DNA from: Aureimonas sp. AU22
Lineage (GTDB): Bacteria; Pseudomonadota; Alphaproteobacteria; Rhizobiales; Rhizobiaceae
Assembly: GCF_001463745.1 (NCBI RefSeq)
Contig: NZ_BBWJ01000004.1
Span: forward strand, 248,001 to 312,000
Direction of reading: 5' to 3'
DNA: 64,000 nucleotides
The position numbers were made by a program, and so were the translations under genes. The notes under the pieces were generated by a model. The model was not told the DNA's origin, searched no databases, and saw only the letters and a list, made by a program, of their open reading frames with translations. Below, piece by piece: positions 1-64,000 of the stretch. The number at the start of each line of letters is the position of its first letter. Position 1 is the stretch's first letter.

Positions 1-88
1 CGCCGCCGAAAGTCGATCCGTAGCCTTCGAACTCGCCGCTGTCCTTCAGGGCCTTGATCTCGAGCAGTGGAGCGGTCGTCTTGTCCAT
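1..88 (-). CDS. HK97-family prohead protease, N-terminal fragment (cut by window edge)
   Basis: The 29 visible residues begin MDKTTAPLLEIKAL and reach FEGYGSTFGG, the start typical of HK97-type prohead proteases (peptidase family U35/S78), where an F-x-GYAS-x-F motif opens the domain. The ATG at 88-86 has a good GGAG ribosome site about eight bases upstream. It lies just downstream of the portal stop, giving the usual order terminase, portal, protease. The enzyme would trim the scaffold part of the major capsid protein during prohead maturation. The catalytic residues lie outside the window, so the call rests on the N-terminus and context. Confidence 0.75.
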   Translation of the reverse strand, partial: MDKTTAPLLEIKALKDSGEFEGYGSTFGG

Positions 89-97
89 CGTCGTCTC

Positions 98-1396
98 CTA
101 AGCCTGCGGCGCGGCCGCCGGGCTCGAACCGCCCTCGCCGTCCGCCTTGGGCTTGATGGCCTGTGCCAGCGGGATGTCCTGCATCTGCACCGTGATGACG
201 TCGCCACCGTCGACCGGGGGCAGGTTCTCTAGCGCCCGGCATTCGTTGCGGGTCATCAGGCCCATGCCGATCGCGCGCTCGTGCGCCTCGTACCGGCTGG
301 CGGTGTCACCCCGCAGAAGGCCCTCGAGGTTGAACTCGATCGTGATGCCCTGCGCCCGGCGCTCCGCCAGCGACACCAGCTGTTTCGTCAGCGCCTGCTC
401 GATCCGCTTCAGCCGCTTGCGCAGCGTGAACTTCTGGAAGCCGAGGACGTCGACTTCCTTGCCCGTTCCCCAATTCGAGGCCTTGTCGCCGAAGCCGACC
501 ATCGCGGGCGGGACACCGAACACCGTGCAGATCTGCTCGCCACTGAACTTCCGGCTTTCCAGCATCTGCGCGTCGACCGGATTGATCGAAAGCGGCACCC
601 ATTTCAGCCCGCCATCCAGCAGCATCGGAGTGCCTTGGCGGATCGAGCCCATGTATTTCGTACGGAGCTTGTCCTCGAGTTCCTGACGCTGGGGACCGGT
701 CAACCGAACCGTGTCCGATGTGGACAGGATGCCGCTCGGGTTTACACCGTTCCTGAACATCGAGGCTGCGGCGACATCGGCGTGCACCGCTCCCTCGAAG
801 ACGCTGCGGCACACCGACAGCGTCGATGCCCCGGACAGAGCGTCACCGAGTGGCCCGCGGATGTGCAGGACGTCCTCGCCCCGGCGCACCACCCGGCTGC
901 CGTTCTCGGTCCATTCGTACTCGATCGACCCGTCGTCGCGGCGGCGAGCTTTGACGAGATCCGGTCGGATGGGCGTCAGAGAATTGATGACCCCGCCAGC
1001 GCGGCGGGTGATGTCGGCGTAGGCGTTCCCCTCCAGCTCGAGGCTGGCAGCCATGACCTCCCAGAAATCGACTGCGGTCTGGTCGAAGTTCGGACTGTCG
1101 TGGAGCACGAAATAGAGCGGGTGATCCTTCGCCACCCGACGGATACCCTGCGCGTCCGTCCGGTAGACCATCAGCGGAAGGGATGCGATCGTTCCGGCGA
1201 TCAGCTGAACGCATGCCCATGTCGCTGCGAGGCCGATGGCGCTCGATCCCTGCGCTGCTTGGAGGTCCCGATAGTCGGCGACGCTGACTTGATTGCGGAC
1301 GAAGTTGTCGCCGTTCTCCGTCGATACATGACGCCCGTTGACGCGTTCAATGTCCTTGGTGCCGCCAAGGCGGAGAAGACGCTGGATCAGTTTCAT
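98..1396 (-). CDS. Phage portal protein, HK97 family
   Basis: 432 residues, full length for an HK97-type portal (Phage_portal family). The portal is the dodecameric ring at one capsid vertex through which DNA is packaged and to which the tail attaches. Family features seen are the N-terminal stretch with WACVQLIAGTIASLPLMVY, the SGASTLSVCRSVFEGAV region, and the C-terminal GKEVDVLGFQKFTLRKRLKRIEQ segment split here across the usual F-x-x-x-T-L-x-P position. The start ATG overlaps the large terminase stop by four bases (ATGA), so the two genes are translationally coupled. The prohead protease gene follows about ten bases later. Confidence 0.93.
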   Translation of the reverse strand: MKLIQRLLRLGGTKDIERVNGRHVSTENGDNFVRNQVSVADYRDLQAAQGSSAIGLAATWACVQLIAGTIASLPLMVYRTDAQGIRRVAKDHPLYFVLHDSPNFDQTAVDFWEVMAASLELEGNAYADITRRAGGVINSLTPIRPDLVKARRRDDGSIEYEWTENGSRVVRRGEDVLHIRGPLGDALSGASTLSVCRSVFEGAVHADVAAASMFRNGVNPSGILSTSDTVRLTGPQRQELEDKLRTKYMGSIRQGTPMLLDGGLKWVPLSINPVDAQMLESRKFSGEQICTVFGVPPAMVGFGDKASNWGTGKEVDVLGFQKFTLRKRLKRIEQALTKQLVSLAERRAQGITIEFNLEGLLRGDTASRYEAHERAIGMGLMTRNECRALENLPPVDGGDVITVQMQDIPLAQAIKPKADGEGGSSPAAAPQA

Positions 1397-3243
1397 GCGT
1401 AGCTCGCTATCCAGTCGTCGGCGTCGAAGCCGGTGCCGGCGTAGGAAACGGCAGCCCCCAACGCCATCGCGAGGGCGACCGCGCAGTCGATCTTGTTCGA
1501 GGCACGCTCTTTCGCGAGCCAGTAGTTCCCCCAGCGATCCTCGTCCGTCACCGCCGACATCATCGCCGAGATCAGGACCGGGTTACGCTGGATCCTGATC
1601 CGGCCTTCCAGAAGCGCGTCCTCAAGCTCGCGAACGGAGCCGGGCATCCAGAGGCCTTCCGGGTCGCGCCCGTCGGCTTCCGCCGCCTGCTTCATCGGCT
1701 CGTTCGGCTTGCCCTTCTTCGTGCCACCTTGGGGATGCTCGACGAACTCGACATCGATGCCGAGACGCTCGCATTCGGGCTCGAACCCGCGCCGGAAGGC
1801 GAACCGATCGTAGGCGAGGCACTGCACCCGGTAGGCGTTCGTGTATTCCGCCAGAGCTTGCGCCACATGGTCGAAGCGAATGCTGACCCCCTTCGGCGCA
1901 TGCAGATGTCCGACGCGCGCCCATTCCTCGTAGGGCTGCTTGTCGCGAAGCGCGCGGGCGGCGATCGTGTCCCCAGGCGTCCAGGCCTCAACCCACGCTG
2001 CGAAGGTGGGCTTCTCGACCTCCTGCATCTTGCCATCGCGCTCGGCACGCACGGTCACCATGCCGGTCTTCACGACCGCGGCGAGCGCCGTAATGTCCTT
2101 GTTCTGCGACAGGTCGCAGCCGATCCAGACGTCCTGATCTCGGAATTGCGCCGGGTCGAAATTGTCGAGGGCTGGCTCCAGTACCGCCCGCGTCATCCAC
2201 GCCGTTTCCGCCTCCGTCCAGGTGCAGAAGTGAAGCCGCAGGATACCGTTCAGCTTGGAGGGCATGGCCTTCGCCTGGGCGACGACGCCGGCCAGATATT
2301 CCTCCGTGATCGTCGTGCCGAGCAGCGGGTTTGCCTTCACCCAGCAGGACGGATCGTTCAGCGGATCGTCGCCGGGGTCGAGCGCGCAGACGTAGGAGAA
2401 CGTCGTGTCGTCGATCCGCTCGCCGAGGTAGTGCGCATCGTCGTCCTTTGCGTCGACGTTGCCGGCCGCCACTCGGACCGCATGCTCGTGCTCCACCCAA
2501 CAGACCGAATTGCGATCGGACCCGCTGTTGGTGATCATCAGCAGCAGCGGCTGTCGGCGGAACTTGAAGCCGCGCTCCAGGATCTCGATGATCCCGGCAT
2601 CGGCATGCTCATGCAACTCGTCCACCAGCGCGAAATGAGGGCGCGGTCCCGAGCCGGTCTTCTTCGTCTCGCGCGACACGGGCCGAAAGAACGATCCGTT
2701 CCGGAGATATGCGAGGTTGAACTCTCGGCCGGGCCCGCCGCTCGTCTTGAGGCGCTTCTCCAGATCCGGCGACTTACCGACCATCTTCACCGCGTCGCGG
2801 AAGAGGATGCCAGCCTGCTCCTTTGTCGCGCCGGCCGAGTAGATTTCCGCGCCCGCCTCGCCGTCGGCCATCAGACCGTAGAGGCCGATCCCACCCGCGA
2901 GCGGGGACTTGCCGTTGCCCTTCCCCTGTTCGATGTACGCCCGTCGAAAACGACGCGTCCCGTCCAGCCGTCGCCAGCCGAACAGCGACCCGATGATGAA
3001 GTCCTGCGGCGGCTGGGATGCGAACGGCCGGTTCTCGAACTGGCCCTCGCTCAGCTTCAGCTTCGTCTCGAAGAACCGCAGCGCGCGGGCGGCACTCTCC
3101 GGATCGAACACAAGGTCGTCTCGCTTAAGGTCGTCCAGGTGTCGCCGGCAGGCATTGCGCACATGCGGCCCCGCAACGAGGTCGCCGGAAACGACGCGCT
3201 CGGCGTAGGCCGTCGCACGGTCAGTCGTCGAAGAACTCGTCAC
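1393..3243 (-). CDS. terL: Phage terminase large subunit (Terminase_1 family)
   Basis: 616 residues, the motor and nuclease that cuts concatemeric DNA and pumps it into the prohead. The ATPase domain shows a deviant Walker A, GKGNGKS, at residues 107-113, and a Walker B, FALVDELHEH, with D208 and E209. The C-terminal nuclease half includes WIGCDLSQNKD, whose aspartate is the likely first metal ligand of the RNase-H fold. The chosen GTG start at 3243 overlaps the small terminase end by 23 bases; a start a few codons inside is possible. Family P27 small terminase directly upstream is the expected partner. Confidence 0.94.
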   Translation of the reverse strand: MTSSSTTDRATAYAERVVSGDLVAGPHVRNACRRHLDDLKRDDLVFDPESAARALRFFETKLKLSEGQFENRPFASQPPQDFIIGSLFGWRRLDGTRRFRRAYIEQGKGNGKSPLAGGIGLYGLMADGEAGAEIYSAGATKEQAGILFRDAVKMVGKSPDLEKRLKTSGGPGREFNLAYLRNGSFFRPVSRETKKTGSGPRPHFALVDELHEHADAGIIEILERGFKFRRQPLLLMITNSGSDRNSVCWVEHEHAVRVAAGNVDAKDDDAHYLGERIDDTTFSYVCALDPGDDPLNDPSCWVKANPLLGTTITEEYLAGVVAQAKAMPSKLNGILRLHFCTWTEAETAWMTRAVLEPALDNFDPAQFRDQDVWIGCDLSQNKDITALAAVVKTGMVTVRAERDGKMQEVEKPTFAAWVEAWTPGDTIAARALRDKQPYEEWARVGHLHAPKGVSIRFDHVAQALAEYTNAYRVQCLAYDRFAFRRGFEPECERLGIDVEFVEHPQGGTKKGKPNEPMKQAAEADGRDPEGLWMPGSVRELEDALLEGRIRIQRNPVLISAMMSAVTDEDRWGNYWLAKERASNKIDCAVALAMALGAAVSYAGTGFDADDWIASYA

Positions 3244-3616
3244 CGGGCTTGTCTTCCTTCTCGACCCGGTTCCGCTCGTCGGTGAGGCCCAGCTCGCTCA
3301 TGTAGGCGCGCAGCTGACCGTGCTTGGCAGCCGGGAACTTGAGCGGCGCCGATCGAAACTCGTCCCACAGCTCGCAGAAGGCGATTGCAGCAGGCTCTCG
3401 CGACGCGTCCAGCCAGCCGGCCGGGGCGATGTATCGTTTCCAGGCATCGGCCGCATGGCCGCGCATCTGCTTCGGCTTCGTCAGCACCCCGAAGGCTTCG
3501 ACAGCGCCTTCAACCGCCTCCCGAGCCTTCGCAGCAGCGCCATGACGGGTGTTGCGATGGGTGCCGTCGACGAGGCGCAGGTGCTCGGGTTTCGGCTTCG
3601 CGCCTCGGGTCGCCAT
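3221..3616 (-). CDS. terS: Phage terminase small subunit, P27 family
   Basis: 131 residues with the N-terminal pattern MATRGAKPKPEHLRLV-GT typical of P27-family small terminases (Terminase_4). The protein recognises the packaging site and hands DNA to the large subunit. Helical centre around residues 45-95 (AADAWKRYIAPAGWLD, CELWDEFRSA) and an acidic tail match the family. It sits directly before terL and is followed by it with a short overlap. The G-rich stretch upstream, between this gene and the HNH gene, is where such phages usually carry their cos site. Confidence 0.9.
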   Translation of the reverse strand: MATRGAKPKPEHLRLVDGTHRNTRHGAAAKAREAVEGAVEAFGVLTKPKQMRGHAADAWKRYIAPAGWLDASREPAAIAFCELWDEFRSAPLKFPAAKHGQLRAYMSELGLTDERNRVEKEDKPGDEFFDD

Positions 3617-3659
3617 GTTGATCAGGCCTCAAACATCAATCTGGCTTTGCGAGTTGTTA

Positions 3660-3745
3660 GTACCCCAAGCGGTGTCCGCCCCCAGGGGCCTCGACTTTCG
3701 ACCTACCCCCCCTTTTGTGACCGATTTATCACACCTCGACATGAC
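3660..3745 (-). other. Candidate cos/packaging recognition region
   Basis: The 135 bases between the HNH and small terminase genes contain, on the leftward strand, a run of seven G (3712-3706) followed by the direct repeat GTCGA-AA-GTCGA and G/C-rich quasi-symmetric sequence. In HK97-type phages the cos site lies beside the HNH and small terminase genes. Assignment is from position and composition only. Confidence 0.35.
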
Positions 3746-3751
3746 GAGGTC

Positions 3752-4033
3752 TCAGAGGGGCCAACCGTCTGCGCCGACCGGGGCTCGATACCGAAGACCG
3801 AACTGCTCGGCCGTCCGCTTCAAGTGATGCTCGGCGCACAGGCACCGGATGTTGTCGTCCTCGTCCTTCCCGCCTTGAGCCAGGGGGACGATGTGGTCGG
3901 GCACTGCGGCAGGCACGACGAGCCCGAGCGCCACGCAATCACGACATAAGGGCTCAGCTGCTAGGCGCCTGGCACGCTGCTTGACGCCTCGCCTTCCGCG
4001 CAGACGTCCGTCATGTGGGTCGTGATGCGCCAT
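3752..4033 (-). CDS. Phage HNH endonuclease
   Basis: About 93 residues from the ATG at 4033 (MAHHDPHDGRLRGRRG). The HNH fold is clear: a CRDC cysteine pair, then DHIVPLAQGGKDEDDNIRC, then CAEHH, giving the His-Asn-His core and a four-cysteine structural zinc site. Such enzymes next to the terminase genes, such as HK97 gp74, nick DNA and help the terminase cut at cos. A longer version from a GTG at 4138 would add 35 residues that look unlike the family and would run through a palindromic repeat, so the shorter start is preferred. Confidence 0.88.
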   Translation of the reverse strand: MAHHDPHDGRLRGRRGVKQRARRLAAEPLCRDCVALGLVVPAAVPDHIVPLAQGGKDEDDNIRCLCAEHHLKRTAEQFGLRYRAPVGADGWPL

Positions 4034-4106
4034 ATCGGCTGCCAGCCCTCGAAGAGCGCAACGAAAACCCCGCCAAGCCGAAGCCAGACGGGGCCGAAGA
4101 ATATTC

Positions 4107-4148
4107 GAATTTCGTGCATTACCCATTGCATCATACACGAAATTCGTG
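4107..4148. promoter_or_regulatory. TTCGTG/CACGAA repeats, possible operator or promoter region
   Basis: CACGAAATTCGTG at 4136-4148 is an inverted repeat with six-base arms around one base. A related half, TTCGTGCAT, lies at 4111-4119 beside TTCGAA. The site is between the leftward HNH gene and the rightward small membrane gene, where late and middle transcription would diverge. The binding protein is unknown. Confidence 0.4.
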
Positions 4149-4160
4149 CATAAAGAACGG

Positions 4161-4180
4161 GTCAGGCAATTCCGCCTGAC
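4161..4180 (+). promoter_or_regulatory. Stem-loop GTCAGGC-N6-GCCTGAC before the small membrane gene
   Basis: Two perfect seven-base arms flank the loop AATTCC. The element ends six bases before the AAAGGAG ribosome site of the gene at 4197, so it could be an operator or an RNA hairpin controlling that site. Confidence 0.45.
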
Positions 4181-4196
4181 TGCAAAGGAGAAGGCA

Positions 4197-4280
4197 ATGT
4201 CCTACGAGACAGCCAGCCTAATCCTTCAAGCCCTGAGCGTGATGATCGGTTTCGCGGCCCTCATCATCGCTCTGAGGTAA
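4197..4280 (+). CDS. 27-residue single-span membrane peptide
   Basis: MSYETASLILQALSVMIGFA is followed by ALIIALR and a stop. The peptide is one continuous hydrophobic helix with a polar N-terminus and a final arginine, resembling small holin-like or toxin-like phage peptides. An ideal AAAGGAG ribosome site lies about seven bases before the ATG. A perfect stem-loop precedes it and a strong GC hairpin follows within ten bases, so it has the layout of an independent short transcription unit. It lies between the HNH gene and a small HTH gene. Function is unknown; the membrane location is inferred from composition. Confidence 0.6.
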   Translation: MSYETASLILQALSVMIGFAALIIALR

Positions 4281-4287
4281 GAAGCGG

Positions 4288-4311
4288 CCGGGGGGCCTTC
4301 GGGTCCCCCGG
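4288..4311 (+). terminator. Terminator-like hairpin with UUCG loop
   Basis: CCGGGGG pairs with CCCCCGG around a GCC-TTCG-GG-type loop, seven bases after the stop of the small membrane gene. No T run follows, so it may stabilise the 3' end or need Rho. Confidence 0.45.
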
Positions 4312-4350
4312 TTGCAGCACCCAACATAGATCGCGAAGGGTTACCGATCA

Positions 4351-4605
4351 ATGACGCTGCAAGAGTTCATCAGCCTTCGGAAGAAGCTCAACCTGACGCA
4401 GGGCGAGTTGGCCCACATCCTCGGGATGAAGTTGCGCGGCATCCAGGACATCGAGGGCGGCAGGACACCGCTGCGGACAATCCATATCCTTGCGATCGAG
4501 CGGGTATCCGAGAAGGAAGCTGCGGTCGCTCGAGATGCCACCCTCTTGGCGGACGGCGTCTACCCTGACATTCATCGTATCGTCTATGGCGTTCCACCGT
4601 CCTGA
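4351..4605 (+). CDS. Small XRE-like helix-turn-helix protein
   Basis: 84 residues. Residues 3-40 (LQEFISLRKKLNLTQGELA, then HILGMKLRGIQDIEGG) form a Cro/CI-type helix-turn-helix with the usual LTQ-ELA helix pair. The remainder is short, with no dimerisation or protease domain. It may regulate late genes or the neighbouring small membrane gene. An AAGGG lies about eleven bases before the ATG. Identity beyond a DNA-binding regulator cannot be given. Confidence 0.7.
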   Translation: MTLQEFISLRKKLNLTQGELAHILGMKLRGIQDIEGGRTPLRTIHILAIERVSEKEAAVARDATLLADGVYPDIHRIVYGVPPS

Positions 4606-4652
4606 CGTGGCGCCCTGGCGAGGGATCGAAGCCCCGCCGTCCTGATGCTGTC

Positions 4653-4670
4653 ACTGGCGATTTCGCCAGT
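4653..4670. terminator. ACTGGCGA/TCGCCAGT hairpin between convergent genes
   Basis: Two perfect eight-base arms separated by two bases lie between the rightward HTH gene (ends 4605) and the leftward gene ending at 4785. It is suitable as a bidirectional stop, although no clear T run follows on either strand. Confidence 0.4.
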
Positions 4671-4784
4671 CAGAAACGTGAAAGGCCCGCCGAAGCGAGC
4701 CCTTCAGTCGCAGTGCGACACCTGAAGAAACACCTAGAGCATCCGTCACGAAAGGTCAACGGTCCTAACGGCAGGTATCTAGTC

Positions 4785-5282
4785 CTAAGCGGCAAATTTC
4801 ATTGCGCGTGCAAGGTCGGTCAGATCCTGCTGCAACACGAACCCCATCTGCCGCTCGTCCGCCTGCTGCCGATACGTGGCCGCGATCTCGCGCGGCGTGC
4901 GCCCTTCTACGCAGTAGGACACCAGCCGCCGCATGATTGGGCCGCCCAGCTCGGCGCTGATCTTCTGCACCTCGTCGAGGGCAACCACACGTCCGTCGGG
5001 CATCCCGCGCCAGGCCCCCTCACCTCCACCTACGCCGATCGCAGACGAGCCCGCCGAGGCGATGCCAGCCTTCTCCCAGAGACGGGCGAACGATGACCCA
5101 GCGTGGTAAAGGGCGTTGCCCAGGCGGCCGTATCGCCATTCGAACGTGCCCGGGCGGCAGCGCACCTTCGTAGTCATGATGGCCTGCGTCCCCGTGCGGA
5201 CGCGGCGCGGCTGGTAGACCGTGCCATCCGGGCCGGGCTTCTCGCCGTTGGGGTTCTTCTTCGGCTTCGATGGCTTAGCCAT
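4785..5282 (-). CDS. Phage protein with HTH-like C-terminus, possibly a late-gene regulator
   Basis: 165 residues. The N-terminal third is basic and low-complexity (PSKPKKNPNGEKPGPDG). The C-terminal third, DEVQKISAELGGPIMRRLVS followed by YCVEGRTPREIAATY, resembles the DUF6456-type helix-turn-helix of alphaproteobacterial phages, where the protein is last in the early operon. That position suggests a switch from early to late transcription, but this is inference. Its ATG overlaps the upstream stop as TAATG. No catalytic motif is seen. Confidence 0.5.
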   Translation of the reverse strand: MAKPSKPKKNPNGEKPGPDGTVYQPRRVRTGTQAIMTTKVRCRPGTFEWRYGRLGNALYHAGSSFARLWEKAGIASAGSSAIGVGGGEGAWRGMPDGRVVALDEVQKISAELGGPIMRRLVSYCVEGRTPREIAATYRQQADERQMGFVLQQDLTDLARAMKFAA

Positions 5283-5524
5283 TACGCGACGTCTCCACCC
5301 AGGTCAGGACGATCTTTTCGGATTAGTCGCTCGCAACGAATGGCCTCGTAGGTGAGGTCCATGTCGACGCCGACGTAGCTGCACCGACGCTCCAGTTCGT
5401 CGAGTTCGGCATCCGTCAGGTGGTCAACTGCTTCCATCGCGTCGCACACACTATCGTTCGTGACGAGGCGAAGCTTGACCAATGCCATCGCCAAGCCGCC
5501 CACGTTGTCGTTCGTCGCCTTCAT
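5282..5524 (-). CDS. Conserved-looking small phage protein, unknown function
   Basis: 80 residues from the ATG at 5524 (MKATNDNVGGLAMALVKL), chosen because it overlaps the primase stop as ATGA; a start seven codons upstream is open but less likely. Helical, with an acidic middle (DHLTDAELDELERRC). It is translationally coupled to primase upstream and to the next gene downstream, so it belongs to the replication operon. No recognised domain. Confidence 0.6.
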   Translation of the reverse strand: MKATNDNVGGLAMALVKLRLVTNDSVCDAMEAVDHLTDAELDELERRCSYVGVDMDLTYEAIRCERLIRKDRPDLGGDVA

Positions 5525-6465
5525 GGTCGCCCCTTCTTCACCCATTCGTCGTTCCAGTCGTGCCCCTGAAAGGGCGGCAGGCAGACGTCGGCGACGACGC
5601 CCTTCGCGGTCAGGCGCTTTGCCAGCCCGAAGGCCGCAGCCTGCCCCGTGTTGCTGGCGTCGTTGTCGCCGAAGATCATCACGTGTTGGACGCTTGCCGG
5701 CGGTATCCAGTTCTCCAGCAGATGAGCGGTCAGAGCCGCCCAGACCGGAATGCCGTCGTGAAGCCGGGACGCCGAGAGCGCCGTCTCTATCCCCTCAGCG
5801 ATGCCCACGATGTCGTCGCAGGGCATCAGGCGAACCGCCGACCCAACAGGCGTCTCGCCGGGCATCATGACCCGAGGCCGCGCGAGCGGCGCCTTGAGGC
5901 CGTCATGTGTAAGATACGTGCGATGCAGCTTCGCCTTGCTGTCGTCGTGGGCGATCATCCGCGCGACCATGCAGTGGTGGTAGGTCGGCCGCTTGCCCTT
6001 GTCCTCCGTGTACCGCTCATCCGGCACGTACCGCAGGCATTCGGGAAACGACATCAGCCCGCATCGCTCGGACAGATAGATCCCGGCAGGGTCGATGGCT
6101 GTGATCGGTTTCGCCCGGCGCCAGAGCCGCGATGACAGCTCGGCGGCGCGCTTGTCCGTCAGCCCCCCGACTTTCTCAATGACGACCGCGGTTCCGATCA
6201 ACGGCTCGATGCGGGCGGCCGCGGCCTTGAAGTCGAGGCCGAGAAACTTCTTCACGATCTCGATGCCGTCGCCGGACTGCGGATCGCACTGGCCGCAAAA
6301 CCATGTGCCGTAACCGCCCTTGTCATCAAATCGGAAGCGATCCTTCCCCCCGCACATAGGGCATGGGCCGTGGGTGTTGCGGAGGAACTTCGACGCGATG
6401 CCGACCGCTGGCAGGATGCTCTGCCAACGACCCTTGCAGCGTTCCTTCAGGGGCTCAAAGCGCAA
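5521..6465 (-). CDS. Phage DNA primase (zinc ribbon plus Toprim)
   Basis: 314 residues. An N-terminal P4-type primase zinc ribbon is shown by CPMCGGKDRFRF and WFCGQC (Cys 35, 38, 57, 60). The Toprim domain follows in the second half: GIAEGIETALSA around residue 215 carries the catalytic glutamate and MIFGDNDASNTGQ carries the DxD-like acidic metal site. The protein would make RNA primers for phage replication. It overlaps the helicase gene end by 11 bases, as expected for a helicase-primase pair working together. There is no fused helicase domain; the helicase is the separate upstream gene. Confidence 0.92.
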   Translation of the reverse strand: MRFEPLKERCKGRWQSILPAVGIASKFLRNTHGPCPMCGGKDRFRFDDKGGYGTWFCGQCDPQSGDGIEIVKKFLGLDFKAAAARIEPLIGTAVVIEKVGGLTDKRAAELSSRLWRRAKPITAIDPAGIYLSERCGLMSFPECLRYVPDERYTEDKGKRPTYHHCMVARMIAHDDSKAKLHRTYLTHDGLKAPLARPRVMMPGETPVGSAVRLMPCDDIVGIAEGIETALSASRLHDGIPVWAALTAHLLENWIPPASVQHVMIFGDNDASNTGQAAAFGLAKRLTAKGVVADVCLPPFQGHDWNDEWVKKGRP

Positions 6466-7960
6466 GGGTCGGGTCCTCCCGGCGCTTCTTTTCCATCCCC
6501 TTCGCGTACCGGATCTGCATGGATCGTATCCAGCCGAGGAAGGCCGCGTCCGGCTCCATCGGCTGGCGCTTTACCCCCATCTTGTCGGGGTACGATCCGT
6601 ACCGATCGACGAACTTGGCGATGGCGTAGCCTGGCTTGTAGCCGCGCTCGTTCGCGTGCCACAGCAGCATGCCGTAGACCTCCTGCGGCGAATGCGGCGT
6701 CGGCTCCCGCCGCTTCTTCTCCTTTGACCCTTTCAGCGGAACGAGATCGCCGTCGAAGCACTCGATCCCGGATTGCTTCTCCGGGGCGAACCCGCAGCTT
6801 GGGCACTCGCGCACCCCAGCCGGCTTGAGCCGTGTGCAGCTCGGGCATTCCTTCGGGAGCGGCGTCGACTTCTCGCGCTTCGCCTGCGTCGAGGTCTTGG
6901 GCTTGCCGTCGTCCAGCCTGTCGTAGTGGATCTCGGACGGGAAGCCGAGGCGCAGCGTCGTGTCGCTGTGGTCGAGCACGAGGCAGTCGGTCTTGCCATC
7001 CGCCAACCGCAAGCCCCGTCCGATGATCTGGACGAACAGCATCTCGGACTTCGTCGGCCGTGCCAGGACGATACAGCGGACGTCCCAATCGACGCCAGTG
7101 GTCAACGTGCCGATGTTCACCACAACCTTGATCCGGCCATCGGCAAGGCGCTCGCCGATCGCGTCGCGCTCCTCGATCGGGGTGTTGGCGTCAACGTACT
7201 CGGACGGCACGCCAGCGGCTTCGAACTCGTCGGCCAGTCGCCGGGCATGCGCTCGATCGACGGCGAAGACGAGCGTCGGGCGCTCTTCCGCTTGGCGCAG
7301 CCATGTCGAGACGACGTCGCCAACCAGCGTCGGCTGCGACATCACCTCGGATAGGTCGCCCTCGTTGTAGTCGCCGGCCGTCGTGCGGACCTTCGACAAG
7401 TCGGGGTGCGACGGTGCGAAGACCCGATAGGGGGACAATCGCTTCGCCTCGATCAGCTCGGCCGCGGTCGCCATCACGATGAGGTCGTCGTAGTGCTTGC
7501 CTAGGCCCTTCGCCCATGGCGTCGCCGACAGGCCGACGAACGGGACGCGAGACCATTCCGGCATAGCCATCCACGTCCGCAGGAACTGGTACATCACGTG
7601 CGCCTCGTCGACGATGACGAGGTCCACTTTCGGCAGCGCCCGGCGGCTCAGGGTCTGGATCGAGCACACCTGGACCGGCTGCGTCGCATCCGTCAGTTCG
7701 TGGATACCCTGCATCACGCCGACTGCGTCGATGCCTTGCGCCCGCAAGACGCGGACGGTCTGGCCGATCAGCGAGAGGAACGGGACGACGAACGCAACCC
7801 GCTTGCCCTTCGCGAGCGCCATTTCGATGATCTTCGTGGCGAACAGCGTCTTGCCGGCGCCGGTCGCCGCCTGGACCATCGGTCGACGGCAGCCAGCCAT
7901 GAGGGATGCGCGCAGAACCTCGAGGCCGCGCTTCTGGTGAGGCCACAGGTCGCCGATCAA
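6455..7960 (-). CDS. Phage DEAD/DEAH-box helicase (superfamily 2)
   Basis: 501 residues. Motif I is AATGAGKT at 31-38, motif II is DEAH at 118-121, motif III is SATPW, and motif VI is IGRGLRL. The C-terminal part ends with a CPSC/CPSC zinc ribbon. This is the layout of phage replication helicases of the UvsW/RecG-like SF2 type found next to primases. The start ATG overlaps the preceding winged-helix gene by four bases. It probably unwinds the phage origin or restarts forks; the exact role is inferred from position. Confidence 0.9.
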   Translation of the reverse strand: MIGDLWPHQKRGLEVLRASLMAGCRRPMVQAATGAGKTLFATKIIEMALAKGKRVAFVVPFLSLIGQTVRVLRAQGIDAVGVMQGIHELTDATQPVQVCSIQTLSRRALPKVDLVIVDEAHVMYQFLRTWMAMPEWSRVPFVGLSATPWAKGLGKHYDDLIVMATAAELIEAKRLSPYRVFAPSHPDLSKVRTTAGDYNEGDLSEVMSQPTLVGDVVSTWLRQAEERPTLVFAVDRAHARRLADEFEAAGVPSEYVDANTPIEERDAIGERLADGRIKVVVNIGTLTTGVDWDVRCIVLARPTKSEMLFVQIIGRGLRLADGKTDCLVLDHSDTTLRLGFPSEIHYDRLDDGKPKTSTQAKREKSTPLPKECPSCTRLKPAGVRECPSCGFAPEKQSGIECFDGDLVPLKGSKEKKRREPTPHSPQEVYGMLLWHANERGYKPGYAIAKFVDRYGSYPDKMGVKRQPMEPDAAFLGWIRSMQIRYAKGMEKKRREDPTLAL

Positions 7961-8598
7961 TGGACCGTCCCCCGCGTCGTGCGTGCGGTCAGTGCCCGGT
8001 GCCTCGCGTAGATGCTACCCGTCCAGCGTCGCGAAGAAATCGTTCCATGGGGTGAGGTTTCGGGCGGCATCGCAACACCGTCGACCGGGGCGGCAACGTC
8101 AGCCGATTGGGCTCGACGATCCGCAGCTCTCACCCCTTGGAACGACTGCTGAGTTTTCGGCTCGGCGCTGCCCGTAGTAGATATATACTCTATTCCCCGG
8201 AACCCCGGTTCCGGTTGCGATTTCGACGCTACCGGTAGTAGGGTTCCGGTTGCGAGCTTCGAAAGCTTCCGGTTACGAACCCCCTTTTCGGCGGCTGCGG
8301 CGACGTCGGAAGCTGCGAGATTGAAGTCCCGCGAGACCGTCAGGGCGATGGCGTCGCTTGTCCGCCCGCGCGCCCCAGCGCTGCGTTTCGTTCGGGAGAT
8401 CAGGCCCATCCGCTCGGCAACAGCGAGCGTCTTCCGTACCTGACGCTCCGAGATCGACATGTCGGCCGCAAGCGTCGCTTGAGACGCCGTCGTTACGCCC
8501 GCCGGATTGCACCGGTCAGCGATAGCGCGCAGCAGGCTTTTCAAGGACGCGCTTTCAATCTTCTGTGCTCGCGCCCAGCGTATCGCCGACCCGCTCAT
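7957..8598 (-). CDS. Winged-helix replication-associated protein
   Basis: 213 residues from the ATG at 8598, which overlaps the ParB-like stop as ATGA; a longer frame to 8766 exists but would lie within that gene. Residues 15-75 (SLKSLLRAIADRCNP, TLAADMSISERQVRKTLAVA, ERMGLISRTKR) form a helix-turn-helix of the kind in phage and plasmid replication initiators. The rest is low-complexity and may be disordered. Placement between a ParB-like gene and the helicase supports an origin-binding or helicase-loading role, which is inferred. Confidence 0.72.
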   Translation of the reverse strand: MSGSAIRWARAQKIESASLKSLLRAIADRCNPAGVTTASQATLAADMSISERQVRKTLAVAERMGLISRTKRSAGARGRTSDAIALTVSRDFNLAASDVAAAAEKGVRNRKLSKLATGTLLPVASKSQPEPGFRGIEYISTTGSAEPKTQQSFQGVRAADRRAQSADVAAPVDGVAMPPETSPHGTISSRRWTGSIYARHRALTARTTRGTVH

Positions 8599-9500
8599 GC
8601 GGCGCCTCCACGTGCTGGCGGTTTCTCGATCAACTCGTCTAGGCGGTCGATGATGGCGCGCACCGCCTCGCACCGCTGAGACAGCGTCGGACGTGACCGC
8701 ACTGGGCAGGCAGCGAAGATCGCGTCGGCGGTCAACTCGGCCGTCTGCTCCGTCAGATCCACCCACGCGGCAAACTGGTCTACGGGTTCGGGTTCGGCGG
8801 CGGGCGGTCGCGCGCCGACGGATTTTGCTCGATCCTCGGCACGATCAGCCTTCTCGCTGATGACGAGGTCGCGTTTGGCGGATCGAACCTGTTCTTCGGC
8901 CGGGAGCTTCTTCAGCTTGTCGAGATATGACCCGGTGTCCAGCTTCGTGTGGCGGATGATGTCGAGAGCGTCCTGAGACACCTTCTGCCCACGTTCCGCA
9001 TCGCGTTGAACAGCTCTCTCGGAGCGTCCGGTTGCGGCAGCGGTATCCGCTGTGAAGCGTTCACTTGAGGAGTTGCCAACTTGGCGACTGCTCGTGTGCT
9101 GGTTTTCTCCGTGCCGCGTCTCGGGATGGAGCGCTTCGTATGCTTCCTTCCTCCGCCGCGTGAACAGTGCTTGGTCGGACGGGCTGAGACGAGGGCCGCA
9201 AAGGTTCTCGTCGCACTCGGCGATCTGCCGCTCCAGCTCGCCCAAGGTGACGACGATCGCCGGGATCGTGATCCACTCAAGAGCCCGGCAGGCGCTGAGC
9301 CTGTGGAGCCCCGCGACAAGGCCAAACCCTGACACGGTGTTGGATCCTCGAATGACGGGGCGCTGGTAGACCGTAATCGGATGGAGCAAACCCACCGCCC
9401 CGATGCTGTTCATCAGCGTAGAGACTTGGGCCTCGTCCTCGTCCCGCAAACGCGTGCCGCGCTCGACGAGAGAAATATCGATTTCGTATGAGCCGTTCAT
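8595..9500 (-). CDS. ParB/Srx-domain phage protein
   Basis: 301 residues. The ParB/sulfiredoxin-like N-domain spans about residues 5-110, with the diagnostic GLVAGLHRLSACRAL box (the GxHR motif) around residues 60-75. A central helix-turn-helix-like segment (TAAATGRSERAVQRDAERG) follows, then a charged C-terminus. Proteins of this kind bind DNA, and some ParB-like phage proteins are nucleases or CTPases. In this operon it is the first large early gene, so a role in replication or partition is likely. No parA is visible in the window. Confidence 0.82.
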   Translation of the reverse strand: MNGSYEIDISLVERGTRLRDEDEAQVSTLMNSIGAVGLLHPITVYQRPVIRGSNTVSGFGLVAGLHRLSACRALEWITIPAIVVTLGELERQIAECDENLCGPRLSPSDQALFTRRRKEAYEALHPETRHGENQHTSSRQVGNSSSERFTADTAAATGRSERAVQRDAERGQKVSQDALDIIRHTKLDTGSYLDKLKKLPAEEQVRSAKRDLVISEKADRAEDRAKSVGARPPAAEPEPVDQFAAWVDLTEQTAELTADAIFAACPVRSRPTLSQRCEAVRAIIDRLDELIEKPPARGGAA

Positions 9501-9718
9501 TCCGGCGCCCCCTCGCGTGCGGGCGCACCCGTATGTGCGTGCGAAGCGTCCTGCTGAAGCGCGCCGTTGAAGATGGCGGCCAGGGCGCGGGCGTCGGTGG
9601 CCGATCGCGCGTGGTAGACGACGCGATCATTGTTGCCGAAGCGCAGCGTGACGAAAGCTCCGGCCTGGCCGGTCGTCACCTCGGCGCACTGGACGTTCTG
9701 AAGCTGAATGGTAATCAC
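9497..9718 (-). CDS. Small phage protein, unknown
   Basis: 73 residues, starting MITIQLQNVQCAEV. A beta-rich first half (GAFVTLRFGNNDRVVYHARS) is followed by one helix and a polar tail. It is coupled by four-base overlaps to the Cro-like gene upstream and the ParB-like gene downstream. No family is recognised. Confidence 0.55.
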   Translation of the reverse strand: MITIQLQNVQCAEVTTGQAGAFVTLRFGNNDRVVYHARSATDARALAAIFNGALQQDASHAHTGAPAREGAPE

Positions 9719-9948
9719 GCGGCGCGCCTCCGACCATCTACGATCGACGGCCAGTCCGACGCCTTGACGCGACTGTCGCTAAGCTTCTCAACCCGAGCCA
9801 CGACAGTCGCGGGCGGAGCACGTTCGCCCACCTCCCACCGCTGCCAAGTCCTGGCCGGGTTCTTGCCGGAAATGCCGACAGCCGCGGCCGCCTCTTCCAG
9901 GGTGAGCTTGATAGCTGTCCGCCACTGCCTTGGTGTCATAGTCGCCAT
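9715..9948 (-). CDS. Cro-like helix-turn-helix regulator
   Basis: 77 residues. The segment TPRQWRTAIKLTLEEAAAAV then GISGKNPARTWQRWEVGERA has the XRE fold, with the second helix (NPARTWQRWE) as the likely recognition helix. It is the first gene of the leftward early operon and divergent from the CI-like repressor, the position of Cro. It is separated from the repressor by 107 bases that carry the repeated TAGCC operators. Confidence 0.75.
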   Translation of the reverse strand: MATMTPRQWRTAIKLTLEEAAAAVGISGKNPARTWQRWEVGERAPPATVVARVEKLSDSRVKASDWPSIVDGRRRAA

Positions 9949-9968
9949 CGATCGTTAACCGTACGATC

Positions 9969-9997
9969 AGATAGCCGTATCGGCTTAGTGATTTCAA
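9969..9997 (-). promoter_or_regulatory. Leftward early promoter of the prophage
   Basis: On the minus strand TTGAAA (9997-9992) and CTATCT (9974-9969) are separated by 17 bases. An operator, AGCCG-TAT-CGGCT, fills the spacer and touches the -10. It reads toward the Cro-like/ParB/helicase/primase operon. The arrangement mirrors the rightward promoter at 10725. Confidence 0.6.
9972..9987. promoter_or_regulatory. Phage operator, TAGCCG-TAT-CGGCT palindrome
   Basis: TAGCCGTATCGGCTTA has perfect five-base arms around TAT. The half-site TAGCC recurs at three other places around the repressor gene, so it is the probable CI/Cro target. Confidence 0.6.
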
Positions 9998-10004
9998 GAG
10001 CGAC

Positions 10005-10019
10005 TTAGCCGAATTAGCC
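10005..10019. promoter_or_regulatory. Phage operator, tandem TTAGCC half-sites
   Basis: TTAGCC occurs at 10005-10010 and 10014-10019, nine bases apart, in TTAGCCGAATTAGCC. Nearly the same sequence follows the repressor gene at 10702. A further half-site GGCTAA lies at 10050-10055, directly before the repressor ATG, suggesting autoregulation. Confidence 0.55.
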
Positions 10020-10055
10020 ATATACATGCGAGCAACGGTAAGCGAGAACGGCTAA

Positions 10056-10697
10056 ATGGCGAGAGAGCACAGCAATCGGATAGCGGAGCTTCGGAAGGCC
10101 AAGGGCCTGACGCAGACCCAACTCGCGGATAAGCTGGGTATCCATACGATCACCCTGTCGAAGCTGGAGCGTGGCAAGATCCAGCTCCACGTCGGCTACA
10201 TGGGCGCTATCGCCGACGCGCTAGGCGTTGATGCTCTTGATCTGCTGTCAACCCGCCCAAACACACGGGTCATCACTATTGTTGGCGCGCTCCAGGCCAA
10301 CGGCCGGTTTGATGACTTCCGGGACGAGAACAACGATTTCGACGAATTTGACATCGATATTCACGACCGTCCATTTGGCGATGACATTGGCGAGTGGGTG
10401 ATCGTTGAGGGCGACGGCTGCTGGCCATTCTTCCACGACCAAGACAAGCTGTATTTCGTTCCAGTCGTGCAGGAGGATGCGTGGGCGTACAGGGGACGGC
10501 TAGTCGTAGTCTGGACGTCCTCCGACGAAGCTCGCGCCGGCTTCCTAGTGGACATTTCGACGGAGAAAGGTGCGGATATTCAGCCCGTCAACGGGCGAAT
10601 GATCCACGGTCTCAACGTTCACGACCTTTGGGTTCTGGGCGAAGTCAGGTTCGCCTTCCCTGCCGAACAGCTAAGCGACGTGGAGCCTAAGGTCTGA
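10056..10697 (+). CDS. CI-like prophage repressor with a non-catalytic S24-like domain
   Basis: 213 residues. Residues 8-62 are an XRE helix-turn-helix (LTQTQLADKLGIHTITLSKL). A very acidic linker follows (about 84-104). The C-terminal domain has the S24/LexA pattern VEGDGCWPFFHDQDKLYF, which aligns with V-x-GDSM-x-P...GD, but the catalytic serine is Gly121 and the usual methionine is Cys. The normal Ala-Gly cleavage site appears as LQANG, and no lysine sits at the expected place in the GFLVDIS strand. It should hold lysogeny and still dimerise, but probably cannot self-cleave after RecA activation. Confidence 0.82.
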   Translation: MAREHSNRIAELRKAKGLTQTQLADKLGIHTITLSKLERGKIQLHVGYMGAIADALGVDALDLLSTRPNTRVITIVGALQANGRFDDFRDENNDFDEFDIDIHDRPFGDDIGEWVIVEGDGCWPFFHDQDKLYFVPVVQEDAWAYRGRLVVVWTSSDEARAGFLVDISTEKGADIQPVNGRMIHGLNVHDLWVLGEVRFAFPAEQLSDVEPKV

Positions 10698-10701
10698 CGA
10701 C

Positions 10702-10718
10702 TTAGCCAAATTAGCTTA
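10702..10718. promoter_or_regulatory. Phage operator downstream of the repressor gene
   Basis: TTAGCCAAATTAGCTTA matches the tandem operator at 10005 in 13 of its first 14 bases. It lies just after the repressor stop and about ten bases before the -35 of the rightward early promoter. Confidence 0.55.
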
Positions 10719-10724
10719 ACCATG

Positions 10725-10754
10725 TTGACACAGACTTAGCCGTTGTGGCTATAT
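10725..10754 (+). promoter_or_regulatory. Rightward early promoter with overlapping operator
   Basis: A consensus TTGACA (10725-10730) is followed after 18 bases by CTATAT (10749-10754). The spacer and -10 contain TAGCC-GTTGT-GGCTA (10737-10751), a palindrome of the same half-sites found at the leftward promoter. It should drive the run of small genes from 10781 and be shut by the repressor. Confidence 0.65.
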
Positions 10755-10780
10755 GACATCCGTCACCCGATGGAGGCCAT

Positions 10781-11113
10781 ATGCCCGCTTCTACCGAACA
10801 CCCCCAGCCCGTCAGCCTCGCGCCCGCATCGTCGCTCGCGCAGCTCACCGGCCTGCTCGACATCGCTAGGCGCTCGATCGAACTCGACGACGCCACCCGT
10901 CAGCGCAAGGCGCACGACGAGGAACTGAAGTCGGCCTACGTTTACCACAAGGCCGTGAACCGTCTGGAAAAGGTCGAACGCGACAGCCCCGAGTGGGCCG
11001 CCATGATGACCGCCACGACCGTCGAATATCAGGATGCCCAGAAGGCGAAGCGCGTTGAGTACAACGCCCGCCGCCGGCTCCAGAACGCCATCCGCTCGTA
11101 TCGAAACGCCTGA
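10781..11113 (+). CDS. Helical phage protein, unknown, first gene of rightward early operon
   Basis: 110 residues, almost entirely alpha-helical and charged (SIELDDATRQRKAHDEELKS; EYQDAQKAKRVEYNARRRL), probably a coiled coil. A GGAGG ribosome site ends four bases before the ATG. The strong operator-controlled promoter lies 26 bases upstream. No domain recognised; an early regulatory or DNA-associated role is possible. Confidence 0.6.
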   Translation: MPASTEHPQPVSLAPASSLAQLTGLLDIARRSIELDDATRQRKAHDEELKSAYVYHKAVNRLEKVERDSPEWAAMMTATTVEYQDAQKAKRVEYNARRRLQNAIRSYRNA

Positions 11114-11182
11114 CGTCGGCCACCAGCCGGCGAGCGCGGAATAGCGCCAAATCTCTCCCCGCCTCGGCGCAGGAAAGAAAGT

Positions 11183-11213
11183 GGCTCGGCAGGGACGGCA
11201 ATCCCTCCGAGCC
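11183..11213 (+). terminator. Strong hairpin GGCTCGG-c-AGGGA / TCCCT-CCGAGCC
   Basis: Twelve paired bases with one bulged C and the loop CGGCAA lie 70 bases after the stop of the preceding gene and 38 before the next start. No T run follows, so it may be a processing or attenuation structure rather than a full terminator. Confidence 0.4.
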
Positions 11214-11251
11214 GCGGCCCAACCCCAACCACCCCTTCACAGGAGACCGAG

Positions 11252-11560
11252 ATGAACGGTCGCAGACATACCACCGCTACCCCCGCGTCCGCAATTCCCG
11301 ATCAAGCGGAGAAACGAACGGCCTTCGGCGAAATCTTCGATATGGAGCCAGTCGCACACGATGCCCGGATCTATGGAATGGTCCTTGGCTTCCTCGTTGA
11401 AGAGCTGATCGTTTCGAACGGGCCAGACGGCTCGACGGTACTTCAGCACGAGCATGCGGAGATGTTGACGTTCATCGCCTACCGCTCGCAGAGGGCCGGA
11501 AGCACGGTGTTCGAAGCATGGGAGCGCGCTTTCGACGCTTCCCGGCGGGAGACCGCATAA
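11252..11560 (+). CDS. Phage protein, unknown
   Basis: 102 residues with an ACAGGAG ribosome site seven bases before the ATG. The N-terminal 25 residues are polar; the rest is mixed helix and strand (DARIYGMVLGFLVEELIVSN, HEHAEMLTFIAYRSQ). The stop overlaps the next start as TAATG. No recognised family. Confidence 0.55.
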   Translation: MNGRRHTTATPASAIPDQAEKRTAFGEIFDMEPVAHDARIYGMVLGFLVEELIVSNGPDGSTVLQHEHAEMLTFIAYRSQRAGSTVFEAWERAFDASRRETA

Positions 11561-11838
11561 TGAACCGCGCTCCCTTCCCCCCATTCGTCGACGCCAAAGG
11601 CGCATTTAGCAACCTCGAGCCGACGATCTCCCGCATCCATCGCCTAGCGAAGCTGCAACGCTTCCTTGCGGAGACCTACCTTGAAGGCGGGACTTCGGAG
11701 TTCAAGGAGGAAGTCGCCGATGGCATGACGACGCTTGCTGCCGACATCTTCGAAGCTGCTCACATGCTGGATGATCTCTGGCTGCAGTTCTGGAACAGCG
11801 GCATCTGCGATCGTTCCAGTGGGGAGATCGCCCAATGA
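11560..11838 (+). CDS. Phage protein, unknown, helical
   Basis: 92 residues from the ATG at 11560, chosen because it overlaps the upstream stop (TAATG) rather than the in-frame ATG at 11518 inside the previous gene. Mostly helical (ISRIHRLAKLQRFLAETYLE; DIFEAAHMLDDLWLQFW). It overlaps the next gene by four bases. No family recognised. Confidence 0.55.
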   Translation: MNRAPFPPFVDAKGAFSNLEPTISRIHRLAKLQRFLAETYLEGGTSEFKEEVADGMTTLAADIFEAAHMLDDLWLQFWNSGICDRSSGEIAQ

Positions 11839-12236
11839 ACCGGCGAGCCCTCCTTTCCAGCACGGGCGCCGGGATGGCGCTCGGCTTCTGTGCCGCCGTC
11901 GTAGCTGCAGCGCCGGGCTGCGCACCAGTCGAGGCCCCTGCCGCCGAACGGACTGATCCCGCGCTCGATCTGCTGACGACCTATCGGGCGCAAATGGAGG
12001 CGTTCAACAACACTCCCACGGGCATCAGTGACGAGGATCTGAACGCCCTGCGTGATCAGACGTGGGGCCCCTTCTTCGAAGAGATCAACGCCGAGCCGCA
12101 TAAGATGCCCGCCTGCACAAGCTTGGCGGGCGTAGCGATGGTGCTACGCGTCGTGCTCGCAGAACAGAACCTTTATGATTTCGACGAAGCCCTCGTGCGC
12201 TCTGCCCTCGCCTTTTTCGATGCGAGGCCGGCGTGA
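11835..12236 (+). CDS. Exported phage-encoded protein with Tat-like or lipoprotein signal
   Basis: 133 residues. The N-terminus MNRRALLSSTGAGMALGFCA has two arginines and a hydrophobic core, then AAAPGC, which could be a lipobox with Cys29 or simply part of a Tat/Sec signal. The mature part is acidic and helical (DLLTTYRAQMEAFNNTPTG). Exported small proteins in prophage early regions can be superinfection-exclusion or lysogenic-conversion factors; that role is a guess. It is coupled by four-base overlaps on both sides. Confidence 0.55.
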   Translation: MNRRALLSSTGAGMALGFCAAVVAAAPGCAPVEAPAAERTDPALDLLTTYRAQMEAFNNTPTGISDEDLNALRDQTWGPFFEEINAEPHKMPACTSLAGVAMVLRVVLAEQNLYDFDEALVRSALAFFDARPA

Positions 12237-12601
12237 TGGCGAACTTCCTTGACGCCAATCCCGACGAGGCAGGGCGTATTCGCAGTTCGGCCGAATACCT
12301 GGGTTTCGTGCCGATCGTGAAAGGTGGCGAGGTCGTTGCGTATGTCGCGCCAGATCGAGCGCCCGAACCGACCGCCGACCTCACTGCGGAGGATTACGTC
12401 GTCGGGTTGGAAACACTCGGTTGCCGTTTCTCAATCTGGCAGAGTGATGGGAAGCGGGGCCTCTACGAAGCGACGCCCATCCTCGACAACACTCCGTCGG
12501 CCTTTCTGACCCGCGCTCAGGCGATCCGCTCCGCATTCGGAACAGTGCGGCTGCGGGAAGCTGCCGAGTTCATTCTTGCGCGCGATGGGGAGGCCTCGTG
12601 A
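12233..12601 (+). CDS. Phage protein, unknown
   Basis: 122 residues (or 121 from the second ATG). Acidic N-half (LDANPDEAGRIRSSAEYLGF) and a mixed C-half ending REAAEFILARDGEAS. It overlaps both neighbours by four bases, so it belongs to the same early operon. No recognised domain. Confidence 0.55.
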   Translation: MMANFLDANPDEAGRIRSSAEYLGFVPIVKGGEVVAYVAPDRAPEPTADLTAEDYVVGLETLGCRFSIWQSDGKRGLYEATPILDNTPSAFLTRAQAIRSAFGTVRLREAAEFILARDGEAS

Positions 12602-12864
12602 TGGGCGCCCTCACCCTCCCGCGCGCCGCTCTGACCGGTTCGGAGAAGTTCGCGGACGACGGCTTCTACGCCTTCCGCGATCCAGTGACCGGCACCTTCC
12701 GCATCATGTGGGCCGCCGCGCTCGGCGACGTCATTGCTTTATCCGATGACGAGCTTGCGCCGGTCGATCTCGTCGTGACAGCCGAGCAGTTCGACGAAGC
12801 CTGCTGGGGCATCTTCCATCGCGTCAGCCCCGACGGCTTCCCGATCGAGCGGAAGCGGCCATGA
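12598..12864 (+). CDS. Phage protein, unknown
   Basis: 88 residues, beta-rich (DDGFYAFRDPVTGTFRIMWA) with an acidic middle (DVIALSDDELAPVDL). Start and stop both overlap neighbours by four bases. No recognised family. Confidence 0.5.
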   Translation: MMGALTLPRAALTGSEKFADDGFYAFRDPVTGTFRIMWAAALGDVIALSDDELAPVDLVVTAEQFDEACWGIFHRVSPDGFPIERKRP

Positions 12865-13094
12865 GCAAGTCATTTGCCATTTCGCCTGGAGCGCCGATCC
12901 CTAAACGCTGGATGTCGCCCGGCGGCCCGATCCGAGTGATGTGCGAGCCGGTCGAGGGTTACGTGCTGGCCCGACGTCCTCAGGCAATCCCGTTCGTGCT
13001 GTCGGTCAGCGAGTTGCTCGGATCGGCGCGCCACCCTCACCCGCACGGCCCGTTCGAGCCGGTCGAGACTGGCACCAAGGGGAGAGAGCGATGA
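12861..13094 (+). CDS. Phage protein, unknown
   Basis: 77 residues, rich in proline and glycine (FAISPGAPIPKRWMSPGGPI) with a beta-like centre (GYVLARRPQAIPFVLSVSEL). It is coupled to the AlpA-like gene by an ATGA overlap. No domain recognised. Confidence 0.5.
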   Translation: MSKSFAISPGAPIPKRWMSPGGPIRVMCEPVEGYVLARRPQAIPFVLSVSELLGSARHPHPHGPFEPVETGTKGRER

Positions 13095-13288
13095 TGCCTG
13101 ATCCGATCAAGGCTCCCGAAATGCTTCTCTCCACCGACGAAGTGATGACCCGCCTCAGCGTCGGGCGGACCACGCTATGGGAGATGGAAAAAAGGAACGA
13201 GCTGCCGGCTGCGATCCGCCTCAGCAAGCGGTGCAAGCGCTGGCGGGCTTCCGAAATCGAAGCGTTCATAGCGTCGAAGGGGGCGTGA
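13091..13288 (+). CDS. AlpA/excisionase-like helix-turn-helix protein
   Basis: 65 residues. MLLSTDEVMTRLSVGRTTLW then EMEKRNELPAAIRLSKRCKR is the MerR-like winged helix-turn-helix of the AlpA/Xis group, ending with the characteristic WR-x-SEIEAFI. Such proteins bend att DNA and direct excision or activate integrase genes. It is the last gene before the tRNA-Gly attachment site, and repeated GGACCA motifs lie just downstream, which supports a recombination directionality factor. No integrase is next to it, which is unusual. Confidence 0.8.
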   Translation: MMPDPIKAPEMLLSTDEVMTRLSVGRTTLWEMEKRNELPAAIRLSKRCKRWRASEIEAFIASKGA

Positions 13289-13313
13289 TTGTTCGCCCCT
13301 GTTCGCGCCCGTT

Positions 13314-13352
13314 GGGACCATATCGGGACCACGGGTGCGGACCAAAGGTCCG
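13314..13352. repeat. GGACCA iterons and CGGACC-AAA-GGTCCG inverted repeat beside the att site
   Basis: GGGACCA occurs at 13314-13320 and 13325-13331 (11 bases apart), and GGACCA again at 13339-13344, where it forms half of CGGACC-AAA-GGTCCG (13338-13352). The roughly one-turn spacing and place between the AlpA-like gene and tRNA suggest Xis or integrase arm sites. Confidence 0.45.
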
Positions 13353-13379
13353 ACTATCGCTCTAAGTGCTTGAAATTGT

Positions 13380-13454
13380 TGGAGCGGGCGATGGGGATCG
13401 AACCCACGACATCCAGCTTGGGAAGCTGGCGTTCTACCGCTGAACTACGCCCGC
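13380..13454 (-). tRNA. tRNA-Gly(CCC)
   Basis: Read leftward from 13454: acceptor GCGGGCG pairs with CGCCCGC, followed by discriminator T and an encoded CCA (13382-13380). The T arm is GTGGG-TTCGATC-CCCAT-like, and the anticodon stem CCAGC/GCTGG encloses TTCCCAA, so the anticodon is CCC (complement of 13420-13422). Its 3' end faces the prophage, as expected for an integrase target. Confidence 0.95.
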
Positions 13455-13512
13455 GCTCAGGTTGGACACTGCCCGCAAGGCAGGGCGGCCGTCAAGCGGC
13501 GCTCGCGGGGTT

Positions 13513-14595
13513 TCAGGCGAAATGCTTGGAGAGTTTCAGGCCCTGCGCCTGGTAGTTGGATCTGAGGTCCGTGCCGTAGAGCCGGTCGGGCAGACCCGCC
13601 ATGCGTTCGTAGACGAGACGGCCGACGATCTGTCCGTCCTCCAGAATGAACGGCACGTCGTGGCTGCGCACCTCCAGAACGGCGCGGCTGCCCGAACCGC
13701 CGGCCGCCGAATGGCCGAAGCCCGGATCGAAGAAGCCGGCGTAGTGGACGCGGAACTCGCCGACCAGGGGATCGAACGGCGTCATTTCGGCGGCATAGGC
13801 CGGCGGCACATGCACCGCCTCCTTGGAGACCAGGATGTAGAACTCGTCCGGATCGAGAACGAGCTCGCCGACGGTCCCCCGCCGGATCGGCTCCCAGAAG
13901 TCGAGCACGGCCAGCGCCCCGCGCCGGTCGACGTCCACGACGCCCGTGTGCCGCTTGCCGCGATAGCCGACGAGGCCGGTGTCGTCGCCCGCAAGGTCGA
14001 TCGAAAGGGCGATGCCGCCGCCAGAGATGTTGGCGTCGGCCGCGCTGGTCAGGCGCTCGGTGCCGTGAAGGGCCGCGAGGTCCCCTTCCCCGAGCTGCGC
14101 GTCGCCGGTGCGAAAACGGATCTGCGTCAGGCGCGAGCCGGGGCGGACCACGATCGGAAAGGTGCGCGGGCTGATCTCGAGATAGAGTGGCCCCCGGTAG
14201 CCGGCCGGGATCTTGTCGAACTCCTGCGTCCCGTCGGCGAGGACGCGGGTGAAGATGTCGAGCCGGCCGGTGGAGCTTTTCGGGTTGGTCGCCGCGCGCA
14301 TGTCGGCGGGCAGATCGAGCCCCTCCTGCAGCGGCACGACGTAGACGCAGCCGGTCTCCAGCACCGCGCCGCCGGCAAGGTCGATCTCATGCATGGACAG
14401 GCGCCCAAGCTTGGCCTCCACCGGATTGCCTCGCCCCGGCAGGAAACTCGCGCGCACGCGGTAGGCTTTCGCTCCGAGCCGCAGGTCGAGACTCGCCGGC
14501 TGGATCTGGTCGGCGTCGAAGGGGCGCTCGCAGCGGATGCGTCCGTCATTACGCAAACGCGCGATTTCGCGATCGGGAAGGATGCCGCCGGTCAT
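13513..14595 (-). CDS. dcd: 2'-deoxycytidine 5'-triphosphate deaminase (two-domain alphaproteobacterial type)
   Basis: 360 residues, about twice the length of the E. coli enzyme, as in alphaproteobacteria where two dUTPase-fold domains are fused. The N-terminal domain begins GILPDREIARLRNDGRI and contains QIQPASLDLRLG, the Dcd signature. The second half repeats the fold (GGIALSIDLAGDD, LVLDPDEFYILVSKEAV). It converts dCTP to dUTP for thymidylate synthesis. It is the first chromosomal gene beyond the tRNA and prophage. The start is the ATG preceding TGGILPD. Confidence 0.9.
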   Translation of the reverse strand: MTGGILPDREIARLRNDGRIRCERPFDADQIQPASLDLRLGAKAYRVRASFLPGRGNPVEAKLGRLSMHEIDLAGGAVLETGCVYVVPLQEGLDLPADMRAATNPKSSTGRLDIFTRVLADGTQEFDKIPAGYRGPLYLEISPRTFPIVVRPGSRLTQIRFRTGDAQLGEGDLAALHGTERLTSAADANISGGGIALSIDLAGDDTGLVGYRGKRHTGVVDVDRRGALAVLDFWEPIRRGTVGELVLDPDEFYILVSKEAVHVPPAYAAEMTPFDPLVGEFRVHYAGFFDPGFGHSAAGGSGSRAVLEVRSHDVPFILEDGQIVGRLVYERMAGLPDRLYGTDLRSNYQAQGLKLSKHFA

Positions 14596-14695
14596 GAACT
14601 CAACTCCTCAACCTCCAACGCGTTAGCAGGCCGTGCGGGCCTTGGGAACGGGCGATTGATTTCGGCTGCGGACAGGATTAAGGCTCGACACCGTT

Positions 14696-14746
14696 CGTGG
14701 TGATTTGCCGGCCGGCTTGCAGCCACGTAAAACAAGTCGCTAAAGG
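14696..14746 (+). ncRNA. SAM-II riboswitch upstream of metZ
   Basis: The sequence matches the SAM-II (metA-motif) consensus closely: CGTGGTGATTTG, CCGGCCGGCTTGCAGCCACG, then AAGTCGCTAAAG. CGTGG (14696-14700) pairs with CCACG (14723-14727), and the downstream AGTCGC segment can form the H-type pseudoknot. It ends about 70 bases before the metZ start. Binding S-adenosylmethionine in such elements lowers expression of sulfhydrylase genes in alphaproteobacteria. Confidence 0.93.
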
Positions 14747-14816
14747 CCGTTTCGCGTCACTTCGAGCGGCTTTCCTGCGTCTGTTGCCCTGTTCCAAGCG
14801 GCCGCGGAGACGTCCC

Positions 14817-16013
14817 ATGCTGAAGAAGAACGATGCGCCTCGCCCCCTTCGCCCGGCGACCGCCATGGTCCACGGCGGGACGATGCGCTCCGACTTCGGC
14901 GAGACGTCGGAGGCGCTTTTCCTGACGCAGGGCTTCGTCTATCCTAGCGCCGAGGCCGCCGAGGCGCGCTTCAAGGGCGAGGAGCCGGGCTTCGTCTATT
15001 CGCGCTACGCCAACCCGACGACGCGCATGTTCGAGGAGCGGATGATGGCGCTGGAAGGCGCCGAGGACGCGCGCGCCACCGCGTCGGGCATGGCGGCGGT
15101 CTCGGCCGCACTGCAGTGCTCGGTGAAGGCCGGCGACCACGTGGTCGCCGCGCGGGCGCTGTTCGGTTCCTGTCGCTACATCATCGAGACCGTGCTCGGG
15201 CGCGCGGGCGTCGCCTGCACGCTGGTCGATGGGCGCGACCTCGAGCAGTGGAAGGCGGCGGTGCGACCGGAGACCAAGCTCTTCTTCCTGGAAAGCCCGA
15301 CCAACCCGACGCTGGAAGTCATCGACATCGCGGCCGTCGCCGACATCGCCCACGAGGCCGGCGCGCGGCTCATCGTCGACAACGTGTTCGCCACGCCCAT
15401 GCAGCAGAAGCCGCTGGAGCTCGGGGCGGACGTCGTCGTGTATTCGGCGACGAAGCATATCGACGGCCAGGGCCGATGCCTCGGCGGCGTGATCCTCTCG
15501 GACGCACAGTGGATCGCCGAAGAGCTGCAGGATTTCTTCCGCCACACCGGCCCCTCGCTCTCGCCGTTCAACGCCTGGTGCCTGCTCAAAGGCCTGGAGA
15601 CGCTACCGCTGCGCGTCGCCCAGCAGACGGCCAACGCGGCGGCACTCGCCGACGCGCTCGCAGCCTCGCCGAAGGTCTCGCGCGTCATCTATCCCGGTCG
15701 CGCCGACCACCCGGACGCGGAGGTCATCGCGCGCCAGATGAAGGGCGGCTCGACGTTGCTGGCGCTCGATCTCAAGGGTGGGAAGGAAGCGGCCTTCCGG
15801 TTCGCCAACGCGCTCGAGATCATCATGATCTCCAACAACCTCGGCGACGCGAAGAGCCTGATCACCCATCCGGCCACCACGACGCACAAGAGCCTGACGG
15901 AAGAGGCGCGGGTCGAGCTCGGCATCGGCCCGGGGCTGCTGCGGCTGTCGGCCGGCATCGAGGACGCGGCCGATCTCGTGGAGGACATCGAGCGGGCCCT
16001 CGCCGCCATCTGA
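14817..16013 (+). CDS. metZ: O-succinylhomoserine sulfhydrylase
   Basis: 398 residues from the ATG at 14817, preceded by GGAGA; an in-frame ATG at 14697 lies inside the riboswitch and is rejected. It is a Cys/Met-metabolism PLP enzyme: SRYANPTTRMFEERMMALEG, ESPTNPTLEVID, and VYSATKHIDGQGR, in which Lys213 binds PLP. It makes homocysteine from O-succinyl(or acetyl)homoserine and sulfide. MetZ is favoured over cystathionine enzymes by the HIDGQGR-LGG sequence and by the SAM-II riboswitch in front. Confidence 0.94.
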   Translation: MLKKNDAPRPLRPATAMVHGGTMRSDFGETSEALFLTQGFVYPSAEAAEARFKGEEPGFVYSRYANPTTRMFEERMMALEGAEDARATASGMAAVSAALQCSVKAGDHVVAARALFGSCRYIIETVLGRAGVACTLVDGRDLEQWKAAVRPETKLFFLESPTNPTLEVIDIAAVADIAHEAGARLIVDNVFATPMQQKPLELGADVVVYSATKHIDGQGRCLGGVILSDAQWIAEELQDFFRHTGPSLSPFNAWCLLKGLETLPLRVAQQTANAAALADALAASPKVSRVIYPGRADHPDAEVIARQMKGGSTLLALDLKGGKEAAFRFANALEIIMISNNLGDAKSLITHPATTTHKSLTEEARVELGIGPGLLRLSAGIEDAADLVEDIERALAAI

Positions 16014-16122
16014 CCGCGTCGCCGCGGCCTTCAGGGGCGTTGATCTCGGATTTGCCGCAATCATTTGGCGAGTGCGGCCCATCCTTTTCCCGCGCCAGTC
16101 CGCGCCGAACGCGAAACCGAAG

Positions 16123-16515
16123 ATGTATCAGGCGACGACGCGCCATATCACGGTGAGGGTCACACCCTCCTACCTCAGCGACCAGTCCGATCCGTCGGGC
16201 GGTCACTGGGTCTTCGCCTATCAGGTGGAGATCGAGAACGGCTCGCGCGAGACGGTGCAGCTGCGCGCCCGCCGCTGGCTGATCACGGATGCGCGGGGCC
16301 GCGTCGAGGTGGTGGAAGGGCCGGGCGTCGTCGGCGAGGAGCCGATCCTGGAGCCCGGCGACAGCTTCACCTACACGTCCGGCTGTCCGCTCACGACCTC
16401 GTCCGGCATCATGCGCGGGCACTACCGCATGCAGTCGATCGACGGCACCCTCTTCGAGGTGGAGATCCCCGCCTTCTCGCTCGACGCGCCGGCCGATCGC
16501 CGCGTCCTGAATTGA
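16123..16515 (+). CDS. apaG: ApaG (Co2+/Mg2+ efflux-associated protein)
   Basis: 130 residues from the ATG at 16123 (MYQATTRHITVRVTPSYL). The fibronectin-III-like ApaG fold is shown by HWVFAYQVEIEN, LRARRWLITDA, GVVGEEPILEPG and FTYTSGCPLTTSSG-MRGHY. This is the usual length. ApaG is linked to divalent cation resistance and Ap4A metabolism, but its biochemical role is not settled. It follows metZ in the same direction after about 110 bases, an arrangement common in Hyphomicrobiales. Confidence 0.95.
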   Translation: MYQATTRHITVRVTPSYLSDQSDPSGGHWVFAYQVEIENGSRETVQLRARRWLITDARGRVEVVEGPGVVGEEPILEPGDSFTYTSGCPLTTSSGIMRGHYRMQSIDGTLFEVEIPAFSLDAPADRRVLN

Positions 16516-16554
16516 AGCACGGCGACGAGGCGATCGGGCGAACGCCCCCGCGGC

Positions 16555-17865
16555 TCAGCCGAAGCGCTGGAGAACCGTCTGCGTCGCCGCCCCCGTCTCG
16601 GACAGGGTGACGGCGCGCAGCAGCGCGCTCCCGGCACGGTTCGCGTCGGCTTCGCTCCGCGCGTGGACGAGGCAGATCGGGTCCCCTTCGGCCACGACGG
16701 TGCCGATCGGCGCGATGCGCTCCAGACCGACGGCGGGATCGATCGGATCGCCCGGGCGGATACGACCGCCGCCGAGTTCCACGACGGCGAGACCCAAGGC
16801 ACGGGTGTCGATGGCGGCGACGACGCCCGCCCGCGCCGCACGCACCGGCCGGACCACCGGGGCTGCCGCCAGATGCTGCTCGGGACGCTCCAGAAGATCC
16901 GACGGTCCACCGAGCGCTGCCACCATCCGTGCGAACCGCTCGGCCGCCTCCCCGCTGTCGAGGGCCTGCCGCGCCGCGCCCTCGGCTTCGCTCAGGCCGC
17001 CGGCCAGACCGCCTCCCCTCAACGCCTCGGCAGCCAGCGCAAGCGTCACGGCTTCCAGTCGCGGATCGCGGTGCTCGCCGCGAAGGAAACGGACGGCGTT
17101 GCGAACCTCCAGCGCGTTGCCGGCATCGCGGGCGAGCGGCTCGTCCATGCCGGTGAGAAGGGCGCTGCAGGCGATGCCTGCGCCCTTGGCGACGTCCACC
17201 AGGGTGCGGGCCAGCGACGCGGCGGCGTCAAGGCTCGGCATGAAGGCGCCCGAGCCGGTCTTCACGTCGAGCACCAGCGTTCTGACGCCCGAGGCGAGCT
17301 TCTTGGACAGGATCGAGGCGGTGATGAGGGGAATGGATTCCACCGTCGCCGTCGTGTCGCGCACGGCGTAGATGCGTCCGTCGGCCGGGGCGAGGCGGGC
17401 GCTGGGGCCGACGATGGCGCAGCCGGCCTCGCGCACCGTGCGGCGGAGGACGTCGGGCCCAGGCGTCACGCCATAGCCCGGAATGGCCTCCAGCTTGTCG
17501 AGCGTGCCGCCGGTATGGCCGAGGCCACGGCCGGAGATCATGGGCACGTACGCGCCGCAAGCCGCCAGGATCGGGGCGAGCATCAGGGACACGTTGTCGC
17601 CGACGCCGCCCGTCGAGTGCTTGTCGACGGCGGGACCGGGCAGGTCGGACCAGTCCAGCACCTCGCCGCTATCGCGCATGGCGAGCGTCAGGGCGACGGT
17701 CTCGTCCGCCCGCATGCCGCGCAGGAAGACGGCCATGGCAAAGGCGGCGATCTGCCCTTCGCTCACCGTCCCCTCTGTGACGCCCGCCACGAACTCGACG
17801 ATCTCCGCGGCGGAGAGGGTGCCGCCGTCGCGCTTCCGGCGGATGATCTCCTGCGGCAGGATCAC
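16555..17865 (-). CDS. deoA: Thymidine phosphorylase
   Basis: 436 residues from a GTG at 17865 that overlaps the stop of the purine nucleoside phosphorylase gene (GTGA). It begins [18 protein letters not shown] and has [19 protein letters not shown] at 81-99, the family phosphate-binding signature, and [20 protein letters not shown]. It cleaves thymidine and deoxyuridine to base and deoxyribose 1-phosphate. It is the last gene of the leftward nucleoside operon. No deoC or deoB is seen nearby, so the sugar phosphate must be handled by genes elsewhere. Confidence 0.95.
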
Positions 17866-18662
17866 GCGGCGATGTCCGGCAGGGCTTCGCGCAGGATACG
17901 GGCGAGACGCGCCCCGCCGGTGGGGGCGACCTCCTTGGTTTCCGTGTGGCTCAATTCGTTGCCGGTGATGCCGGCCCCCATGTTGGTGATCACCGAGGCC
18001 GCGACGACCCGAAGTTGGAGGAAGCGGGCGAGGATGGTCTCCGGAACGGTGGACATGCCGACCGCATCGGCCCCGAGGACCCGCGCCATGCGGATCTCGG
18101 CCGGCGTCTCGAAGGAGGGACCGGAGAACCACATGTAGACGCCCCGGTGGAGCCCCTCCTCCACCTTCACCGCCGCGCGCAGCATGGCGGTTCTGAGGGC
18201 CGCGTCGTAGGCGGTCGTCATCCCGACGAAGCGTGCGTCGGTCGCCTCCCCGATCAGCGGGTTGCGCCCGGAGAAGGCGATGTGGTCCTCGATCAGCATG
18301 ACCTCGCCCGGTCCGATCGCCGGGTTCACCGAACCGGCGGCGTTGGTGAGGACGAGGATCTCGATCCCGATGGCCTTCAAAGCTTCCAGCGCCGGGCGCA
18401 TGGCGGCCGGATCGCCCGCTTCGTAGTAGTGGATGCGCCCCGACAGGATCACGATCTCGACCCCGCCCAGCCGCCCGATCACGACCTCGCCGGCATGACC
18501 GCTGACGGCGGACACAGGCATGCCGGGCAAGGCGGCATAGGGGATGTGACGCGCGTCCTCCACCGCCTCGACCAGCGCGCCGAGCCCGGACCCCAGCACC
18601 AGCGCGACCCGCGGCACGCGGGCGCCGAGATGGGAACGCAGCGCGTCGGCCAACGCGCTCAT
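17862..18662 (-). CDS. punA: Purine nucleoside phosphorylase, trimeric (class I) type
   Basis: 266 residues. The class I PNP/MTAP family is shown by [61 protein letters not shown] and [14 protein letters not shown]. It releases purine bases and (deoxy)ribose 1-phosphate. The ATG at 18662 overlaps the cytidine deaminase stop (TGATG) and its own stop overlaps deoA (GTGA), so the three salvage enzymes are translationally coupled. Confidence 0.94.
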
Positions 18663-19054
18663 CAGACGGCGTCCTTTGGAAACGCCTTGGGCAGGAGTTC
18701 GTCCATCAGCACGGTCTCGATCACGCCCTCCGTCGCATCGCACAGGAAGACGCGCGTTTCGGGACGGGCGAATTCTGCGATGCGCTGCCGGCAACCGCCG
18801 CAGGGGGAGCACGCGCGCAGGCGCTCGGCCACGACGGCGATCTCCGCGATCTTGCCGCCGCCGTCCATGACCATGTGGGCGATCGCCGTCGTCTCGGCGC
18901 ACCAGCCCTCCGGAAAGCTCACGACCTCGATGTTGCAGCCCGCGTAGATGCGGCCGTCCTCGGTGCGCAGCGCGGCTCCCACGGGGAAGTTCGAATAGGG
19001 CGCGTGGCACTTCCGCATCGCCGCGCGGGCCTTGAGGAAGAGGTCTTCGGACAT
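18662..19054 (-). CDS. cdd: Cytidine deaminase
   Basis: 130 residues, the short tetrameric form. Zinc ligands are Cys52 in [10 protein letters not shown] (with catalytic Glu54) and the PCGGC pair (Cys85, Cys88). It deaminates cytidine and deoxycytidine so that the downstream phosphorylases can use the product. The ATG at 19054 is followed by [13 protein letters not shown]. The transporter permease gene ends 32 bases upstream, so uptake and breakdown genes are likely to share a transcript. Confidence 0.95.
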
Positions 19055-19086
19055 GGCGGACTCGAGCGTTGGAGGAGGGCGCGCGA

Positions 19087-20055
19087 TCAGCGCTCCTTGA
19101 CGTAAGGCACGCCGCCGGCTTTGGGCGGGCGCGACTTGCCGACGAAGCCGGCGAGCAGGATCACGGTGAGGATATAGGGCAGCGCCTGGACGAACTGCGG
19201 CGGAATCTGTCCGATGCCGGGCAGCGGCGTCGTCTGGAGACGGATCGAGGCGGCGTCGAGGAAGCCGAACAGGAGGCAGGCGAGAAGCGTCGGCACCGGC
19301 TTCCAATTGGCGAAGATAAGCGCGGCCAGCGCGATATAGCCGCGCCCCGCCGTCATCTCGCGCGTGAAACCCGCGGACTGCGCCATCGCGAGATAGGTGC
19401 CGGCCAGCCCCGTCAGCACGCCGCAGATGACGACGGCCCGGTATCGCAGCCAGGCGACGGAGATGCCGGCCGTATCCACGGCGCCGGGATTTTCGCCGAC
19501 AGCGCGCAGGCGCAGGCCGAAGCGCGTGCGGTAGAGCACCCACCAGGTGAAGGGCACGGCGAGGAAGGCGAGCCAGACCAGCGCGTTCTGGCCCGACAGG
19601 AGTCCCGAATACAGGAAGCCGAGGACCGGTACGTCGCGCACCGCTTCGGCACCCGGCAGCTCGATCCCCAGGAAGCGCTGGTCCGGCCCGAGCGGCGGCG
19701 TGACGCCGCCCTGCATGAACCAGGCGCTGCCGAGGATGATGGTGAGGCCCGACGCGATGAAGTTGAGCGCGACGCCGGAGACGATCTGGTTGCCGCGATA
19801 GGTGATCGAAGCAAGACCGTGCACAAGCGCGAAGAGGACGGCGACGCCGACGCCCGTGAGAAGCCCGAGAACGGCGGAGCCCGACACGGCCGCCGCCGAG
19901 GCGGAGGCGAAGGCACCGGCCAGCATCTTGCCCTCGAGGCCGATGTCGAAGACGCCGGACCGTTCGGAGTAGAGGCCCGCGAGCGCCGCGAAGATCAGCG
20001 GCGTCGACAGACGAATGGTGGAGTCCAGGAGATTGAGAAGACCGGCGAAATCCAT
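19087..20055 (-). CDS. Nucleoside ABC transporter permease (second permease, YufQ-type)
   Basis: 322 residues with about eight to ten hydrophobic segments. SERSGVFDIGLEGKMLAGAF near residue 35 is the conserved G-x-F-N/D-IGLEG motif of BMP-family nucleoside permeases; RLRAVGENPGAVDTAGISV is the cytoplasmic coupling loop. It starts at an ATG overlapping the first permease stop (TGATG). Together with the first permease, the two-domain ATPase and the BMP binding protein it forms a RnsABCD/NupABC-like importer. Confidence 0.93.
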   Translation of the reverse strand: MDFAGLLNLLDSTIRLSTPLIFAALAGLYSERSGVFDIGLEGKMLAGAFASASAAAVSGSAVLGLLTGVGVAVLFALVHGLASITYRGNQIVSGVALNFIASGLTIILGSAWFMQGGVTPPLGPDQRFLGIELPGAEAVRDVPVLGFLYSGLLSGQNALVWLAFLAVPFTWWVLYRTRFGLRLRAVGENPGAVDTAGISVAWLRYRAVVICGVLTGLAGTYLAMAQSAGFTREMTAGRGYIALAALIFANWKPVPTLLACLLFGFLDAASIRLQTTPLPGIGQIPPQFVQALPYILTVILLAGFVGKSRPPKAGGVPYVKER

Positions 20056-21194
20056 CAGCGCGCCTCCCCGCCGACCGGTTTCGGCCCCGTCTCTCGCAGG
20101 CGCAGAAAGCCGTACATGACGCCGACACCGGGGCGCAGCATGTTTTCCAGCGCGCCCGCGAAGAGGATCACGAGGCCCTGGATGATCACGATCATGTCGC
20201 GCGAGATGGTGGGCATGTCGAAGGCGAGTTCGGCGCCGCCCTGGTAGAGTGTGCCGAAGAGGAGCGCAGCCGGAATGATACCGGCGGGATGCCCCCGGCC
20301 CATCAGCGCCACGGCGATGCCGACGAAGCCGGCGCCCGCCGGGAAGTTGAGCTGGAGGCGATACTGGTCGCCCATCACCGAGTTGAGCGCCATCATGCCG
20401 GCGAGGCCGCCCGAGATCAGCATGATGGTGACGACGAGGGGCGTCTCCTTCATGCCGGCATAGCGCGCGGCCGACGGCGAGAAACCGAGCGTGCGGATCT
20501 CGTAGCCGAGGCGCGTGCGCCAGATCAGCACCCAGACCGCGAAGGCGGCGGCGAGCGCGACGAAGAAGGTGACGTTGAGCGGAGCGCCGCCGAGGTCGAA
20601 CCCCATCGCGTCGAACAGGCTCCCGAGCTTCGGCAACTGGCCACCCGAATCGAACTGGCGCGTCTCGGGCTGCATGGTGCCGATCGGGCGCAACGGGCCG
20701 ACCAGGAGATAGACCATCAGCGCCGAGGCGATGAAGTTGAACATGATGGTGGTGATGACGACATGGCTGCCGCGCTTCGCCTGGAGATAGCCCGGCAGGA
20801 ACGCCCAGGCGGCGCCGACCGCGAAGGCCGCGACGACCGCGAGCGGCAGATTGAGCCACCATGGCAGCACCGAGCCGAGGTTCAGCGCCACGAACGCGAC
20901 CCCGAGCCCCCCGACATAGGCCTGCCCCTCGCCGCCGATGTTGAACAGGCCGCCGTGGAAGGCGACCGCGACGGCCAGGCCCGTCAGGATGAAGTTGGTC
21001 GTGTAGAACAGCGTGAAGCCGACGCCTTCGCCGTAGCCGAAGGCGCCGCGCAGCATGAGCCGGGCCGCCTCCACCGGGCTTTCGCCGACGGCCAGCACCA
21101 CGAGCCCCGCGACCAGAAAGGCGACGACGACGTTGAGAAGCGGGATCACGCCGTGGTCGATCCAGGCGGGCAGCTTGGCATAGGGTCGGCTCAT
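20055..21194 (-). CDS. Nucleoside ABC transporter permease (first permease, YufP-type)
   Basis: 379 residues from the ATG at 21194 (MSRPYAKLPAWIDHGVIPL). Multiple membrane helices; AFHGGLFNIGGEGQAYVGGL is the family motif, and the coupling helix region is LGYEIRTLGFSPSAARYAGM. It is longer than its partner because of an extra periplasmic loop around residues 170-210. The start overlaps the VOC protein gene as ATGA. It is the heteromeric partner of the following permease. Confidence 0.93.
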   Translation of the reverse strand: MSRPYAKLPAWIDHGVIPLLNVVVAFLVAGLVVLAVGESPVEAARLMLRGAFGYGEGVGFTLFYTTNFILTGLAVAVAFHGGLFNIGGEGQAYVGGLGVAFVALNLGSVLPWWLNLPLAVVAAFAVGAAWAFLPGYLQAKRGSHVVITTIMFNFIASALMVYLLVGPLRPIGTMQPETRQFDSGGQLPKLGSLFDAMGFDLGGAPLNVTFFVALAAAFAVWVLIWRTRLGYEIRTLGFSPSAARYAGMKETPLVVTIMLISGGLAGMMALNSVMGDQYRLQLNFPAGAGFVGIAVALMGRGHPAGIIPAALLFGTLYQGGAELAFDMPTISRDMIVIIQGLVILFAGALENMLRPGVGVMYGFLRLRETGPKPVGGEAR

Positions 21195-21640
21195 GCCGGC
21201 TCCTCGGAAGGCGGGGTCAGGTCGATGCGCCCATCGGCGTCGAGCGGGAAGAACGGGTTGTGTGCGAGCTCCCAAAGGTGCCCGTCAGGATCTGCGAAAT
21301 AGCCGGAATAGCCGCCCCAGAAGACCGTCTCTGGCCGTTTCACGGGATCGGCGCCAGCCTCGACCGCGCGGGCGAAGAGCCGGTCGGTCTCCGCCACGGA
21401 CGGCAGATTGATGGCGAGCGCGATGCCCCGGAAGCGCGGCAGCGGCTCGGCCGAAAGTCCGGCGTCTTCGGCGAGATCGTCGACGCCGAAGAGCGAGAGC
21501 ACGATCCCCTCCCCTTGCACAAAGACGACTTTGTCGTTGCCGGCATTCGTCCGTGTCCAGCCGAGCGCCTCGTAGAAGCCGGCGGAGCGCGCGAGGTCGG
21601 AGACGCCGAGCGTGACGAGCGTAACGCGGGCGTCCCTCAT
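21191..21640 (-). CDS. VOC-family (glyoxalase/bleomycin-resistance fold) protein
   Basis: 149 residues, two beta-alpha-beta-beta-beta modules: VTLVTLGVSDLARSAGFYEA at the N-terminus and GYSGYFADPDGHLWELAHNP at the C-terminus. DPDGH-x-WE supplies the usual metal or substrate site, but only a few of the canonical metal ligands are obvious. It is inserted between the ATPase and first permease genes with ATGA overlaps on both sides, so it is made with the transporter. Its substrate is unknown. Confidence 0.88.
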   Translation of the reverse strand: MRDARVTLVTLGVSDLARSAGFYEALGWTRTNAGNDKVVFVQGEGIVLSLFGVDDLAEDAGLSAEPLPRFRGIALAINLPSVAETDRLFARAVEAGADPVKRPETVFWGGYSGYFADPDGHLWELAHNPFFPLDADGRIDLTPPSEEPA

Positions 21641-23166
21641 TCGGCAGCCTCGCGCCGCGTCTCGCCGGCCATCAGGAGGCCGATCTCGCCCTCGTCCGCC
21701 TCGGGTCCGACTTCGCCGACGATGCGCCCGGCGAACATCACGAGAATGCGGTCGGCAAGCGACCGGATCTCGTCGAGCTCGACGGAGACGAGAAGCACGG
21801 CCTTGCCCGCGTCGCGCATCTCGACCACGCGGCGATGGATGAATTCGATCGCCCCGACATCGACGCCGCGCGTCGGCTGGCCGATGAGGAGCACGGCCGG
21901 ATCGCGCTCCATCTCGCGCGCCAGCACGATCTTCTGCTGGTTGCCGCCGGAAAAGTTGGCGGTCTTCAGTTCGGCCAACGGGGGGCGGATGTCGTAGGCC
22001 GCGATCTTGGCCTCGGCGTCCCTGCGCATCGCCTTGACGTCGAGCAAGGGGCCGGAGCCGAAGGCGGGATCGCGATGGTATCCGAGAACGGCGTTCTCGT
22101 ATTCCTGGAACGGCAGGACGAGGCCGACATGGTGCCGGTCTTCGGGCACATGGGCGAGCCCCCTCGCCCTCATCTCGGCCGGGTCGAGCGCGCTTGTAGG
22201 ATCGAGCGCCTCGCCCTTCAGGCGCATCGCGCCCCGCTCGGCGCGCCGGATGCCCGACAGGGCCTCCAGAAGCTCCGACTGCCCGTTGCCGGCGACCCCC
22301 GCGATGCCGACGATCTCTCCGGCGCGTACGGTGAACGACACGTCCTCCACCATCGCGACGCCGCGCCCATCGCGCACGGACAGGCCGTCGACTTCGAGAA
22401 GCGGCGCGCCGGGCGCGGCGGGCTTCTTGTCGACGCGCAGGAGCACGCGCCGACCGACCATGAGTTCGGCAAGTTCCCCGGCATTGGTCTCGCGCGTCGG
22501 CCGGGTCGCGACGATCTCGCCACGTCGCATCACCGAGACATTGTCGGTGACGTCCAGGATCTCGCGCAGCTTGTGGGTGATCAGGACGATCGTCTTGCCC
22601 TCGGCGCGAAGCTGCCGGAGGACCGCGAAGAGCTGGTCGGCCTCGGCGGGTGTCAGCACGCCCGTCGGCTCGTCGAGGATGAGGATCTCGGCGCCGCGAT
22701 AGAGCGCCTTCAGGATCTCCACGCGCTGCTGGAGACCCACGGGCAACGTCTCGACCACGGCATCGGGATCGATCGCCAGCCCGTGTTCCTTCTCCAGGCG
22801 CAGGAGTTCGGCCCGCACGCGGCGGATGCCGGGCGACAGGAGACCCGACTGCTCGGCCCCGAGCATGATGTTCTCCAGCACCGTGAAGGGCTCGACCAGC
22901 ATGAAGTGCTGGTGGACCATGCCGATCCCGGCCGCGATGGCCGCATTGGAATCGGGGATCGCGACCGGCTTGCCGTCGACGCGGATCTCGCCTTCGTCGG
23001 CCTGGTAGAAGCCGTAGAGGATCGACATCAGTGTCGACTTGCCGGCGCCGTTCTCGCCGACGATACCGTGGATGGTGCCCTTTTCCACACGCAGGTTGAT
23101 GTCGCGATTGGCGCGCACCACGCCGAAACTCTTGGAGATGCCGATCAGCTCGATCGCAGACGCCAT
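21637..23166 (-). CDS. Nucleoside ABC transporter ATP-binding protein (two ATPase domains)
   Basis: 509 residues from the ATG at 23166 (MASAIELIGISKSFG). The first domain has Walker A GENGAGKS (37-44), Q-loop GMVHQHFMLVEPFTV and ILDEPTGVLTP. The second has a degenerate Walker A, GVAGNGQSELL, the signature NFSGGNQQK, and the Walker B LLIGQPTRGVDVG, where Gln replaces the catalytic aspartate-glutamate context. One active and one degenerate site is normal for RbsA/BMP-type ATPases. It energises the two permeases downstream. Confidence 0.94.
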   Translation of the reverse strand: MASAIELIGISKSFGVVRANRDINLRVEKGTIHGIVGENGAGKSTLMSILYGFYQADEGEIRVDGKPVAIPDSNAAIAAGIGMVHQHFMLVEPFTVLENIMLGAEQSGLLSPGIRRVRAELLRLEKEHGLAIDPDAVVETLPVGLQQRVEILKALYRGAEILILDEPTGVLTPAEADQLFAVLRQLRAEGKTIVLITHKLREILDVTDNVSVMRRGEIVATRPTRETNAGELAELMVGRRVLLRVDKKPAAPGAPLLEVDGLSVRDGRGVAMVEDVSFTVRAGEIVGIAGVAGNGQSELLEALSGIRRAERGAMRLKGEALDPTSALDPAEMRARGLAHVPEDRHHVGLVLPFQEYENAVLGYHRDPAFGSGPLLDVKAMRRDAEAKIAAYDIRPPLAELKTANFSGGNQQKIVLAREMERDPAVLLIGQPTRGVDVGAIEFIHRRVVEMRDAGKAVLLVSVELDEIRSLADRILVMFAGRIVGEVGPEADEGEIGLLMAGETRREAAE

Positions 23167-23323
23167 GCCGATCCCGTCGCCATTCCTACGTTTTCGCCAG
23201 ACTATCGACGTGCGTGCCCGAGCGCCAGACGGGCACACGGGGTGAAGTGGGCCGGGACCGGCCTTGATCCACAGCCGGCGCTCGGCCATGTGGGCCGTTG
23301 AACCGCCTTTCTCGGGAAAGCCC

Positions 23324-23758
23324 ATGTCGCAGACACCACGCCCCCAACGCCAGAGCCGCGCCGACTACCGCGCCTTCGTCGAGGTGACGACGCGCTGGTC
23401 CGACAACGACATGTACGGCCACATGAACAACGCGGCCTACTACGCCTTCTTCGATACGGCGGTGACGAACTGGCTGTTCGGGACGGGCCTGTCAGCTGAT
23501 GAATCGATGTTCTTCGTGGCCGAGACGGGCTGCCGCTACCTCTCGGAGGTCGGCTATCCCGACCGGGTCAGCGTGGGCCTCAGGATCGGCCACCTCGGCG
23601 CGTCCTCGATCCGCTACGAGATCGGCATCTTCCGCAACGACGAGGATCTGGCGGCGGCCGAGGGCCTGTTCGTGCATGTCCATGTCGACAAGGCGAGCCG
23701 CCGGCCGGCACCCGTGCCCGAGGTTTTGCGCGATGCCTTGAAGGCGCTGCAGCCATGA
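23324..23758 (+). CDS. Acyl-CoA thioesterase, YbgC/4HBT hot-dog family
   Basis: 144 residues from the ATG at 23324. The hot-dog 4-hydroxybenzoyl-CoA thioesterase type is shown by TTRWSDNDMYGHMNNAAYYA, with the D-x-D/N-x-x-GH-x-NN active site at its start, followed by FDTAVTNWLF. Natural substrate is unknown; these enzymes hydrolyse acyl-CoAs in the cytosol. It is transcribed against its neighbours and is followed by slyX with a four-base overlap. Confidence 0.9.
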   Translation: MSQTPRPQRQSRADYRAFVEVTTRWSDNDMYGHMNNAAYYAFFDTAVTNWLFGTGLSADESMFFVAETGCRYLSEVGYPDRVSVGLRIGHLGASSIRYEIGIFRNDEDLAAAEGLFVHVHVDKASRRPAPVPEVLRDALKALQP

Positions 23759-23961
23759 GCGACGAGACCCGCATCACCGAACTCGAGATCGATCTCGCCC
23801 ATCAGAACCGGACGGTGGAGGAATTGTCCGCCGAGATGGCGGCGCAGGGGCAGCGCATCGAGCGGCTGGAGAAGACGCTGAAGGCACTCGTCCAGCGTCT
23901 TCTGGCCCTCGAGGAAAGCGCGGCGCCCAGCGCGGAGGCGACCCGGCCGCCGCACTATTGA
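23755..23961 (+). CDS. slyX: SlyX-family coiled-coil protein
   Basis: 68 residues: TRITELEIDLAHQNRTVEEL and then RIERLEKTLKALVQRLLALE form one long coiled coil, ending PPHY as SlyX proteins do. Function is not known. The ATG overlaps the thioesterase stop, and the gene abuts the convergent nucleoside hydrolase with no spacer. Confidence 0.9.
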   Translation: MSDETRITELEIDLAHQNRTVEELSAEMAAQGQRIERLEKTLKALVQRLLALEESAAPSAEATRPPHY

Positions 23962-24897
23962 TCAAGGTAGCCGTGCCACCCGCTCCGTCAGAAGCGCATA
24001 GAAGGCGTCCGCATTTCCAGATCGGACGAAGAACGCGTTCTTCGGCCGGTCGGTGACGCCCCAGTAGTCCACCACTGTCATGCCGCGCGTGAGCTGGCTG
24101 CCGGTTTCGACCTCGATGTTCACCTGCCGCCCCTCGAAAAGCTCGGGCTTGACGAGGAAAGCGGTCACGCACGGGTCGTGGAGGGGCGCGCCGTCCCAGC
24201 CGAACTTCTGGAGATCGTAGACCTCGGAAAAGGACAGCATCGCCGCGACGGCCGCGCCCGATTTGTTGCCGATGGCCCGGAACGCCTCGATGCGCGGCGC
24301 TGTCGAGTGCATCCCGTGCGTCGCGTCGAGCGGCAGGACCGTGATGTCGGCGCCGCTGGCGAAGACCGATGCTGCGGCCTCCGGATCGACATAGACGTTG
24401 AATTCGGCGGTCGGCGTCACGTTGCCGACCTCGAAATAGGCGCCGCCCATGAGGACGATGCCTTCGAGCCGCTCGGCGATGTCCGGCGCCTTCAGGAGCG
24501 CCAGCGCAACATTGGTGAGCGGGCCTAGCGCGGCGATGGTCACGGTCTTCGGCTCGTGCGCGCGCACCGTGTCGATGATGAAGTCGACGCCATGGCCTGG
24601 CGCCAGGGGATTGGCGGGCGGCGGCAGGTCGGGCCCGTCGAGCCCCGTCTCGCCATGCACGTGCTCGGCGGTGACGAGCGGTCGAAGGAACGGCCGCTCG
24701 GCCCCGGCATGGACCGGAATGTCGGCCCGCCCCGCGAGTTCGGCGATGCGCCGCGCATTGGCGGAGGCGAGGTGCAGCGGCACGTTGCCGGCCACCGCTA
24801 CGATGCCGAGAACCTCGAGTTCGGGCGAACCGAGCGCCGCGAGGATCGCGATCGCGTCGTCCTGCCCCGGGTCGGTATCGAAGATGATCTTGCGCAA
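23962..24897 (-). CDS. Inosine-uridine-preferring nucleoside hydrolase family
   Basis: 311 residues from a TTG at 24897, selected because a perfect AGGAGG lies six bases upstream and the next residues RKIIFDTDPGQDDAIAIL are the family start. DTDPGQDD is the calcium and ribose-binding cluster. Other motifs are TIAALGPLTNVALAL, MGGAYFEVGNVTP-AEFN, and DPCVTAFLV. It hydrolyses nucleosides to free base and ribose. It lies between the BMP binding protein and the transporter operon, fitting use of imported nucleosides. Confidence 0.92.
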   Translation of the reverse strand: MRKIIFDTDPGQDDAIAILAALGSPELEVLGIVAVAGNVPLHLASANARRIAELAGRADIPVHAGAERPFLRPLVTAEHVHGETGLDGPDLPPPANPLAPGHGVDFIIDTVRAHEPKTVTIAALGPLTNVALALLKAPDIAERLEGIVLMGGAYFEVGNVTPTAEFNVYVDPEAAASVFASGADITVLPLDATHGMHSTAPRIEAFRAIGNKSGAAVAAMLSFSEVYDLQKFGWDGAPLHDPCVTAFLVKPELFEGRQVNIEVETGSQLTRGMTVVDYWGVTDRPKNAFFVRSGNADAFYALLTERVARLP

Positions 24898-24957
24898 CGT
24901 CGGCCTCCTGATGCGTCCGGTCCCGCGCATAGCATTGCGCAGCCCGGAACGCGAAAC

Positions 24958-24976
24958 GGCGCCCGAAGGGGGCGCC
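24958..24976 (-). terminator. Hairpin terminator after the BMP binding protein
   Basis: GGCGCCC and GGGCGCC pair around five bases, 28 bases past the stop of the leftward gene. On the minus strand the hairpin is followed by GTTTCG, a short T run. It would separate the abundant binding protein message from the nucleoside hydrolase. Confidence 0.5.
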
Positions 24977-25004
24977 GCCGCGAATGCCGGACCGGCCGCC
25001 CCGA

Positions 25005-26003
25005 TCAATAGGGGCAGGCGTTGTCCGTGTTGTAGTTGTGGACGGTGATCGTGCCGGCGATGATGTCGGCCTTGGCCTTCTCGACCGCCGCCGTCATCTC
25101 GGGCGTGATGAGGTCCTTGTTGTTGTCGTCCATCGCGTAGCCGACGCCGTCCTCCTTGAGGCCGAGCGTCTGCGTGCCGGCCGTCCACTGGCCGCCCTGC
25201 GCGTCCTTGAAGGCCTGGTAGACCGCGTTGTCGACGCGCTTGACCATGGAGGTCAGGACCTTGCCGGGATGCAGCATGTTCTGGTTGGAATCGACGCCGA
25301 TGCCGAGCTTGCCCGCATCCGCCACCGCCTGCAGCACGCCGATGCCGGTGGCGCCCGCCGCGTGGAACACGACGTCGGCGCCCTGGTCCATCTGCGAACG
25401 GGCGAGTTCGCCGCCGCGCACCGGATCGTTCCAGGCCGCGGCCGTGGTACCGGTCATGTTCTCGAGATACTTGGCATCGCTCTTGGCCGCGAGCACGCCG
25501 CCCTTGTAGCCGCAGGCGAAGTTGCGGATCAGCGGGATGTCCATGCCGCCGACGAAGCCGACCGTGCCCGTCTGCGACTTCAGCGCCGCGAGCATGCCGA
25601 CGAGGTAGGAGCCCTCCTCCTCCTTGAAGAGGATCGAGCGCACGTTCGGACGATCCACCACCGTGTCGATGATCGCGAACTGGAGGTTGGGATATTCCTT
25701 GGCGACGTTCTCCATCGCCGCCTGCTGCGCGAAGCCGACGCCGATGATCGGCGAGTGCCCGTCCCGCGCGAAGCGCCGCAGCACCTGCTCGCGCTGGGTC
25801 TCGTTCTGCATCTCGAACTCGCGATACGCGACGCCCGTCTCCGCCTTGAAGCGTTCGGCACCGTTGAAGGCCGCCTCGTTGAAGGACTTGTCGAACTTGC
25901 CGCCCAGATCGAAGATCACGGCGGGCTTGAACTCGGCGGCGAGCGCCTGGCCGACGAGACCAAGCGAGCAGGCGGCCATCAGGCCGGCGAGAAGATGCTT
26001 CAT
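25005..26003 (-). CDS. BMP-family nucleoside-binding protein
   Basis: 332 residues from the ATG at 26003. A Sec signal peptide MKHLLAGLMAACSLGLVGQA-LA is followed by FKPAVIFDLGGKFDKSFNEA, the Bmp/PnrA start with the D-x-x-G...D-x-S-F-N-E pattern. FVGGMDIPLI and ADVVFHAAGATGIGVLQA line the ligand cleft. It captures nucleosides in the periplasm for the permeases at 19087-21194. Ends DNACPY. Confidence 0.93.
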   Translation of the reverse strand: MKHLLAGLMAACSLGLVGQALAAEFKPAVIFDLGGKFDKSFNEAAFNGAERFKAETGVAYREFEMQNETQREQVLRRFARDGHSPIIGVGFAQQAAMENVAKEYPNLQFAIIDTVVDRPNVRSILFKEEEGSYLVGMLAALKSQTGTVGFVGGMDIPLIRNFACGYKGGVLAAKSDAKYLENMTGTTAAAWNDPVRGGELARSQMDQGADVVFHAAGATGIGVLQAVADAGKLGIGVDSNQNMLHPGKVLTSMVKRVDNAVYQAFKDAQGGQWTAGTQTLGLKEDGVGYAMDDNNKDLITPEMTAAVEKAKADIIAGTITVHNYNTDNACPY

Positions 26004-26070
26004 GGGTTGGGTCTGTCCCTGTTTCGCGAAGACGGCCACGGCCGATCACGAAAGGCGATCGCCCCACGTG

Positions 26071-26112
26071 AAAAGGCCAGCCATGCCAGTCCGCGGACTG
26101 GCATGGCTGGCC
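26071..26112 (-). terminator. Very long palindromic terminator of msrA
   Basis: Bases 26075-26112 form a perfect 38-base palindrome: the 19-base arm starts GGCCAGCCATGCCAG and is repeated inverted with no spacer. On the minus strand it is followed at once by TTTTC. It lies 58 bases beyond the msrA stop and 71 before the BMP binding protein start. An intrinsic terminator is likely; the arm is much longer than usual. Confidence 0.7.
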
Positions 26113-26169
26113 ATCATACTGAACGCAGAACCCCGCCACCCGCAAGGGCGAGCGAGGCGGTGGCCCCAG

Positions 26170-26841
26170 CTATTCCGCCGCCACCGCACCCAGACCCACG
26201 GGGCAGCTCACGCCCGTGCCCCCGAGGCCGCAATAGCCCCGCGGGTTCTTGGCGAGATACTGCTGGTGATAATCCTCGGCGTAGTAGAATTCCGGCGCAG
26301 TCATGATCTCGGTGGTGATCTCGCCGCGATGCCCGGCCTTCGCGAGTGCCACCTGATAAGCATCGCGGGCAGCTTCGGCCGCCACGCGCTGGCTTTCGTC
26401 CGTCCAGTAGATGCCGGAGCGATACTGCGTGCCGACGTCGTTGCCCTGACGCATTCCCTGCGTCGGGTCATGGGACTCGAAGAAGGTCTTCAGCAGGGTC
26501 TCGTAGGAGACAACAGTCGGATCGTAGGCCACGAACACGACCTCGTTGTGCCCCGTGCGACCCGAACAGACCTCCTCATAGGTCGGGTTGGGTGTCGAGC
26601 CGGCGGCATAGCCGACCGCCGTCGTCACCACGCCGGGCAGCTGCCAGAACTTGCGCTCGGCGCCCCAGAAGCATCCGAGACCGAAGACGGCCGTCCGGGT
26701 GCCCGCGGGGAACGGGCCCTTCAGGGGCGCGCCCGACACGAAATGCGTCTCCGCCGTCGGGATGGCGCCGGCGCGGCGCGGCAGCGCTTCGTCGGCCGTC
26801 GGCAGGGTCGTCTTCTTCATCAGTCGATCCAGAAAGGACAT
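26170..26841 (-). CDS. msrA: Peptide methionine sulfoxide reductase A
   Basis: 223 residues. [14 protein letters not shown] holds the catalytic Cys57 in the GCFWG motif; [17 protein letters not shown] and [14 protein letters not shown] are family motifs. The C-terminal [15 protein letters not shown] has the recycling cysteines. It reduces methionine-S-sulfoxide in damaged proteins using thioredoxin. The 50-residue N-terminal extension ([20 protein letters not shown]) is the long bacterial form and has no signal peptide. Confidence 0.96.
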
Positions 26842-26845
26842 GGGT

Positions 26846-27178
26846 TCACCTCAGGGTTCGCGCGGGCCGGCGAGGCGGCCGGCCGACGAAAAGAAACAGG
26901 ATTCCGGCAAGGCCGATGACGATGGACGCAGGCTGGCGGCCGATCTCGCTGGCCAGAGTGGCGCCCCGCCCCTCCGCCGCGAAGACGCCGCTGGCTGACG
27001 CGGTTCCGGTCGCAGCGTCGAAGAGGCCGAGGCCCACGGTGCGCGCCGCCGCTTCCAGAGGCATCAGCATGGTCGTCCCGGATGCCAGCGACCGGGCAAT
27101 GTCGCCGACCGCAAGCGCCGTTGCCGCCGCCAGGAGAAGACATCCCGCAATCCGCACCAACCAGGCCAGCAGCCGCAT
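26846..27178 (-). CDS. Small inner-membrane protein, conserved alphaproteobacterial type
   Basis: 110 residues with two hydrophobic helices, near residues 5-24 ([20 protein letters not shown]) and 83-97 ([17 protein letters not shown]), separated by a loop of about 55 residues, and a basic tail [11 protein letters not shown]. It resembles uncharacterised two-span membrane proteins common in Hyphomicrobiales. The stop lies five bases before the msrA ATG, so the two are probably co-transcribed. Function unknown. Confidence 0.7.
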
Positions 27179-27453
27179 CGTCTCGCCTCCTCCTCGAACC
27201 GGTCACCGCGACCCGGCGGCCTGTCGATATCACAGGGCACCTTGCGGCGGTGCGGCGTCTCGCCAAGATATGGTTTCCGCGCGACGCCGGCGCAACGTCG
27301 ACCGCGGCGAACGCGGAAGGATGCCCGCCGCCTCGCCCCCGTGGCTTTTGTCCCGCGCCCCTATGAAACCGCTTGCCAGAGCAAGCGTTCCAGTGATAGT
27401 CCGCGCCCACCGTACCGAGGCCCGGGCCACAAGCCCGAAGCCGCGACCGGTCA

Positions 27454-27543
27454 GGAGGGGTGGCCGAGTGGTTGAAGGCGCACGCCTGGAAAGTGTGTAT
27501 ACGGGAAACCGTATCGGGGGTTCGAATCCCCCTCCCTCCGCCA
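27454..27543 (+). tRNA. tRNA-Ser(GGA)
   Basis: Acceptor GGAGGGG pairs with TCCCTCC (one G-T), then discriminator G and encoded CCA. The long variable arm TACGGGAAACCGTA is typical of serine tRNA. The anticodon loop CTGGAAA gives anticodon GGA (27488-27490). T arm GGGGG-TTCGAAT-CCCCC. Confidence 0.96.
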
Positions 27544-27807
27544 GAGTCCTCCGCCGCCAATTTCATTTATCGATTGCAGGCATCTAATCTAGCTTCTCAC
27601 TGCCATCTATCGACGGGCGGCATGCTGCGGCAGGTGAGACCGCGAAGGGCGACCGAGTGAGCGCGTGCCCACCAACTCGACGCAGACGGGGAAGAAAGCG
27701 TCGAGGGCAACTGAGACGGGGCCGAACGAGCATGTGGCGATGTCTGGCGATGAGCGAGCCGAACCGTGGTTCGATCGTCAGCAGGCTACGCTCGACGCGA
27801 GCTTTCG

Positions 27808-28602
27808 TTACGGGCGGCCCCCAGTGCTGGGACCGTCCGCCTCTACGGCTGCGACCAGCTTTTCCACTTCCGCCACGTCCCATTGTACCAGGTCGTCTCT
27901 CGCACCGCGCTTCAAGAGCGATGTGCTGACCACAACGCTGTCGGCAACCTGCAGTGCCTGACGGATATTTTGCGCGGTGACGCTTCCGCCAATCACGATC
28001 GGACGCGAGACGCCGGCATTCCGCGCTGCGGTGACGCGCGCCAGACTGTCTTCGAAGGTCGCGCCCGTGAGGACAAGAGCATCGGCCCCCATGTTCTGTG
28101 CCCAGAGCGCCGCGGCTTCGTGGGGCACAGGCGACAAAGGTTGGCATGTGCGGTCGTGGACGTCCGCGAGAATCTGAATATCCTTGCGTTCCAGCAGCGA
28201 ACGATAGTCGGTCGCCTCGACCGACAACGCTTGTCGCAATCCTTCCGCGTTGACAGCCGCCCCGACGAAGATCTTGAGCCTTACGAAGTCAGCATCTACC
28301 GCATCGGCGATGGCGAGAGGCGCAATGGCGTCATGGGCCTGAACGATGATCCCGAGGTGGATATCCGGAAAGCTGCGCCGGAAGAGACGCCCCAGCACCG
28401 ACATCCGGGCCACGGTTTGCTGCGTCGCGGGCCCCGTCTCCCCTGTCTCGTCCTGAATCTTGATCGCACGGATCCCGCCTTGGATGAACACCTCCGCATT
28501 GGCGAGAAGATAGTCCTCGTACCAGGAGATCGGCATTCGATTTCCGCCTCGGAAGGGGGGAAACTGAAGGGCCGCGATCACAGAAGGCAGAGGTCGAGAC
28601 AT
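27808..28602 (-). CDS. BtpA/SgcQ-family TIM-barrel protein
   Basis: 264 residues from the ATG at 28602. The family is shown by ANAEVFIQGGIRAIKIQDET, a core with FVRLKIFVGAAVNAEG and ILADVHDRTCQPL, and the C-terminal GGSVTAQNIRQALQVADSVV-STSLLKRG, a phosphate-binding barrel end. E. coli SgcQ lies in a sugar operon and BtpA affects photosystem I; the reaction is not established for either. Here it is divergent from a DeoR regulator of a sugar-type cluster, suggesting a role with a phosphorylated sugar or nucleoside-like substrate. Confidence 0.85.
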   Translation of the reverse strand: MSRPLPSVIAALQFPPFRGGNRMPISWYEDYLLANAEVFIQGGIRAIKIQDETGETGPATQQTVARMSVLGRLFRRSFPDIHLGIIVQAHDAIAPLAIADAVDADFVRLKIFVGAAVNAEGLRQALSVEATDYRSLLERKDIQILADVHDRTCQPLSPVPHEAAALWAQNMGADALVLTGATFEDSLARVTAARNAGVSRPIVIGGSVTAQNIRQALQVADSVVVSTSLLKRGARDDLVQWDVAEVEKLVAAVEADGPSTGGRP

Positions 28603-28716
28603 GGTGGCTCGCAAGGATCGATCTTTCGCAAAGGCTGAAAATTCGGCGGCGAAAAGGAGAATCGGCTAGCATAATCGGGAGACCCGACCCGACTTTCCTC
28701 CATTCGGCTTTACCAG

Positions 28717-29490
28717 ATGCCATCTTTGAAAGCTATCGAAAGACACCGTCGCATCATCGACCTGCTTCAGGCGGATGGGCGGGTCGACGTCGAACACCTT
28801 TGCGGAGCGCTGGGCGTATCCTCGGTGACGGTCCGCGCCGATCTCCTGTATCTCGAGAAAGCGCAAGTCCTTCGCCGGATCCGGGGCGGCGCCATCGCCG
28901 TGCGCCCCAGTCGTTACGAACGTCCGATCGATCTCAATGCTTCACTGCACGGCGAGGAGAAGGACGCCATCGCGGCCGTAGCGGCGGAGATGATCCGGGA
29001 CGGCGAAACCGTGATCATCGATACAGGCTCCACCATGGCGGCGCTTGCCACAGCCTTCCCCCGCAGCCTCACCGACGTAGCGGTCGTCACCAACGCCCTG
29101 AACGTTGCGACAGCGCTGGCGAACCATCCCGGGGTCACGGTCATCGTGACGGGCGGGACGGTCCGCCCACAACTCAATTCGCTCGTATCCCCGTTCGGGA
29201 CCCTTCTTCTGGCTGAGATCAATGCCGACGTCGCCTTCATGAGTTGCGCCGGCGTCGAGCCTCGTAAGGGATTCACCAACAGCAACTGGCAGGAGGCGGA
29301 AATCAAGAAGGCGATGATCCAGGCTGCAAGCCGCGTGATCTTTCTTGCCGACCACTCCAAGCTCGGACACGTCGCAACCGCTCGCATCGCGGCGCTGGAG
29401 GAAGCCGACCTTCTCATCACCGACAAAGGCGCCTCCGCCGACACCATTCGAGAACTGAAGGCGTCCGGTCTGGAAGTCGCGATCGCATAA
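28717..29490 (+). CDS. DeoR-family transcriptional regulator
   Basis: 257 residues. The N-terminal winged helix has RHRRIIDLLQADGRVDVEHL and GVSSVTVRADLLYLEKAQVL. The C-terminal DeoRC sensor has VIIDTGSTMAALATAFPRSL and VVTNALNVATALANHPGVTV, the sugar-phosphate-binding isomerase-like fold. It lies between the BtpA-like gene and the first SIS gene and probably represses both directions until a sugar phosphate is bound. TTTCGAAA-type palindromes in the two AT-rich gaps downstream are candidate sites. Confidence 0.93.
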   Translation: MPSLKAIERHRRIIDLLQADGRVDVEHLCGALGVSSVTVRADLLYLEKAQVLRRIRGGAIAVRPSRYERPIDLNASLHGEEKDAIAAVAAEMIRDGETVIIDTGSTMAALATAFPRSLTDVAVVTNALNVATALANHPGVTVIVTGGTVRPQLNSLVSPFGTLLLAEINADVAFMSCAGVEPRKGFTNSNWQEAEIKKAMIQAASRVIFLADHSKLGHVATARIAALEEADLLITDKGASADTIRELKASGLEVAIA

Positions 29491-29508
29491 ATTTTCACAA
29501 TCATCTAA

Positions 29509-29541
29509 ATCGAAAGACATCGAAACCATAATTTTCGAAAA
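29509..29541. promoter_or_regulatory. Candidate DeoR operators before the first SIS gene
   Basis: Two direct copies of ATCGAAA (10-base period, from 29509) are followed by the perfect palindrome TTTTCGAAAA at 29532-29541. The same TTTCGAAAA core recurs at 31739 before the amidohydrolase gene. The stretch is AT-rich against a GC-rich background, as promoter regions here are. Confidence 0.45.
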
Positions 29542-29616
29542 CTTTCCTTGTGCTGGGATAGGCTTCGGTTGGAAAACTTTGACACGACGTTCATTCCGAT
29601 CTCGACGAGCCCAACG

Positions 29617-30705
29617 ATGCCCCTCCCCCAACCCGCCGCCGTCTCCCCGAGCTTCGAGCCGATGCTCGCCGACATCCGCCGCCAACCGCAGGTCTTGGCC
29701 GGCCTCCTTGCCCGCCGCGACGAGATCGCCGCCTTCGCCCAGAACGCATTGACGCCGGATGCGGGCGGGCGTCTCTATGCTTTTGGGAGCGGAGACGGTT
29801 GGTTCGCATCCCGCGCCGCATTCGGAGGCACCGGGGCCAGCGGCGTCAGCGGGCTGGACTTCCTCCTGAACACAGCACCTGCTCTCGGCGCGAGGGACCG
29901 TGCCATCGGGATTTCCATGTCCGGCAACGTCGACCGCACGCTGGAAGCCGCCGAGGCGGCACTTGCTGCCGGCGCTAGTGTTTCGCTGCTCACCAACGGC
30001 ATGGGCGGACGGATCGGCGCACTCGGGCTTGCGCGGTTTTCACTCGACATCCCGGACCTCGCGCCCTTCCTCTGCGGCACGTCGAGCTATGTCGCGACCC
30101 TGGCCGTCCTTGCCATGGCGGCGCAGGGCAATGACTGGGCGGACGAACTGGACGCGCTCGTCGGCGAGTTGCCCCGCTTCATCGAGGAGACGCACGCCCT
30201 GTTCGGTGGCGCCGCTGGCCTTGCGTCATGCAGCGGCGTGCGTTTCCTCGGTGTGGGCACGAGTGTGGCAACCGCCGACTACGGCGCGGCGAAATGTGTG
30301 GAGGTCACCACCGTTCCCGCCTGGAGCGACGATATCGAAGAGTTCGCGCACCGGCAGTACTGGTCGATGAAGCGCGACGAGATCGTCGTTCTCCTTCCCG
30401 TAGATGCCAGATCCGCCGCCTACGCCGATGCAACGGCCGAGGCCCTCAGCCATCTCGACATGCAGGTGGTGGCGATCGAGCCCGCAGATGCTCCCGTTCC
30501 GGAGGCGCGACATCGGATCACCCTGCCCGGCCACCCGCGCCATGCCCCCCTGACCCAGGCTGTCGCACTACAGCTCTTCGCCTACCATCTGGGGATCGCG
30601 AATGGGACCGATCCGAACCGCCGGCTGCACCTCAAGCAGGACGAGACGCGCTTCTCGGTGAGCCGTCGCCTCACGCGCCGCAGCCTGATCGGAACGGGTC
30701 ACTGA
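29617..30705 (+). CDS. SIS-domain sugar isomerase/deglycase-like protein
   Basis: 362 residues from the ATG at 29617. Two SIS domains: the first starts GRLYAFGSGDGWFASRAAF with AIGISMSGNVDRTLEA, the second VRFLGVGTSVATADYGAAKC. Lys226, Glu229 and His245 have the spacing of GlmS Lys485/Glu488/His504 and of FrlB/FraB deglycases. This suggests isomerase, deaminase or deglycase chemistry on a fructosamine-type 6-phosphate. The PfkB kinase gene follows after 16 bases. No clear ribosome site is seen. The exact substrate is not known. Confidence 0.85.
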   Translation: MPLPQPAAVSPSFEPMLADIRRQPQVLAGLLARRDEIAAFAQNALTPDAGGRLYAFGSGDGWFASRAAFGGTGASGVSGLDFLLNTAPALGARDRAIGISMSGNVDRTLEAAEAALAAGASVSLLTNGMGGRIGALGLARFSLDIPDLAPFLCGTSSYVATLAVLAMAAQGNDWADELDALVGELPRFIEETHALFGGAAGLASCSGVRFLGVGTSVATADYGAAKCVEVTTVPAWSDDIEEFAHRQYWSMKRDEIVVLLPVDARSAAYADATAEALSHLDMQVVAIEPADAPVPEARHRITLPGHPRHAPLTQAVALQLFAYHLGIANGTDPNRRLHLKQDETRFSVSRRLTRRSLIGTGH

Positions 30706-30721
30706 CGAGAGAGCAAGCCCG

Positions 30722-31570
30722 ATGGCTCGTCTGGCGGTCGTGGGATACGCATCCATCGATACCATCGTGGTCGAGGGGAAACCACACCGCACGATCGGGG
30801 GCGGCGCCGTTTACGCCGCCCTGTCGGCCGCGCGCTATGGCTCCGAGGTTTCGCTTCACGTGGCCGTCGGCGAGGATTTTCCGACGCACTGGCTCCGGCA
30901 ACTCGAAGCCTTGAACATCGATACGTCATCGGTGGAACGACGCTCGGGCGGCACGCGCCGAGCGCTTCTGCACTACGGCGGGCGGGAGGAGAGGATCGCC
31001 AGCACCGAACGGGACGCGGCTTGGTGGGATCGGACGCGGAGCCTGACGCCGCCCCTGCCTCGGAAGGGTTTCGACGGTTACCTCCTTTGCCCGATGCCGC
31101 CCGAGACCCTGGCAGAATGCCTTTCGCGAGCCTCGGGAGGTTTGTCCGTCGCCGATACGAGCGAGGTCTTCGCTCTCGACGGCGCGAGCCTGAAAAAGGC
31201 ACTAGGACGGTTGGATGTCTTCGCGCCGAGCCTCGAAGAGATCAGGCTTCTGACGGGACGGCACGACGACGAGGAAGCACTGCAGACACTGTCGCACCTC
31301 GTGCCCATCCTCGTCGCCAAACGCGGCCGGGCCGGGCTTACGCGCTTCGCGAAAGGCGAACGACTCGATCACACCATCACCCCTCGGACGGCGATCGATC
31401 CGACCGGGGCGGGCGACGCCACAGTCGGCGCACTCACCACGGCACTGTTGGCGGACTTGTCGCCGGGCCAACAACTGCGCACCGCAGCGCAGGCTGGTGC
31501 GGAAGCCGTCGGCGCGATCGGACCTGGCGCCTTCGGCTGGCAGATCCGGCAGAATTCGAAAGAATTATAG
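30722..31570 (+). CDS. PfkB-family carbohydrate kinase (first copy)
   Basis: 282 residues. The ribokinase fold is shown by IGGGAVYAALSAARYGSEVS near residue 26 and the catalytic DPTGAGDATVGALTTALLA near residue 225, whose second Asp is the base. It lies 16 bases after the SIS gene and probably phosphorylates the sugar that the SIS protein uses, as FrlD/FraD do for FrlB/FraB. The sugar itself cannot be read from sequence. Confidence 0.9.
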   Translation: MARLAVVGYASIDTIVVEGKPHRTIGGGAVYAALSAARYGSEVSLHVAVGEDFPTHWLRQLEALNIDTSSVERRSGGTRRALLHYGGREERIASTERDAAWWDRTRSLTPPLPRKGFDGYLLCPMPPETLAECLSRASGGLSVADTSEVFALDGASLKKALGRLDVFAPSLEEIRLLTGRHDDEEALQTLSHLVPILVAKRGRAGLTRFAKGERLDHTITPRTAIDPTGAGDATVGALTTALLADLSPGQQLRTAAQAGAEAVGAIGPGAFGWQIRQNSKEL

Positions 31571-31837
31571 TTCGCATCAAAAGATGCGCGCCTTCCTGTC
31601 GCACTTCGCCGATCCCCTCCCTCAATGAGCCCGAGCTTCCGAGAAGCCGACATAACGTACTGTTTTATCGCGTTTTTTTGGCGCATCTTTTGCACTGACG
31701 AGGTGGCTGAACGCTTCCAAACCTCGATCTTTCCCGAGTTTCGAAAATTTTCTTTTTTGAAATTTTGAAAATATTTCTTGCGTTGGTTTCTGTGATGCCG
31801 GAAGCTCCCTCGCATAGAAATAAACCACGGGGTCAAC
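31571..31837 (+). promoter_or_regulatory. AT-rich intergenic region with TTTCGAAA/GAAAATTTTC palindromes
   Basis: This 267-base gap is strikingly AT-rich from about 31650. TTTCGAAA (31739-31746) overlaps the perfect palindrome GAAAATTTTC (31743-31752), followed by TTGAAATTTTGAAAATATTT. It probably holds a regulated promoter for the amidohydrolase and transporter genes, with the DeoR protein as likely binder. No gene is seen in it. Confidence 0.45.
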
Positions 31838-33346
31838 GTGCCCAAGAAATTGTCATCTCGATGGATTCTGGCTTTCGACGGGAACGATCATGTTCTCATC
31901 GAGAACGGCTTCGTAGCGATCGAAGGCGACCGGATCATCAAGATCGGCGACGCCCACGCAACCGCGGCGTCTTCCCACGAAGGTTGGGAGCATCGGGACT
32001 ACGGAAATGCACTGATCGCGCCCGGCTTCATCGATTTGAACGCTTTGGCCGATGTGGATACGACCATTTTGGGGTTCGGCGGACAAAGGCCTCCCCTGGC
32101 GTCCATGTGGAGCCGCTCCTACGCGCAATCGGGACGCCGCGAGGTCCTGACGCGCGACCAGCGCCTGATGTCGGCGCGTTTCGCCTTCGGACAATTGCTT
32201 TTGTCCGGCATCACAACCGCTCTTCCCGTGACATCCCTTCTTTTCCGCGCCTGGGCGGAGAGCGTTGCCGAATTCGATGACATTGCCGCACTCGCGGACG
32301 AACTCGGTCTTCGCCTTCTTCTCGGCCCGAGTTATCGATCCGCCGTGAACGTCGCGGAACCCGACGGGCAAGTAGGGCAGTTGGCGGACGAGGAAGCAGG
32401 TCTGGCCGGCTTGCGAGACGCCCTGGACTTCGCGCGGCGCTGCGAAGGCGCCGGACCGCTTGTCTCCCCTCTGCTGGTGCCTTCCACGATCGAGACCTGC
32501 TCCGACGAGCTTCTGCAGCGAACAGCCAGCGCCGCAAAGGATCTCGGCATCCCGTTTCGCCTTCACTGCTGCCAGTCGGCGTTGGAGACACGGTTGATCT
32601 GGCAGCGTTCGAGCCGCAGCTCCATCGGACATCTGGCTGCCTTGGGGGTTCTGGGCAATGCCGCCTTGCTCCCTCACGCTCTCGAACTTGGTGGCCCCCA
32701 GCGCGACCCGAACCTGGTTCTGTCGGACTTCGAGCAACTGGAGACCAGTGGGTCGACAGTGGTGCATTGCCCACTCGTCGTCGGACGCGCGGGACGCAAA
32801 CTGGAGTCCTTCGCCCGTATGCGGGCCAAGGGCATCCGAATCGGCTTGGGGACCGACACCGCTCCCCCTGACATGCTGATGAACCTGCAGATGGGCCTCG
32901 CCATGTCGCGTGTGGAGGACGAGGCGGCGGCGGACATTCCCGAATTCGTACGCGCAGCCACTCTGGCCGGCGCCGAGGCGATCGGACGCCGCGACCTCGG
33001 ACGCCTCGAGCCGGGTGCGCAGGCCGATCTGGCGGTCTGGGATCTGGCTGCCTTCGATGCCCAGCCGGTCTTCGATCCGCTGGAGGCGTTGTTTCTTATG
33101 CCTCCCGGCCGACGTGCGCGAGACGTGTTCGTTGCAGGACGTTGCTGCGTGAAGGATCATGAACTGCAGGCGTTCGACGTGGCCCATGCAAGCGAGCGCA
33201 TCGCCGAGATTTTCCAGATCCTCCTCGACAGCTTTCCCGAGCGCCACTGGCAGAACCGCCACTGGCGCGAGCTCTTCCCCCCCTCCTTTCCGATCCAGCC
33301 GGCGTCGGCTTTGGGTGGAAGGGACAGCAAAGGCGACATGCGATGA
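31838..33346 (+). CDS. Amidohydrolase-superfamily protein lacking the metal-binding HxH
   Basis: 502 residues from a GTG at 31838. Overall like ATZ/TRZ-type deaminases: IENGFVAIEGDRIIKIGDA, then APGFIDLNALAD, RLHCCQSALE, LLPHALELGG and GLGTDTAPPDM-MNLQMGLA. The HxH motif expected after PGFID is Asn67-Ala-Leu69, and the HxxE motif is H243-C-C-Q246. Only H243, H280 and D340 remain. It may be non-catalytic, use a different metal arrangement, or have a regulatory role. The ATG of the transporter binding protein overlaps its stop. Compare the intact paralogue at 42152. Confidence 0.85.
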   Translation: MPKKLSSRWILAFDGNDHVLIENGFVAIEGDRIIKIGDAHATAASSHEGWEHRDYGNALIAPGFIDLNALADVDTTILGFGGQRPPLASMWSRSYAQSGRREVLTRDQRLMSARFAFGQLLLSGITTALPVTSLLFRAWAESVAEFDDIAALADELGLRLLLGPSYRSAVNVAEPDGQVGQLADEEAGLAGLRDALDFARRCEGAGPLVSPLLVPSTIETCSDELLQRTASAAKDLGIPFRLHCCQSALETRLIWQRSSRSSIGHLAALGVLGNAALLPHALELGGPQRDPNLVLSDFEQLETSGSTVVHCPLVVGRAGRKLESFARMRAKGIRIGLGTDTAPPDMLMNLQMGLAMSRVEDEAAADIPEFVRAATLAGAEAIGRRDLGRLEPGAQADLAVWDLAAFDAQPVFDPLEALFLMPPGRRARDVFVAGRCCVKDHELQAFDVAHASERIAEIFQILLDSFPERHWQNRHWRELFPPSFPIQPASALGGRDSKGDMR

Positions 33347-34869
33347 AGATCCTTCACAGCAGTTGGACACGACGGCTGGTCCTGTCCGCCGGCCTTGCCG
33401 CCGGTTTGATGACGAGTTCGGCTTTGCCCGTCCTTGCGCAGAACACCGCACCGGTCGTGATCGCATCGTCCGAGGACGTGATCAGCCTCGATCCGCACAT
33501 GCTCGATTCCAACAATCCCACGGGGTCGGTGATCTGGTCGATCTTCGACAGCCTGGTGCGGCGCGCGCCGGATGGGTCCCCGGTACCGCGCCTGGCCACG
33601 TCCTGGGAGCGACTGGACGACGTGACATGGCGCTTCAAGCTGCGTGAAGGGGTCAAATTCACCAACGGTGAGGTCTTCGACGCGCAGGCGGTGAAGATCA
33701 ACTTCGACCGGATGAACACGGCCCCGTTCAACACGCTTCAGCAGCTCTACGCCCAGACCGGATTGAAGGAGGTCAAGGTCGTCGACGAGCATACGATCGA
33801 CCTCGTCACGGAGGCGCCCACGGTCAACATGCTCTATTGGCTGGCCGAAGCCTTCATCGCGGCCCCGAAGTACATCACCGACACCTCGCCGGACGAAGTC
33901 GCACTGAAGCCCGTCGGCTCCGGTCCCTACAAGCTCGGCTCCTGGCAACGCGGCGATCGCCTGACGCTCGTAGCCAACGAAGGCTATTGGGGCGAGGCAC
34001 CGAGCGCCAAGGAAGTGGTGTTCCGTGCGATCCCGGAAATGTCCTCGCGCGTCAACGAACTGCGTGCCGGGACGGTGGATCTGGCGATCGGCATCACGCC
34101 GGACGTGGCGGACCAACTGAACTCCGACGTCAGCGACGCCGTGATGAACGAAGGCCTTCGCAAGATGCACATGGGCATCTCGCTGAACGGCGAGCAGCCG
34201 GCACTCAAGGAGGTCAAGGTCCGTCAGGCGCTGAACCATGCCGTGGACGTGCCGACCATCATCGAGGCTCTTCTGAACAACACGACGGCGCCCTTGAAGA
34301 GCATCGTCAACCCACCCAACAACAATCCTGACCTGAAGCCGTTCGCCTACGACCCGGAACGCGCCAAGCAACTCTTGACGGAAGCGGGTTTCGGCGAAGG
34401 TTTCCCGCTTACGATCCAGTATTCGACCCGATTTGCCGGTGGCAAGGAGGTCTCGGAGGTCGTGGCGTCCTATCTGGAGCCGCTGGGAATCCGGTCGACC
34501 ATCGAGGCGGTGGAACTCGGGCAATTCCGGCAGCAGCTCTCGTCCGCCAGCCTGAAGGGCATCTACTTCCAAGGCTGGGCGGCGCTGATCAATCCGTCGG
34601 TCGAGCTGGTGATCCTCACCTGTGGCCACGTCGACAACTCGAGCGGCTACTGCAACCCGGACTACGACAAACTGGTCCAGGAAGCGTCGCAGACGCTCGA
34701 CGACGCAAAGCGCAAGGACCTAGAGTTCCAAGCTCAGTCGATCGTCTGGAACGACGCGCCGTGGCTCTACCTGTGGCGCCTGCCGAACGTCTTCGGCCTG
34801 TCCAAGCGCGTCGCCTACGACTTCCGAGCCGACAACTATCTCGAGCCTTACCTGATCACGGTCAAGTAA
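33343..34869 (+). CDS. Opp/Dpp-type ABC transporter substrate-binding protein (SBP_bac_5)
   Basis: 508 residues. An export signal (SSWTRRLVLSAGLAAGLMTS, cleavage near LPVLAQ) is followed by the cluster-5 fold: ISLDPHMLDSNNPTGSVIWS, PRLATSWERLDDVTWRFKLR, EGVKFTNGEVFDAQAVKINF. Such proteins bind peptides, nickel, opines, glycosides or other mid-size ligands. The ligand here should be the compound broken down by the surrounding SIS, PfkB and amidohydrolase genes. The start overlaps the preceding stop as ATGA; the first permease follows after 74 bases. Confidence 0.93.
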   Translation: MKILHSSWTRRLVLSAGLAAGLMTSSALPVLAQNTAPVVIASSEDVISLDPHMLDSNNPTGSVIWSIFDSLVRRAPDGSPVPRLATSWERLDDVTWRFKLREGVKFTNGEVFDAQAVKINFDRMNTAPFNTLQQLYAQTGLKEVKVVDEHTIDLVTEAPTVNMLYWLAEAFIAAPKYITDTSPDEVALKPVGSGPYKLGSWQRGDRLTLVANEGYWGEAPSAKEVVFRAIPEMSSRVNELRAGTVDLAIGITPDVADQLNSDVSDAVMNEGLRKMHMGISLNGEQPALKEVKVRQALNHAVDVPTIIEALLNNTTAPLKSIVNPPNNNPDLKPFAYDPERAKQLLTEAGFGEGFPLTIQYSTRFAGGKEVSEVVASYLEPLGIRSTIEAVELGQFRQQLSSASLKGIYFQGWAALINPSVELVILTCGHVDNSSGYCNPDYDKLVQEASQTLDDAKRKDLEFQAQSIVWNDAPWLYLWRLPNVFGLSKRVAYDFRADNYLEPYLITVK

Positions 34870-34943
34870 CCAGCCGGCTCGGCCGATAGCGGCGTCCGGT
34901 TTCCGGGCCGGACGCTTCCCGCCCGTCATCTCCGCGGATCCTC

Positions 34944-35861
34944 ATGTCCCGATTTCTCGTCAAACGCCTCCTGATGGCCGTTCTGGTGCTGATCGGCGTT
35001 TCGTTCAGCACCTTCATCGTCGGCCACCTGACGGGCGACCCCGTGGCGCTGCTGGTGCCGGAGAACGCTTCACAGGAGGCCAAGGATGAGCTGCGTCGCC
35101 ATCTCGGCCTCGACCAGCCGATCCTGGTTCAGTATGGCGTCTTCCTGGGTCGTGCCCTATCGGGCGATCTTGGCTTCTCCTATGTCCAGGGCACGCGCGT
35201 CGCGGGGCTGATCCTGGAACGGCTGCCTGCCACCTTGGAACTGGCCGTGGCTGGTTTCCTTCTGTCGCTCCTGATCGCCATTCCGCTCGGCATCGTCATC
35301 GCCTTGAAGCGCAACACCGCCTGGGACTTCGTGGTGACGGCTCTCGCCATGGTGGGCCAGTCGGCGCCCGGTTTCTGGATCGGGCTGATGCTGATCGCCG
35401 TGTTCGCCGTCGAGCTACGCCTCCTGCCCGTGTCCGGCTATGGCGGCTTCGCCTATCTCATTCTGCCCGCCGTCACGCTTGCGCTCCAGTCGGCCGCACG
35501 GCTGACCCGGCTCGTGCGGGCCAGCATGCTGGAAGTGCTGAGCGCCGACTACGTGCGCACCGCCCGTTCCAAGGGCCTGCGTGAGCGCGTGGTCCTTTGG
35601 ATCCACAGTTTCCGCAATGCGATGATCCCCGTCGTCACGATGGCGGGACTGGAATTTGCCGAGCTCGTGTCGGGCGCCTTCATCACCGAAACCATCTTCG
35701 CTTGGCCGGGCGTCGGACGCCTCGCGGTCACCGCCGTCTACCAGCGCGACTTTCCCTTGGTTCAAGGCGTCGTGCTGTTTGCCGCTTTCGCCTTCGTCTT
35801 CATCAACTTTCTGGTCGACCTGCTCTATGTCGCGATCGACCCACGCGTGAAGCTCGCATGA
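34944..35861 (+). CDS. Opp/Dpp-type ABC transporter permease (DppB-like)
   Basis: 305 residues, about six membrane helices. LVKRLLMAVLVLIGVSFSTF begins the first, and the EAA-like coupling loop is YVRTARSKGLRERVVLWIHS with FRNAMIPVVTMAGLEFAEL. SGAFITETIFAWPGVGRL is the family C-terminal motif. It pairs with the DppC-like permease whose ATG overlaps its stop (ATGA). Confidence 0.94.
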   Translation: MSRFLVKRLLMAVLVLIGVSFSTFIVGHLTGDPVALLVPENASQEAKDELRRHLGLDQPILVQYGVFLGRALSGDLGFSYVQGTRVAGLILERLPATLELAVAGFLLSLLIAIPLGIVIALKRNTAWDFVVTALAMVGQSAPGFWIGLMLIAVFAVELRLLPVSGYGGFAYLILPAVTLALQSAARLTRLVRASMLEVLSADYVRTARSKGLRERVVLWIHSFRNAMIPVVTMAGLEFAELVSGAFITETIFAWPGVGRLAVTAVYQRDFPLVQGVVLFAAFAFVFINFLVDLLYVAIDPRVKLA

Positions 35862-36715
35862 GCCGCGGTCCTGCACTTCGCTCCTTCTGGAAGCGCCACA
35901 CGCTGGGCACGATCGGAATCGCGATCCTCGCCATCGCGGTTGGCTGCGCACTCGCAGCCCCATTGATCGCGCCATACTCGCCAACCGCCATCAGCCTCCT
36001 CGCCCGCATGAAGCCGCCGTTCTGGCTTGAGGGCGGCTCCTTTGCCCATCCGCTGGGAACCGACAATCTGGGTCGGGACATGCTGTCGCGTGTGATCTAC
36101 GGGTCCCGCATCTCGCTGGCGGTCGGCTTCGCGGCCGTCCTGATGGGGGCGGCGATCGGGACGACGGTGGGAATCCTCGCCGGTTATTTCGGCGGCTGGA
36201 TCGACTCGATCCTGTCGTTCCTGATCGACGTGCAGCTGTCTTTCCCCTTCACGCTGCTGGCCATCTTCCTGTTGGCGACGCTGGGGGGCGGCTTCTGGCC
36301 GATCGTCTGTGTCCTGGCTCTTGCGACCTGGGTCAACTACGCCCGGGTTGTGCGTGGCCAGGTGATGAGCATCAGGTCGCAGGACTATGTCGAGGCCGCG
36401 CGCACGGTCGGCGTCCAGACCCGTCGAATCCTCACTCGATACATCCTTCCCAACACCGTGTCCTCGATCATCGTGGTGGCGAGCTTTTCCATGGCGCAGG
36501 CCATCCTGACGGAGGCGGCGCTGTCGTTCCTCGGGGTCGGCGTCGACGGCTCCAATCCCTCCTGGGGCACCATGCTCAACGACGGACGCAATTATCTGCA
36601 GACGGCGTGGTGGCTCACCGCCATGCCCGGCGTCGCCATCGCTCTGACGGTGCTGGGTGGCAATTTGTGCGGAGACTGGCTGCAGGACCACTTCGATCCG
36701 AGGCTCGCGCGATGA
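35858..36715 (+). CDS. Opp/Dpp-type ABC transporter permease (DppC-like)
   Basis: 285 residues. An N-terminal OppC_N segment (FWKRHTLGTIGIAILAIAVG) is followed by HPLGTDNLGRDMLSRVIYGS, typical of DppC. The coupling loop is DYVEAARTVGVQTRRILTRY, and LTEAALSFLGVGVDGSNPSW is the late motif. It is coupled by ATGA overlaps both to the preceding permease and to the first ATPase gene. Confidence 0.94.
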   Translation: MSRGPALRSFWKRHTLGTIGIAILAIAVGCALAAPLIAPYSPTAISLLARMKPPFWLEGGSFAHPLGTDNLGRDMLSRVIYGSRISLAVGFAAVLMGAAIGTTVGILAGYFGGWIDSILSFLIDVQLSFPFTLLAIFLLATLGGGFWPIVCVLALATWVNYARVVRGQVMSIRSQDYVEAARTVGVQTRRILTRYILPNTVSSIIVVASFSMAQAILTEAALSFLGVGVDGSNPSWGTMLNDGRNYLQTAWWLTAMPGVAIALTVLGGNLCGDWLQDHFDPRLAR

Positions 36716-37716
36716 ATGCCTTGTCCGCCTCGCCTTCCGCGCCGGTCCTGGCGATCGAGAACCTGTCCGTGTCCTTCGAACGGGGCGGCCGACGAATCCG
36801 CGCCGTCCGCGACGTATCGCTGACCCTCGCGCCAGGTGAGGTGGTTGGTCTTGTCGGCGAGAGCGGATCGGGAAAGTCGGTGACGATGATGTCGGCCGTA
36901 CGCCTCCTTGACCCTCGCCGGGCCCGGATCGAGGCCCGGACGCTGCAGGTCGCCGGACACTCCGTCCTGGACCTCGGCAAGCGGGAACTGGAGGATCTGC
37001 GTGGGCCGACCGTTTCCTACATCTTCCAGGATCCCCTGACGGCGCTCAATCCGCTTCTGACCATCGGTCGCCAGATCACCGAAGGGCTCAGGCGCCATCG
37101 TGGACTGAGCCGGGAAGGCGCCCGTGCGCGAGCCATCGAACTCCTGGGAAACGTCGGCATCCCGGCGCCCGATCTTCGCGTCCGGCAGCTGCCGCATCAG
37201 TTGTCGGGGGGCATGCGCCAGCGCGCCATGATCGCGATGGCGCTGGCTCTCGCGCCAAAACTCCTGATCGCCGACGAGCCCACGACGGCCCTCGACGTCA
37301 CCGTCCAAGCCGAGATCGTCCGCCTCGTCCAGCGCATCCAGCGCGAAGAGGGAATGGCCATGGTCTGGGTCACGCACGACCTGGCCCTGCTTGCACGTCT
37401 GGCCGGGCGCATCGTGGTGATGTACGGCGGCCGGATCGTGGAAGACGCCGCGGCCGAGCGTTTGTACGAAACGCCCGCCCACCCCTACACCGCAGGCCTT
37501 CTCGCCAGCACCTCGCGTCTCGACATCCCCTTTCGGGACCAGAAGCCGATCCCCGGCTCGCCGCCCGATCCCGGCGAGGACATCCGCGCCTGCGCCTTCG
37601 CCCCGCGATGCTCGCGCGCGACGGACGAGTGTCGAACCGCCGTCCCTCCCCTGCGCCCGGTAGCGAAGGCGCAAAGCGTGGCATGTTTCCATCCGTTGAC
37701 GGACGACCGCGCATGA
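36712..37716 (+). CDS. Opp/Dpp-type ABC transporter ATPase (DppD-like)
   Basis: 334 residues. Walker A is GESGSGKS, the signature is LSGGMRQRAMIAMALA, and Walker B is LLIADEPTTALDV. The C-terminal oligopeptide domain has PGSPPDPGEDIRACAFAPRC, with cysteines that bind a 4Fe-4S cluster in some family members. It works with the DppF-like ATPase, whose start overlaps its stop. Confidence 0.94.
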   Translation: MNALSASPSAPVLAIENLSVSFERGGRRIRAVRDVSLTLAPGEVVGLVGESGSGKSVTMMSAVRLLDPRRARIEARTLQVAGHSVLDLGKRELEDLRGPTVSYIFQDPLTALNPLLTIGRQITEGLRRHRGLSREGARARAIELLGNVGIPAPDLRVRQLPHQLSGGMRQRAMIAMALALAPKLLIADEPTTALDVTVQAEIVRLVQRIQREEGMAMVWVTHDLALLARLAGRIVVMYGGRIVEDAAAERLYETPAHPYTAGLLASTSRLDIPFRDQKPIPGSPPDPGEDIRACAFAPRCSRATDECRTAVPPLRPVAKAQSVACFHPLTDDRA

Positions 37717-38720
37717 CGCGTGCTTCAGAACCCGGATCCCCGCTCGTCGAAGCGCGTGGCCTTTCCGTTTCCTTCGCAAGCCCAAAGCGGTTCCTTTCGC
37801 GCCATAAACCGCTGATCGTTCAGGCGGTGAAGGACGTGGACCTGACCGTGAATGCGGGCGAGACCCTGGCGCTGGTCGGCGAAAGCGGCTGCGGCAAGTC
37901 CACTCTCGGACGCGCACTGATCCGTACGCTGCCGCACTCCGCGGGACGCATCCTGTTCAAGGGAGAGGACATTTCCAAGCTTCGCGGCGAGACGTTGCGG
38001 CGCGCCCGGGCGGGCTTCCAGATGATCTTCCAGGATCCCTACGCGTCGCTGAACCCGAAGATGTCGGTGTTCGACACGTTGGCGGAGCCCCTGATCGTTC
38101 ATGGAACGGACAATCGGACCGCGATCCGTCGCAAGGTGGAGGAGATGCTCGACGCCGTCGGTCTCGACCGCGCCTTCGCCTCGCGCTACCCGCACGAATT
38201 CTCCGGTGGTCAGCGTCAACGCATCGCGATCGCGCGCGCGGTGATCCTCAAGCCCGATTTCATCGTCGCCGACGAGCCTCTGTCCGCGCTCGACGTTTCC
38301 CTTCAGCTTCAGGTGCTCAAGCTCTTCGACGACTTACGACAGCGCTTCGCCCTCACGTACTTGTTCGTGTCGCACGACCTCGCCCGCGTCTTCGGCTTCG
38401 CGGATCGGGTGGCGGTCATGTATCTCGGTCGGATCGTCGAGATCGGAGCCGCCTCCGCCATTGTGGCGAAACCGGCCCATCCCTATACGCAAGCCCTTCT
38501 GGCCGCCGCACCGTCACCTGATCCGAAGCTGGAGGCGACCCGGGAGGTGCCGAGGCTGACGGGCGAAATTCCGAGCCCAGCCAATCCGCCTTCCGGCTGC
38601 CGCTTCCATACGCGTTGCCCCTCCGTCATGCCCCTCTGCCGCACGCTCGAGCCCGAGATGAGGTCGGCCGGCCCCGGGCAAGAGGCAGCATGCCATCTCG
38701 TCGGCTCGCCGGCGAACTGA
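37713..38720 (+). CDS. Opp/Dpp-type ABC transporter ATPase (DppF-like)
   Basis: 335 residues. Walker A GESGCGKSTLGRALIR, Q-loop MIFQDPYASLNPKMSV, signature EFSGGQRQRIAIARAV, Walker B FIVADEPLSALDVSLQ. The C-terminal region ends SGCRFHTRCPSVMPLCRTLE, the oligopeptide-transporter cysteine motif. It has an extra basic insertion (SPKRFLSRHKPLIVQA) near the N-terminus, common in DppF-type proteins. It is the last gene of the five-gene importer. Confidence 0.94.
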   Translation: MTRASEPGSPLVEARGLSVSFASPKRFLSRHKPLIVQAVKDVDLTVNAGETLALVGESGCGKSTLGRALIRTLPHSAGRILFKGEDISKLRGETLRRARAGFQMIFQDPYASLNPKMSVFDTLAEPLIVHGTDNRTAIRRKVEEMLDAVGLDRAFASRYPHEFSGGQRQRIAIARAVILKPDFIVADEPLSALDVSLQLQVLKLFDDLRQRFALTYLFVSHDLARVFGFADRVAVMYLGRIVEIGAASAIVAKPAHPYTQALLAAAPSPDPKLEATREVPRLTGEIPSPANPPSGCRFHTRCPSVMPLCRTLEPEMRSAGPGQEAACHLVGSPAN

Positions 38721-38761
38721 CCGCTCCTCATCCCTTGCATCCCTTCAGGAGACCCAATTCC

Positions 38762-39940
38762 ATGTCCGCCCATTCCGACCTCGCCCAGTCGTTTCCGCCG
38801 CATGCCGAGGAGATCGAAACGGCTATGCGCACCGCGCTGCGCTACGATGTTCTGTGCGCCGAGGTCGACCGGACGGTTGCGGAAGCGCTGACCGTCCCCA
38901 CGATCGCCAACGCCCGCCGTTTGTTTCTGGCAGGATCGGGCGACAGCTACTTCGCTGCTCTTTCGGCCGCTCCAGCCCTCAGCCGTTGGACCGGACTGCC
39001 GGTCATGGCGACCACCGCCATGGACCTCGCTCGCTACCAGATCCCCTTGATGCAGGAAGGGGACGTGGTTGTCAGCATCTCCAACTCTGGATCCTCGTCG
39101 CGCGCTCGCGAATGCGTCGCGCTCGCCAAATCCAAGGGACTACCGACACTGGGGGTCACCGGGACACTTGAAGGCGCGCTCGCAAAGAGCGCCGACGCCG
39201 TGATCCACCGCCCCGTGGGCGATATCGCCGACATTCCTGAACAATACGGGCGCTGCTTCCTGAACTTTGCTGAATACGTGGCGGTTCTGCAGGCGCTCTA
39301 TGTCTTCGGCATCGAGCTCGGCCGGATGCGCGGTCATCTGCGCGCGGACGACGCCGATCGGCTGGGTGCGGACCTTGCCGCATCGGTCGCCATGCTTCCC
39401 GACGTGGCGCGAGGGATCGACGCGACCGCCCGACGCGTAGCCGAAGCCGTTCTGGGGGTCGACACCGTCTTCTCGATCGGGACCGGACCGAGTCGCGGAA
39501 CGGCTGCCTATTCGGCTGCGAAGTTCCACGAGCAGATGCCCATCAACGGCGTTCACCAGGATCTCGAGGAATGGGCGCATCTCGAGTACTTCCTGACCTA
39601 CTTCTCCTGGCGTGAGCGGTCCGTCGCCTTCGTCATCGCGCCTCCCGGCAACAGCGCGGACCGCGCCCACGAGATCGTCGAGGGCATGGCCGGCGCCGGC
39701 GGGCGGGCTCTTCTCGTAGCGCCGGCCTCGGCTCGAACGGAGGGTGCCTTTGCCCATTTCGAGATGCCCGAGGCGCTGGACGAGTTCCTGTCCCCGATGG
39801 TCTACCATCTGCCGGCGCAGCTTCTCGTCCTCTACATGGCGCATCTGTCGGGGATCCGGTCGATCCCGCTCCGACGCACGGACGGTTTTCGCCTAATCGC
39901 GGGGAGCCAGATCCGCGACGACGCTTCGACGTTGGCTTGA
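38762..39940 (+). CDS. SIS-domain sugar isomerase/deglycase-like protein (second copy)
   Basis: 392 residues from the ATG at 38762 with CAGGAG upstream. The first SIS domain has RRLFLAGSGDSYFAALSAAP and VVVSISNSGSSSRARECVAL, closely like GlmS and AgaS-type proteins. The second has VDTVFSIGTGPSRGTAAYSA. Lys254, Glu257 and His273 keep the spacing of GlmS Lys485/Glu488/His504. It is only distantly similar to the copy at 29617. It is followed directly by a second PfkB gene, so the SIS-kinase pairing is repeated. Confidence 0.87.
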   Translation: MSAHSDLAQSFPPHAEEIETAMRTALRYDVLCAEVDRTVAEALTVPTIANARRLFLAGSGDSYFAALSAAPALSRWTGLPVMATTAMDLARYQIPLMQEGDVVVSISNSGSSSRARECVALAKSKGLPTLGVTGTLEGALAKSADAVIHRPVGDIADIPEQYGRCFLNFAEYVAVLQALYVFGIELGRMRGHLRADDADRLGADLAASVAMLPDVARGIDATARRVAEAVLGVDTVFSIGTGPSRGTAAYSAAKFHEQMPINGVHQDLEEWAHLEYFLTYFSWRERSVAFVIAPPGNSADRAHEIVEGMAGAGGRALLVAPASARTEGAFAHFEMPEALDEFLSPMVYHLPAQLLVLYMAHLSGIRSIPLRRTDGFRLIAGSQIRDDASTLA

Positions 39941-39948
39941 GCCCGTTC

Positions 39949-40905
39949 ATGGCATCCAAACCCGATCTTCTGATCCTCGGCCAGATCACAATCGATCATG
40001 TGGTTCCGGCGACGCCGGAGCCATGGAAAGAGCAGGTCGGCGGAAACGCCCTCTACGCAGCGGCCGGTGCGCGCCTCTGGCTTGATCCGGCTCGTATCGG
40101 CCTCGTGTTCCGCCGGGGGCATGACTTTCCCATCGACGTCGAAGCCGTCCTGGCCCGAGCCGGAATCCGCCATGTCCGGCGCCTCGACGTGGACCTGCCG
40201 CATCTCACCGAGTGGATCGTCTACGAGACGAACGGATTTCGCAGGTGCCTGCCCAAGAACGAACCGCTCCGCCACATCGGCTCGGAAGGCGAAGGCGCCG
40301 ACATCGAGACTTATCTGGACTACCTCCTGCGCTTCACGCCGGAGGCGGCCGACCTGCCCGCCGAATGGCTTCCCGCCAAGGCGGTCCACCTCGCCCCGCA
40401 AGTGCGCGACCGGCATCCCAGAAGCTTGGCCTTCCTCGCTGGTCGGGCCGAGTTCCTGTCCGTCGACCCCTCCCCGTTCCTTGCCAAGATGCACGACGCA
40501 CGAGGGCTCGCGAACGCCCTGAAGGGAGCGGACGCCATTCTTCCGAGCGAGCTGGAAAGCGGTCATCTGGCAAAGGATGGCTGGTTCGAAGCAGCCGACG
40601 CGCTCCGCTCCGCTGGCTTTGCCGAAGTCGCGATCAAGAGGGGCGCAGACAGCGTCGTTCTTGCCGCGGCGCGCGAGAGGGTCTCGAATATCCCCGTCAC
40701 GCCTGTCGACGTGCTCGATCCCACGGGAGCAGGCGACAGTTTCGGCGGTGCCTATGCCGCCTGCCGGATGCTTGGCTACGCACCGCCCGACGCCGTGCGA
40801 AGAGCCATTGTTTCGGCGGGCATGGTGGTCGGCTCGCGCGGCGCAGAAGCCGCGCTCGCTCTCGATCCGGCCGAGGCGGCTCGTCGTCTTGCGACGTCAG
40901 CTTGA
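39949..40905 (+). CDS. PfkB-family carbohydrate kinase (second copy)
   Basis: 318 residues from the ATG at 39949; a TTG at 39937 overlapping the SIS stop (TTGA) is an equal alternative. Ribokinase motifs are EQVGGNALYAAAGARLWLDP and DPTGAGDSFGGAYAACRMLG. It probably forms the sugar phosphate consumed by the SIS protein upstream. Its last nine bases overlap the end of the convergent solute-binding-like gene. Confidence 0.9.
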   Translation: MASKPDLLILGQITIDHVVPATPEPWKEQVGGNALYAAAGARLWLDPARIGLVFRRGHDFPIDVEAVLARAGIRHVRRLDVDLPHLTEWIVYETNGFRRCLPKNEPLRHIGSEGEGADIETYLDYLLRFTPEAADLPAEWLPAKAVHLAPQVRDRHPRSLAFLAGRAEFLSVDPSPFLAKMHDARGLANALKGADAILPSELESGHLAKDGWFEAADALRSAGFAEVAIKRGADSVVLAAARERVSNIPVTPVDVLDPTGAGDSFGGAYAACRMLGYAPPDAVRRAIVSAGMVVGSRGAEAALALDPAEAARRLATSA

Positions 40906-42153
40906 GGGCACCCAGTGAGCCCGGCAGGCGTTCCACAGCATCAGGATGGCTTCTGCCGTGCGCGCTGGATCCGCAAACCGCTCGCGCAGGGCGTCTCGCA
41001 GGATTCGGTCCGCGCCCGCCGACCACTCCAGCATGAACGGAACGTGGCTGACCGGCGAGACGACCGCCCGGCGACGCCCATCCAGCAGCCGCCTGACGGC
41101 CTCGTCCGCTCCGATCGGGGGAAAGAAGCGCAAAAGCTCGTCGCGGACGACCTCGTCGCGCTCGAGTTCGGGGAACGGCACCGGAAACAGCCGTTCCTGC
41201 AACCAACGCCGGTGGACGCGCAGGTCGCCGTCGACTGCTGGTCCGCCGAGCGCCACGGCCAGTCGCAGCGCCTTGTCGCGGCGGATCCTATCAAGGCCGG
41301 CGCGCACGCAGATCAGCGCATGACCGGGCATCAGAGGCGTTCCGGTGCGTCCTGGAAGACGCGCCAAGGGAACGCTCACGGGACGCCCCGCCAAGACGCC
41401 GGCATCCGCTGCCAGGTAGTCCATGGTGAAGGTGAGAAGGTGGCGACCGGAGGCCCATCGCCGCAGCGCCGCCTCGTCGCTCCGGTCATCAAGACTGCCC
41501 GGGGGCACGAGATCTTCCGCGACGAGGCTCGCGAAGAAGTCGACGGCTTCTGCCAGAGCCACGAGCGCTCGTTCATCGTCCAGAGACGTGACCCCACCCG
41601 TCGACAGATGACACAGCAGGCTCCAGATCAAACCGGTCTGTGTGGCGTGCCAGCGTGGCACGAACGGATGGTCCGAGACACCGTCCCGACGCGCCCGGCG
41701 ACAGACGTCGATTACGTCGTCCCAGTCCTGAACCGAGTGGTCAGCACCGGGTCGCTGAAAGAGCGCGAACGGACCGGCATTGTAGTAGGTCGTCCCCAGG
41801 AGCCGGCCGTCCGGATCGAGAGAGCCGCGAAGGACTTTCCGGTTCATACGGTGCAGCCATGGTTCGATGGCGGGATCGCACGCCGGTATCGGCTCGATCC
41901 AGCCGCACGCTGCCCAAAGCGAGGCTTCGGCGCGTTGCGCATAGAAGACTTCCGGCCCCGCGCCGCACCGGAAGGCTGCGGCGAGAACCTCTTCGTACGC
42001 GCCCGGTATGCAGTCCGCCTCCACCGCCGTGCCGGTTTCACGCGCGTACCGAGCGAGATTGTCCCGCACGATCCCGGCACCGACATCCCAAAACGCGAAG
42101 CGAAGCGGATCACTTCCTTCCTCGATCCCCGGTTCCAAAGGAACGTTGCCCAT
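40897..42153 (-). CDS. Solute-binding-protein-like gene without signal peptide, antisense within the cluster
   Basis: 418 residues. The sequence resembles family 1 extracellular sugar-binding proteins (LRFAFWDVGAGIVRDNLARY, then GAYEEVLAAAFRCGAGPEVF, TTYYNAGPFALFQRPGADHS), but the N-terminus MGNVPLEPGIEEGSDP has no signal sequence, so it should stay in the cytosol unless the true start differs. Its ATG at 42153-42151 has AGGAG eight bases upstream and shares CATG with the start of the rightward amidohydrolase. It is the only leftward gene in a rightward run. A ligand-sensing or moonlighting role is possible but unproven. Confidence 0.75.
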   Translation of the reverse strand: MGNVPLEPGIEEGSDPLRFAFWDVGAGIVRDNLARYARETGTAVEADCIPGAYEEVLAAAFRCGAGPEVFYAQRAEASLWAACGWIEPIPACDPAIEPWLHRMNRKVLRGSLDPDGRLLGTTYYNAGPFALFQRPGADHSVQDWDDVIDVCRRARRDGVSDHPFVPRWHATQTGLIWSLLCHLSTGGVTSLDDERALVALAEAVDFFASLVAEDLVPPGSLDDRSDEAALRRWASGRHLLTFTMDYLAADAGVLAGRPVSVPLARLPGRTGTPLMPGHALICVRAGLDRIRRDKALRLAVALGGPAVDGDLRVHRRWLQERLFPVPFPELERDEVVRDELLRFFPPIGADEAVRRLLDGRRRAVVSPVSHVPFMLEWSAGADRILRDALRERFADPARTAEAILMLWNACRAHWVPSS

Positions 42154-43648
42154 GACTGATCTCCTGGTGCGGGGCGGCAAGGTGCTGCGCTCGGCGCAAA
42201 GCGACATTCCGGAGGAAGCCGATATCCTGATTCGCGATGGCGTCATCGTGGAAATCGGATCCGACCTCGCAGCGGATGCGATGGATGTCCTGGACGCAAC
42301 GGGACAGTTGGTGATCCCGGGTCTCGTCAACGCTCATCTCCATTCGCCGGGCAACCTGATGCGCGGCACTCTCGACGGGCTCCCCCTCGAAGTGTTCATG
42401 CTGTACGAAGTACCCCTCCTGTCGGACGGGGCCGAAGATCCAGACATCGTTCGGCTGCGCACCTTGATGGGCGCAGCGGAGATGCTGAAGCTCGGGATCA
42501 CCAGCGTCGCCGACGACGCCTTCTTCGTTCCGCTCACCAGCTGTGCGGCGATCGACGCGATTGCCCAAGCCTATGCCGACAGCGGCATGCGCGCCACGAT
42601 CGGCCTCGATCAGCCCATCGTCGTAGAATACGACAAGTATCCATTCCTCAAGGATCTTCTGCCGCCGGAACTGCGCGCGCGCATGGACTCGCTGCCGCGC
42701 GAGACGGCAGAGGGCATGCTTGCCCACTACGACTACCTGATCGAGCGCTGGCACGGTGCGGCCGACGGGCGGATCGCCGCGGCCGTCTCCTGTTCGGCGC
42801 CCCAGCGCGCGACGCCGGACTACTTGAGGGCCCTTTCGGCCCTGGCCCGCCGGCACGATCTCCCATTCTTCTGCCATATCTTGGAAACCAAGCTGCAACG
42901 CGTCCTGGGCGAAGAGAAATACGGTGGATCGCTCGTGCGATACGTCGATGAACTCGGCATCCTCGACGAGCACATGCAGGTGATCCATGCGATCTGGGTG
43001 GACGACGACGACATCTCGCGCCTCGGGCGTTCGGGCGCCTGCGTGGCGCACAATCCCGTCTGCAATATGCGGCTCGGCAGCGGAGTGATGCCCTTCCGCG
43101 CCTTGCGCGATGCGGGCGTTCCGATCTGCCTTGGCACGGACGAGGCTGTCAGCGACGACAGCCACAATCTCTGGGGTGCTATCAAGACGGCCGGGATCAT
43201 GCATGCCTTGGCCGATCCGGATCCGTCCCGATGGCCGAAGGCGCCCGAAATCCTGGCTGCGGTCTGGGACGGGGGCAGTCGCGTGCTGCGCCGCCGACAG
43301 CCGCTCGGACGGATCGCCGAGGGTTACGCCGCAGATCTTGCGGTTCTCGACCTCGACACGCCGAGTTACTGGCCGCTGCACGACATTCGGCGTCAGCTCG
43401 TGCTGTGCGAAAGCGGTTCCTCCGTGCGCCATACCGTGGTGGCGGGCCATGTCGTCATGCGCGACCGGCGATTGACGACGATCGATGAGCCAGCCCTTCT
43501 GACTGAGATCCGCGCACTGGAGCCGACCCTGCGACGTGAGGCTGTGGCCCTGCGGGAAAGCGCTGGCGAGGTCGAGCCCTACTACCGGGAAATGGTTCGC
43601 ATGGCAGCGGCCCGCGATGTCGGCTTCACGCGGTGGGTCGGGAGATGA
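42152..43648 (+). CDS. ATZ/TRZ-type amidohydrolase (heterocycle deaminase-like)
   Basis: 498 residues from the ATG at 42152 with AAAGGA nine bases upstream. All metal ligands are present: H62-L-H64 after VIPGLVN, H242 and E245 in CHILE, H279, and D330 in CLGTDEAVSDD. The family (TrzA, AtzB, SAH/guanine deaminases) hydrolyses C-N bonds on heterocyclic rings. It is intact, unlike the paralogue at 31838. The PuuE-like gene starts inside its stop (ATGA). Substrate is probably an amino or amide heterocycle freed from the imported compound. Confidence 0.9.
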   Translation: MTDLLVRGGKVLRSAQSDIPEEADILIRDGVIVEIGSDLAADAMDVLDATGQLVIPGLVNAHLHSPGNLMRGTLDGLPLEVFMLYEVPLLSDGAEDPDIVRLRTLMGAAEMLKLGITSVADDAFFVPLTSCAAIDAIAQAYADSGMRATIGLDQPIVVEYDKYPFLKDLLPPELRARMDSLPRETAEGMLAHYDYLIERWHGAADGRIAAAVSCSAPQRATPDYLRALSALARRHDLPFFCHILETKLQRVLGEEKYGGSLVRYVDELGILDEHMQVIHAIWVDDDDISRLGRSGACVAHNPVCNMRLGSGVMPFRALRDAGVPICLGTDEAVSDDSHNLWGAIKTAGIMHALADPDPSRWPKAPEILAAVWDGGSRVLRRRQPLGRIAEGYAADLAVLDLDTPSYWPLHDIRRQLVLCESGSSVRHTVVAGHVVMRDRRLTTIDEPALLTEIRALEPTLRREAVALRESAGEVEPYYREMVRMAAARDVGFTRWVGR

Positions 43649-44547
43649 CGGGCCTACCTGACGACGGTCGAGACTTTCTCGGTTACGGAGAACACCCACC
43701 ACGCGCCGTCTGGCCGGAAGGCGCACGCGTCGCCGTGTCGCTCGTCCTCAATATCGAGGAAGGGGCGGAAATGGCTTTGTCTTCGGGCGACGAGCGCAAC
43801 GAGGCCACCTACGAAGTGCAGGAGGAACTGGTCGGCTTTCGTGACTTCTGCATGGAAAGCCATTTCGAATACGGCAGCCGCGCCGGCTACTGGCGTGTCA
43901 TGCGCGTGCTGGAAGAGTTCGCGGCTCCGGCCACGCTGAATCTGTGCGCCAGGGCGCTCACGCGTACGCCTTGGCTCGGACGCAACGCCGTCGAGCGTGG
44001 GCACGAGATCATGTGCCATGGCTGGCGGTGGGAGCATCACAACGCGATGAGCGAGACGCAGGAGCGCGAACTGATCGCGCGCTGCGTCTCGACGATCGAG
44101 GCGGAGTGCGGCGTCAGGCCGGTAGGCTGGCACGTGAAGAGCCACCCGTCGGCCAACACGCGGCGCCTCCTGATCGAGGAAGGCGGCTTCCTCTACGATT
44201 CGAACGTCTACAACGACGACCTGCCGTGGACGCTGCGCGGCACGGAGCGCCCCTACGTCCTCCTGCCCTACGCGTTCGACACCAACGACATGAACTTCTT
44301 CGCCTCGCGCCGCTTCGTGCATGGCAACGACTTCTCCCGTTACTGTTGCGACGCCTACGACTGGCTGCACGAGGAAGGCGCGGACCGTCCGAAGATGATG
44401 ACGGTCGGTCTTCACACCCGCATCATCGGCCGTCCCGGCCGGATCGCCGGTCTGCGCGATTTCCTGCGCCATGTGCGTGACAAGGGCGGCGGCTGGATCG
44501 CGCGGCGCGATGCGATCGCCCGTACCTGGATCGCCTCCAACGCCTGA
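43645..44547 (+). CDS. PuuE-like polysaccharide-deacetylase-fold hydrolase (allantoinase type)
   Basis: 300 residues. The N-terminus FLGYGEHPPRAVWPEGARVA then SLVLNIEEGAEMALSSGDER is the PuuE allantoinase signature (GYG-x-x-PP...WP-x-GAR...N-x-EEG-x-E...GD). NodB-fold motifs follow: GHEIMCHGWRWEHHNAM and HVKSHPSANTRRLLIEEGGF. PuuE opens the hydantoin ring of allantoin without a metal. Clustering with a hydantoin/allantoin-racemase-like gene supports a cyclic ureide or amide substrate; allantoin itself is not established. Confidence 0.88.
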   Translation: MTGLPDDGRDFLGYGEHPPRAVWPEGARVAVSLVLNIEEGAEMALSSGDERNEATYEVQEELVGFRDFCMESHFEYGSRAGYWRVMRVLEEFAAPATLNLCARALTRTPWLGRNAVERGHEIMCHGWRWEHHNAMSETQERELIARCVSTIEAECGVRPVGWHVKSHPSANTRRLLIEEGGFLYDSNVYNDDLPWTLRGTERPYVLLPYAFDTNDMNFFASRRFVHGNDFSRYCCDAYDWLHEEGADRPKMMTVGLHTRIIGRPGRIAGLRDFLRHVRDKGGGWIARRDAIARTWIASNA

Positions 44548-44569
44548 CCTCCGTCCGAAGGGAACCGCT

Positions 44570-45316
44570 TTGCGCATCCATATCATCAACCCCAACACGA
44601 CGGCCGCCTTCACGCATGCCGATCTTGCTGCCGGGCAGGCCAGCGCGTCCGCCGGTGTCGTGGTGACCGCCAGCGAGCCGCCCGAGGGGACCCCCTCGGT
44701 CGAGAGCCACTTCGAGGAGGCCGTGGCGGCCCTTGGCGTCATCTCGGAAATCCGCCGGCTCGAGGGCGAACCGATCGACGCCTTCGTGATCGCCTGCTTC
44801 GGCGACACGGGCTTGGCGCCCGCCCGGGAGGTGGCACGTGTTCCCGTTGTCGGTATGACCGAAGCCGCGCTGATGGCTGCCGCACTTGTTGCCGACACGT
44901 TCTCCATCGTCACGCTCCCGGCTCGAACCCGCATCCATTCCCACCGGGTCGTACGGTCTCTTGGCCTGGATCTGGCGGGTCGCTGCCTGCCGATCCGTGC
45001 GGTGGACGTGCCGGTGTTGTTCGACGAAAGCGAGGAAGACGCGGTCCTGAAGGCGATCCTCGCCGAGGGACGGGCCGCGATCGACACGGACGCCGCCGAA
45101 GCGATCGTCCTCGGCTGCGCCGGGATCGGCCATCTGGCGCGCCCGATCGAGACCGAGCTTGGCGTGCCGGTGATCGACGGCGTGTCCGTGGCGGTCGGCA
45201 TGGCGGAGACCCTCGTTCGCTGTCGCCTCACGACGTCGAAGCGTTCGAGCTACGCCGATCCGCCGGCCAAGACCCTCTCCGGATCCTTTCGATCCATTGC
45301 CCGATCCATCTCCTGA
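44570..45316 (+). CDS. Asp/Glu/hydantoin racemase family protein (allantoin/hydantoin racemase-like)
   Basis: 248 residues from a TTG at 44570 preceded by AAGGGA. The start RIHIINPNTTAAFT, then EGTPSVESHFEEAVAA, and the two catalytic cysteine regions VIACFGDTGLAPAREV and IVLGCAGIGHLARPIE, are those of hydantoin/allantoin racemases. The enzyme would interconvert R and S forms of a five-membered cyclic ureide. Flanking deacetylase-fold hydrolases fit such a pathway. The last 30 residues (SKRSSYADPPAKTLSG) extend beyond the usual end. Confidence 0.88.
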   Translation: MRIHIINPNTTAAFTHADLAAGQASASAGVVVTASEPPEGTPSVESHFEEAVAALGVISEIRRLEGEPIDAFVIACFGDTGLAPAREVARVPVVGMTEAALMAAALVADTFSIVTLPARTRIHSHRVVRSLGLDLAGRCLPIRAVDVPVLFDESEEDAVLKAILAEGRAAIDTDAAEAIVLGCAGIGHLARPIETELGVPVIDGVSVAVGMAETLVRCRLTTSKRSSYADPPAKTLSGSFRSIARSIS

Positions 45317-45331
45317 TCCCAAGGAATCCTC

Positions 45332-46213
45332 ATGCTTCCCAGGCAGTCCCGCTACGGCTTCTCGCCCATCACGCGCCGCCCGGACTATGAATGGCCCGGC
45401 GGCAAACGTCTGGCGCTCTACGTCGCGTTGGGAATCGAGGAGTATGTCTTCGGCGAGGGGATCACCGAGGACCTGTTCCCCGGCGCGCCGAAACCCGATT
45501 ACGTGAACACGTCCTGGCGGGACTACGGCAACCGAGTGGGCGGCTTCCGCCTGATCAAGCGTTTCGCCGATTTCGGCGTACCGCTGACCATCCTCCTCAA
45601 CACGGAAGTCTACGACCATGCACCCGACCTGATGGACTTCGCGCGCCGGCACGGCTGCGAGATCGTCGGTCATGGCCTTACCAACTCCGACACGCTCGCC
45701 GGGCGGGCGCCGGCAGACGAAGCGGCCTATCTGAAGGCGGTGGCCGATCGCATCGAGGAAGTCGAAGGCGGCCGTCCCGGCGGCTGGTCGAGCCCCTGGC
45801 TCTCACAGACCGAGAACACAGCCGATCTTCTGAAAAAGACCGGCTACCGCTACCTGATGGACTTGCGGCTCGACGACCAGCCGGTCTGGCTCCAGACGCG
45901 AGCCGGCCCGCTGTTGGCTTTGCCCTACGCTCTGGAACTCAACGATTCTTCCACCCTGATCGGTCGCCAGGGTGACGCCACCGACTTCGAGCGGATGATC
46001 GTGGATGAGTTCGACGAGATGCTCGAGGCTTCGAAAGACCAACCTCTCGTCATGTCCGTCGTGGTCCACTCCTTCATTTCCGGCGCCCCTTTCCGCCTGC
46101 GCGCCCTGACCCGCGCCCTCGAGCATATCACCAGGCGGCGGGACGAGGTGTGGATCACCCAACCGCGCGAGATTGCCGCCTTCATGGAGGCGAACCCTCA
46201 CCTTGCCGTCTGA
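45332..46213 (+). CDS. Second PuuE-like polysaccharide-deacetylase-fold hydrolase
   Basis: 293 residues with AAGGAA before the ATG. The start RYGFSPITRRPDYEWPGGKR then LALYVALGIEEYVFGEG parallels PuuE but is more divergent; NodB motifs are HGCEIVGHGLTNSDTLAG and GGWSSPWLSQTENTADLLKK. It is last in the rightward catabolic run, 15 bases after the racemase gene. It probably hydrolyses a related amide or the second of two stereoisomers; the substrate is unknown. Confidence 0.86.
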   Translation: MLPRQSRYGFSPITRRPDYEWPGGKRLALYVALGIEEYVFGEGITEDLFPGAPKPDYVNTSWRDYGNRVGGFRLIKRFADFGVPLTILLNTEVYDHAPDLMDFARRHGCEIVGHGLTNSDTLAGRAPADEAAYLKAVADRIEEVEGGRPGGWSSPWLSQTENTADLLKKTGYRYLMDLRLDDQPVWLQTRAGPLLALPYALELNDSSTLIGRQGDATDFERMIVDEFDEMLEASKDQPLVMSVVVHSFISGAPFRLRALTRALEHITRRRDEVWITQPREIAAFMEANPHLAV

Positions 46214-46934
46214 ACCGTCGTCAGAAGTCCTTCATGTCTCGGTGGAGATCCTCGATCGAGGAAAGGCGATCGAGCGAACTCTGGCCGAGCCGGGACCAGA
46301 CCTGCTCGGTCAGGACATGGCAGAAAACGAAAGCACTCGCATGGTCGTCGAAATGACCGCGCGCGCCGGAGTGGCACGCACTCGTCGGTAAATCAGGCTG
46401 GACACCTTACGAAGGGCTTCGGATTACCGGCCGTGTGGAAGCAACCATCGTGCGATGGCTGGTGCTTGGCCCGCTGTGGAAAGCCATTGATCGATCTCGG
46501 CAGCGCCTAGTTCATCTCTCGGCATTGAGACATCGACGGCAAAGGCGCCAACCAACGACTCGTGTCGAGCGGATCGAACGTTGTCTGGCTCCGGCCAACG
46601 GGCGATTGACCGCCAAACCCATCGTAGAGTTTCGGCGACGCCGGACACCACATGATGCGATTTGCGATGAATTGCGATGCCCTCACCTTCCCGCGATGAT
46701 GGGCGTCACAGTCGAGGAAAGTCGCCAAGTCCGCGTTGAATTGGCCCGAGAGGTCATCGGGGTCAGCGTATGGGACATGACGCGTGGGCCTGCGTCGTCC
46801 GGCTTTACGGCCACCCTTCATTTCGATCTTGGAATTTGGTCCATACGCCGCCCCCTCATCTCCAGGAGGCAACACGCCCTATCTGCGTCCGGGACCGGCG
46901 CTTGCGCCGCTTGAAACGGCAGGGAGACGTGACG
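46214..46934. other. Gene-free stretch of about 720 bases
   Basis: No open frame here carries a recognisable domain. Short frames exist on both strands, the longest near 46435-46914 and 46507-46875, but they have odd composition, are antisense to one another and lack ribosome sites. The first 180 bases in frame after the preceding gene read like protein (ILDRGKAIERTLAEPGPDLL) and could be a decayed gene end. The last 60 bases lead into the dehydrogenase gene and should hold its promoter. Confidence 0.4.
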
Positions 46935-47942
46935 ATGAAGGTGATGGCACTGCGGGCACCGGGCGGGTTGGACCGTATCGTGGCGGAGGACCGCTCCGAT
47001 CCCGGTCGGCCGGGGCCTGGTGAGATCCGCGTCGCCCTGCATGGGGCCTCGCTGAACTTCCACGACCTCGCGGTCGCTCTCGGCCAGATGCCGACGGCGG
47101 ACGGGCGCGTCCTCCTCGCCGACGGCGCTGGTCTCGTGGAAAGCGTCGGCGAGGGCGTCAGCGAGTTTTCGCCCGGTGACATGGTCGTCTCCTGCTTCTT
47201 CCCGGACTGGCAGGACGGGGCACCGACGGTCGGCGACTTCGCGCGCACGCCGGGCGACGGCATCGATGGGTTTGCGCAGGAAGCCGTGGTCCTGCCGGCC
47301 ACCGCCTTTACCCGCGCGCCCAGGGGCTATGATGCGGTGGAAGCTGCCACCATCACGACCGCGGGTCTGACCGCATGGCGCGCGCTCGTCGGCGACGCCG
47401 GGCTGAAGGCGGGCGATACAGTTCTCCTTCTGGGGACGGGCGGCGTCTCGATCTGGGCGCTGCAGATCGCCAAGATGTTCGGAGCGAGCGTCGCCATCAC
47501 CTCGTCGTCGGACGAGAAGCTCGAGCGTGCGCGCGCGATGGGCGCAGACTTCACCCTGAATTATCGGGCCGAACCGGAGTGGGGGCGCCGGGTTCGCGAC
47601 TGGACCGGTGGCAGAGGCGTCGATCACGTCATCGAGGTCGGCGGCCCCGGAACCCTCGCCCAGTCCATCGAAGCCGTGCGGATCGGCGGGCACATCGCCC
47701 TCATCGGCGTTCTCACGGGCTTTTCCGGCGAGATCCCGACCGGCGTGTTCATGACGAAGCAGGCCAGGCTTCAGGGACTGATCGTAGGAAGCCGTCGACA
47801 GCAGCAGGAATTCGTCCGTGCGCTGGAGGTGAACGCCATCCGGCCGGTGATCGATCGCCGTTTCGCGCTTGCGGACCTTGCGGACGCCTTCCGGCACGAG
47901 CAGGGCGCGAGCCATTTCGGCAAGATCGGAATCGAATGGTAG
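46935..47942 (+). CDS. Zinc-independent quinone-reductase/alcohol-dehydrogenase family oxidoreductase (MDR)
   Basis: 335 residues from the ATG at 46935 with AGGGAG nine bases upstream. GroES-like domain (GPGEIRVALHGASLNFHDLA, ADGAGLVESVGEGVSEFSPG) and Rossmann domain with LLLGTGGVSIWALQIAKMFG and VIEVGGPGTLAQSIEAVR. The structural and catalytic zinc cysteines of true alcohol dehydrogenases are absent, so it is an NAD(P)H quinone/enone reductase type. Substrate unknown. Confidence 0.9.
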   Translation: MKVMALRAPGGLDRIVAEDRSDPGRPGPGEIRVALHGASLNFHDLAVALGQMPTADGRVLLADGAGLVESVGEGVSEFSPGDMVVSCFFPDWQDGAPTVGDFARTPGDGIDGFAQEAVVLPATAFTRAPRGYDAVEAATITTAGLTAWRALVGDAGLKAGDTVLLLGTGGVSIWALQIAKMFGASVAITSSSDEKLERARAMGADFTLNYRAEPEWGRRVRDWTGGRGVDHVIEVGGPGTLAQSIEAVRIGGHIALIGVLTGFSGEIPTGVFMTKQARLQGLIVGSRRQQQEFVRALEVNAIRPVIDRRFALADLADAFRHEQGASHFGKIGIEW

Positions 47943-48215
47943 GGGATCGGTGAACGACTCGAAGCGGCATCGCGGGCGGTTCGCTAGCCTGCGATGCCGC
48001 GATCCGGACGTGCGACACCGTCTCATCTCGCGATGAAGCACATTCCACCAGCGGCAGCGTATAGGGTCGTTGCGTCAGCGGAGTTTCGGTCGTTACGTCA
48101 ACTCGTGGCGGATCTACGTACATTGTTAGTGATATATACGACGTCCCCTCGACGATTCATTTTGCATTATTGGCTCTTCCCCTAGCGTCCGCCGTAATTG
48201 GTGGTGGGGGCGTGT

Positions 48216-50807
48216 ATGAGTCTGATGAACCGGGGACCGGCGAGTAACGGCTTCAGTCGTCGCGTCGTCCTGCCCATGTCGGCCATGGTCGTCGCGACGG
48301 TCACGCTGGTCTTGGTGTTCGTTCTCATCACCGCGCATCGACAGAATTCGATCGCACTGGAAGCATCCACCAAGCTCGCGGAGACAGCTCTGACCGTGAA
48401 GGAGCGGGAAATCGCTCGAACCTTGCGGGATTATGCCGTCTGGGAGGACGTCTACCGCAACCTGCACGAGACCATAGACATCGAATGGGCCGCGACCGAC
48501 GGCAACGTCGGCGCCAACATCTTCACCGGCCTCGGCTACGAGATGGCCTTCGTGATCTCCCCCACGGGCAAGACGGTCTATGCCGTCATGGACGGGGAGC
48601 CGACGACGCGGATCGAAGCCACGTCCGCCATCCAGGACGGGTTGCCGCAACTCCTGGCGCGCGCCGCCGCGCAAGCCGAACCCGCGGTGGGGATCCTCGC
48701 CGCGCAAGACGGCAACGCGCTCGTGGCGGCGACGACCATCCTGCCGCCGTCGCTGGACGGCTCGGGCCTCAGCCCGGCGGATCGCTCGTCCATGATCTTC
48801 GTCAAGAAGCTGGACCCGGCCTTCCTGTCCCGCATCGGCAGCGAGTACCTTCTGCGCGACCTGCGCATGGGCACACCCGACGAGCCCGGCCTCGGGGCAT
48901 CTATCCCCCTGCGCTCGCCTGGCGGCGACGTTCTGGGAGCCGTGACCTGGATACCGGAGCAGCCGGGCTACAGCCTCCTGCGTTTCATTCTGCCGCCGTT
49001 GGGCGTGTCGCTCGTCATCTTCGCGGCCTTCGCCTTCCTCGTGCTGCGTCACGCGCGGCGCTCGACGGTGGAACTCGAGCAGTCGTCCCGGACCATCGAG
49101 ACCTATGCGCAGACGCTCGAGGAAAGCGAGGCGCGCTTTCGCGACGTCGCCGAGGCGTCCTCGGACTGGATCTGGGAGTGCGACACCGACATGCGGCTCG
49201 TCTACCTCTCGGCCCGGTTCACCGAGGTCACGGGACTTGCGGCGGCCAATGCGCTGGGTCGGACCCTGGAGCAGTTCTTCGTCGTCGAGCGCGCCGACGA
49301 CGACTGGCAGAAGCGGTCGAACCAGTTGCATGCGCACCAGACGTTCCGCGATCTGCGCTGCCGCTACCACGACGCCGACGACCACCTTCGCATCTGCCGC
49401 CTGGCGGCGCGACCGGCCTTCGACGCGCAGGGCCGCTTCTCCGGCTACCGCGGGACCGCGACGGACATCACCAGCGAGGTCGAGGCGCAGGACCGCGCCA
49501 CCCATCTAGCGCACCACGATGCGCTGACCGGCCTTCCCAACCGGGTCCTCTTCCACGAGCGCCTCACGGCGGCTCTCGACGAGAACCGCCAGGAGCGCGC
49601 GCGCATCGCGATCCTTTGTCTCGACCTCGACCACTTCAAGGAGGTCAACGACACGCTGGGCCATGCCGCCGGCGACGTGCTCCTCCAGGAGGTCAGCGAG
49701 CGTCTGAGATCGGCGATCCTGCCGAGCGATACGGTCGCCCGCCTCGGCGGCGACGAATTCGCCGTGGTTCAGCTCGGCGTGAACCAGCCGCTGGAAGCGA
49801 CCGCCCTCAGCCGCACCATCATCGAGCAACTCAACCGTCCCTACATCGTGGACGGAATGGAGCTTCATGTCGGCGTCAGCGTCGGTCTCGCCTTCGCAAA
49901 CGACGACAGCTACACGCCCGACGCACTTCTGAAGAACGCCGACATCGCCCTTTACCGCGCCAAGCAGGCCGGTCGCGGCACGATGCGGATCTTCGAGCCC
50001 CGGATGGACCTGGAGCTGCAGGCCCGCAAGGCGCTGGAATACGATCTGCGCCAGGCGGTGGCGCGGGGCCAGCTCGAGGTCCACTACCAACCCCTGATCG
50101 AGCTCGACGGCGAGCGCGTCGCCGGCGTCGAGGCGCTCGTCCGCTGGCGTCATCCGGAGCACGGGCTCGTTCCGCCGGGCAACTTCATCCCCTTGGCCGA
50201 GGACACCGGGCTGATCGTCGAGATCGGCGAATGGGTGCTGCGGACCGCGTGCCGTCAGGCCATGGAGTGGCCGGACGTGCGCGTCGCGGTGAACCTGTCG
50301 CCGGTTCAGTTCAAGCATCGCGAACTGGTCGAGACGGTGCGGCAGGTTCTGGAGGACACAGGCCTTCCCGCCGGACGCCTCGAGCTCGAGATCACCGAAA
50401 GCGTGCTTCTGCACGACGCCGTGGCGGCGAAAGAGATCCTGACGGCCCTGAAACAGACGGGGGTCCATATCGTCATGGACGATTTCGGCACCGGCTATTC
50501 GTCGCTCGGGTACCTGAACTCCTTTCCGTTCGACAAGATCAAGATCGACAAGTCCTTCATCTCCGACCTGTCGGTGGAGAAGTCGAACGCCATCGTGCGC
50601 TCCGTGATCGGGCTCGGGCAGAGCCTCAACATGATCACCACGGCGGAAGGCGTCGAGACCGAGGAGCAGGCCGCGTTCCTGCTCGCCGAAGGCTGCGAGC
50701 AGGTGCAGGGATACCATTTCGGTCGCCCCGTTCCCGCTATCGAGATGTCGCGGTTGCTCGAAGAGCGCTTGATCCCTCCCGGCCTGCCGATCCCGGCCGT
50801 CGCCTGA
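48216..50807 (+). CDS. CHASE4-PAS-GGDEF-EAL cyclic-di-GMP signalling protein
   Basis: 863 residues from the ATG at 48216 (a GTG at 48198 is possible). One membrane helix at about 18-40, a periplasmic CHASE4 domain with DYAVWEDVYRNL, a second helix at about 258-278, a PAS domain at about 305-420, an intact GGDEF (511-515), and an EAL domain with EALVRWRHP (639 on) and DDFGTGYSSLGYL. The RxxD inhibitory site before GGDEF reads LPSD, so product inhibition is probably lost. Both catalytic motifs are intact, so net activity cannot be predicted. Confidence 0.95.
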   Translation: MSLMNRGPASNGFSRRVVLPMSAMVVATVTLVLVFVLITAHRQNSIALEASTKLAETALTVKEREIARTLRDYAVWEDVYRNLHETIDIEWAATDGNVGANIFTGLGYEMAFVISPTGKTVYAVMDGEPTTRIEATSAIQDGLPQLLARAAAQAEPAVGILAAQDGNALVAATTILPPSLDGSGLSPADRSSMIFVKKLDPAFLSRIGSEYLLRDLRMGTPDEPGLGASIPLRSPGGDVLGAVTWIPEQPGYSLLRFILPPLGVSLVIFAAFAFLVLRHARRSTVELEQSSRTIETYAQTLEESEARFRDVAEASSDWIWECDTDMRLVYLSARFTEVTGLAAANALGRTLEQFFVVERADDDWQKRSNQLHAHQTFRDLRCRYHDADDHLRICRLAARPAFDAQGRFSGYRGTATDITSEVEAQDRATHLAHHDALTGLPNRVLFHERLTAALDENRQERARIAILCLDLDHFKEVNDTLGHAAGDVLLQEVSERLRSAILPSDTVARLGGDEFAVVQLGVNQPLEATALSRTIIEQLNRPYIVDGMELHVGVSVGLAFANDDSYTPDALLKNADIALYRAKQAGRGTMRIFEPRMDLELQARKALEYDLRQAVARGQLEVHYQPLIELDGERVAGVEALVRWRHPEHGLVPPGNFIPLAEDTGLIVEIGEWVLRTACRQAMEWPDVRVAVNLSPVQFKHRELVETVRQVLEDTGLPAGRLELEITESVLLHDAVAAKEILTALKQTGVHIVMDDFGTGYSSLGYLNSFPFDKIKIDKSFISDLSVEKSNAIVRSVIGLGQSLNMITTAEGVETEEQAAFLLAEGCEQVQGYHFGRPVPAIEMSRLLEERLIPPGLPIPAVA

Positions 50808-50880
50808 ACCCCACCTCTCGGGCCGGCTTCGTGCCGCTGAAGGCGCACCGGCCCTCGCCTGCTCCATGCAAAGGAATGCC

Positions 50881-52122
50881 ATGATGTCCGCAACGGCCCG
50901 GTCGTTCGACAATCGCACTACGCCTATCGAACAGTTGGCCCGCCTCGACGGCGCCATCCCTGCCCTCGCTCGTGCGCGGCGTTCGGGACCGCCGCTCCCG
51001 GTCTTCGAGACCGTCGACGCCGTCGTCGCGTCGCTGCGGCCGGCCGAACCGGTCTTCTGCCTGGAGCCGGCACGCCTGCGGCAAGCCGCCCGGCGGTTCG
51101 CAAACCTTCCGGCGCGCGTGCTCTACGCCGTGAAATGCAACCCGCATCCGGCCGTTCTCGAAACCCTGTTCTCGGCGGGGATCCGCGACTTCGACGTCGC
51201 CTCGATCGAAGAGGTGCGTCTTATCGCCGATCTGTTCGGCAAGTCGGCCGGTCAGTTCTTCAACAATCCTGCCAAGTCGCGGCCTGCGATCCGCTCCGCG
51301 TCCCGCGACTTCGCCATCCGGTTCTACACCGTGGACTGCGCCAGCGAGATCGACAAGATCCTCGCCGAAGCCGAACCGGACGGCGACCTGATTATCGCGG
51401 TCCGCCTCGCGACGCCCTCGCGCGACGCGCGCTATGCCTTGTCGACCAAGTTCGGTGCGCCGCCCGCCGAGGCGGCGGACCTCCTGCGCGAGATCGATCG
51501 CAGAGGGGTGAAGGCCGGCATTTCCTTCCATGTCGGCTCCCAGTGCCTGTCGCCCGACAGCTTCGGCAACGCCATCGATCTCGCGGGCAAGGTCGCGCGC
51601 AAGGCCGGCGTCTCGTTGAGCGTCCTCAACGTCGGCGGCGGCTTCCCCGCCCCCTACCCCGGCGACCACGTGGCGCCGATCGATCGCTACTTCGCCGAGA
51701 TCCTGCAGGGCCGCCGCCGACTGGAACTCGCTTCGGGCTGCATGCTGATGTGCGAGCCGGGCCGGGGGCTGGTGGCGGAGGCCGCGAGCGTCGTCGTGCA
51801 GGTCACGCTGCGCCGCGACCGGACGATCTTCCTCAACGACGGCGTCTTCGGCTCGCTTCAGGAACTGGGCCATCCCAAGGAGCGGCGTCCGGTGCGGATC
51901 GTGCGTCCCGACGGACCACCCGCCGCATCCCGCCTCGGCGAGTTCAAGGTGTTCGGGCCGACCTGCGATTCCAACGACGTTCTCGGCGCGCCGTTCCTGC
52001 TTCCGGAGGACGTGCGCGAGGGCGATTGGCTGGAGGTCGGTCAGATGGGGGCCTACAGCTTGTCGATGCGCACGCACTTCAACGGGTTCCATCTCGACCA
52101 GATCGTCCAGATCGGCGTTTGA
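50881..52122 (+). CDS. Ornithine/diamino acid decarboxylase-like enzyme (PLP fold III)
   Basis: 413 residues from the ATG at 50881, preceded by AAAGGA. PLP Lys85 in YAVKCNP, then FHVGSQCLSP (His217), VLNVGGGFP, CEPGRGLVAE (291-300) and GPTCDSNDVL with Cys362-Asp363 donated to the partner subunit. This set is typical of eukaryotic-type ornithine and lysine decarboxylases found in alphaproteobacteria, which feed polyamine synthesis. An extra 40-residue N-terminus is present. The EamA transporter gene begins four bases after its stop and may handle substrate or product. Confidence 0.88.
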   Translation: MMSATARSFDNRTTPIEQLARLDGAIPALARARRSGPPLPVFETVDAVVASLRPAEPVFCLEPARLRQAARRFANLPARVLYAVKCNPHPAVLETLFSAGIRDFDVASIEEVRLIADLFGKSAGQFFNNPAKSRPAIRSASRDFAIRFYTVDCASEIDKILAEAEPDGDLIIAVRLATPSRDARYALSTKFGAPPAEAADLLREIDRRGVKAGISFHVGSQCLSPDSFGNAIDLAGKVARKAGVSLSVLNVGGGFPAPYPGDHVAPIDRYFAEILQGRRRLELASGCMLMCEPGRGLVAEAASVVVQVTLRRDRTIFLNDGVFGSLQELGHPKERRPVRIVRPDGPPAASRLGEFKVFGPTCDSNDVLGAPFLLPEDVREGDWLEVGQMGAYSLSMRTHFNGFHLDQIVQIGV

Positions 52123-52125
52123 TCC

Positions 52126-53262
52126 GTGACGGTGCCCACACCCGCCCGGCTTTCCGCGACGCTTCTGGGCGTCTGCGGCATCCTCCTCTGGGCGACCGAG
52201 ACCGTGCTCATCACGTTCACGACGCGCATCCCTCCGCTTCAGACGGTGGCGCTGGCCTTCGTCTTCGCGGCTTTGATGGCCCCGTTGGCGTGGCGGTTGA
52301 CCGGAGACGATCCTCGGGCCGCCTTTCGGCAGCCGCCGCGGGTGTGGCTGCTCGTGGTCGGGTCGCTCGTCGGCTATCACGCGGCGATCTACTGGGCGAC
52401 GCAGCAGGCCCCCCCGGCAGCCGCCGCGCTTCTCCAGGGCACGACGCCGCTTCTGATCGTCCTCGGTTCGGCGCTCCTTCCGGGCGAGCGTCTTCGCGCC
52501 TGGCATGTGGCGGGCGCCATCGTCGGGCTGGTGGGCATCCTTCTCCTGATCGATGGCGGCGAGGCGATCACCGATGATGGCGGCGCGCGTGCGCCGGCCT
52601 TCTACCTGTCGCTGATCGGGGTCGCGGCAGGCCTGTGGGGCCTCTATTCCGTGCTGTCGCGGCGGTATGCCGACGTGCCGACCTCCGCGCTCGGGGTCTT
52701 CTACGCCGCATCCGCCGTGATCTGCGTCCTCCTCCACGCCTCGCTCGAGACCTGGGTGGCACCGACGCCGGGCGAGTGGGCGGCGATCGCCGCGCTCGGG
52801 GTCTTCCCGATGGGGCTGGCTCTGTATCTCTGGGACGTCGGCGTGAAGCACGGCGACATCCAGGCCCTCGGGGCGATCAGCTATGTCGAGCCGTTCATCG
52901 GCGCCCTGCTCGTTGCGTTTCTCGGCCAGGGCCAGTTGGACGCGCGGCTCGCCGTATCGGGACTGCTCGTCATCCTGGGTGCGCTGCTCGCCAGTTGCAA
53001 CCTGCTGCGCACGGCGCCCATCCCACAGGCCTCCGCCGTCGCATCCGACGCGGCGATGCTGGACGACTTGCGGCGGGATCTCGTCTCGGCGACCGAGCGC
53101 TGTCTCCGCAAGCTCGAACAGACGCCGCCCGTCGTCGCGGCGGACGAACGGGAGATGATCGCCGGCCGCCTGCTCGCCCTATGGCGTTCCATGGATGCGC
53201 TGTGCGCCGACGACCGACTCACGCCGAGGCGTTGGGAAGCCGACGGTCGAGGAAATCTCTGA
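52126..53262 (+). CDS. EamA/DMT-family transporter
   Basis: 378 residues from a GTG at 52126. Ten hydrophobic helices in two EamA repeats: the first starts LSATLLGVCGILLWATETVL, the second FYLSLIGVAAGLWGLYSVLS. A soluble C-terminal tail of about 75 residues (ASDAAMLDDLRRDLVSATER) is unusual. Co-transcribed with the decarboxylase, it may export or import the diamine or amino acid. Its last 44 bases overlap the convergent hydrolase gene. Confidence 0.9.
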   Translation: MTVPTPARLSATLLGVCGILLWATETVLITFTTRIPPLQTVALAFVFAALMAPLAWRLTGDDPRAAFRQPPRVWLLVVGSLVGYHAAIYWATQQAPPAAAALLQGTTPLLIVLGSALLPGERLRAWHVAGAIVGLVGILLLIDGGEAITDDGGARAPAFYLSLIGVAAGLWGLYSVLSRRYADVPTSALGVFYAASAVICVLLHASLETWVAPTPGEWAAIAALGVFPMGLALYLWDVGVKHGDIQALGAISYVEPFIGALLVAFLGQGQLDARLAVSGLLVILGALLASCNLLRTAPIPQASAVASDAAMLDDLRRDLVSATERCLRKLEQTPPVVAADEREMIAGRLLALWRSMDALCADDRLTPRRWEADGRGNL

Positions 53263-54094
53263 TCAGGCGGGCGATCTCGCCTGCATCGGTTTCCAGGGCG
53301 AAATGGCCGGCGTCCAGTAGATGGATCTCCGCATCCGGCAGATCGCGGCGGTAGGCTTCCGCGCCGGCAGGCAGGAAGGCGGGGTCGTGACGCCCCCAGA
53401 CCGCAAGAAGCGGCGGCTGGTGGTCGCGGAAGTAGCGCTGGAAGTCGGGGTAGAGCGCGACATTGCTCTTGTAGTCGCCGATGAGATCGAGCTGGATCTC
53501 CTCGGCACCCGGCCTCGCCATGTAGGCGATGTCGAGTTCGTAGCCGTCGGGCGAAAGGCGCTCCGGCTTGGACCCCGTCCCGTACTGCCAGTCCCGGATC
53601 GTGCCGGGTGAAAGCGACGGCCGGCAGGCTTCGCGATTGGCCTCGCTCGGTTCGCGCCAATAGGCCTGCCACGCGCCCCACTCGTCGCTGAAACCGTCGA
53701 GATAGGCGTTGCCGTTCTGCGAGACGATCGCGGACACGCGTTCGGGATGACGCATGGCCAGCCTGAGGCCGACGGGGGCCCCGTAGTCGAAGATGTAGAG
53801 GGCGTAGCGCTCGAGCGACAAGGCCTCGACGAAACCCTCGATCACATCCGCAAGCCGGTCGAACGTGTAGTCGAAGCCACCACGCGGCGGCGCCTTGGTC
53901 TGACCGAAGCCGGGCAGGTCGGGCGCGACGAGATGGAAGCGATCGGCCAGCAACGGGATCAGATCGCGGAACATGTGGCTCGACGTCGGAAAGCCGTGCA
54001 GAAGCAAGAGCGTCGGCTTCGAACGGCTGCCCGCCTCGCGATAGAAGACCTCGACGCCGTCGACGTCCACAGTCCGGTAGCTCGGTTGGGTCAT
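53219..54094 (-). CDS. Alpha/beta hydrolase of the haloalkane dehalogenase/epoxide hydrolase group
   Basis: 291 residues from the ATG at 54094. Oxyanion motif HGFPTSSHMF (33-42), nucleophile Asp103 in YIFDYGAPVGL, acid in GRHDPAFLP and base in AGHFALE. An aspartate nucleophile marks haloalkane dehalogenases and epoxide hydrolases rather than esterases. The ATG overlaps the preceding gene's stop region, so it is co-expressed with the flavin-type protein. Substrate unknown. Confidence 0.88.
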   Translation of the reverse strand: MTQPSYRTVDVDGVEVFYREAGSRSKPTLLLLHGFPTSSHMFRDLIPLLADRFHLVAPDLPGFGQTKAPPRGGFDYTFDRLADVIEGFVEALSLERYALYIFDYGAPVGLRLAMRHPERVSAIVSQNGNAYLDGFSDEWGAWQAYWREPSEANREACRPSLSPGTIRDWQYGTGSKPERLSPDGYELDIAYMARPGAEEIQLDLIGDYKSNVALYPDFQRYFRDHQPPLLAVWGRHDPAFLPAGAEAYRRDLPDAEIHLLDAGHFALETDAGEIARLIRDFLDRRLPNASA

Positions 54095-54735
54095 GCATGC
54101 TCTCCTTGGGTGTCCTTCGCCGACGCCGCGCCCGCGCGCAGCGTGGCATTCTCGGCTTCGAGCGCGGCCAGCCGCTCCTGCAGGGGACGGACCGCTTCGG
54201 CGATCTCGGCTTCCGTGAAGCGCGGGATGATGTGCTGCGGGCAGTTCCAGTCGAAGGCTTCGAGCCGCATCCGGAAGATGCGCTCGATCCGGCCGCGATA
54301 GCCGGGCACGGCGACGAGATCGGCCAGTTCGGGCATGGCATCGGGCGCGATGGCCTCGACATGCGCGTAGATCTTCAGGCGCGCCCGGTGCGGGTAATCC
54401 ATCAGGAACAGGCAGGCGCGATCGTTCGCCCCAAGGTTCCCAAGGCTGATGTACTGGCGGTTGCCGGAGTAGTTGGCGAAGGCGAGCGTCTGGGCATCGA
54501 CGAGCTTCAGGAAGCCTTGTGGGCCGCCGCGATGCTGGACATAGGGCCAGCCGGTTTCCGAAACCGTCGCCATGTAGAAGCTGTCGCGTGCGCCGATGAA
54601 GGCTGCCTCGTTCTCGGTGAAGCGGTCGAAGGCGCGATGTCCCGGGAAGTCCTGCCAGACATGGTCGACACCCATCGCGGCCTGCGCTGCGCGAACACTC
54701 GGCGTCACGGCGATATCGAGGAAGCCATAGGACAT
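54091..54735 (-). CDS. Pyridoxamine-phosphate-oxidase-like (split-barrel) flavin/nucleotide-binding protein
   Basis: 214 residues. The split barrel is shown by FTENEAAFIGARDSFYMATV, SETGWPYVQHRGGPQGFLKL, FANYSGNRQYISLGNL and ACLFLMDYPHRARLKIYAHV. A C-terminal coiled coil (EAVRPLQERLAALEAENATL) follows. Such proteins bind FMN or F420-like cofactors. It is translationally coupled to the hydrolase and divergent from a LysR regulator, which likely controls the pair. Confidence 0.88.
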   Translation of the reverse strand: MSYGFLDIAVTPSVRAAQAAMGVDHVWQDFPGHRAFDRFTENEAAFIGARDSFYMATVSETGWPYVQHRGGPQGFLKLVDAQTLAFANYSGNRQYISLGNLGANDRACLFLMDYPHRARLKIYAHVEAIAPDAMPELADLVAVPGYRGRIERIFRMRLEAFDWNCPQHIIPRFTEAEIAEAVRPLQERLAALEAENATLRAGAASAKDTQGEHA

Positions 54736-54849
54736 GATCGGGGGTCCCGCGTTGGAAGCCCGTGGGGCTCGTCACGCAGAAATGCCCCTTTCCATCAGGC
54801 GACGGAATACGGCAAGATCGCAATTCACCTTGTCGAAATATGGTAAGAT

Positions 54850-55788
54850 ATGGACCGTCTCGAAGCCATGCTTCTCCTGCGCGAGGCGATCGACCGCGGC
54901 AGCCTGTCGGCGGCTGGTCGGGCCTTGCGCATCCCCGTGCCGACGGTCAGCCGCAAGATCTCGGACCTCGAAGCGCAGCTCGGAGCGAAGCTCCTGGTTC
55001 GCACGACGCGCAGCCTGACGCTGACGGATGTCGGCGTCGCCTATCTCGCGGCCGCCCGGCGCATCCTCGACGAGGTGGATGGCGCCGAGCGAGAGGCGGC
55101 CGGGGAATTTGCCGAGCCGAAGGGCGAACTCGTGCTGAGCGCTCCGATCCAGTTCGGCCGCCTCCATGTGCTTCCGGTGGTCGCGGACTTCCTCGACCAG
55201 TTTCCCAAGATCGGCGTCCGGCTGCTGCTCGCCGACCGCAACGTTCACCTCGTCGACGATCACGTCGACATGGCGCTGCGCATCGGCCGACTGGCGAACA
55301 GCACGATGATCGCCACACGGATCGGCACCATGCGCATCGTGACGGCGGCAAGTCCGGCGCTTCTGGCAAGGCATGGTTCACCCGCCGTGCCGGAGGATCT
55401 GCGCGATCTGCCCGCCGTCGCGGTGGACGGTCCGATGCCGGAGGCGAACTGGCGCGCCCTTCCTTCGGGACGCGCGGCAGCGGACAGCGCGCCGTTGCCG
55501 CCACGCTTCGCGGTGACGACGACGGAGGCGGCGGTGGATGCCGCGATCCGGGGCATCGGCGTGGTGCGGTTGCTTCACTACCAGGTGGTCGAAGCCGTGG
55601 AAGCCGGGGGGCTCGCGATCATCCTCGACGACTTCGAGCCCGAACCGGTCCCCGTCCATCTCGTCCACGCGACGCGCGGGCAGATGCCTCTGAAGCTGCG
55701 CCGCTTCCTCGACTTTGCCGCACCGGCCTTGCGTGAGCGGCTGGCAAAACTCTCGCCCCGCGACCGGCCATCACAGGCGACAAGCTGA
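54850..55788 (+). CDS. LysR-family transcriptional regulator
   Basis: 312 residues. N-terminal winged helix: DRLEAMLLLREAIDRGSLSA, then IPVPTVSRKISDLEAQLGAK, LLVRTTRSLTLTDVG. The effector domain starts GELVLSAPIQFGRLHVLPVV. It is transcribed away from the split-barrel/hydrolase operon with 114 bases between, the classic LysR arrangement, so that operon is the probable target. Confidence 0.94.
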   Translation: MDRLEAMLLLREAIDRGSLSAAGRALRIPVPTVSRKISDLEAQLGAKLLVRTTRSLTLTDVGVAYLAAARRILDEVDGAEREAAGEFAEPKGELVLSAPIQFGRLHVLPVVADFLDQFPKIGVRLLLADRNVHLVDDHVDMALRIGRLANSTMIATRIGTMRIVTAASPALLARHGSPAVPEDLRDLPAVAVDGPMPEANWRALPSGRAAADSAPLPPRFAVTTTEAAVDAAIRGIGVVRLLHYQVVEAVEAGGLAIILDDFEPEPVPVHLVHATRGQMPLKLRRFLDFAAPALRERLAKLSPRDRPSQATS

Positions 55789-55838
55789 CCGGATCCGCAA
55801 GGGGTGTCGCCTCGCCTCCGCGTCTCGGTCCGGAAGGT

Positions 55839-56432
55839 TCAATCGCCGAGAGCCTGAACGATGGCCGAGCCGGCGAACCGAGCCGTGGCGAGAAGCTGGT
55901 CCAGCCCGTGCCCACCGCGCGCCTTGCCGGAGAGGCCGAACATGGTCGTCGCGACGAAGTCGGTGATGCGGTCGGCGTCGGCGGGATGGCGGGCCGCCAC
56001 ATAGTCGCGGATCGCCTTTTCCGCCGCGAGATTGTAGGCGCGCGCGGCCGCCCGAGCCTGTGCATCCTCGCAGCGCGTTCCTTCCACCACCATGCAACCC
56101 GCAGCGGCGGGATCGGCGACATAACGACGGGCAGCCTCCTCCAGCAACGCCAGAAGGCTGTCGGCGACGGGACGATCGGCCCGCAACAGGTCCGCGAACG
56201 GGACCGCGCCCGCCTCGGCGTAGCGCTCCAGGACGCGGGTGTAGAGCCCGAGCTTGCTGCCGAAGGCGGAGTAGAAGCTCGGCGGATTGATGCCCAGCGC
56301 ATCGGTGATCTCGGTGACGCTGACGGCCTCGTAGCCGCGGGCATGAAACAGACGCTCGGCGATGGCGACCGCCTCGTCGGGATCGAAACGCCGTGGCCGA
56401 CCGCGCCCGCGTGAATTTTTTGTAACAGACAT
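55839..56432 (-). CDS. TetR-family transcriptional repressor
   Basis: 197 residues. Helix-turn-helix RGRPRRFDPDEAVAIAERLF, then GYEAVSVTEITDALGINPPS, FYSAFGSKLGLYTRVLERY. The C-terminal domain resembles the AcrR/NemR-like group with GCMVVEGTRCED. It is divergent from a short-chain dehydrogenase gene; 73 bases between them carry two inverted repeats that are likely its operators. Confidence 0.93.
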   Translation of the reverse strand: MSVTKNSRGRGRPRRFDPDEAVAIAERLFHARGYEAVSVTEITDALGINPPSFYSAFGSKLGLYTRVLERYAEAGAVPFADLLRADRPVADSLLALLEEAARRYVADPAAAGCMVVEGTRCEDAQARAAARAYNLAAEKAIRDYVAARHPADADRITDFVATTMFGLSGKARGGHGLDQLLATARFAGSAIVQALGD

Positions 56433-56436
56433 TACA
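56421..56436. promoter_or_regulatory. TGTAA-N6-TTACA inverted repeat at the tetR start
   Basis: Perfect five-base arms overlap the start codon of the TetR gene (ATG 56432-56430), a common place for autoregulatory TetR binding. A possible TTGACC (56443) - 17 bases - TTATGT promoter toward the dehydrogenase lies just beyond. Confidence 0.45.
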
Positions 56437-56472
56437 GAAACATTGACCTCGCACTGGCTCTATAATTATGTA

Positions 56473-56493
56473 GCGACCACTAACTTAGGTCGC
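56473..56493. promoter_or_regulatory. GCGACC-N9-GGTCGC operator before the SDR gene
   Basis: Six-base perfect arms lie 13 bases before the dehydrogenase ATG and just downstream of the predicted -10, so a bound TetR protein would block transcription. Confidence 0.5.
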
Positions 56494-56505
56494 AAGGAGC
56501 GCGCG

Positions 56506-57219
56506 ATGACACCGTATCAGGGCAAGACCGTACTGGTTCTCGGAGGTAGCCGAGGGATCGGAGCGTCCATCGTGCGGCGCTTTGCGGCCGATGGTGCGAC
56601 AGTCATCTTCACCTATGCCGGGTCGCGAGAGGCGGCGGAGGCTTTGGCGGCGGAGACCGGCAGTACGGCCGTCCAGACCGACAGCGCGGACCGGGACGCC
56701 GTGATCGCGAGGGTCCGGGACAGCGGACCGCTCGACGTTCTCGTGGTGAACTCCGGGTTCGCGATCTTCGGCGACGCCCTGGACCAGGACCCCGACGAGA
56801 TCGACCGGCTGTTCCGGGTCAACGTCCACGCGCCCTACCATGCCTCGGTCGAGGCGGCTCGGCGGATGCCGGACGGCGGGCGGATCATCGTGATCGGGTC
56901 CGTGAACGGCGACCGGATGCCCGTGCCGGGCATGGCGTCCTATGCGCTCAGTAAGTCTGCCCTGCAGGGACTGGCGCGCGGGCTCGCACGCGATTTCGGG
57001 CCGCGCGGGATCACGATCAACGTCGTGCAGCCAGGCCCCATCGACACCGACGCCAACCCGGCGAACGGGCCGATGCGAGACCTCATGCACAGCTTCATGG
57101 CCTTGAAACGCCATGGAAGGCCCGAGGAGGTCGCCGCGATGGTGGCCTGGCTGGCAGGACCGGAGGCGGGCTTCGTCACCGGCGCCATGCACACGATCGA
57201 CGGCGCCTTCGGCGCATAG
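56506..57219 (+). CDS. Short-chain dehydrogenase/reductase
   Basis: 237 residues from the ATG at 56506 with AAGGAG eight bases upstream. Cofactor motif VLVLGGSRGIGASIVRRF, NSG in place of NNAG (LDVLVVNSGFAIFG), catalytic Ser in IIVIGSVNGDR and YALSK. C-terminal GAMHTIDGAFGA fits. The divergent TetR gene is the likely regulator, suggesting induction by a toxic carbonyl or similar compound. Confidence 0.93.
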   Translation: MTPYQGKTVLVLGGSRGIGASIVRRFAADGATVIFTYAGSREAAEALAAETGSTAVQTDSADRDAVIARVRDSGPLDVLVVNSGFAIFGDALDQDPDEIDRLFRVNVHAPYHASVEAARRMPDGGRIIVIGSVNGDRMPVPGMASYALSKSALQGLARGLARDFGPRGITINVVQPGPIDTDANPANGPMRDLMHSFMALKRHGRPEEVAAMVAWLAGPEAGFVTGAMHTIDGAFGA

Positions 57220-57313
57220 GCGAGGCTTCGGGGGCACCGGGCGTATCGTGCGTCCTCCCCCCTTACGCCCTCGTCGCAACCCAAACGGCTTCGCAGCGGA
57301 TTCCCTCGGAGGC

Positions 57314-59581
57314 CTAGGCTCGGATCGCCTCCCGGATGCGTTCGCGCGTGAGCGGCAGATCGTAAAGACGCTTGCCGATCGCATGGGCGACGGCATTGGC
57401 AAGCGCGGAGCCGCCCGGCCCCTGGCTGCACTCCCCCGCCCCCAGGAACGGCGTGCCCGGACGCGGAATGATCTCGACGTCGATCGTCTCCGGCAGAGCA
57501 TCGAAGCGAAGGATCGGATAGGTCGACCAGTCGACCGAGGTGACGCGCGTCCGGTCGAAGGTCACCGCCTCGTACAGCGTCCAGCTCGCGGACTGGACGA
57601 TGCCGCCCTGCACCTGGTTGGCGACGCCGTCCGGGTTGACGACCTCGCCCGCATCCACCGCCGTCGAGCCGCGGACCATGCGCACGCGCCCCGTATCCGG
57701 CTCGACCATCACCTCCATCGCGACGGCGCAGTAGGCGGCGAGATTCTTGTAGCGTGCGAACGCGAATCCATAGCCGTGGTTCGCCGGCGGGGCCTTTCCT
57801 GCCTGCCAGCCGAACATCGCGGCCGCGCGTTCGATCACGTCGCGGGCGCGCTCGTCCTGCATGTGGCGAAGCCGGTACTCGACCGGATCGGCGTCCGCCT
57901 TCGCCGCCAGCTCGTCCATCATGTTCTCGATGGAGAAGACGTTCATGTAGGCGCCGAGGCCCCGCAGGGCGGAGACGCGCAGCGGCATCTCCTCGATGAA
58001 ATGCCAGACGACATCGCGATTGGGGAAAGCATAGAGCGGGTTGGAGTTGCGGTCGCCGTTGCCTTCGGGCGTGATCCGCACCTTCGGGATCGTCGGCGCG
58101 AACGGCTGGGCCAGATGCTGAGCGGGCAGGAGCGCGCCGGCGCCGCCGGGCCGCGAGTTGTGGGTGTTGCTCCAGACCTCGTGGGTCCAATCCACCACCG
58201 TTCCGGCGGCATCGGTCCCGGCCCGGATCCGTGTCACCATGCCGGGCGAGAAGGGCTCCCAGGCATGCTCCTGCTCGCGCATCCACTGCAGGCGCACCGG
58301 TCGTCCCGGCAGGGCCTGCGCGAGGAGCGCGGCGTCCGCCGCCGCATCGTCGGCGCCGTTGTGGCCGTAGCAACCCGAGCCTTCGACATGGACGCAGCGC
58401 ACCGCCGTCTCCTCCACGCCGAGCATCCCGGCGATCGCCTCGCGGTCGGGATAGACACCCTGCGTATGGGTCCAAACGGTGGTGACGCCGTCCGCGAGCA
58501 CTGCGACCGCGCAGGACGGGCCGATGGAGGCATGAAGCTGGTAGGGGCGGGTGAAGCGCGCCTCGACGACGGCGAGGCCGGGCGTGCCAAGCTGCCCGCT
58601 TTCGGCCACCTGTCCGTCCTCGATCGGACGCGACAGAAGATGATCGGCCAGCGTGGCGGCATCCGGCAGATCCTCCCGCTCCTCCCAGCGGGCGAGTGTG
58701 GAAAGCGTCCACATCGCCTTGATCGCCTGCCATTCCTTCTCCGCCAGAAGGCCGAGGAAGGATCCGTTGCGCACCACGGCAAGGACGCCCGGCATGGCCT
58801 CGACCGGCGCGGCATCGACCGAGACGAGGCGTGCCCGCGGGCTCGGCGGGCGCACCACGCGCCCATGCACCATCCCGTCCGGGCGCATGTCCTGAACGAA
58901 GGCCGCGCCACCCGTCACCTTTCCGGGGATGTCGATGCGTGCGCGTGGGCGCCCCATCTCGCGGAAGTCGCTCGTCGGCTTCAGCCTGGCGTCCGGTCGG
59001 GCTCGCCCGCGAATGAGTTCGCCTGAAACGAGGTCTCCGTAGCCGACGCGCCGTCCGTCCTGCGCGCTCACAGCGCCCGCTTCGGCAACGAGGTCCTCCG
59101 CCGGCAGGCTCCAGCGCCGGGCCGCTTCCGCCACGAGGATCTCGCGGATCTGCGCGGCGACATGGCGGATCGCCGTGCCGCTGTCCTGGATCGAGTGGCT
59201 GCCGGCCGTGAAGCCCTCGTCGGGGCTTTCGCTGGTGTCGGGTCCGATCAGGCTCAAGCTCTCGAACGGCATCTCCAATTCTTCGGCAGCGATCTGGAGA
59301 AGCGCGGTCTTGATGCCCTGGCCGAGTTCCGCCTTGCCGGTGAAGACGGTGGCGCGCCCTTCGGCGTCGATGCGGATCCAGGATTCGAGGTTCGGATTGG
59401 TCTTGAGGCTGCCGGGAAGCTCGGGAGCCACCTCCTCGACCGCCTGGAAGTTCTGCGCCTCGTTGCCCGGCGAGGTCGTGGTCTGCCCGAACGCGCTTCG
59501 CATGGAGAAGGCCAGCACCAGCGAGCCGGTGCCCAGAAGGACGCCGCGCCGCGTCAGAGCATGAGGATCGCGCCCGCTCAT
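57314..59581 (-). CDS. iorB: Molybdopterin-binding aldehyde/isoquinoline oxidoreductase large subunit, Tat-exported
   Basis: 755 residues. A Tat signal, LTRRGVLLGTGSLVLAFS, precedes the xanthine-oxidase-family Mo domain: TGKAELGQGIKTALLQIAAE, HVEGSGCYGHNGADDAAADA, RGLGAYMNVFSIENMMDELA and the active-site FLGAGECSQGPGGSALANA with the catalytic Glu. The IorB type carries the signal on the large subunit and exports the complex folded. It is coupled by ATGA to the 2Fe-2S subunit. Natural substrate is uncertain: isoquinoline, aldehydes or similar. Confidence 0.92.
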   Translation of the reverse strand: MSGRDPHALTRRGVLLGTGSLVLAFSMRSAFGQTTTSPGNEAQNFQAVEEVAPELPGSLKTNPNLESWIRIDAEGRATVFTGKAELGQGIKTALLQIAAEELEMPFESLSLIGPDTSESPDEGFTAGSHSIQDSGTAIRHVAAQIREILVAEAARRWSLPAEDLVAEAGAVSAQDGRRVGYGDLVSGELIRGRARPDARLKPTSDFREMGRPRARIDIPGKVTGGAAFVQDMRPDGMVHGRVVRPPSPRARLVSVDAAPVEAMPGVLAVVRNGSFLGLLAEKEWQAIKAMWTLSTLARWEEREDLPDAATLADHLLSRPIEDGQVAESGQLGTPGLAVVEARFTRPYQLHASIGPSCAVAVLADGVTTVWTHTQGVYPDREAIAGMLGVEETAVRCVHVEGSGCYGHNGADDAAADAALLAQALPGRPVRLQWMREQEHAWEPFSPGMVTRIRAGTDAAGTVVDWTHEVWSNTHNSRPGGAGALLPAQHLAQPFAPTIPKVRITPEGNGDRNSNPLYAFPNRDVVWHFIEEMPLRVSALRGLGAYMNVFSIENMMDELAAKADADPVEYRLRHMQDERARDVIERAAAMFGWQAGKAPPANHGYGFAFARYKNLAAYCAVAMEVMVEPDTGRVRMVRGSTAVDAGEVVNPDGVANQVQGGIVQSASWTLYEAVTFDRTRVTSVDWSTYPILRFDALPETIDVEIIPRPGTPFLGAGECSQGPGGSALANAVAHAIGKRLYDLPLTRERIREAIRA

Positions 59582-60075
59582 GACCCCGCCCTCCCCGACG
59601 GAGCCTCTGCCCCGGCCGTCGCCATGCTGTCGGCCGCGCGTCGGATGGCGGCCAGGATGCGCATATGCGTGCCGCAGCGGCAGAGGTTCGGCTCCATATG
59701 CGCGCGGATCGCTTCGTCGGACACGCCGGGATCGCGTTGGAGAAGCGCCTGGGCGCGCATCATCATGCCGGGGATGCAGTAGCCGCACTGCGCCGCCTGC
59801 TCGGCGATGAACGCTTCCTGCATCGGCCCGGGCGCCTCGATCGTCCCGAGGCCCTCCACCGTCGTGACCGCCTTGCCTTCGAGCAGTAGCACGGGCGTCA
59901 CGCAGGACAGGACCGCCTCTCCCTCGACCATCACCGTGCAGGCCCCGCACTGGCCGAGACCGCATCCGTACTTGGCCCCGTGCAGGCCGAGATCGTCCCT
60001 CAACACGTAGAGAAGCGGAGTGTCGGGATCGGCCTCGATGTCGTGCAGCGTCCCGTTGACGGTCAGGCTTACCAT
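59578..60075 (-). CDS. iorA: 2Fe-2S subunit of the IorAB-type oxidoreductase
   Basis: 165 residues. The plant-ferredoxin-type cluster is [19 protein letters not shown]; the second cluster is CGYCIPGMMM and LCRCGTHMRI. No signal peptide, so it is expected to travel with the Tat-bearing large subunit. Its ATG overlaps the cytochrome gene's end (ATGGTAA), so the three genes form one electron path: Mo centre, two Fe-S clusters, cytochrome c. Confidence 0.94.
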   Translation of the reverse strand: MVSLTVNGTLHDIEADPDTPLLYVLRDDLGLHGAKYGCGLGQCGACTVMVEGEAVLSCVTPVLLLEGKAVTTVEGLGTIEAPGPMQEAFIAEQAAQCGYCIPGMMMRAQALLQRDPGVSDEAIRAHMEPNLCRCGTHMRILAAIRRAADSMATAGAEAPSGRAGS

Positions 60076-61478
60076 GAGGTCTCCCGCTTCGAAGGATTGG
60101 CCGGGGCCTGGGAGCCGGTGGCGAGCGAACGCTGGCCGTTTTCCTCTCCCCTCGCCCGCGCCTCGGCGATGAGATCGGCGGGGTCGTCCCAGGCCGGTCG
60201 ATCGCTGAAGGTGCGGCGCATGTAGGCCAGAAGGTCGGCGATCTGGCCGTCGTCCAGCGCACCGGCATAGCCCGGCATGATCGGACCCCGCTCGCCTTCC
60301 GGCGCCGGGATGCCGTTCAGGATGACGTTGATCGGGTTTGCCGGCGTCGGACCCTGGATCGCGGTGGAGTTGTCGAGGCGCAGCCCGCCATAGGGCAGCG
60401 GCCGACCGGCGTCATGGCAGGTCGAGCAGGCGCCCGCATAGATCGTGGCACCCCGATCGGCCGGATCGTGCACAGCCGGCACCGTCTGCGTGCCGGCTGA
60501 CGGGGCCGCGACACCGGGAAGATGCTCCTGCTCCTGCGACAACAGCGCCTCGGCGCGTTGGCGCCGTTCGGCCGTCGGCTCGCCCATCAGCGAGACGATA
60601 TAGGTCGCGATCGCGCGCGACTCGGCTTCCAGCAACGTGCCGAGATTGGCGTTGACGGGCGCCATGGGGCCGCGGGCGACGCCGTGCCGGGCTTCCCAGC
60701 CCTGGTGCAGGTAGTGCGTCAGGCTGTCGACATCCCAGGGGATTGGCGCGGGCGACGCCTCGTTGAGGGCATAGGCGGTCCAGCCTTCGGACTCGCCCCC
60801 GGCCAGATGGCTGCCGCCCTTCTTCTCCGCGCCGAGGAGATTGCGCGGGCTGTGGCAGGCGCTGCAGTGTCCGAGGCCCTCGGCGAGATAGGCGCCGCGA
60901 TTCCAGACCTCGTCCTTTGCCGGGTCGGGCTCGAAGGTCCCCTCGCGGAAGAACAGGAGCTTCCAGCCGGCCAGCACCATGCGCACGTTCAACGGAAAAG
61001 GCAGCTCGTTCTCGGGCGCCTGCGCGGACACGGGCTCGCGCGTCATCAGGTAGGCGTAGAGAGCGCGATTGTCCTCGTCGGAAACCAGCGTGTAGTGATC
61101 GTAGGGAAAGGCGGGATAGAGATGACGCCCTTCGCGGTCGACCCCCTCCCGCATCGACCTTTGAAACGCCGCCTCGCTCCACCGTCCGATGCCGGTCTCC
61201 GGATCGGGCGTGATGTTCGTGGAGTAGATCGTGCCGAAGGGCGTCGGCAGGGCCAAGCCGCCGGCGAACGGTTTCCCGCCAGGCGCGGTGTGGCAGACGA
61301 CGCAGTTGCCGACCGCAGCCAGATCCGCCCCCTGTTTCACCAAGGCGGCATCCTGCACAGACGCCTCGCGCGCGCCGTCGATCGGAGCGATCTCGCGTTC
61401 CCAGGCGATGGCGAGAAAGGCGCCTGCGCCGGCAACGAGGATCCCGAGGAGGCCGATGCCCAAATGTCGTCGCTTCAT
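60069..61478 (-). CDS. Membrane-anchored tri-haem cytochrome c
   Basis: 469 residues from the ATG at 61478. A single N-terminal membrane helix (HLGIGLLGILVAGAGAFLAI) anchors a periplasmic part with three haem sites: CVVCH (59-63), CSACH (205-209) and CSTCH (351-355). This is the layout of alcohol and aldehyde dehydrogenase cytochrome subunits, which take electrons from the Mo enzyme to the ubiquinone or oxidase. First gene of the leftward iorAB operon. Confidence 0.93.
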   Translation of the reverse strand: MKRRHLGIGLLGILVAGAGAFLAIAWEREIAPIDGAREASVQDAALVKQGADLAAVGNCVVCHTAPGGKPFAGGLALPTPFGTIYSTNITPDPETGIGRWSEAAFQRSMREGVDREGRHLYPAFPYDHYTLVSDEDNRALYAYLMTREPVSAQAPENELPFPLNVRMVLAGWKLLFFREGTFEPDPAKDEVWNRGAYLAEGLGHCSACHSPRNLLGAEKKGGSHLAGGESEGWTAYALNEASPAPIPWDVDSLTHYLHQGWEARHGVARGPMAPVNANLGTLLEAESRAIATYIVSLMGEPTAERRQRAEALLSQEQEHLPGVAAPSAGTQTVPAVHDPADRGATIYAGACSTCHDAGRPLPYGGLRLDNSTAIQGPTPANPINVILNGIPAPEGERGPIMPGYAGALDDGQIADLLAYMRRTFSDRPAWDDPADLIAEARARGEENGQRSLATGSQAPANPSKRETSW

Positions 61479-61742
61479 CGGCCGCTCGGTTGGAGGCGGT
61501 TCCAGATTGGAAGCGCTACAGACTAGGAAGCTAGCGGACGAAGGGGACGGTCCAAGACGGGGACGGTCAAGAGTCGTTGTCCGCCCATGGATTTGCGGTT
61601 CGCGCCACCGTCGGCGGGAGTTCCGCAAATCAACCGAACGCGATGTCGGCACGCATGGTTGGCATTACGCGCGACGCCGCATCTTCCTTCCGGCCAATCG
61701 CACCAAGGCGAAGGCCGTCACAGGCGTCGGACGAGCCGCCTG

Positions 61743-62219
61743 TCAGAGCGCCCGGTACATGACGAGGGCGTCGACGTCGCCGAGCGAGGGATGCCGGAAT
61801 GCGCCGGGCAACCGCCCGACCGTCTCGAAACCCATCGAATTCCACAGACCGATTGCCCGGGCGTTGGTGCTCACGACGAAATTGAACTGCATCGCGCGGT
61901 AGCCGAGCGCCCGGGCGCGGTCGAGCGAGTCGGCACACATCCTGCGGGCGACGCCGCGCCCTGCGGCGGCGGTGACGTAGCCGCAGTTGCAGACGTGACG
62001 GCCCCCGCCAGCCTGGTTCGTCCGGATATAGTAGGTGCCGAGAACGGCACCGTCCTCTTCGGCTACGAACGTGCGCTTGTCGGGCCCCATCCAGTAGGCG
62101 ATCAGTTCGTCGTCGCCGATCGTGGAATCGATCGCGTATGTCTCCCCCGCGGCGACCACGGGTCGGATGGCGGCGAGGATGCCGGAAACGTCGTCGGGTC
62201 GAGCAGGCCGAATGTGCAT
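61743..62219 (-). CDS. GNAT-family N-acetyltransferase
   Basis: 158 residues from the ATG at 62219 (MHIRPARPDDVSGILAAI). Acetyl-CoA-binding motif A is GYVTAAAGRGVARRMCADSL, a Q/R-x-x-G-x-G/A variant with GRGVA. FNFVVSTNARAIGLWNSMGF and FETVGRLPGAFRHP complete the fold. Substrate unknown. It is divergent from the aldehyde oxidase genes. Confidence 0.9.
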   Translation of the reverse strand: MHIRPARPDDVSGILAAIRPVVAAGETYAIDSTIGDDELIAYWMGPDKRTFVAEEDGAVLGTYYIRTNQAGGGRHVCNCGYVTAAAGRGVARRMCADSLDRARALGYRAMQFNFVVSTNARAIGLWNSMGFETVGRLPGAFRHPSLGDVDALVMYRAL

Positions 62220-62558
62220 GCCGGACCGATAGTGGGTTCGCGCCGGGATCGGAAGCCCCTTCTCCGGCGTCCCCATTCGGTCCTGACGTCCGACCGACGG
62301 CGGGAGCGCTCCGGCGATCCAGCGAACGGACGACGAGGCAGCGGGCGATCCGCGGCGCATGCTCACGCATTGATGAGCGTTCTTGATGACGGCATGTGGC
62401 CGCACGGGGGTAATCGGCCCGCCTGTTTGGACTAATTACAAACTGGATCGGTGGAAACGGGGTGCCGGGCCGCGAGGCGGCCGTCCGCAAACAACGCATC
62501 GGCCGAGCCGCCCACGTCACCGTCGCCGCCCTCGAACGACCTACGGAATGGGATCGCC
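62220..62558. promoter_or_regulatory. Divergent promoter region with GTTTG-N9-CAAAC inverted repeat
   Basis: This 339-base gap separates the leftward acetyltransferase from the rightward aldehyde oxidase genes. GTTTG (62425-62429) and CAAAC (62439-62443) flank nine AT-rich bases, the clearest operator-like element. No gene is seen in the gap. Confidence 0.4.
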
Positions 62559-63203
62559 ATGTCGAGATTTCCCGAACTCACGATGAACCGACGCGAGCTG
62601 ATGGCCAGCGCATCGGCCTGCGCCGCGACCACCGCGCTGCCGTCCGCCGCGATGGCGCAGGCGCCTTCGGCAGGCGCCGCCGACACGCCCGTCGTCTCCA
62701 CCGTCTCCCTGACGGTGAACGGCGAGCGTCGCGAGCTTGATCTCGACCTGCGCACCACGCTGCTCGACGCCCTTCGCGAGCATCTGGATCTGACGGGGAC
62801 GAAGAAGGGTTGCGACCATGGCCAGTGCGGCGCCTGCACGGTGATGGTGAACGGGCGGCGCATCAACGCCTGCCTGACGCTCGCCGTCCTGCACGGGGGC
62901 GACGAGGTCACGACGATCGAAGGGCTCGGCACGCCGGACAGCCTCCATCCGATGCAGGACGCCTTCGTGAAGCACGACGGCTACCAGTGCGGCTACTGCA
63001 CGCCGGGCCAGATCGTCTCGGCGGTCGCCGTGCTCGACGAGGTGAAGGCGGGCATCCCGAGCCACGTGACGGCCGACCTCGCCGCCGCGCCCGAGGCGTC
63101 CAACGCCGAGCTGCGCGAGCGCATGAGCGGCAACATCTGCCGCTGCGGCGCCTATTCCAACATCGCCGACGCCATGGCCGAGGTCGCCGGGAGGCCCGCA
63201 TGA
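62559..63203 (+). CDS. paoA: Aldehyde oxidase 2Fe-2S subunit, PaoA-like, Tat-exported
   Basis: 214 residues from the ATG at 62559 (a start at 62583 is possible). A Tat signal, [20 protein letters not shown], is followed by [20 protein letters not shown]. Cluster one is [16 protein letters not shown], cluster two is [13 protein letters not shown] and [10 protein letters not shown]. PaoA of the periplasmic PaoABC aldehyde oxidase is the only exported-signal subunit, as here. The FAD subunit gene starts within its stop (ATGA). Confidence 0.92.
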
Positions 63204-64000
63204 GATCCTTCACCTTCGAGCGGGCGGAAAGCCCGCAGGCCGCGGCGCAGGCGGCGGCCGCCAAGCCGGGCGCCAAGTTCATCGCCGGCGGCACCAACCT
63301 TCTCGACCTGATGAAGCTCGAGATCGAGACGCCGCGCCACCTCATCGACGTCAACGGCCTCGGCCTCGACACGATCGAGGCGATCGAGGACGGCGGCTTG
63401 CGGATCGGCGCGCTTGTGCGCAACACGGACATGGCGGCCGACGAGCGGGTCCGCCGCGACTACGGCGTCCTGACGCGGGCCGTGATGGCCGGTGCGTCGG
63501 GCCAGTTGCGCAACAAGGCGACCACGGCGGGCAATCTTCTGCAGCGTACGCGCTGCCCCTACTTCTACGACACCAACATGGCCTGCAACAAACGCGCCCC
63601 CGGCTCCGGCTGCTCGGCGCTGGAGGGCTATTCCCGCCAGCTCGGCGTCGTCGGCGTCAGCGACGCCTGCATCGCCACCAACCCCTCGGACATGAACGTC
63701 GCGCTGCGCGTTCTCGACGCGAGCGTCGAGACGGTGAAGCCGGACGGCGAGACGCGCGCGATCCCGATCGCGGACTTTCACTGCCTGCCCGGCGACACGC
63801 CGCACGTCGAGACCGCGCTGGAGCCGGGCGAGCTGATCACCGCCGTGACGCTCCCCCCGCCGATCGGCGGCCGGCACGTCTATCGCAAGGTCCGCGACCG
63901 CGCCTCCTACGCCTTCGCCCTCGTCTCGGTGGCTGCCGTCGTGCAACCGGACGGGACCGGACGGGTGGCGGTGGGCGGCGTCGCCCACAAGCCGTGGCGC
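63200..64000 (+). CDS. paoB: Aldehyde oxidase FAD-binding subunit, PaoB-like (cut by window edge)
   Basis: 267 residues visible, still open at the right edge. It starts [20 protein letters not shown], then [20 protein letters not shown], the FAD-binding loop, and [20 protein letters not shown]. The insertion [20 protein letters not shown] carries the extra 4Fe-4S cluster special to PaoB among xanthine oxidase flavin subunits. The large Mo subunit (PaoC) and a maturation factor should follow outside the window. Confidence 0.93.

Follow-up and report, generated by a model that had tools for sequence, protein, structure and literature searches.

The closest described systems are FrlB/FrlD for fructoselysine and FraB/FraD for fructose-asparagine. 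An island in Aureimonas sp. AU22 resembles them in combining PfkB-type kinases with SIS proteins, in which a Glu and a His are spaced 16 residues apart. It differs from both in that the curated models were missed, in its two SIS-PfkB pairs and in the presence of BtpA and ring hydrolases. The FraB variant E214A is described as catalytically inactive in an excerpt of PMC12755824, and FraB residues were not found in PMC12051030. Purine and ureide degradation is similar in that PuuE allantoinase and allantoin racemase were among the best solved relatives of PuuE1 and the racemase of the island. In contrast to this pathway, PuuE1 and PuuE2 stayed under the PuuE cut-off, and the purine locus lies separately in the genome. 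This locus carries HIUase and a PuuE-OHCU fusion, and the island enzymes are thus extra paralogues. The kinase PsuK of pseudouridine degradation is PfkB-type. According to an excerpt of PMC9247573, the kinase of the PsuK/PsuG route acts ahead of base release, as is proposed here. No PsuG-type family was detected in the island proteins with Pfam scans, a difference from PsuK/PsuG. The sgc operon of Escherichia coli resembles the island in encoding SgcQ, of the BtpA family, with a DeoR-type regulator. Unlike the island it is PTS-based, and to our knowledge it has no SIS-PfkB-PuuE set. A keyword literature search, with subscription journals largely outside its coverage, gave no description of this gene combination among the matches listed. 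The island most likely serves to import and degrade compounds with a sugar bound to a nitrogen ring, along a route that this search did not find described.

Gene content and gene order

The window, i.e. the whole analysed stretch of 64 kb, contained an island of 17 genes (Table 1). All genes named in an earlier sequence-only reading were confirmed by family scans, with open frames between 27808 and 46213. This inventory had overlooked a minus-strand gene encoding an SBP_bac_1-like protein, which was judged by eye from the N-termini to lack a signal peptide. A plus-strand ORF at 40915-42159 was rejected as a gene; it had no family, and the conserved gene lies on the opposite strand. At the left edge, BtpA and DeoR were both present as had been described, with the correction that BtpA is on the minus strand and DeoR diverges from it.

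Table 1. Features of the island in the 64-kb window, with the evidence for each assignment.
Feature	Position	Strand	Evidence
BtpA/SgcQ family protein	27808-28614	-	Pfam BtpA 94 bits; divergent from DeoR
DeoR-family regulator	28717-29490	+	Pfam DeoRC 175.6 bits, HTH_DeoR
Candidate DeoR operator TTTCGAAA	29533-29540		putative; before SIS1
SIS1, SIS-domain protein, FrlB-like Glu252/His268	29548-30705	+	Pfam SIS 51 bits
PfkB1, PfkB-family kinase	30722-31570	+	Pfam PfkB 88.9 bits; GAGD motif kept
Second candidate DeoR operator TTTCGAAA	31739-31746		putative; before AH1
AH1, PRK06151-type amidohydrolase without HxH	31838-33346	+	NCBIfam NF004801 523 bits, over cut-off 416
Opp/Dpp-type solute-binding protein (SBP)	33343-34869	+	Pfam SBP_bac_5 260 bits
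Opp-type permease B	34944-35861	+	family scans
Opp-type permease C	35858-36715	+	scanned as longer ORF from 35597
Opp-type ATPase D	36712-37716	+	scanned as longer ORF from 36607
Opp-type ATPase F	37713-38720	+	scanned as longer ORF from 37608
SIS2, double-SIS protein, FrlB-like Glu257/His273	38762-39940	+	Pfam SIS 79.7 bits
PfkB2, PfkB-family kinase	39937-40905	+	Pfam PfkB 56.5 bits; GAGD motif
SBP_bac_1-like protein without signal peptide	40897-42153	-	Pfam SBP_bac_1 weak, 21.2 bits against cut-off 26
AH2, deaminase-like amidohydrolase	42152-43648	+	Pfam Amidohydro_1 140 bits
PuuE1, allantoinase-like polysaccharide-deacetylase-family hydrolase	43633-44547	+	TIGR03212 307.8 bits; PDB 1z7a/3cl6
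Allantoin/hydantoin racemase-like protein	about 44570-45316 (start codon estimated)	+	Pfam Asp_Glu_race 154 bits
PuuE2, second, divergent PuuE-like hydrolase	45332-46213	+	TIGR03212 113.5 bits; PDB PuuE 3cl6 E 3.8e-24

Gene order and strands of the island were identical in three other alphaproteobacteria, with identities of 47-89%. The minus-strand gene was kept at 47-56% in all three syntenic islands and DeoR at 71-87%; a BtpA orthologue was found in the equivalent position in G727, G728 and G729 at 61-70%. The full 17-gene arrangement was thus present in four different bacteria including Aureimonas sp. AU22, and altered forms occurred in several more. Conservation of this order and strand pattern in three other genomes shows that the gene arrangement is not chance.

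The five genes of the Opp importer were confirmed, and an Opp-type set was also located nearby in G106, G070 and G473. The importer had been regarded as dedicated, but other loci carry Pot-type or BMP-type importers, and it is therefore not intrinsic. PDB relatives of the SBP included peptide, nickel, heme and agrocinopine binders. These matches do not decide the ligand of the SBP. If the ligand of this one soluble protein were known, the pathway could be tested directly.

Linkage of SIS-PfkB and ring-hydrolase genes

The SIS-PfkB and ring-hydrolase parts were not always apart, so that the refuting condition set by the sequence-only reading did not hold. Of 19 genomes, 10 (from 8 of 14 genera) had a PuuE-like gene within 15 kb of a SIS locus, versus 0.56 genomes expected by random placement, and 9 had none at this distance. 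Ten of the 11 SIS1 loci found were accompanied within 20 kb by a gene for PuuE or an amidohydrolase; the remaining locus was on an 18-kb contig without one. For the SIS2 type, 310 of 326 matches were below 200 bits and were dropped beforehand. The 16 genomes of the order that were kept showed PuuE, an amidohydrolase or AtzD in the stretch read in 12 cases and BtpA in 13. No clear ring hydrolase was present in the stretch read at four of these loci (G291, G231, G085 and G293), the nearest thing in G293 being a 27% dihydropyrimidinase-like match. In one search, 14 of 19 genomes were below 400 bits and were dropped before counting, 12 of these with GlmS-sized frames of 603-664 residues. In another, 12 of 13 matches were dropped before counting, with frames of 603-881. 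Looser relatives define a recurring module, in which SIS-PfkB, mostly with BtpA, is joined to PuuE, an amidohydrolase or AtzD and to changing importers of the Opp, Pot or BMP type.

The co-occurrence of the SIS-PfkB and amidohydrolase/PuuE/racemase parts far above random placement, in several arrangements, supports the single joint pathway of the sequence-only reading. Two independent pathways for glycated amines and ureides that merely travel together are quite improbable. They would be consistent with the uneven numbers of relatives in plasmid records (464 for PuuE2, 40 for AH2, 1 for SIS1 and 5 for SIS2) and with the separate locus of the closest AH2 of G106 (59%). However, the linkage was repeated in several arrangements with differing importers, and a common motif is present in the promoters of SIS1 and AH1. 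No match to PfkB2 was detected in the plasmid records at 1e-10. Relatives of AH2 and PuuE2 also occurred without an annotated SIS gene.

Predicted functions of the sugar and ring enzymes

PfkB1 and PfkB2 belong to the PfkB carbohydrate kinases based on the PfkB domain and the GAGD motif. The FrlD model NCBIfam NF007321 (cut-off 247 bits) gave 28.3 bits for PfkB1 and no match for PfkB2, compared with 513 bits for the FrlD control. SIS1 and SIS2 showed no match at E 1e-3 to the curated FrlB model NF008481 (cut-off 430 bits), which the FrlB control matched with 812 bits. The Glu/His pairs of SIS1 and SIS2 aligned with E233/H249 of FrlB. Both residues were kept in 7 of 9 SIS1 rows and in 11 of 11 SIS2-type rows of the alignment, which omitted the SIS1 pieces L048, L049 (partial) and L050 (duplicate) and the SIS1 of G467 and G473, found later. 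SIS1 of G590 and G669 had Lys in place of Glu. The retained pair is in keeping with the FrlB-like cleavage proposed earlier; the failure to match the curated FrlB and FrlD models speaks against it. GlmS has a Glu/His pair of like spacing, and the pair therefore does not single out deglycases. The predicted AF2 model of SIS2 (pLDDT 78) had its best fold matches in the GFAT/GlmS isomerase domain, which was also nearest by sequence; none of the 50 fold matches listed carried a deglycase label.

These matches bear on an ordinary nucleoside-type salvage, in which a nucleosidase-like step would first free the sugar, PfkB would phosphorylate it, the SIS proteins would do no more than isomerise or deaminate the sugar phosphate, and AH2, PuuE and the racemase would process the base. 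This is rather unlikely. The isomerase-like fold and sequence of SIS2 would fit, as would the BMP importers and nucleoside hydrolases that accompany relatives. However, Pfam detected neither a nucleosidase nor a phosphorylase family among the island proteins, and the Glu/His pair aligns with the deglycase FrlB, though GlmS has a similar one.

AH2 contains HxH, two His and one Asp as metal ligands and HxxE, and is predicted to be a TRZ/ATZ-type metal-dependent deaminase. Its PDB relatives included 3lnp, 3hpa and 7ww2 (8-oxoguanine deaminase / hydroxydechloroatrazine ethylaminohydrolase) and triazine hydrolases. AH1 had been called odd, and its HxH ligands are indeed missing, which sets it apart from the TRZ/ATZ type. 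The position reads NAL or DAL in all nine aligned AH1-type rows; decay of AH1 was rejected, as the loss is a family-wide trait. Ureide-type ring enzymes were upheld. The racemase can be assigned to the Asp/Glu/hydantoin racemase family by its family match and closest solved relatives, which were putative hydantoin and allantoin racemases (3qvj, E 7.6e-53; 5lfd, allantoin racemase). PuuE1 was close to PuuE allantoinase among PDB relatives. The TIGR03212 cut-off for PuuE of 424.6 bits was reached by neither PuuE1 nor PuuE2.

Proposed pathway, substrate and regulation

The island reasonably likely encodes a single pathway for the catabolism of a sugar conjugated to a cyclic guanidine- or ureide-like N-heterocycle, in nucleoside-like or Amadori form. 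We infer the following order of reactions. DeoR would repress the block until an inducer arrives, and the Opp-type ABC importer would bring in the conjugate. The PfkB kinases would add a phosphate to the sugar at its terminal hydroxyl. The SIS proteins would then cut the sugar C1-N bond by analogy with FrlB/FraB, perhaps after BtpA has turned an N-glycoside into the 1-amino-ketose form. AH2 would deaminate the freed heterocycle to a hydantoin-like ring, the racemase would equilibrate its stereocentre, and PuuE1 and PuuE2 would open it. This suggests that SIS deglycase chemistry may serve heterocyclic conjugates, beyond glycated amino acids. Tentatively, PfkB kinase, Amadori-type rearrangement by BtpA and double-SIS C-N lyase might constitute a further route of nucleoside-like breakdown, replacing hydrolases or phosphorylases, coupled to ring opening and served by three interchangeable ABC importer classes.

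BtpA reached 96.8 bits with NCBIfam TIGR00259, under the cut-off of 153.4. Its single-sequence fold had a pLDDT of 48 and was not used for a fold search, giving no structural support for an isomerase role, and the sole match among PDB sequences was weak (E 0.26). A scan of viral contigs found no relatives. The proposed pathway would place the orphan BtpA/SgcQ family in a metabolic context that can be tested.

Judged from gene neighbours, a nucleoside-like substrate is favoured over an opine. In Mesorhizobium huakuii, as in 5 of the 16 SIS2-type genomes, BMP (nucleoside-type) importers lie beside PfkB-SIS-BtpA. The AH2 relative of Sinorhizobium meliloti has a nucleoside hydrolase directly next to it, and in G590 the distance between the two is about 4 kb. 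Together with ring-opening amidohydrolases, these neighbours point to nucleoside-like conjugates. The sequence-only reading stands in its joint sugar-amine/ureide pathway but not in its suggestion of an opine. That the island imports and metabolises an opine, a glycated amino acid or a lactam, e.g. a compound of the chrysopine type, is highly improbable. Kinase-deglycase logic is established for Amadori compounds (excerpt of PMC9609667), and agrocinopine-binding proteins were among the SBP relatives. On the other hand, catabolism of an opine would not be expected to involve a racemase, a deaminase or a pair of allantoinase-like enzymes, and nucleoside-type importers accompany the relatives. 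In an excerpt on santhopine, PMC8262997 mentions neither a SIS protein nor a kinase.

It is unlikely that the island, instead of using a common nutrient, degrades or detoxifies an antibiotic of the nucleoside type or oxidised purine nucleosides, whose hydantoin bases have a labile stereocentre. A hydantoin base would suit the racemase and the allantoinase-like enzymes, and a BtpA-SIS pair on a Streptosporangium plasmid lies near genes for FolE, QueE and 6-carboxytetrahydropterin synthase. Such a biosynthetic neighbour was seen only once, however, and the dedicated importers and catabolic gene set look nutritional.

For the joint catabolic pathway, the operator-like motif before SIS1 and AH1 counts as candidate sequence evidence. 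These were the two exact copies of TTTCGAAA in the window; at least two copies also occurred in 6 of 100 shuffles, with TTTCGAAA as the only 8-mer tested. The motif preceded SIS1 in four of four islands, with one mismatch in L007. Ahead of AH1 it was exact in the window and L008, degenerate in L009 and not seen in L007. Further exact copies were located within the SIS2 gene in L007 and, in L008, at a site beyond the island. A tRNA-Ser precedes the island. In a mobility check, no more than 12 bases of the tRNA end were repeated at any other site in the window.

Gene content and conservation of the island

ORF and family scans of the window bore out every element of the sequence-only reading, which had proposed a sugar-amine/ureide island with two SIS-PfkB pairs and an Opp-type importer. 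From left to right, the island comprised BtpA (minus strand), DeoR, the SIS-domain protein SIS1, the kinase PfkB1, the amidohydrolase AH1 and an Opp-type importer consisting of a binding protein, two permeases and two ATPases. Next came SIS2, PfkB2, an SBP_bac_1-like gene, AH2, the PuuE-like hydrolase PuuE1, a racemase and PuuE2. The reading frames of all island genes were open. The SBP_bac_1-like gene had previously been overlooked. Its product begins at the binding-protein domain itself, as do the orthologues in L007, L008 and L009, the syntenic island loci. Since no signal peptide was seen by eye in the four islands, the protein is probably cytoplasmic.

Coordinates of features in the window and in related loci
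Feature	Location	Position	Strand	Remark
AT-skewed segment	window	18001-22000		strong AT skew (0.17-0.19) within GC-rich stretch; rest of window differs
Methionine sulfoxide reductase gene and tRNA-Ser	window	26170-27543		left of island
Island	window	27808-46213		17 genes
AH1	window	31838-33346		PRK06151-type
SBP_bac_1-like gene	window	40897-42153	-	
BtpA, SIS	L033, Streptosporangium sp. NBC_01495 plasmid	8974-10948		adjacent genes
SIS gene	L102, own genome, contig 32, 85001-105000	13309-14325		weak FrlD-like kinase matches; LacI-type regulator by eye
AtzD-type ring-opening amidohydrolase	L062, own genome, contig 25	214-1308		close to a racemase paralogue and to importer genes (the latter by eye)
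Third SIS-PfkB pair	L147, G278, 92001-110000	about 6.6-9.9 kb		beside nucleoside hydrolase-like gene (37% identity)

A search with SIS2, using one genome per species, returned four relatives. All 17 genes were kept in order and strand in an Aurantimonadaceae MAG, Kandeliimicrobium roseum and Pseudoruegeria sp. SK021, with identities of 47-89% for DeoR to PuuE2 and 61-70% for BtpA. The 17-gene block is a conserved unit. The fourth relative, a Rhodospirillales MAG (the same genome as G669 and G730, counted once), held a rearranged set of racemase, AH2, PuuE2, PuuE1 and PfkB2-SIS2-SIS1 in about 15 kb. No description of this gene combination was found by literature keyword search among the matches listed, which does not imply its absence from all literature. 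Among 347 genomes of the order, single-protein searches detected SIS1 (E 1e-20) in four, and among 385 of the class they detected SIS2 (E 1e-30) in three, each count including the window's own genome. A SIS1 profile matched 19 of 385 class genomes, five of which scored above 400 bits, and 13 of 398 phylum genomes, where the window's own genome alone exceeded that score. The order, class and phylum samples overlap.

The tRNA-Ser gene lies directly left of BtpA. Several relatives in the family likewise have this tRNA gene close to the methionine sulfoxide reductase gene; the island may therefore lie in a tRNA site.

Linkage of SIS-PfkB and ring-hydrolase genes

SIS1 was present at 11 loci (window, L007, L008, L009, G669, G590, G106, G070, G021, G467 and G473), ten of which had AH or PuuE at a distance of no more than 20 kb. 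The exception was G590, where an 18.4-kb contig carried the SIS genes and a different contig AH2, PuuE1 and PuuE2. A broader SIS2 profile gave matches in 326 of the 342 genomes searched in the order, almost all of them at the level of GlmS. Sixteen exceeded 200 bits, and the surroundings of all were read over 10.9 to 64 kb each. Among these 16, which include the congeners G106/G070, G183/G159, G021/G067 and G278/G293, PfkB was found in 16, BtpA in 13 and PuuE, AH or AtzD in 12. No clear PuuE, AH or AtzD gene was present in the stretch read in G291, G231 (contig end), G085 and G293, where the sole ring-hydrolase candidate was a 27% dihydropyrimidinase-like match. The SIS-PfkB and ring-hydrolase parts were not always apart, the arrangement that would have spoken against the sequence-only reading.

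PuuE was also searched in 19 SIS-locus genomes, a set without the window's genome and its three syntenic counterparts. A match lay within 15 kb of the SIS locus in ten genomes (8 of 14 genera), compared with 0.56 genomes expected from the matches per genome. Weak cases among the ten were G473 (30% identity, 14.9 kb off) and G159 (26%, a PuuE2-type gene). The resulting probability of about 2e-11 is indicative only, because the model presumes random placement and independent genomes and the 15-kb limit was set after the loci had been seen.

Gene sets varied among loci. On a single stretch, G334, G278 and G307 each had PuuE1, a ring-opening amidohydrolase of the AtzD type and two SIS-PfkB pairs, one of them within a PfkB-SIS-BtpA-BMP importer module. 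DeoR, SIS, PfkB, BtpA, a third amidohydrolase type (here named AH3, first sighted in G021) and a Pot-type binding protein were shared by G183, G067 and G159, together with two or three PuuE in G183 and G067 and with a weak racemase match (44 bits), PuuE2 and AH2 in G159. Therefore, two SIS-PfkB pairs recur and the importer varies. An Opp-type set was also nearby in G106, G070 and G473.

Catalytic motifs of the island enzymes

SIS1 and SIS2 each contain a Glu/His pair with a spacing of 16 residues, matching E. coli FrlB Glu233 and His249 in the alignment. The His was kept in all nine SIS1 and all 11 SIS2-type rows of the alignment, the Glu in 7/9 and 11/11, respectively. Both Rhodospirillales SIS1 proteins have Lys instead (L044 and L043, from G590 and G669), and the adjacent SIS2 retains Glu. 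We take the aligned Glu to be the equivalent of FraB Glu214. PMC12755824 describes FraB E214A as catalytically inactive. The Lys-bearing SIS1 of G590 and G669 is perhaps a non-catalytic partner. The predicted SIS2 model (pLDDT 78) was nearest to GFAT/GlmS isomerase domains, and no deglycase was named among the 50 fold matches listed. Because of this proximity, and because GlmS has a Glu/His pair like that of FrlB, the sequence motif alone is no proof of deglycase action. By curated models, the island SIS and PfkB proteins fell outside the FrlB/FrlD families. The island may work like kinase-deglycase pathways.

In amidohydrolases, HxH provides metal ligands. AH2 retained HxH, both His, Asp and HxxE in the alignment. 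AH1 and its PRK06151-type plasmid relatives were without HxH and had Gln for the HxxE Glu in 9/9 rows. PRK06151-type genes adjoined ABC importers on the four plasmids examined, of oligopeptide type where so annotated. The nearest solved relatives were 3qvj (putative hydantoin racemase) and 5lfd (allantoin racemase) for the racemase, and 1z7a and the PuuE allantoinase 3cl6 for PuuE1. A separate purine locus in the same genome holds HIUase, a PuuE-OHCU decarboxylase fusion and, by eye, xanthine dehydrogenase genes, which makes the enzymes of the island additional copies.

Putative substrate and regulation

BMP importers carry nucleosides. In 5 of the 16 SIS2-profile genomes, as on a plasmid of Mesorhizobium huakuii, SIS-PfkB-BtpA had a BMP-family importer beside it; in G590 such an importer lay 3 kb downstream of SIS1-SIS2-PfkB2. 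On S. meliloti pSymA, a nucleoside hydrolase adjoined the AH2 relative, with a BMP importer next to that hydrolase. The AH2 stretch of G590 had a nucleoside hydrolase about 4 kb from AH2, a BMP importer further along, and allantoate and cyanuric acid amidohydrolases, both above model cut-offs. Because relatives sit with BMP importers and nucleoside hydrolases, we infer a nucleoside-like substrate. Gene content, gene order and linkage are established here, and the reactions, like the substrate, are inferred. There is a chance that the island holds a new nucleoside-cleaving route. In L033, FolE, QueE and 6-carboxytetrahydropterin synthase genes lay near the BtpA-SIS pair; this proximity to 7-deazaguanine-type biosynthesis genes is a hint that BtpA and SIS may serve in biosynthesis there.

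Two copies of the 8-nt motif TTTCGAAA were found in the 64-kb window, one preceding SIS1 and the other AH1; 0.37 copies were expected, and 6 of 100 shuffles contained at least two. The motif preceded SIS1 in all four islands (with one mismatch in L007) and AH1 in three, exact in two and degenerate in one. This suggests common DeoR control of SIS1 and AH1 via a candidate operator. Other exact copies were located within the SIS2 gene of L007 and, in L008, beyond the island.
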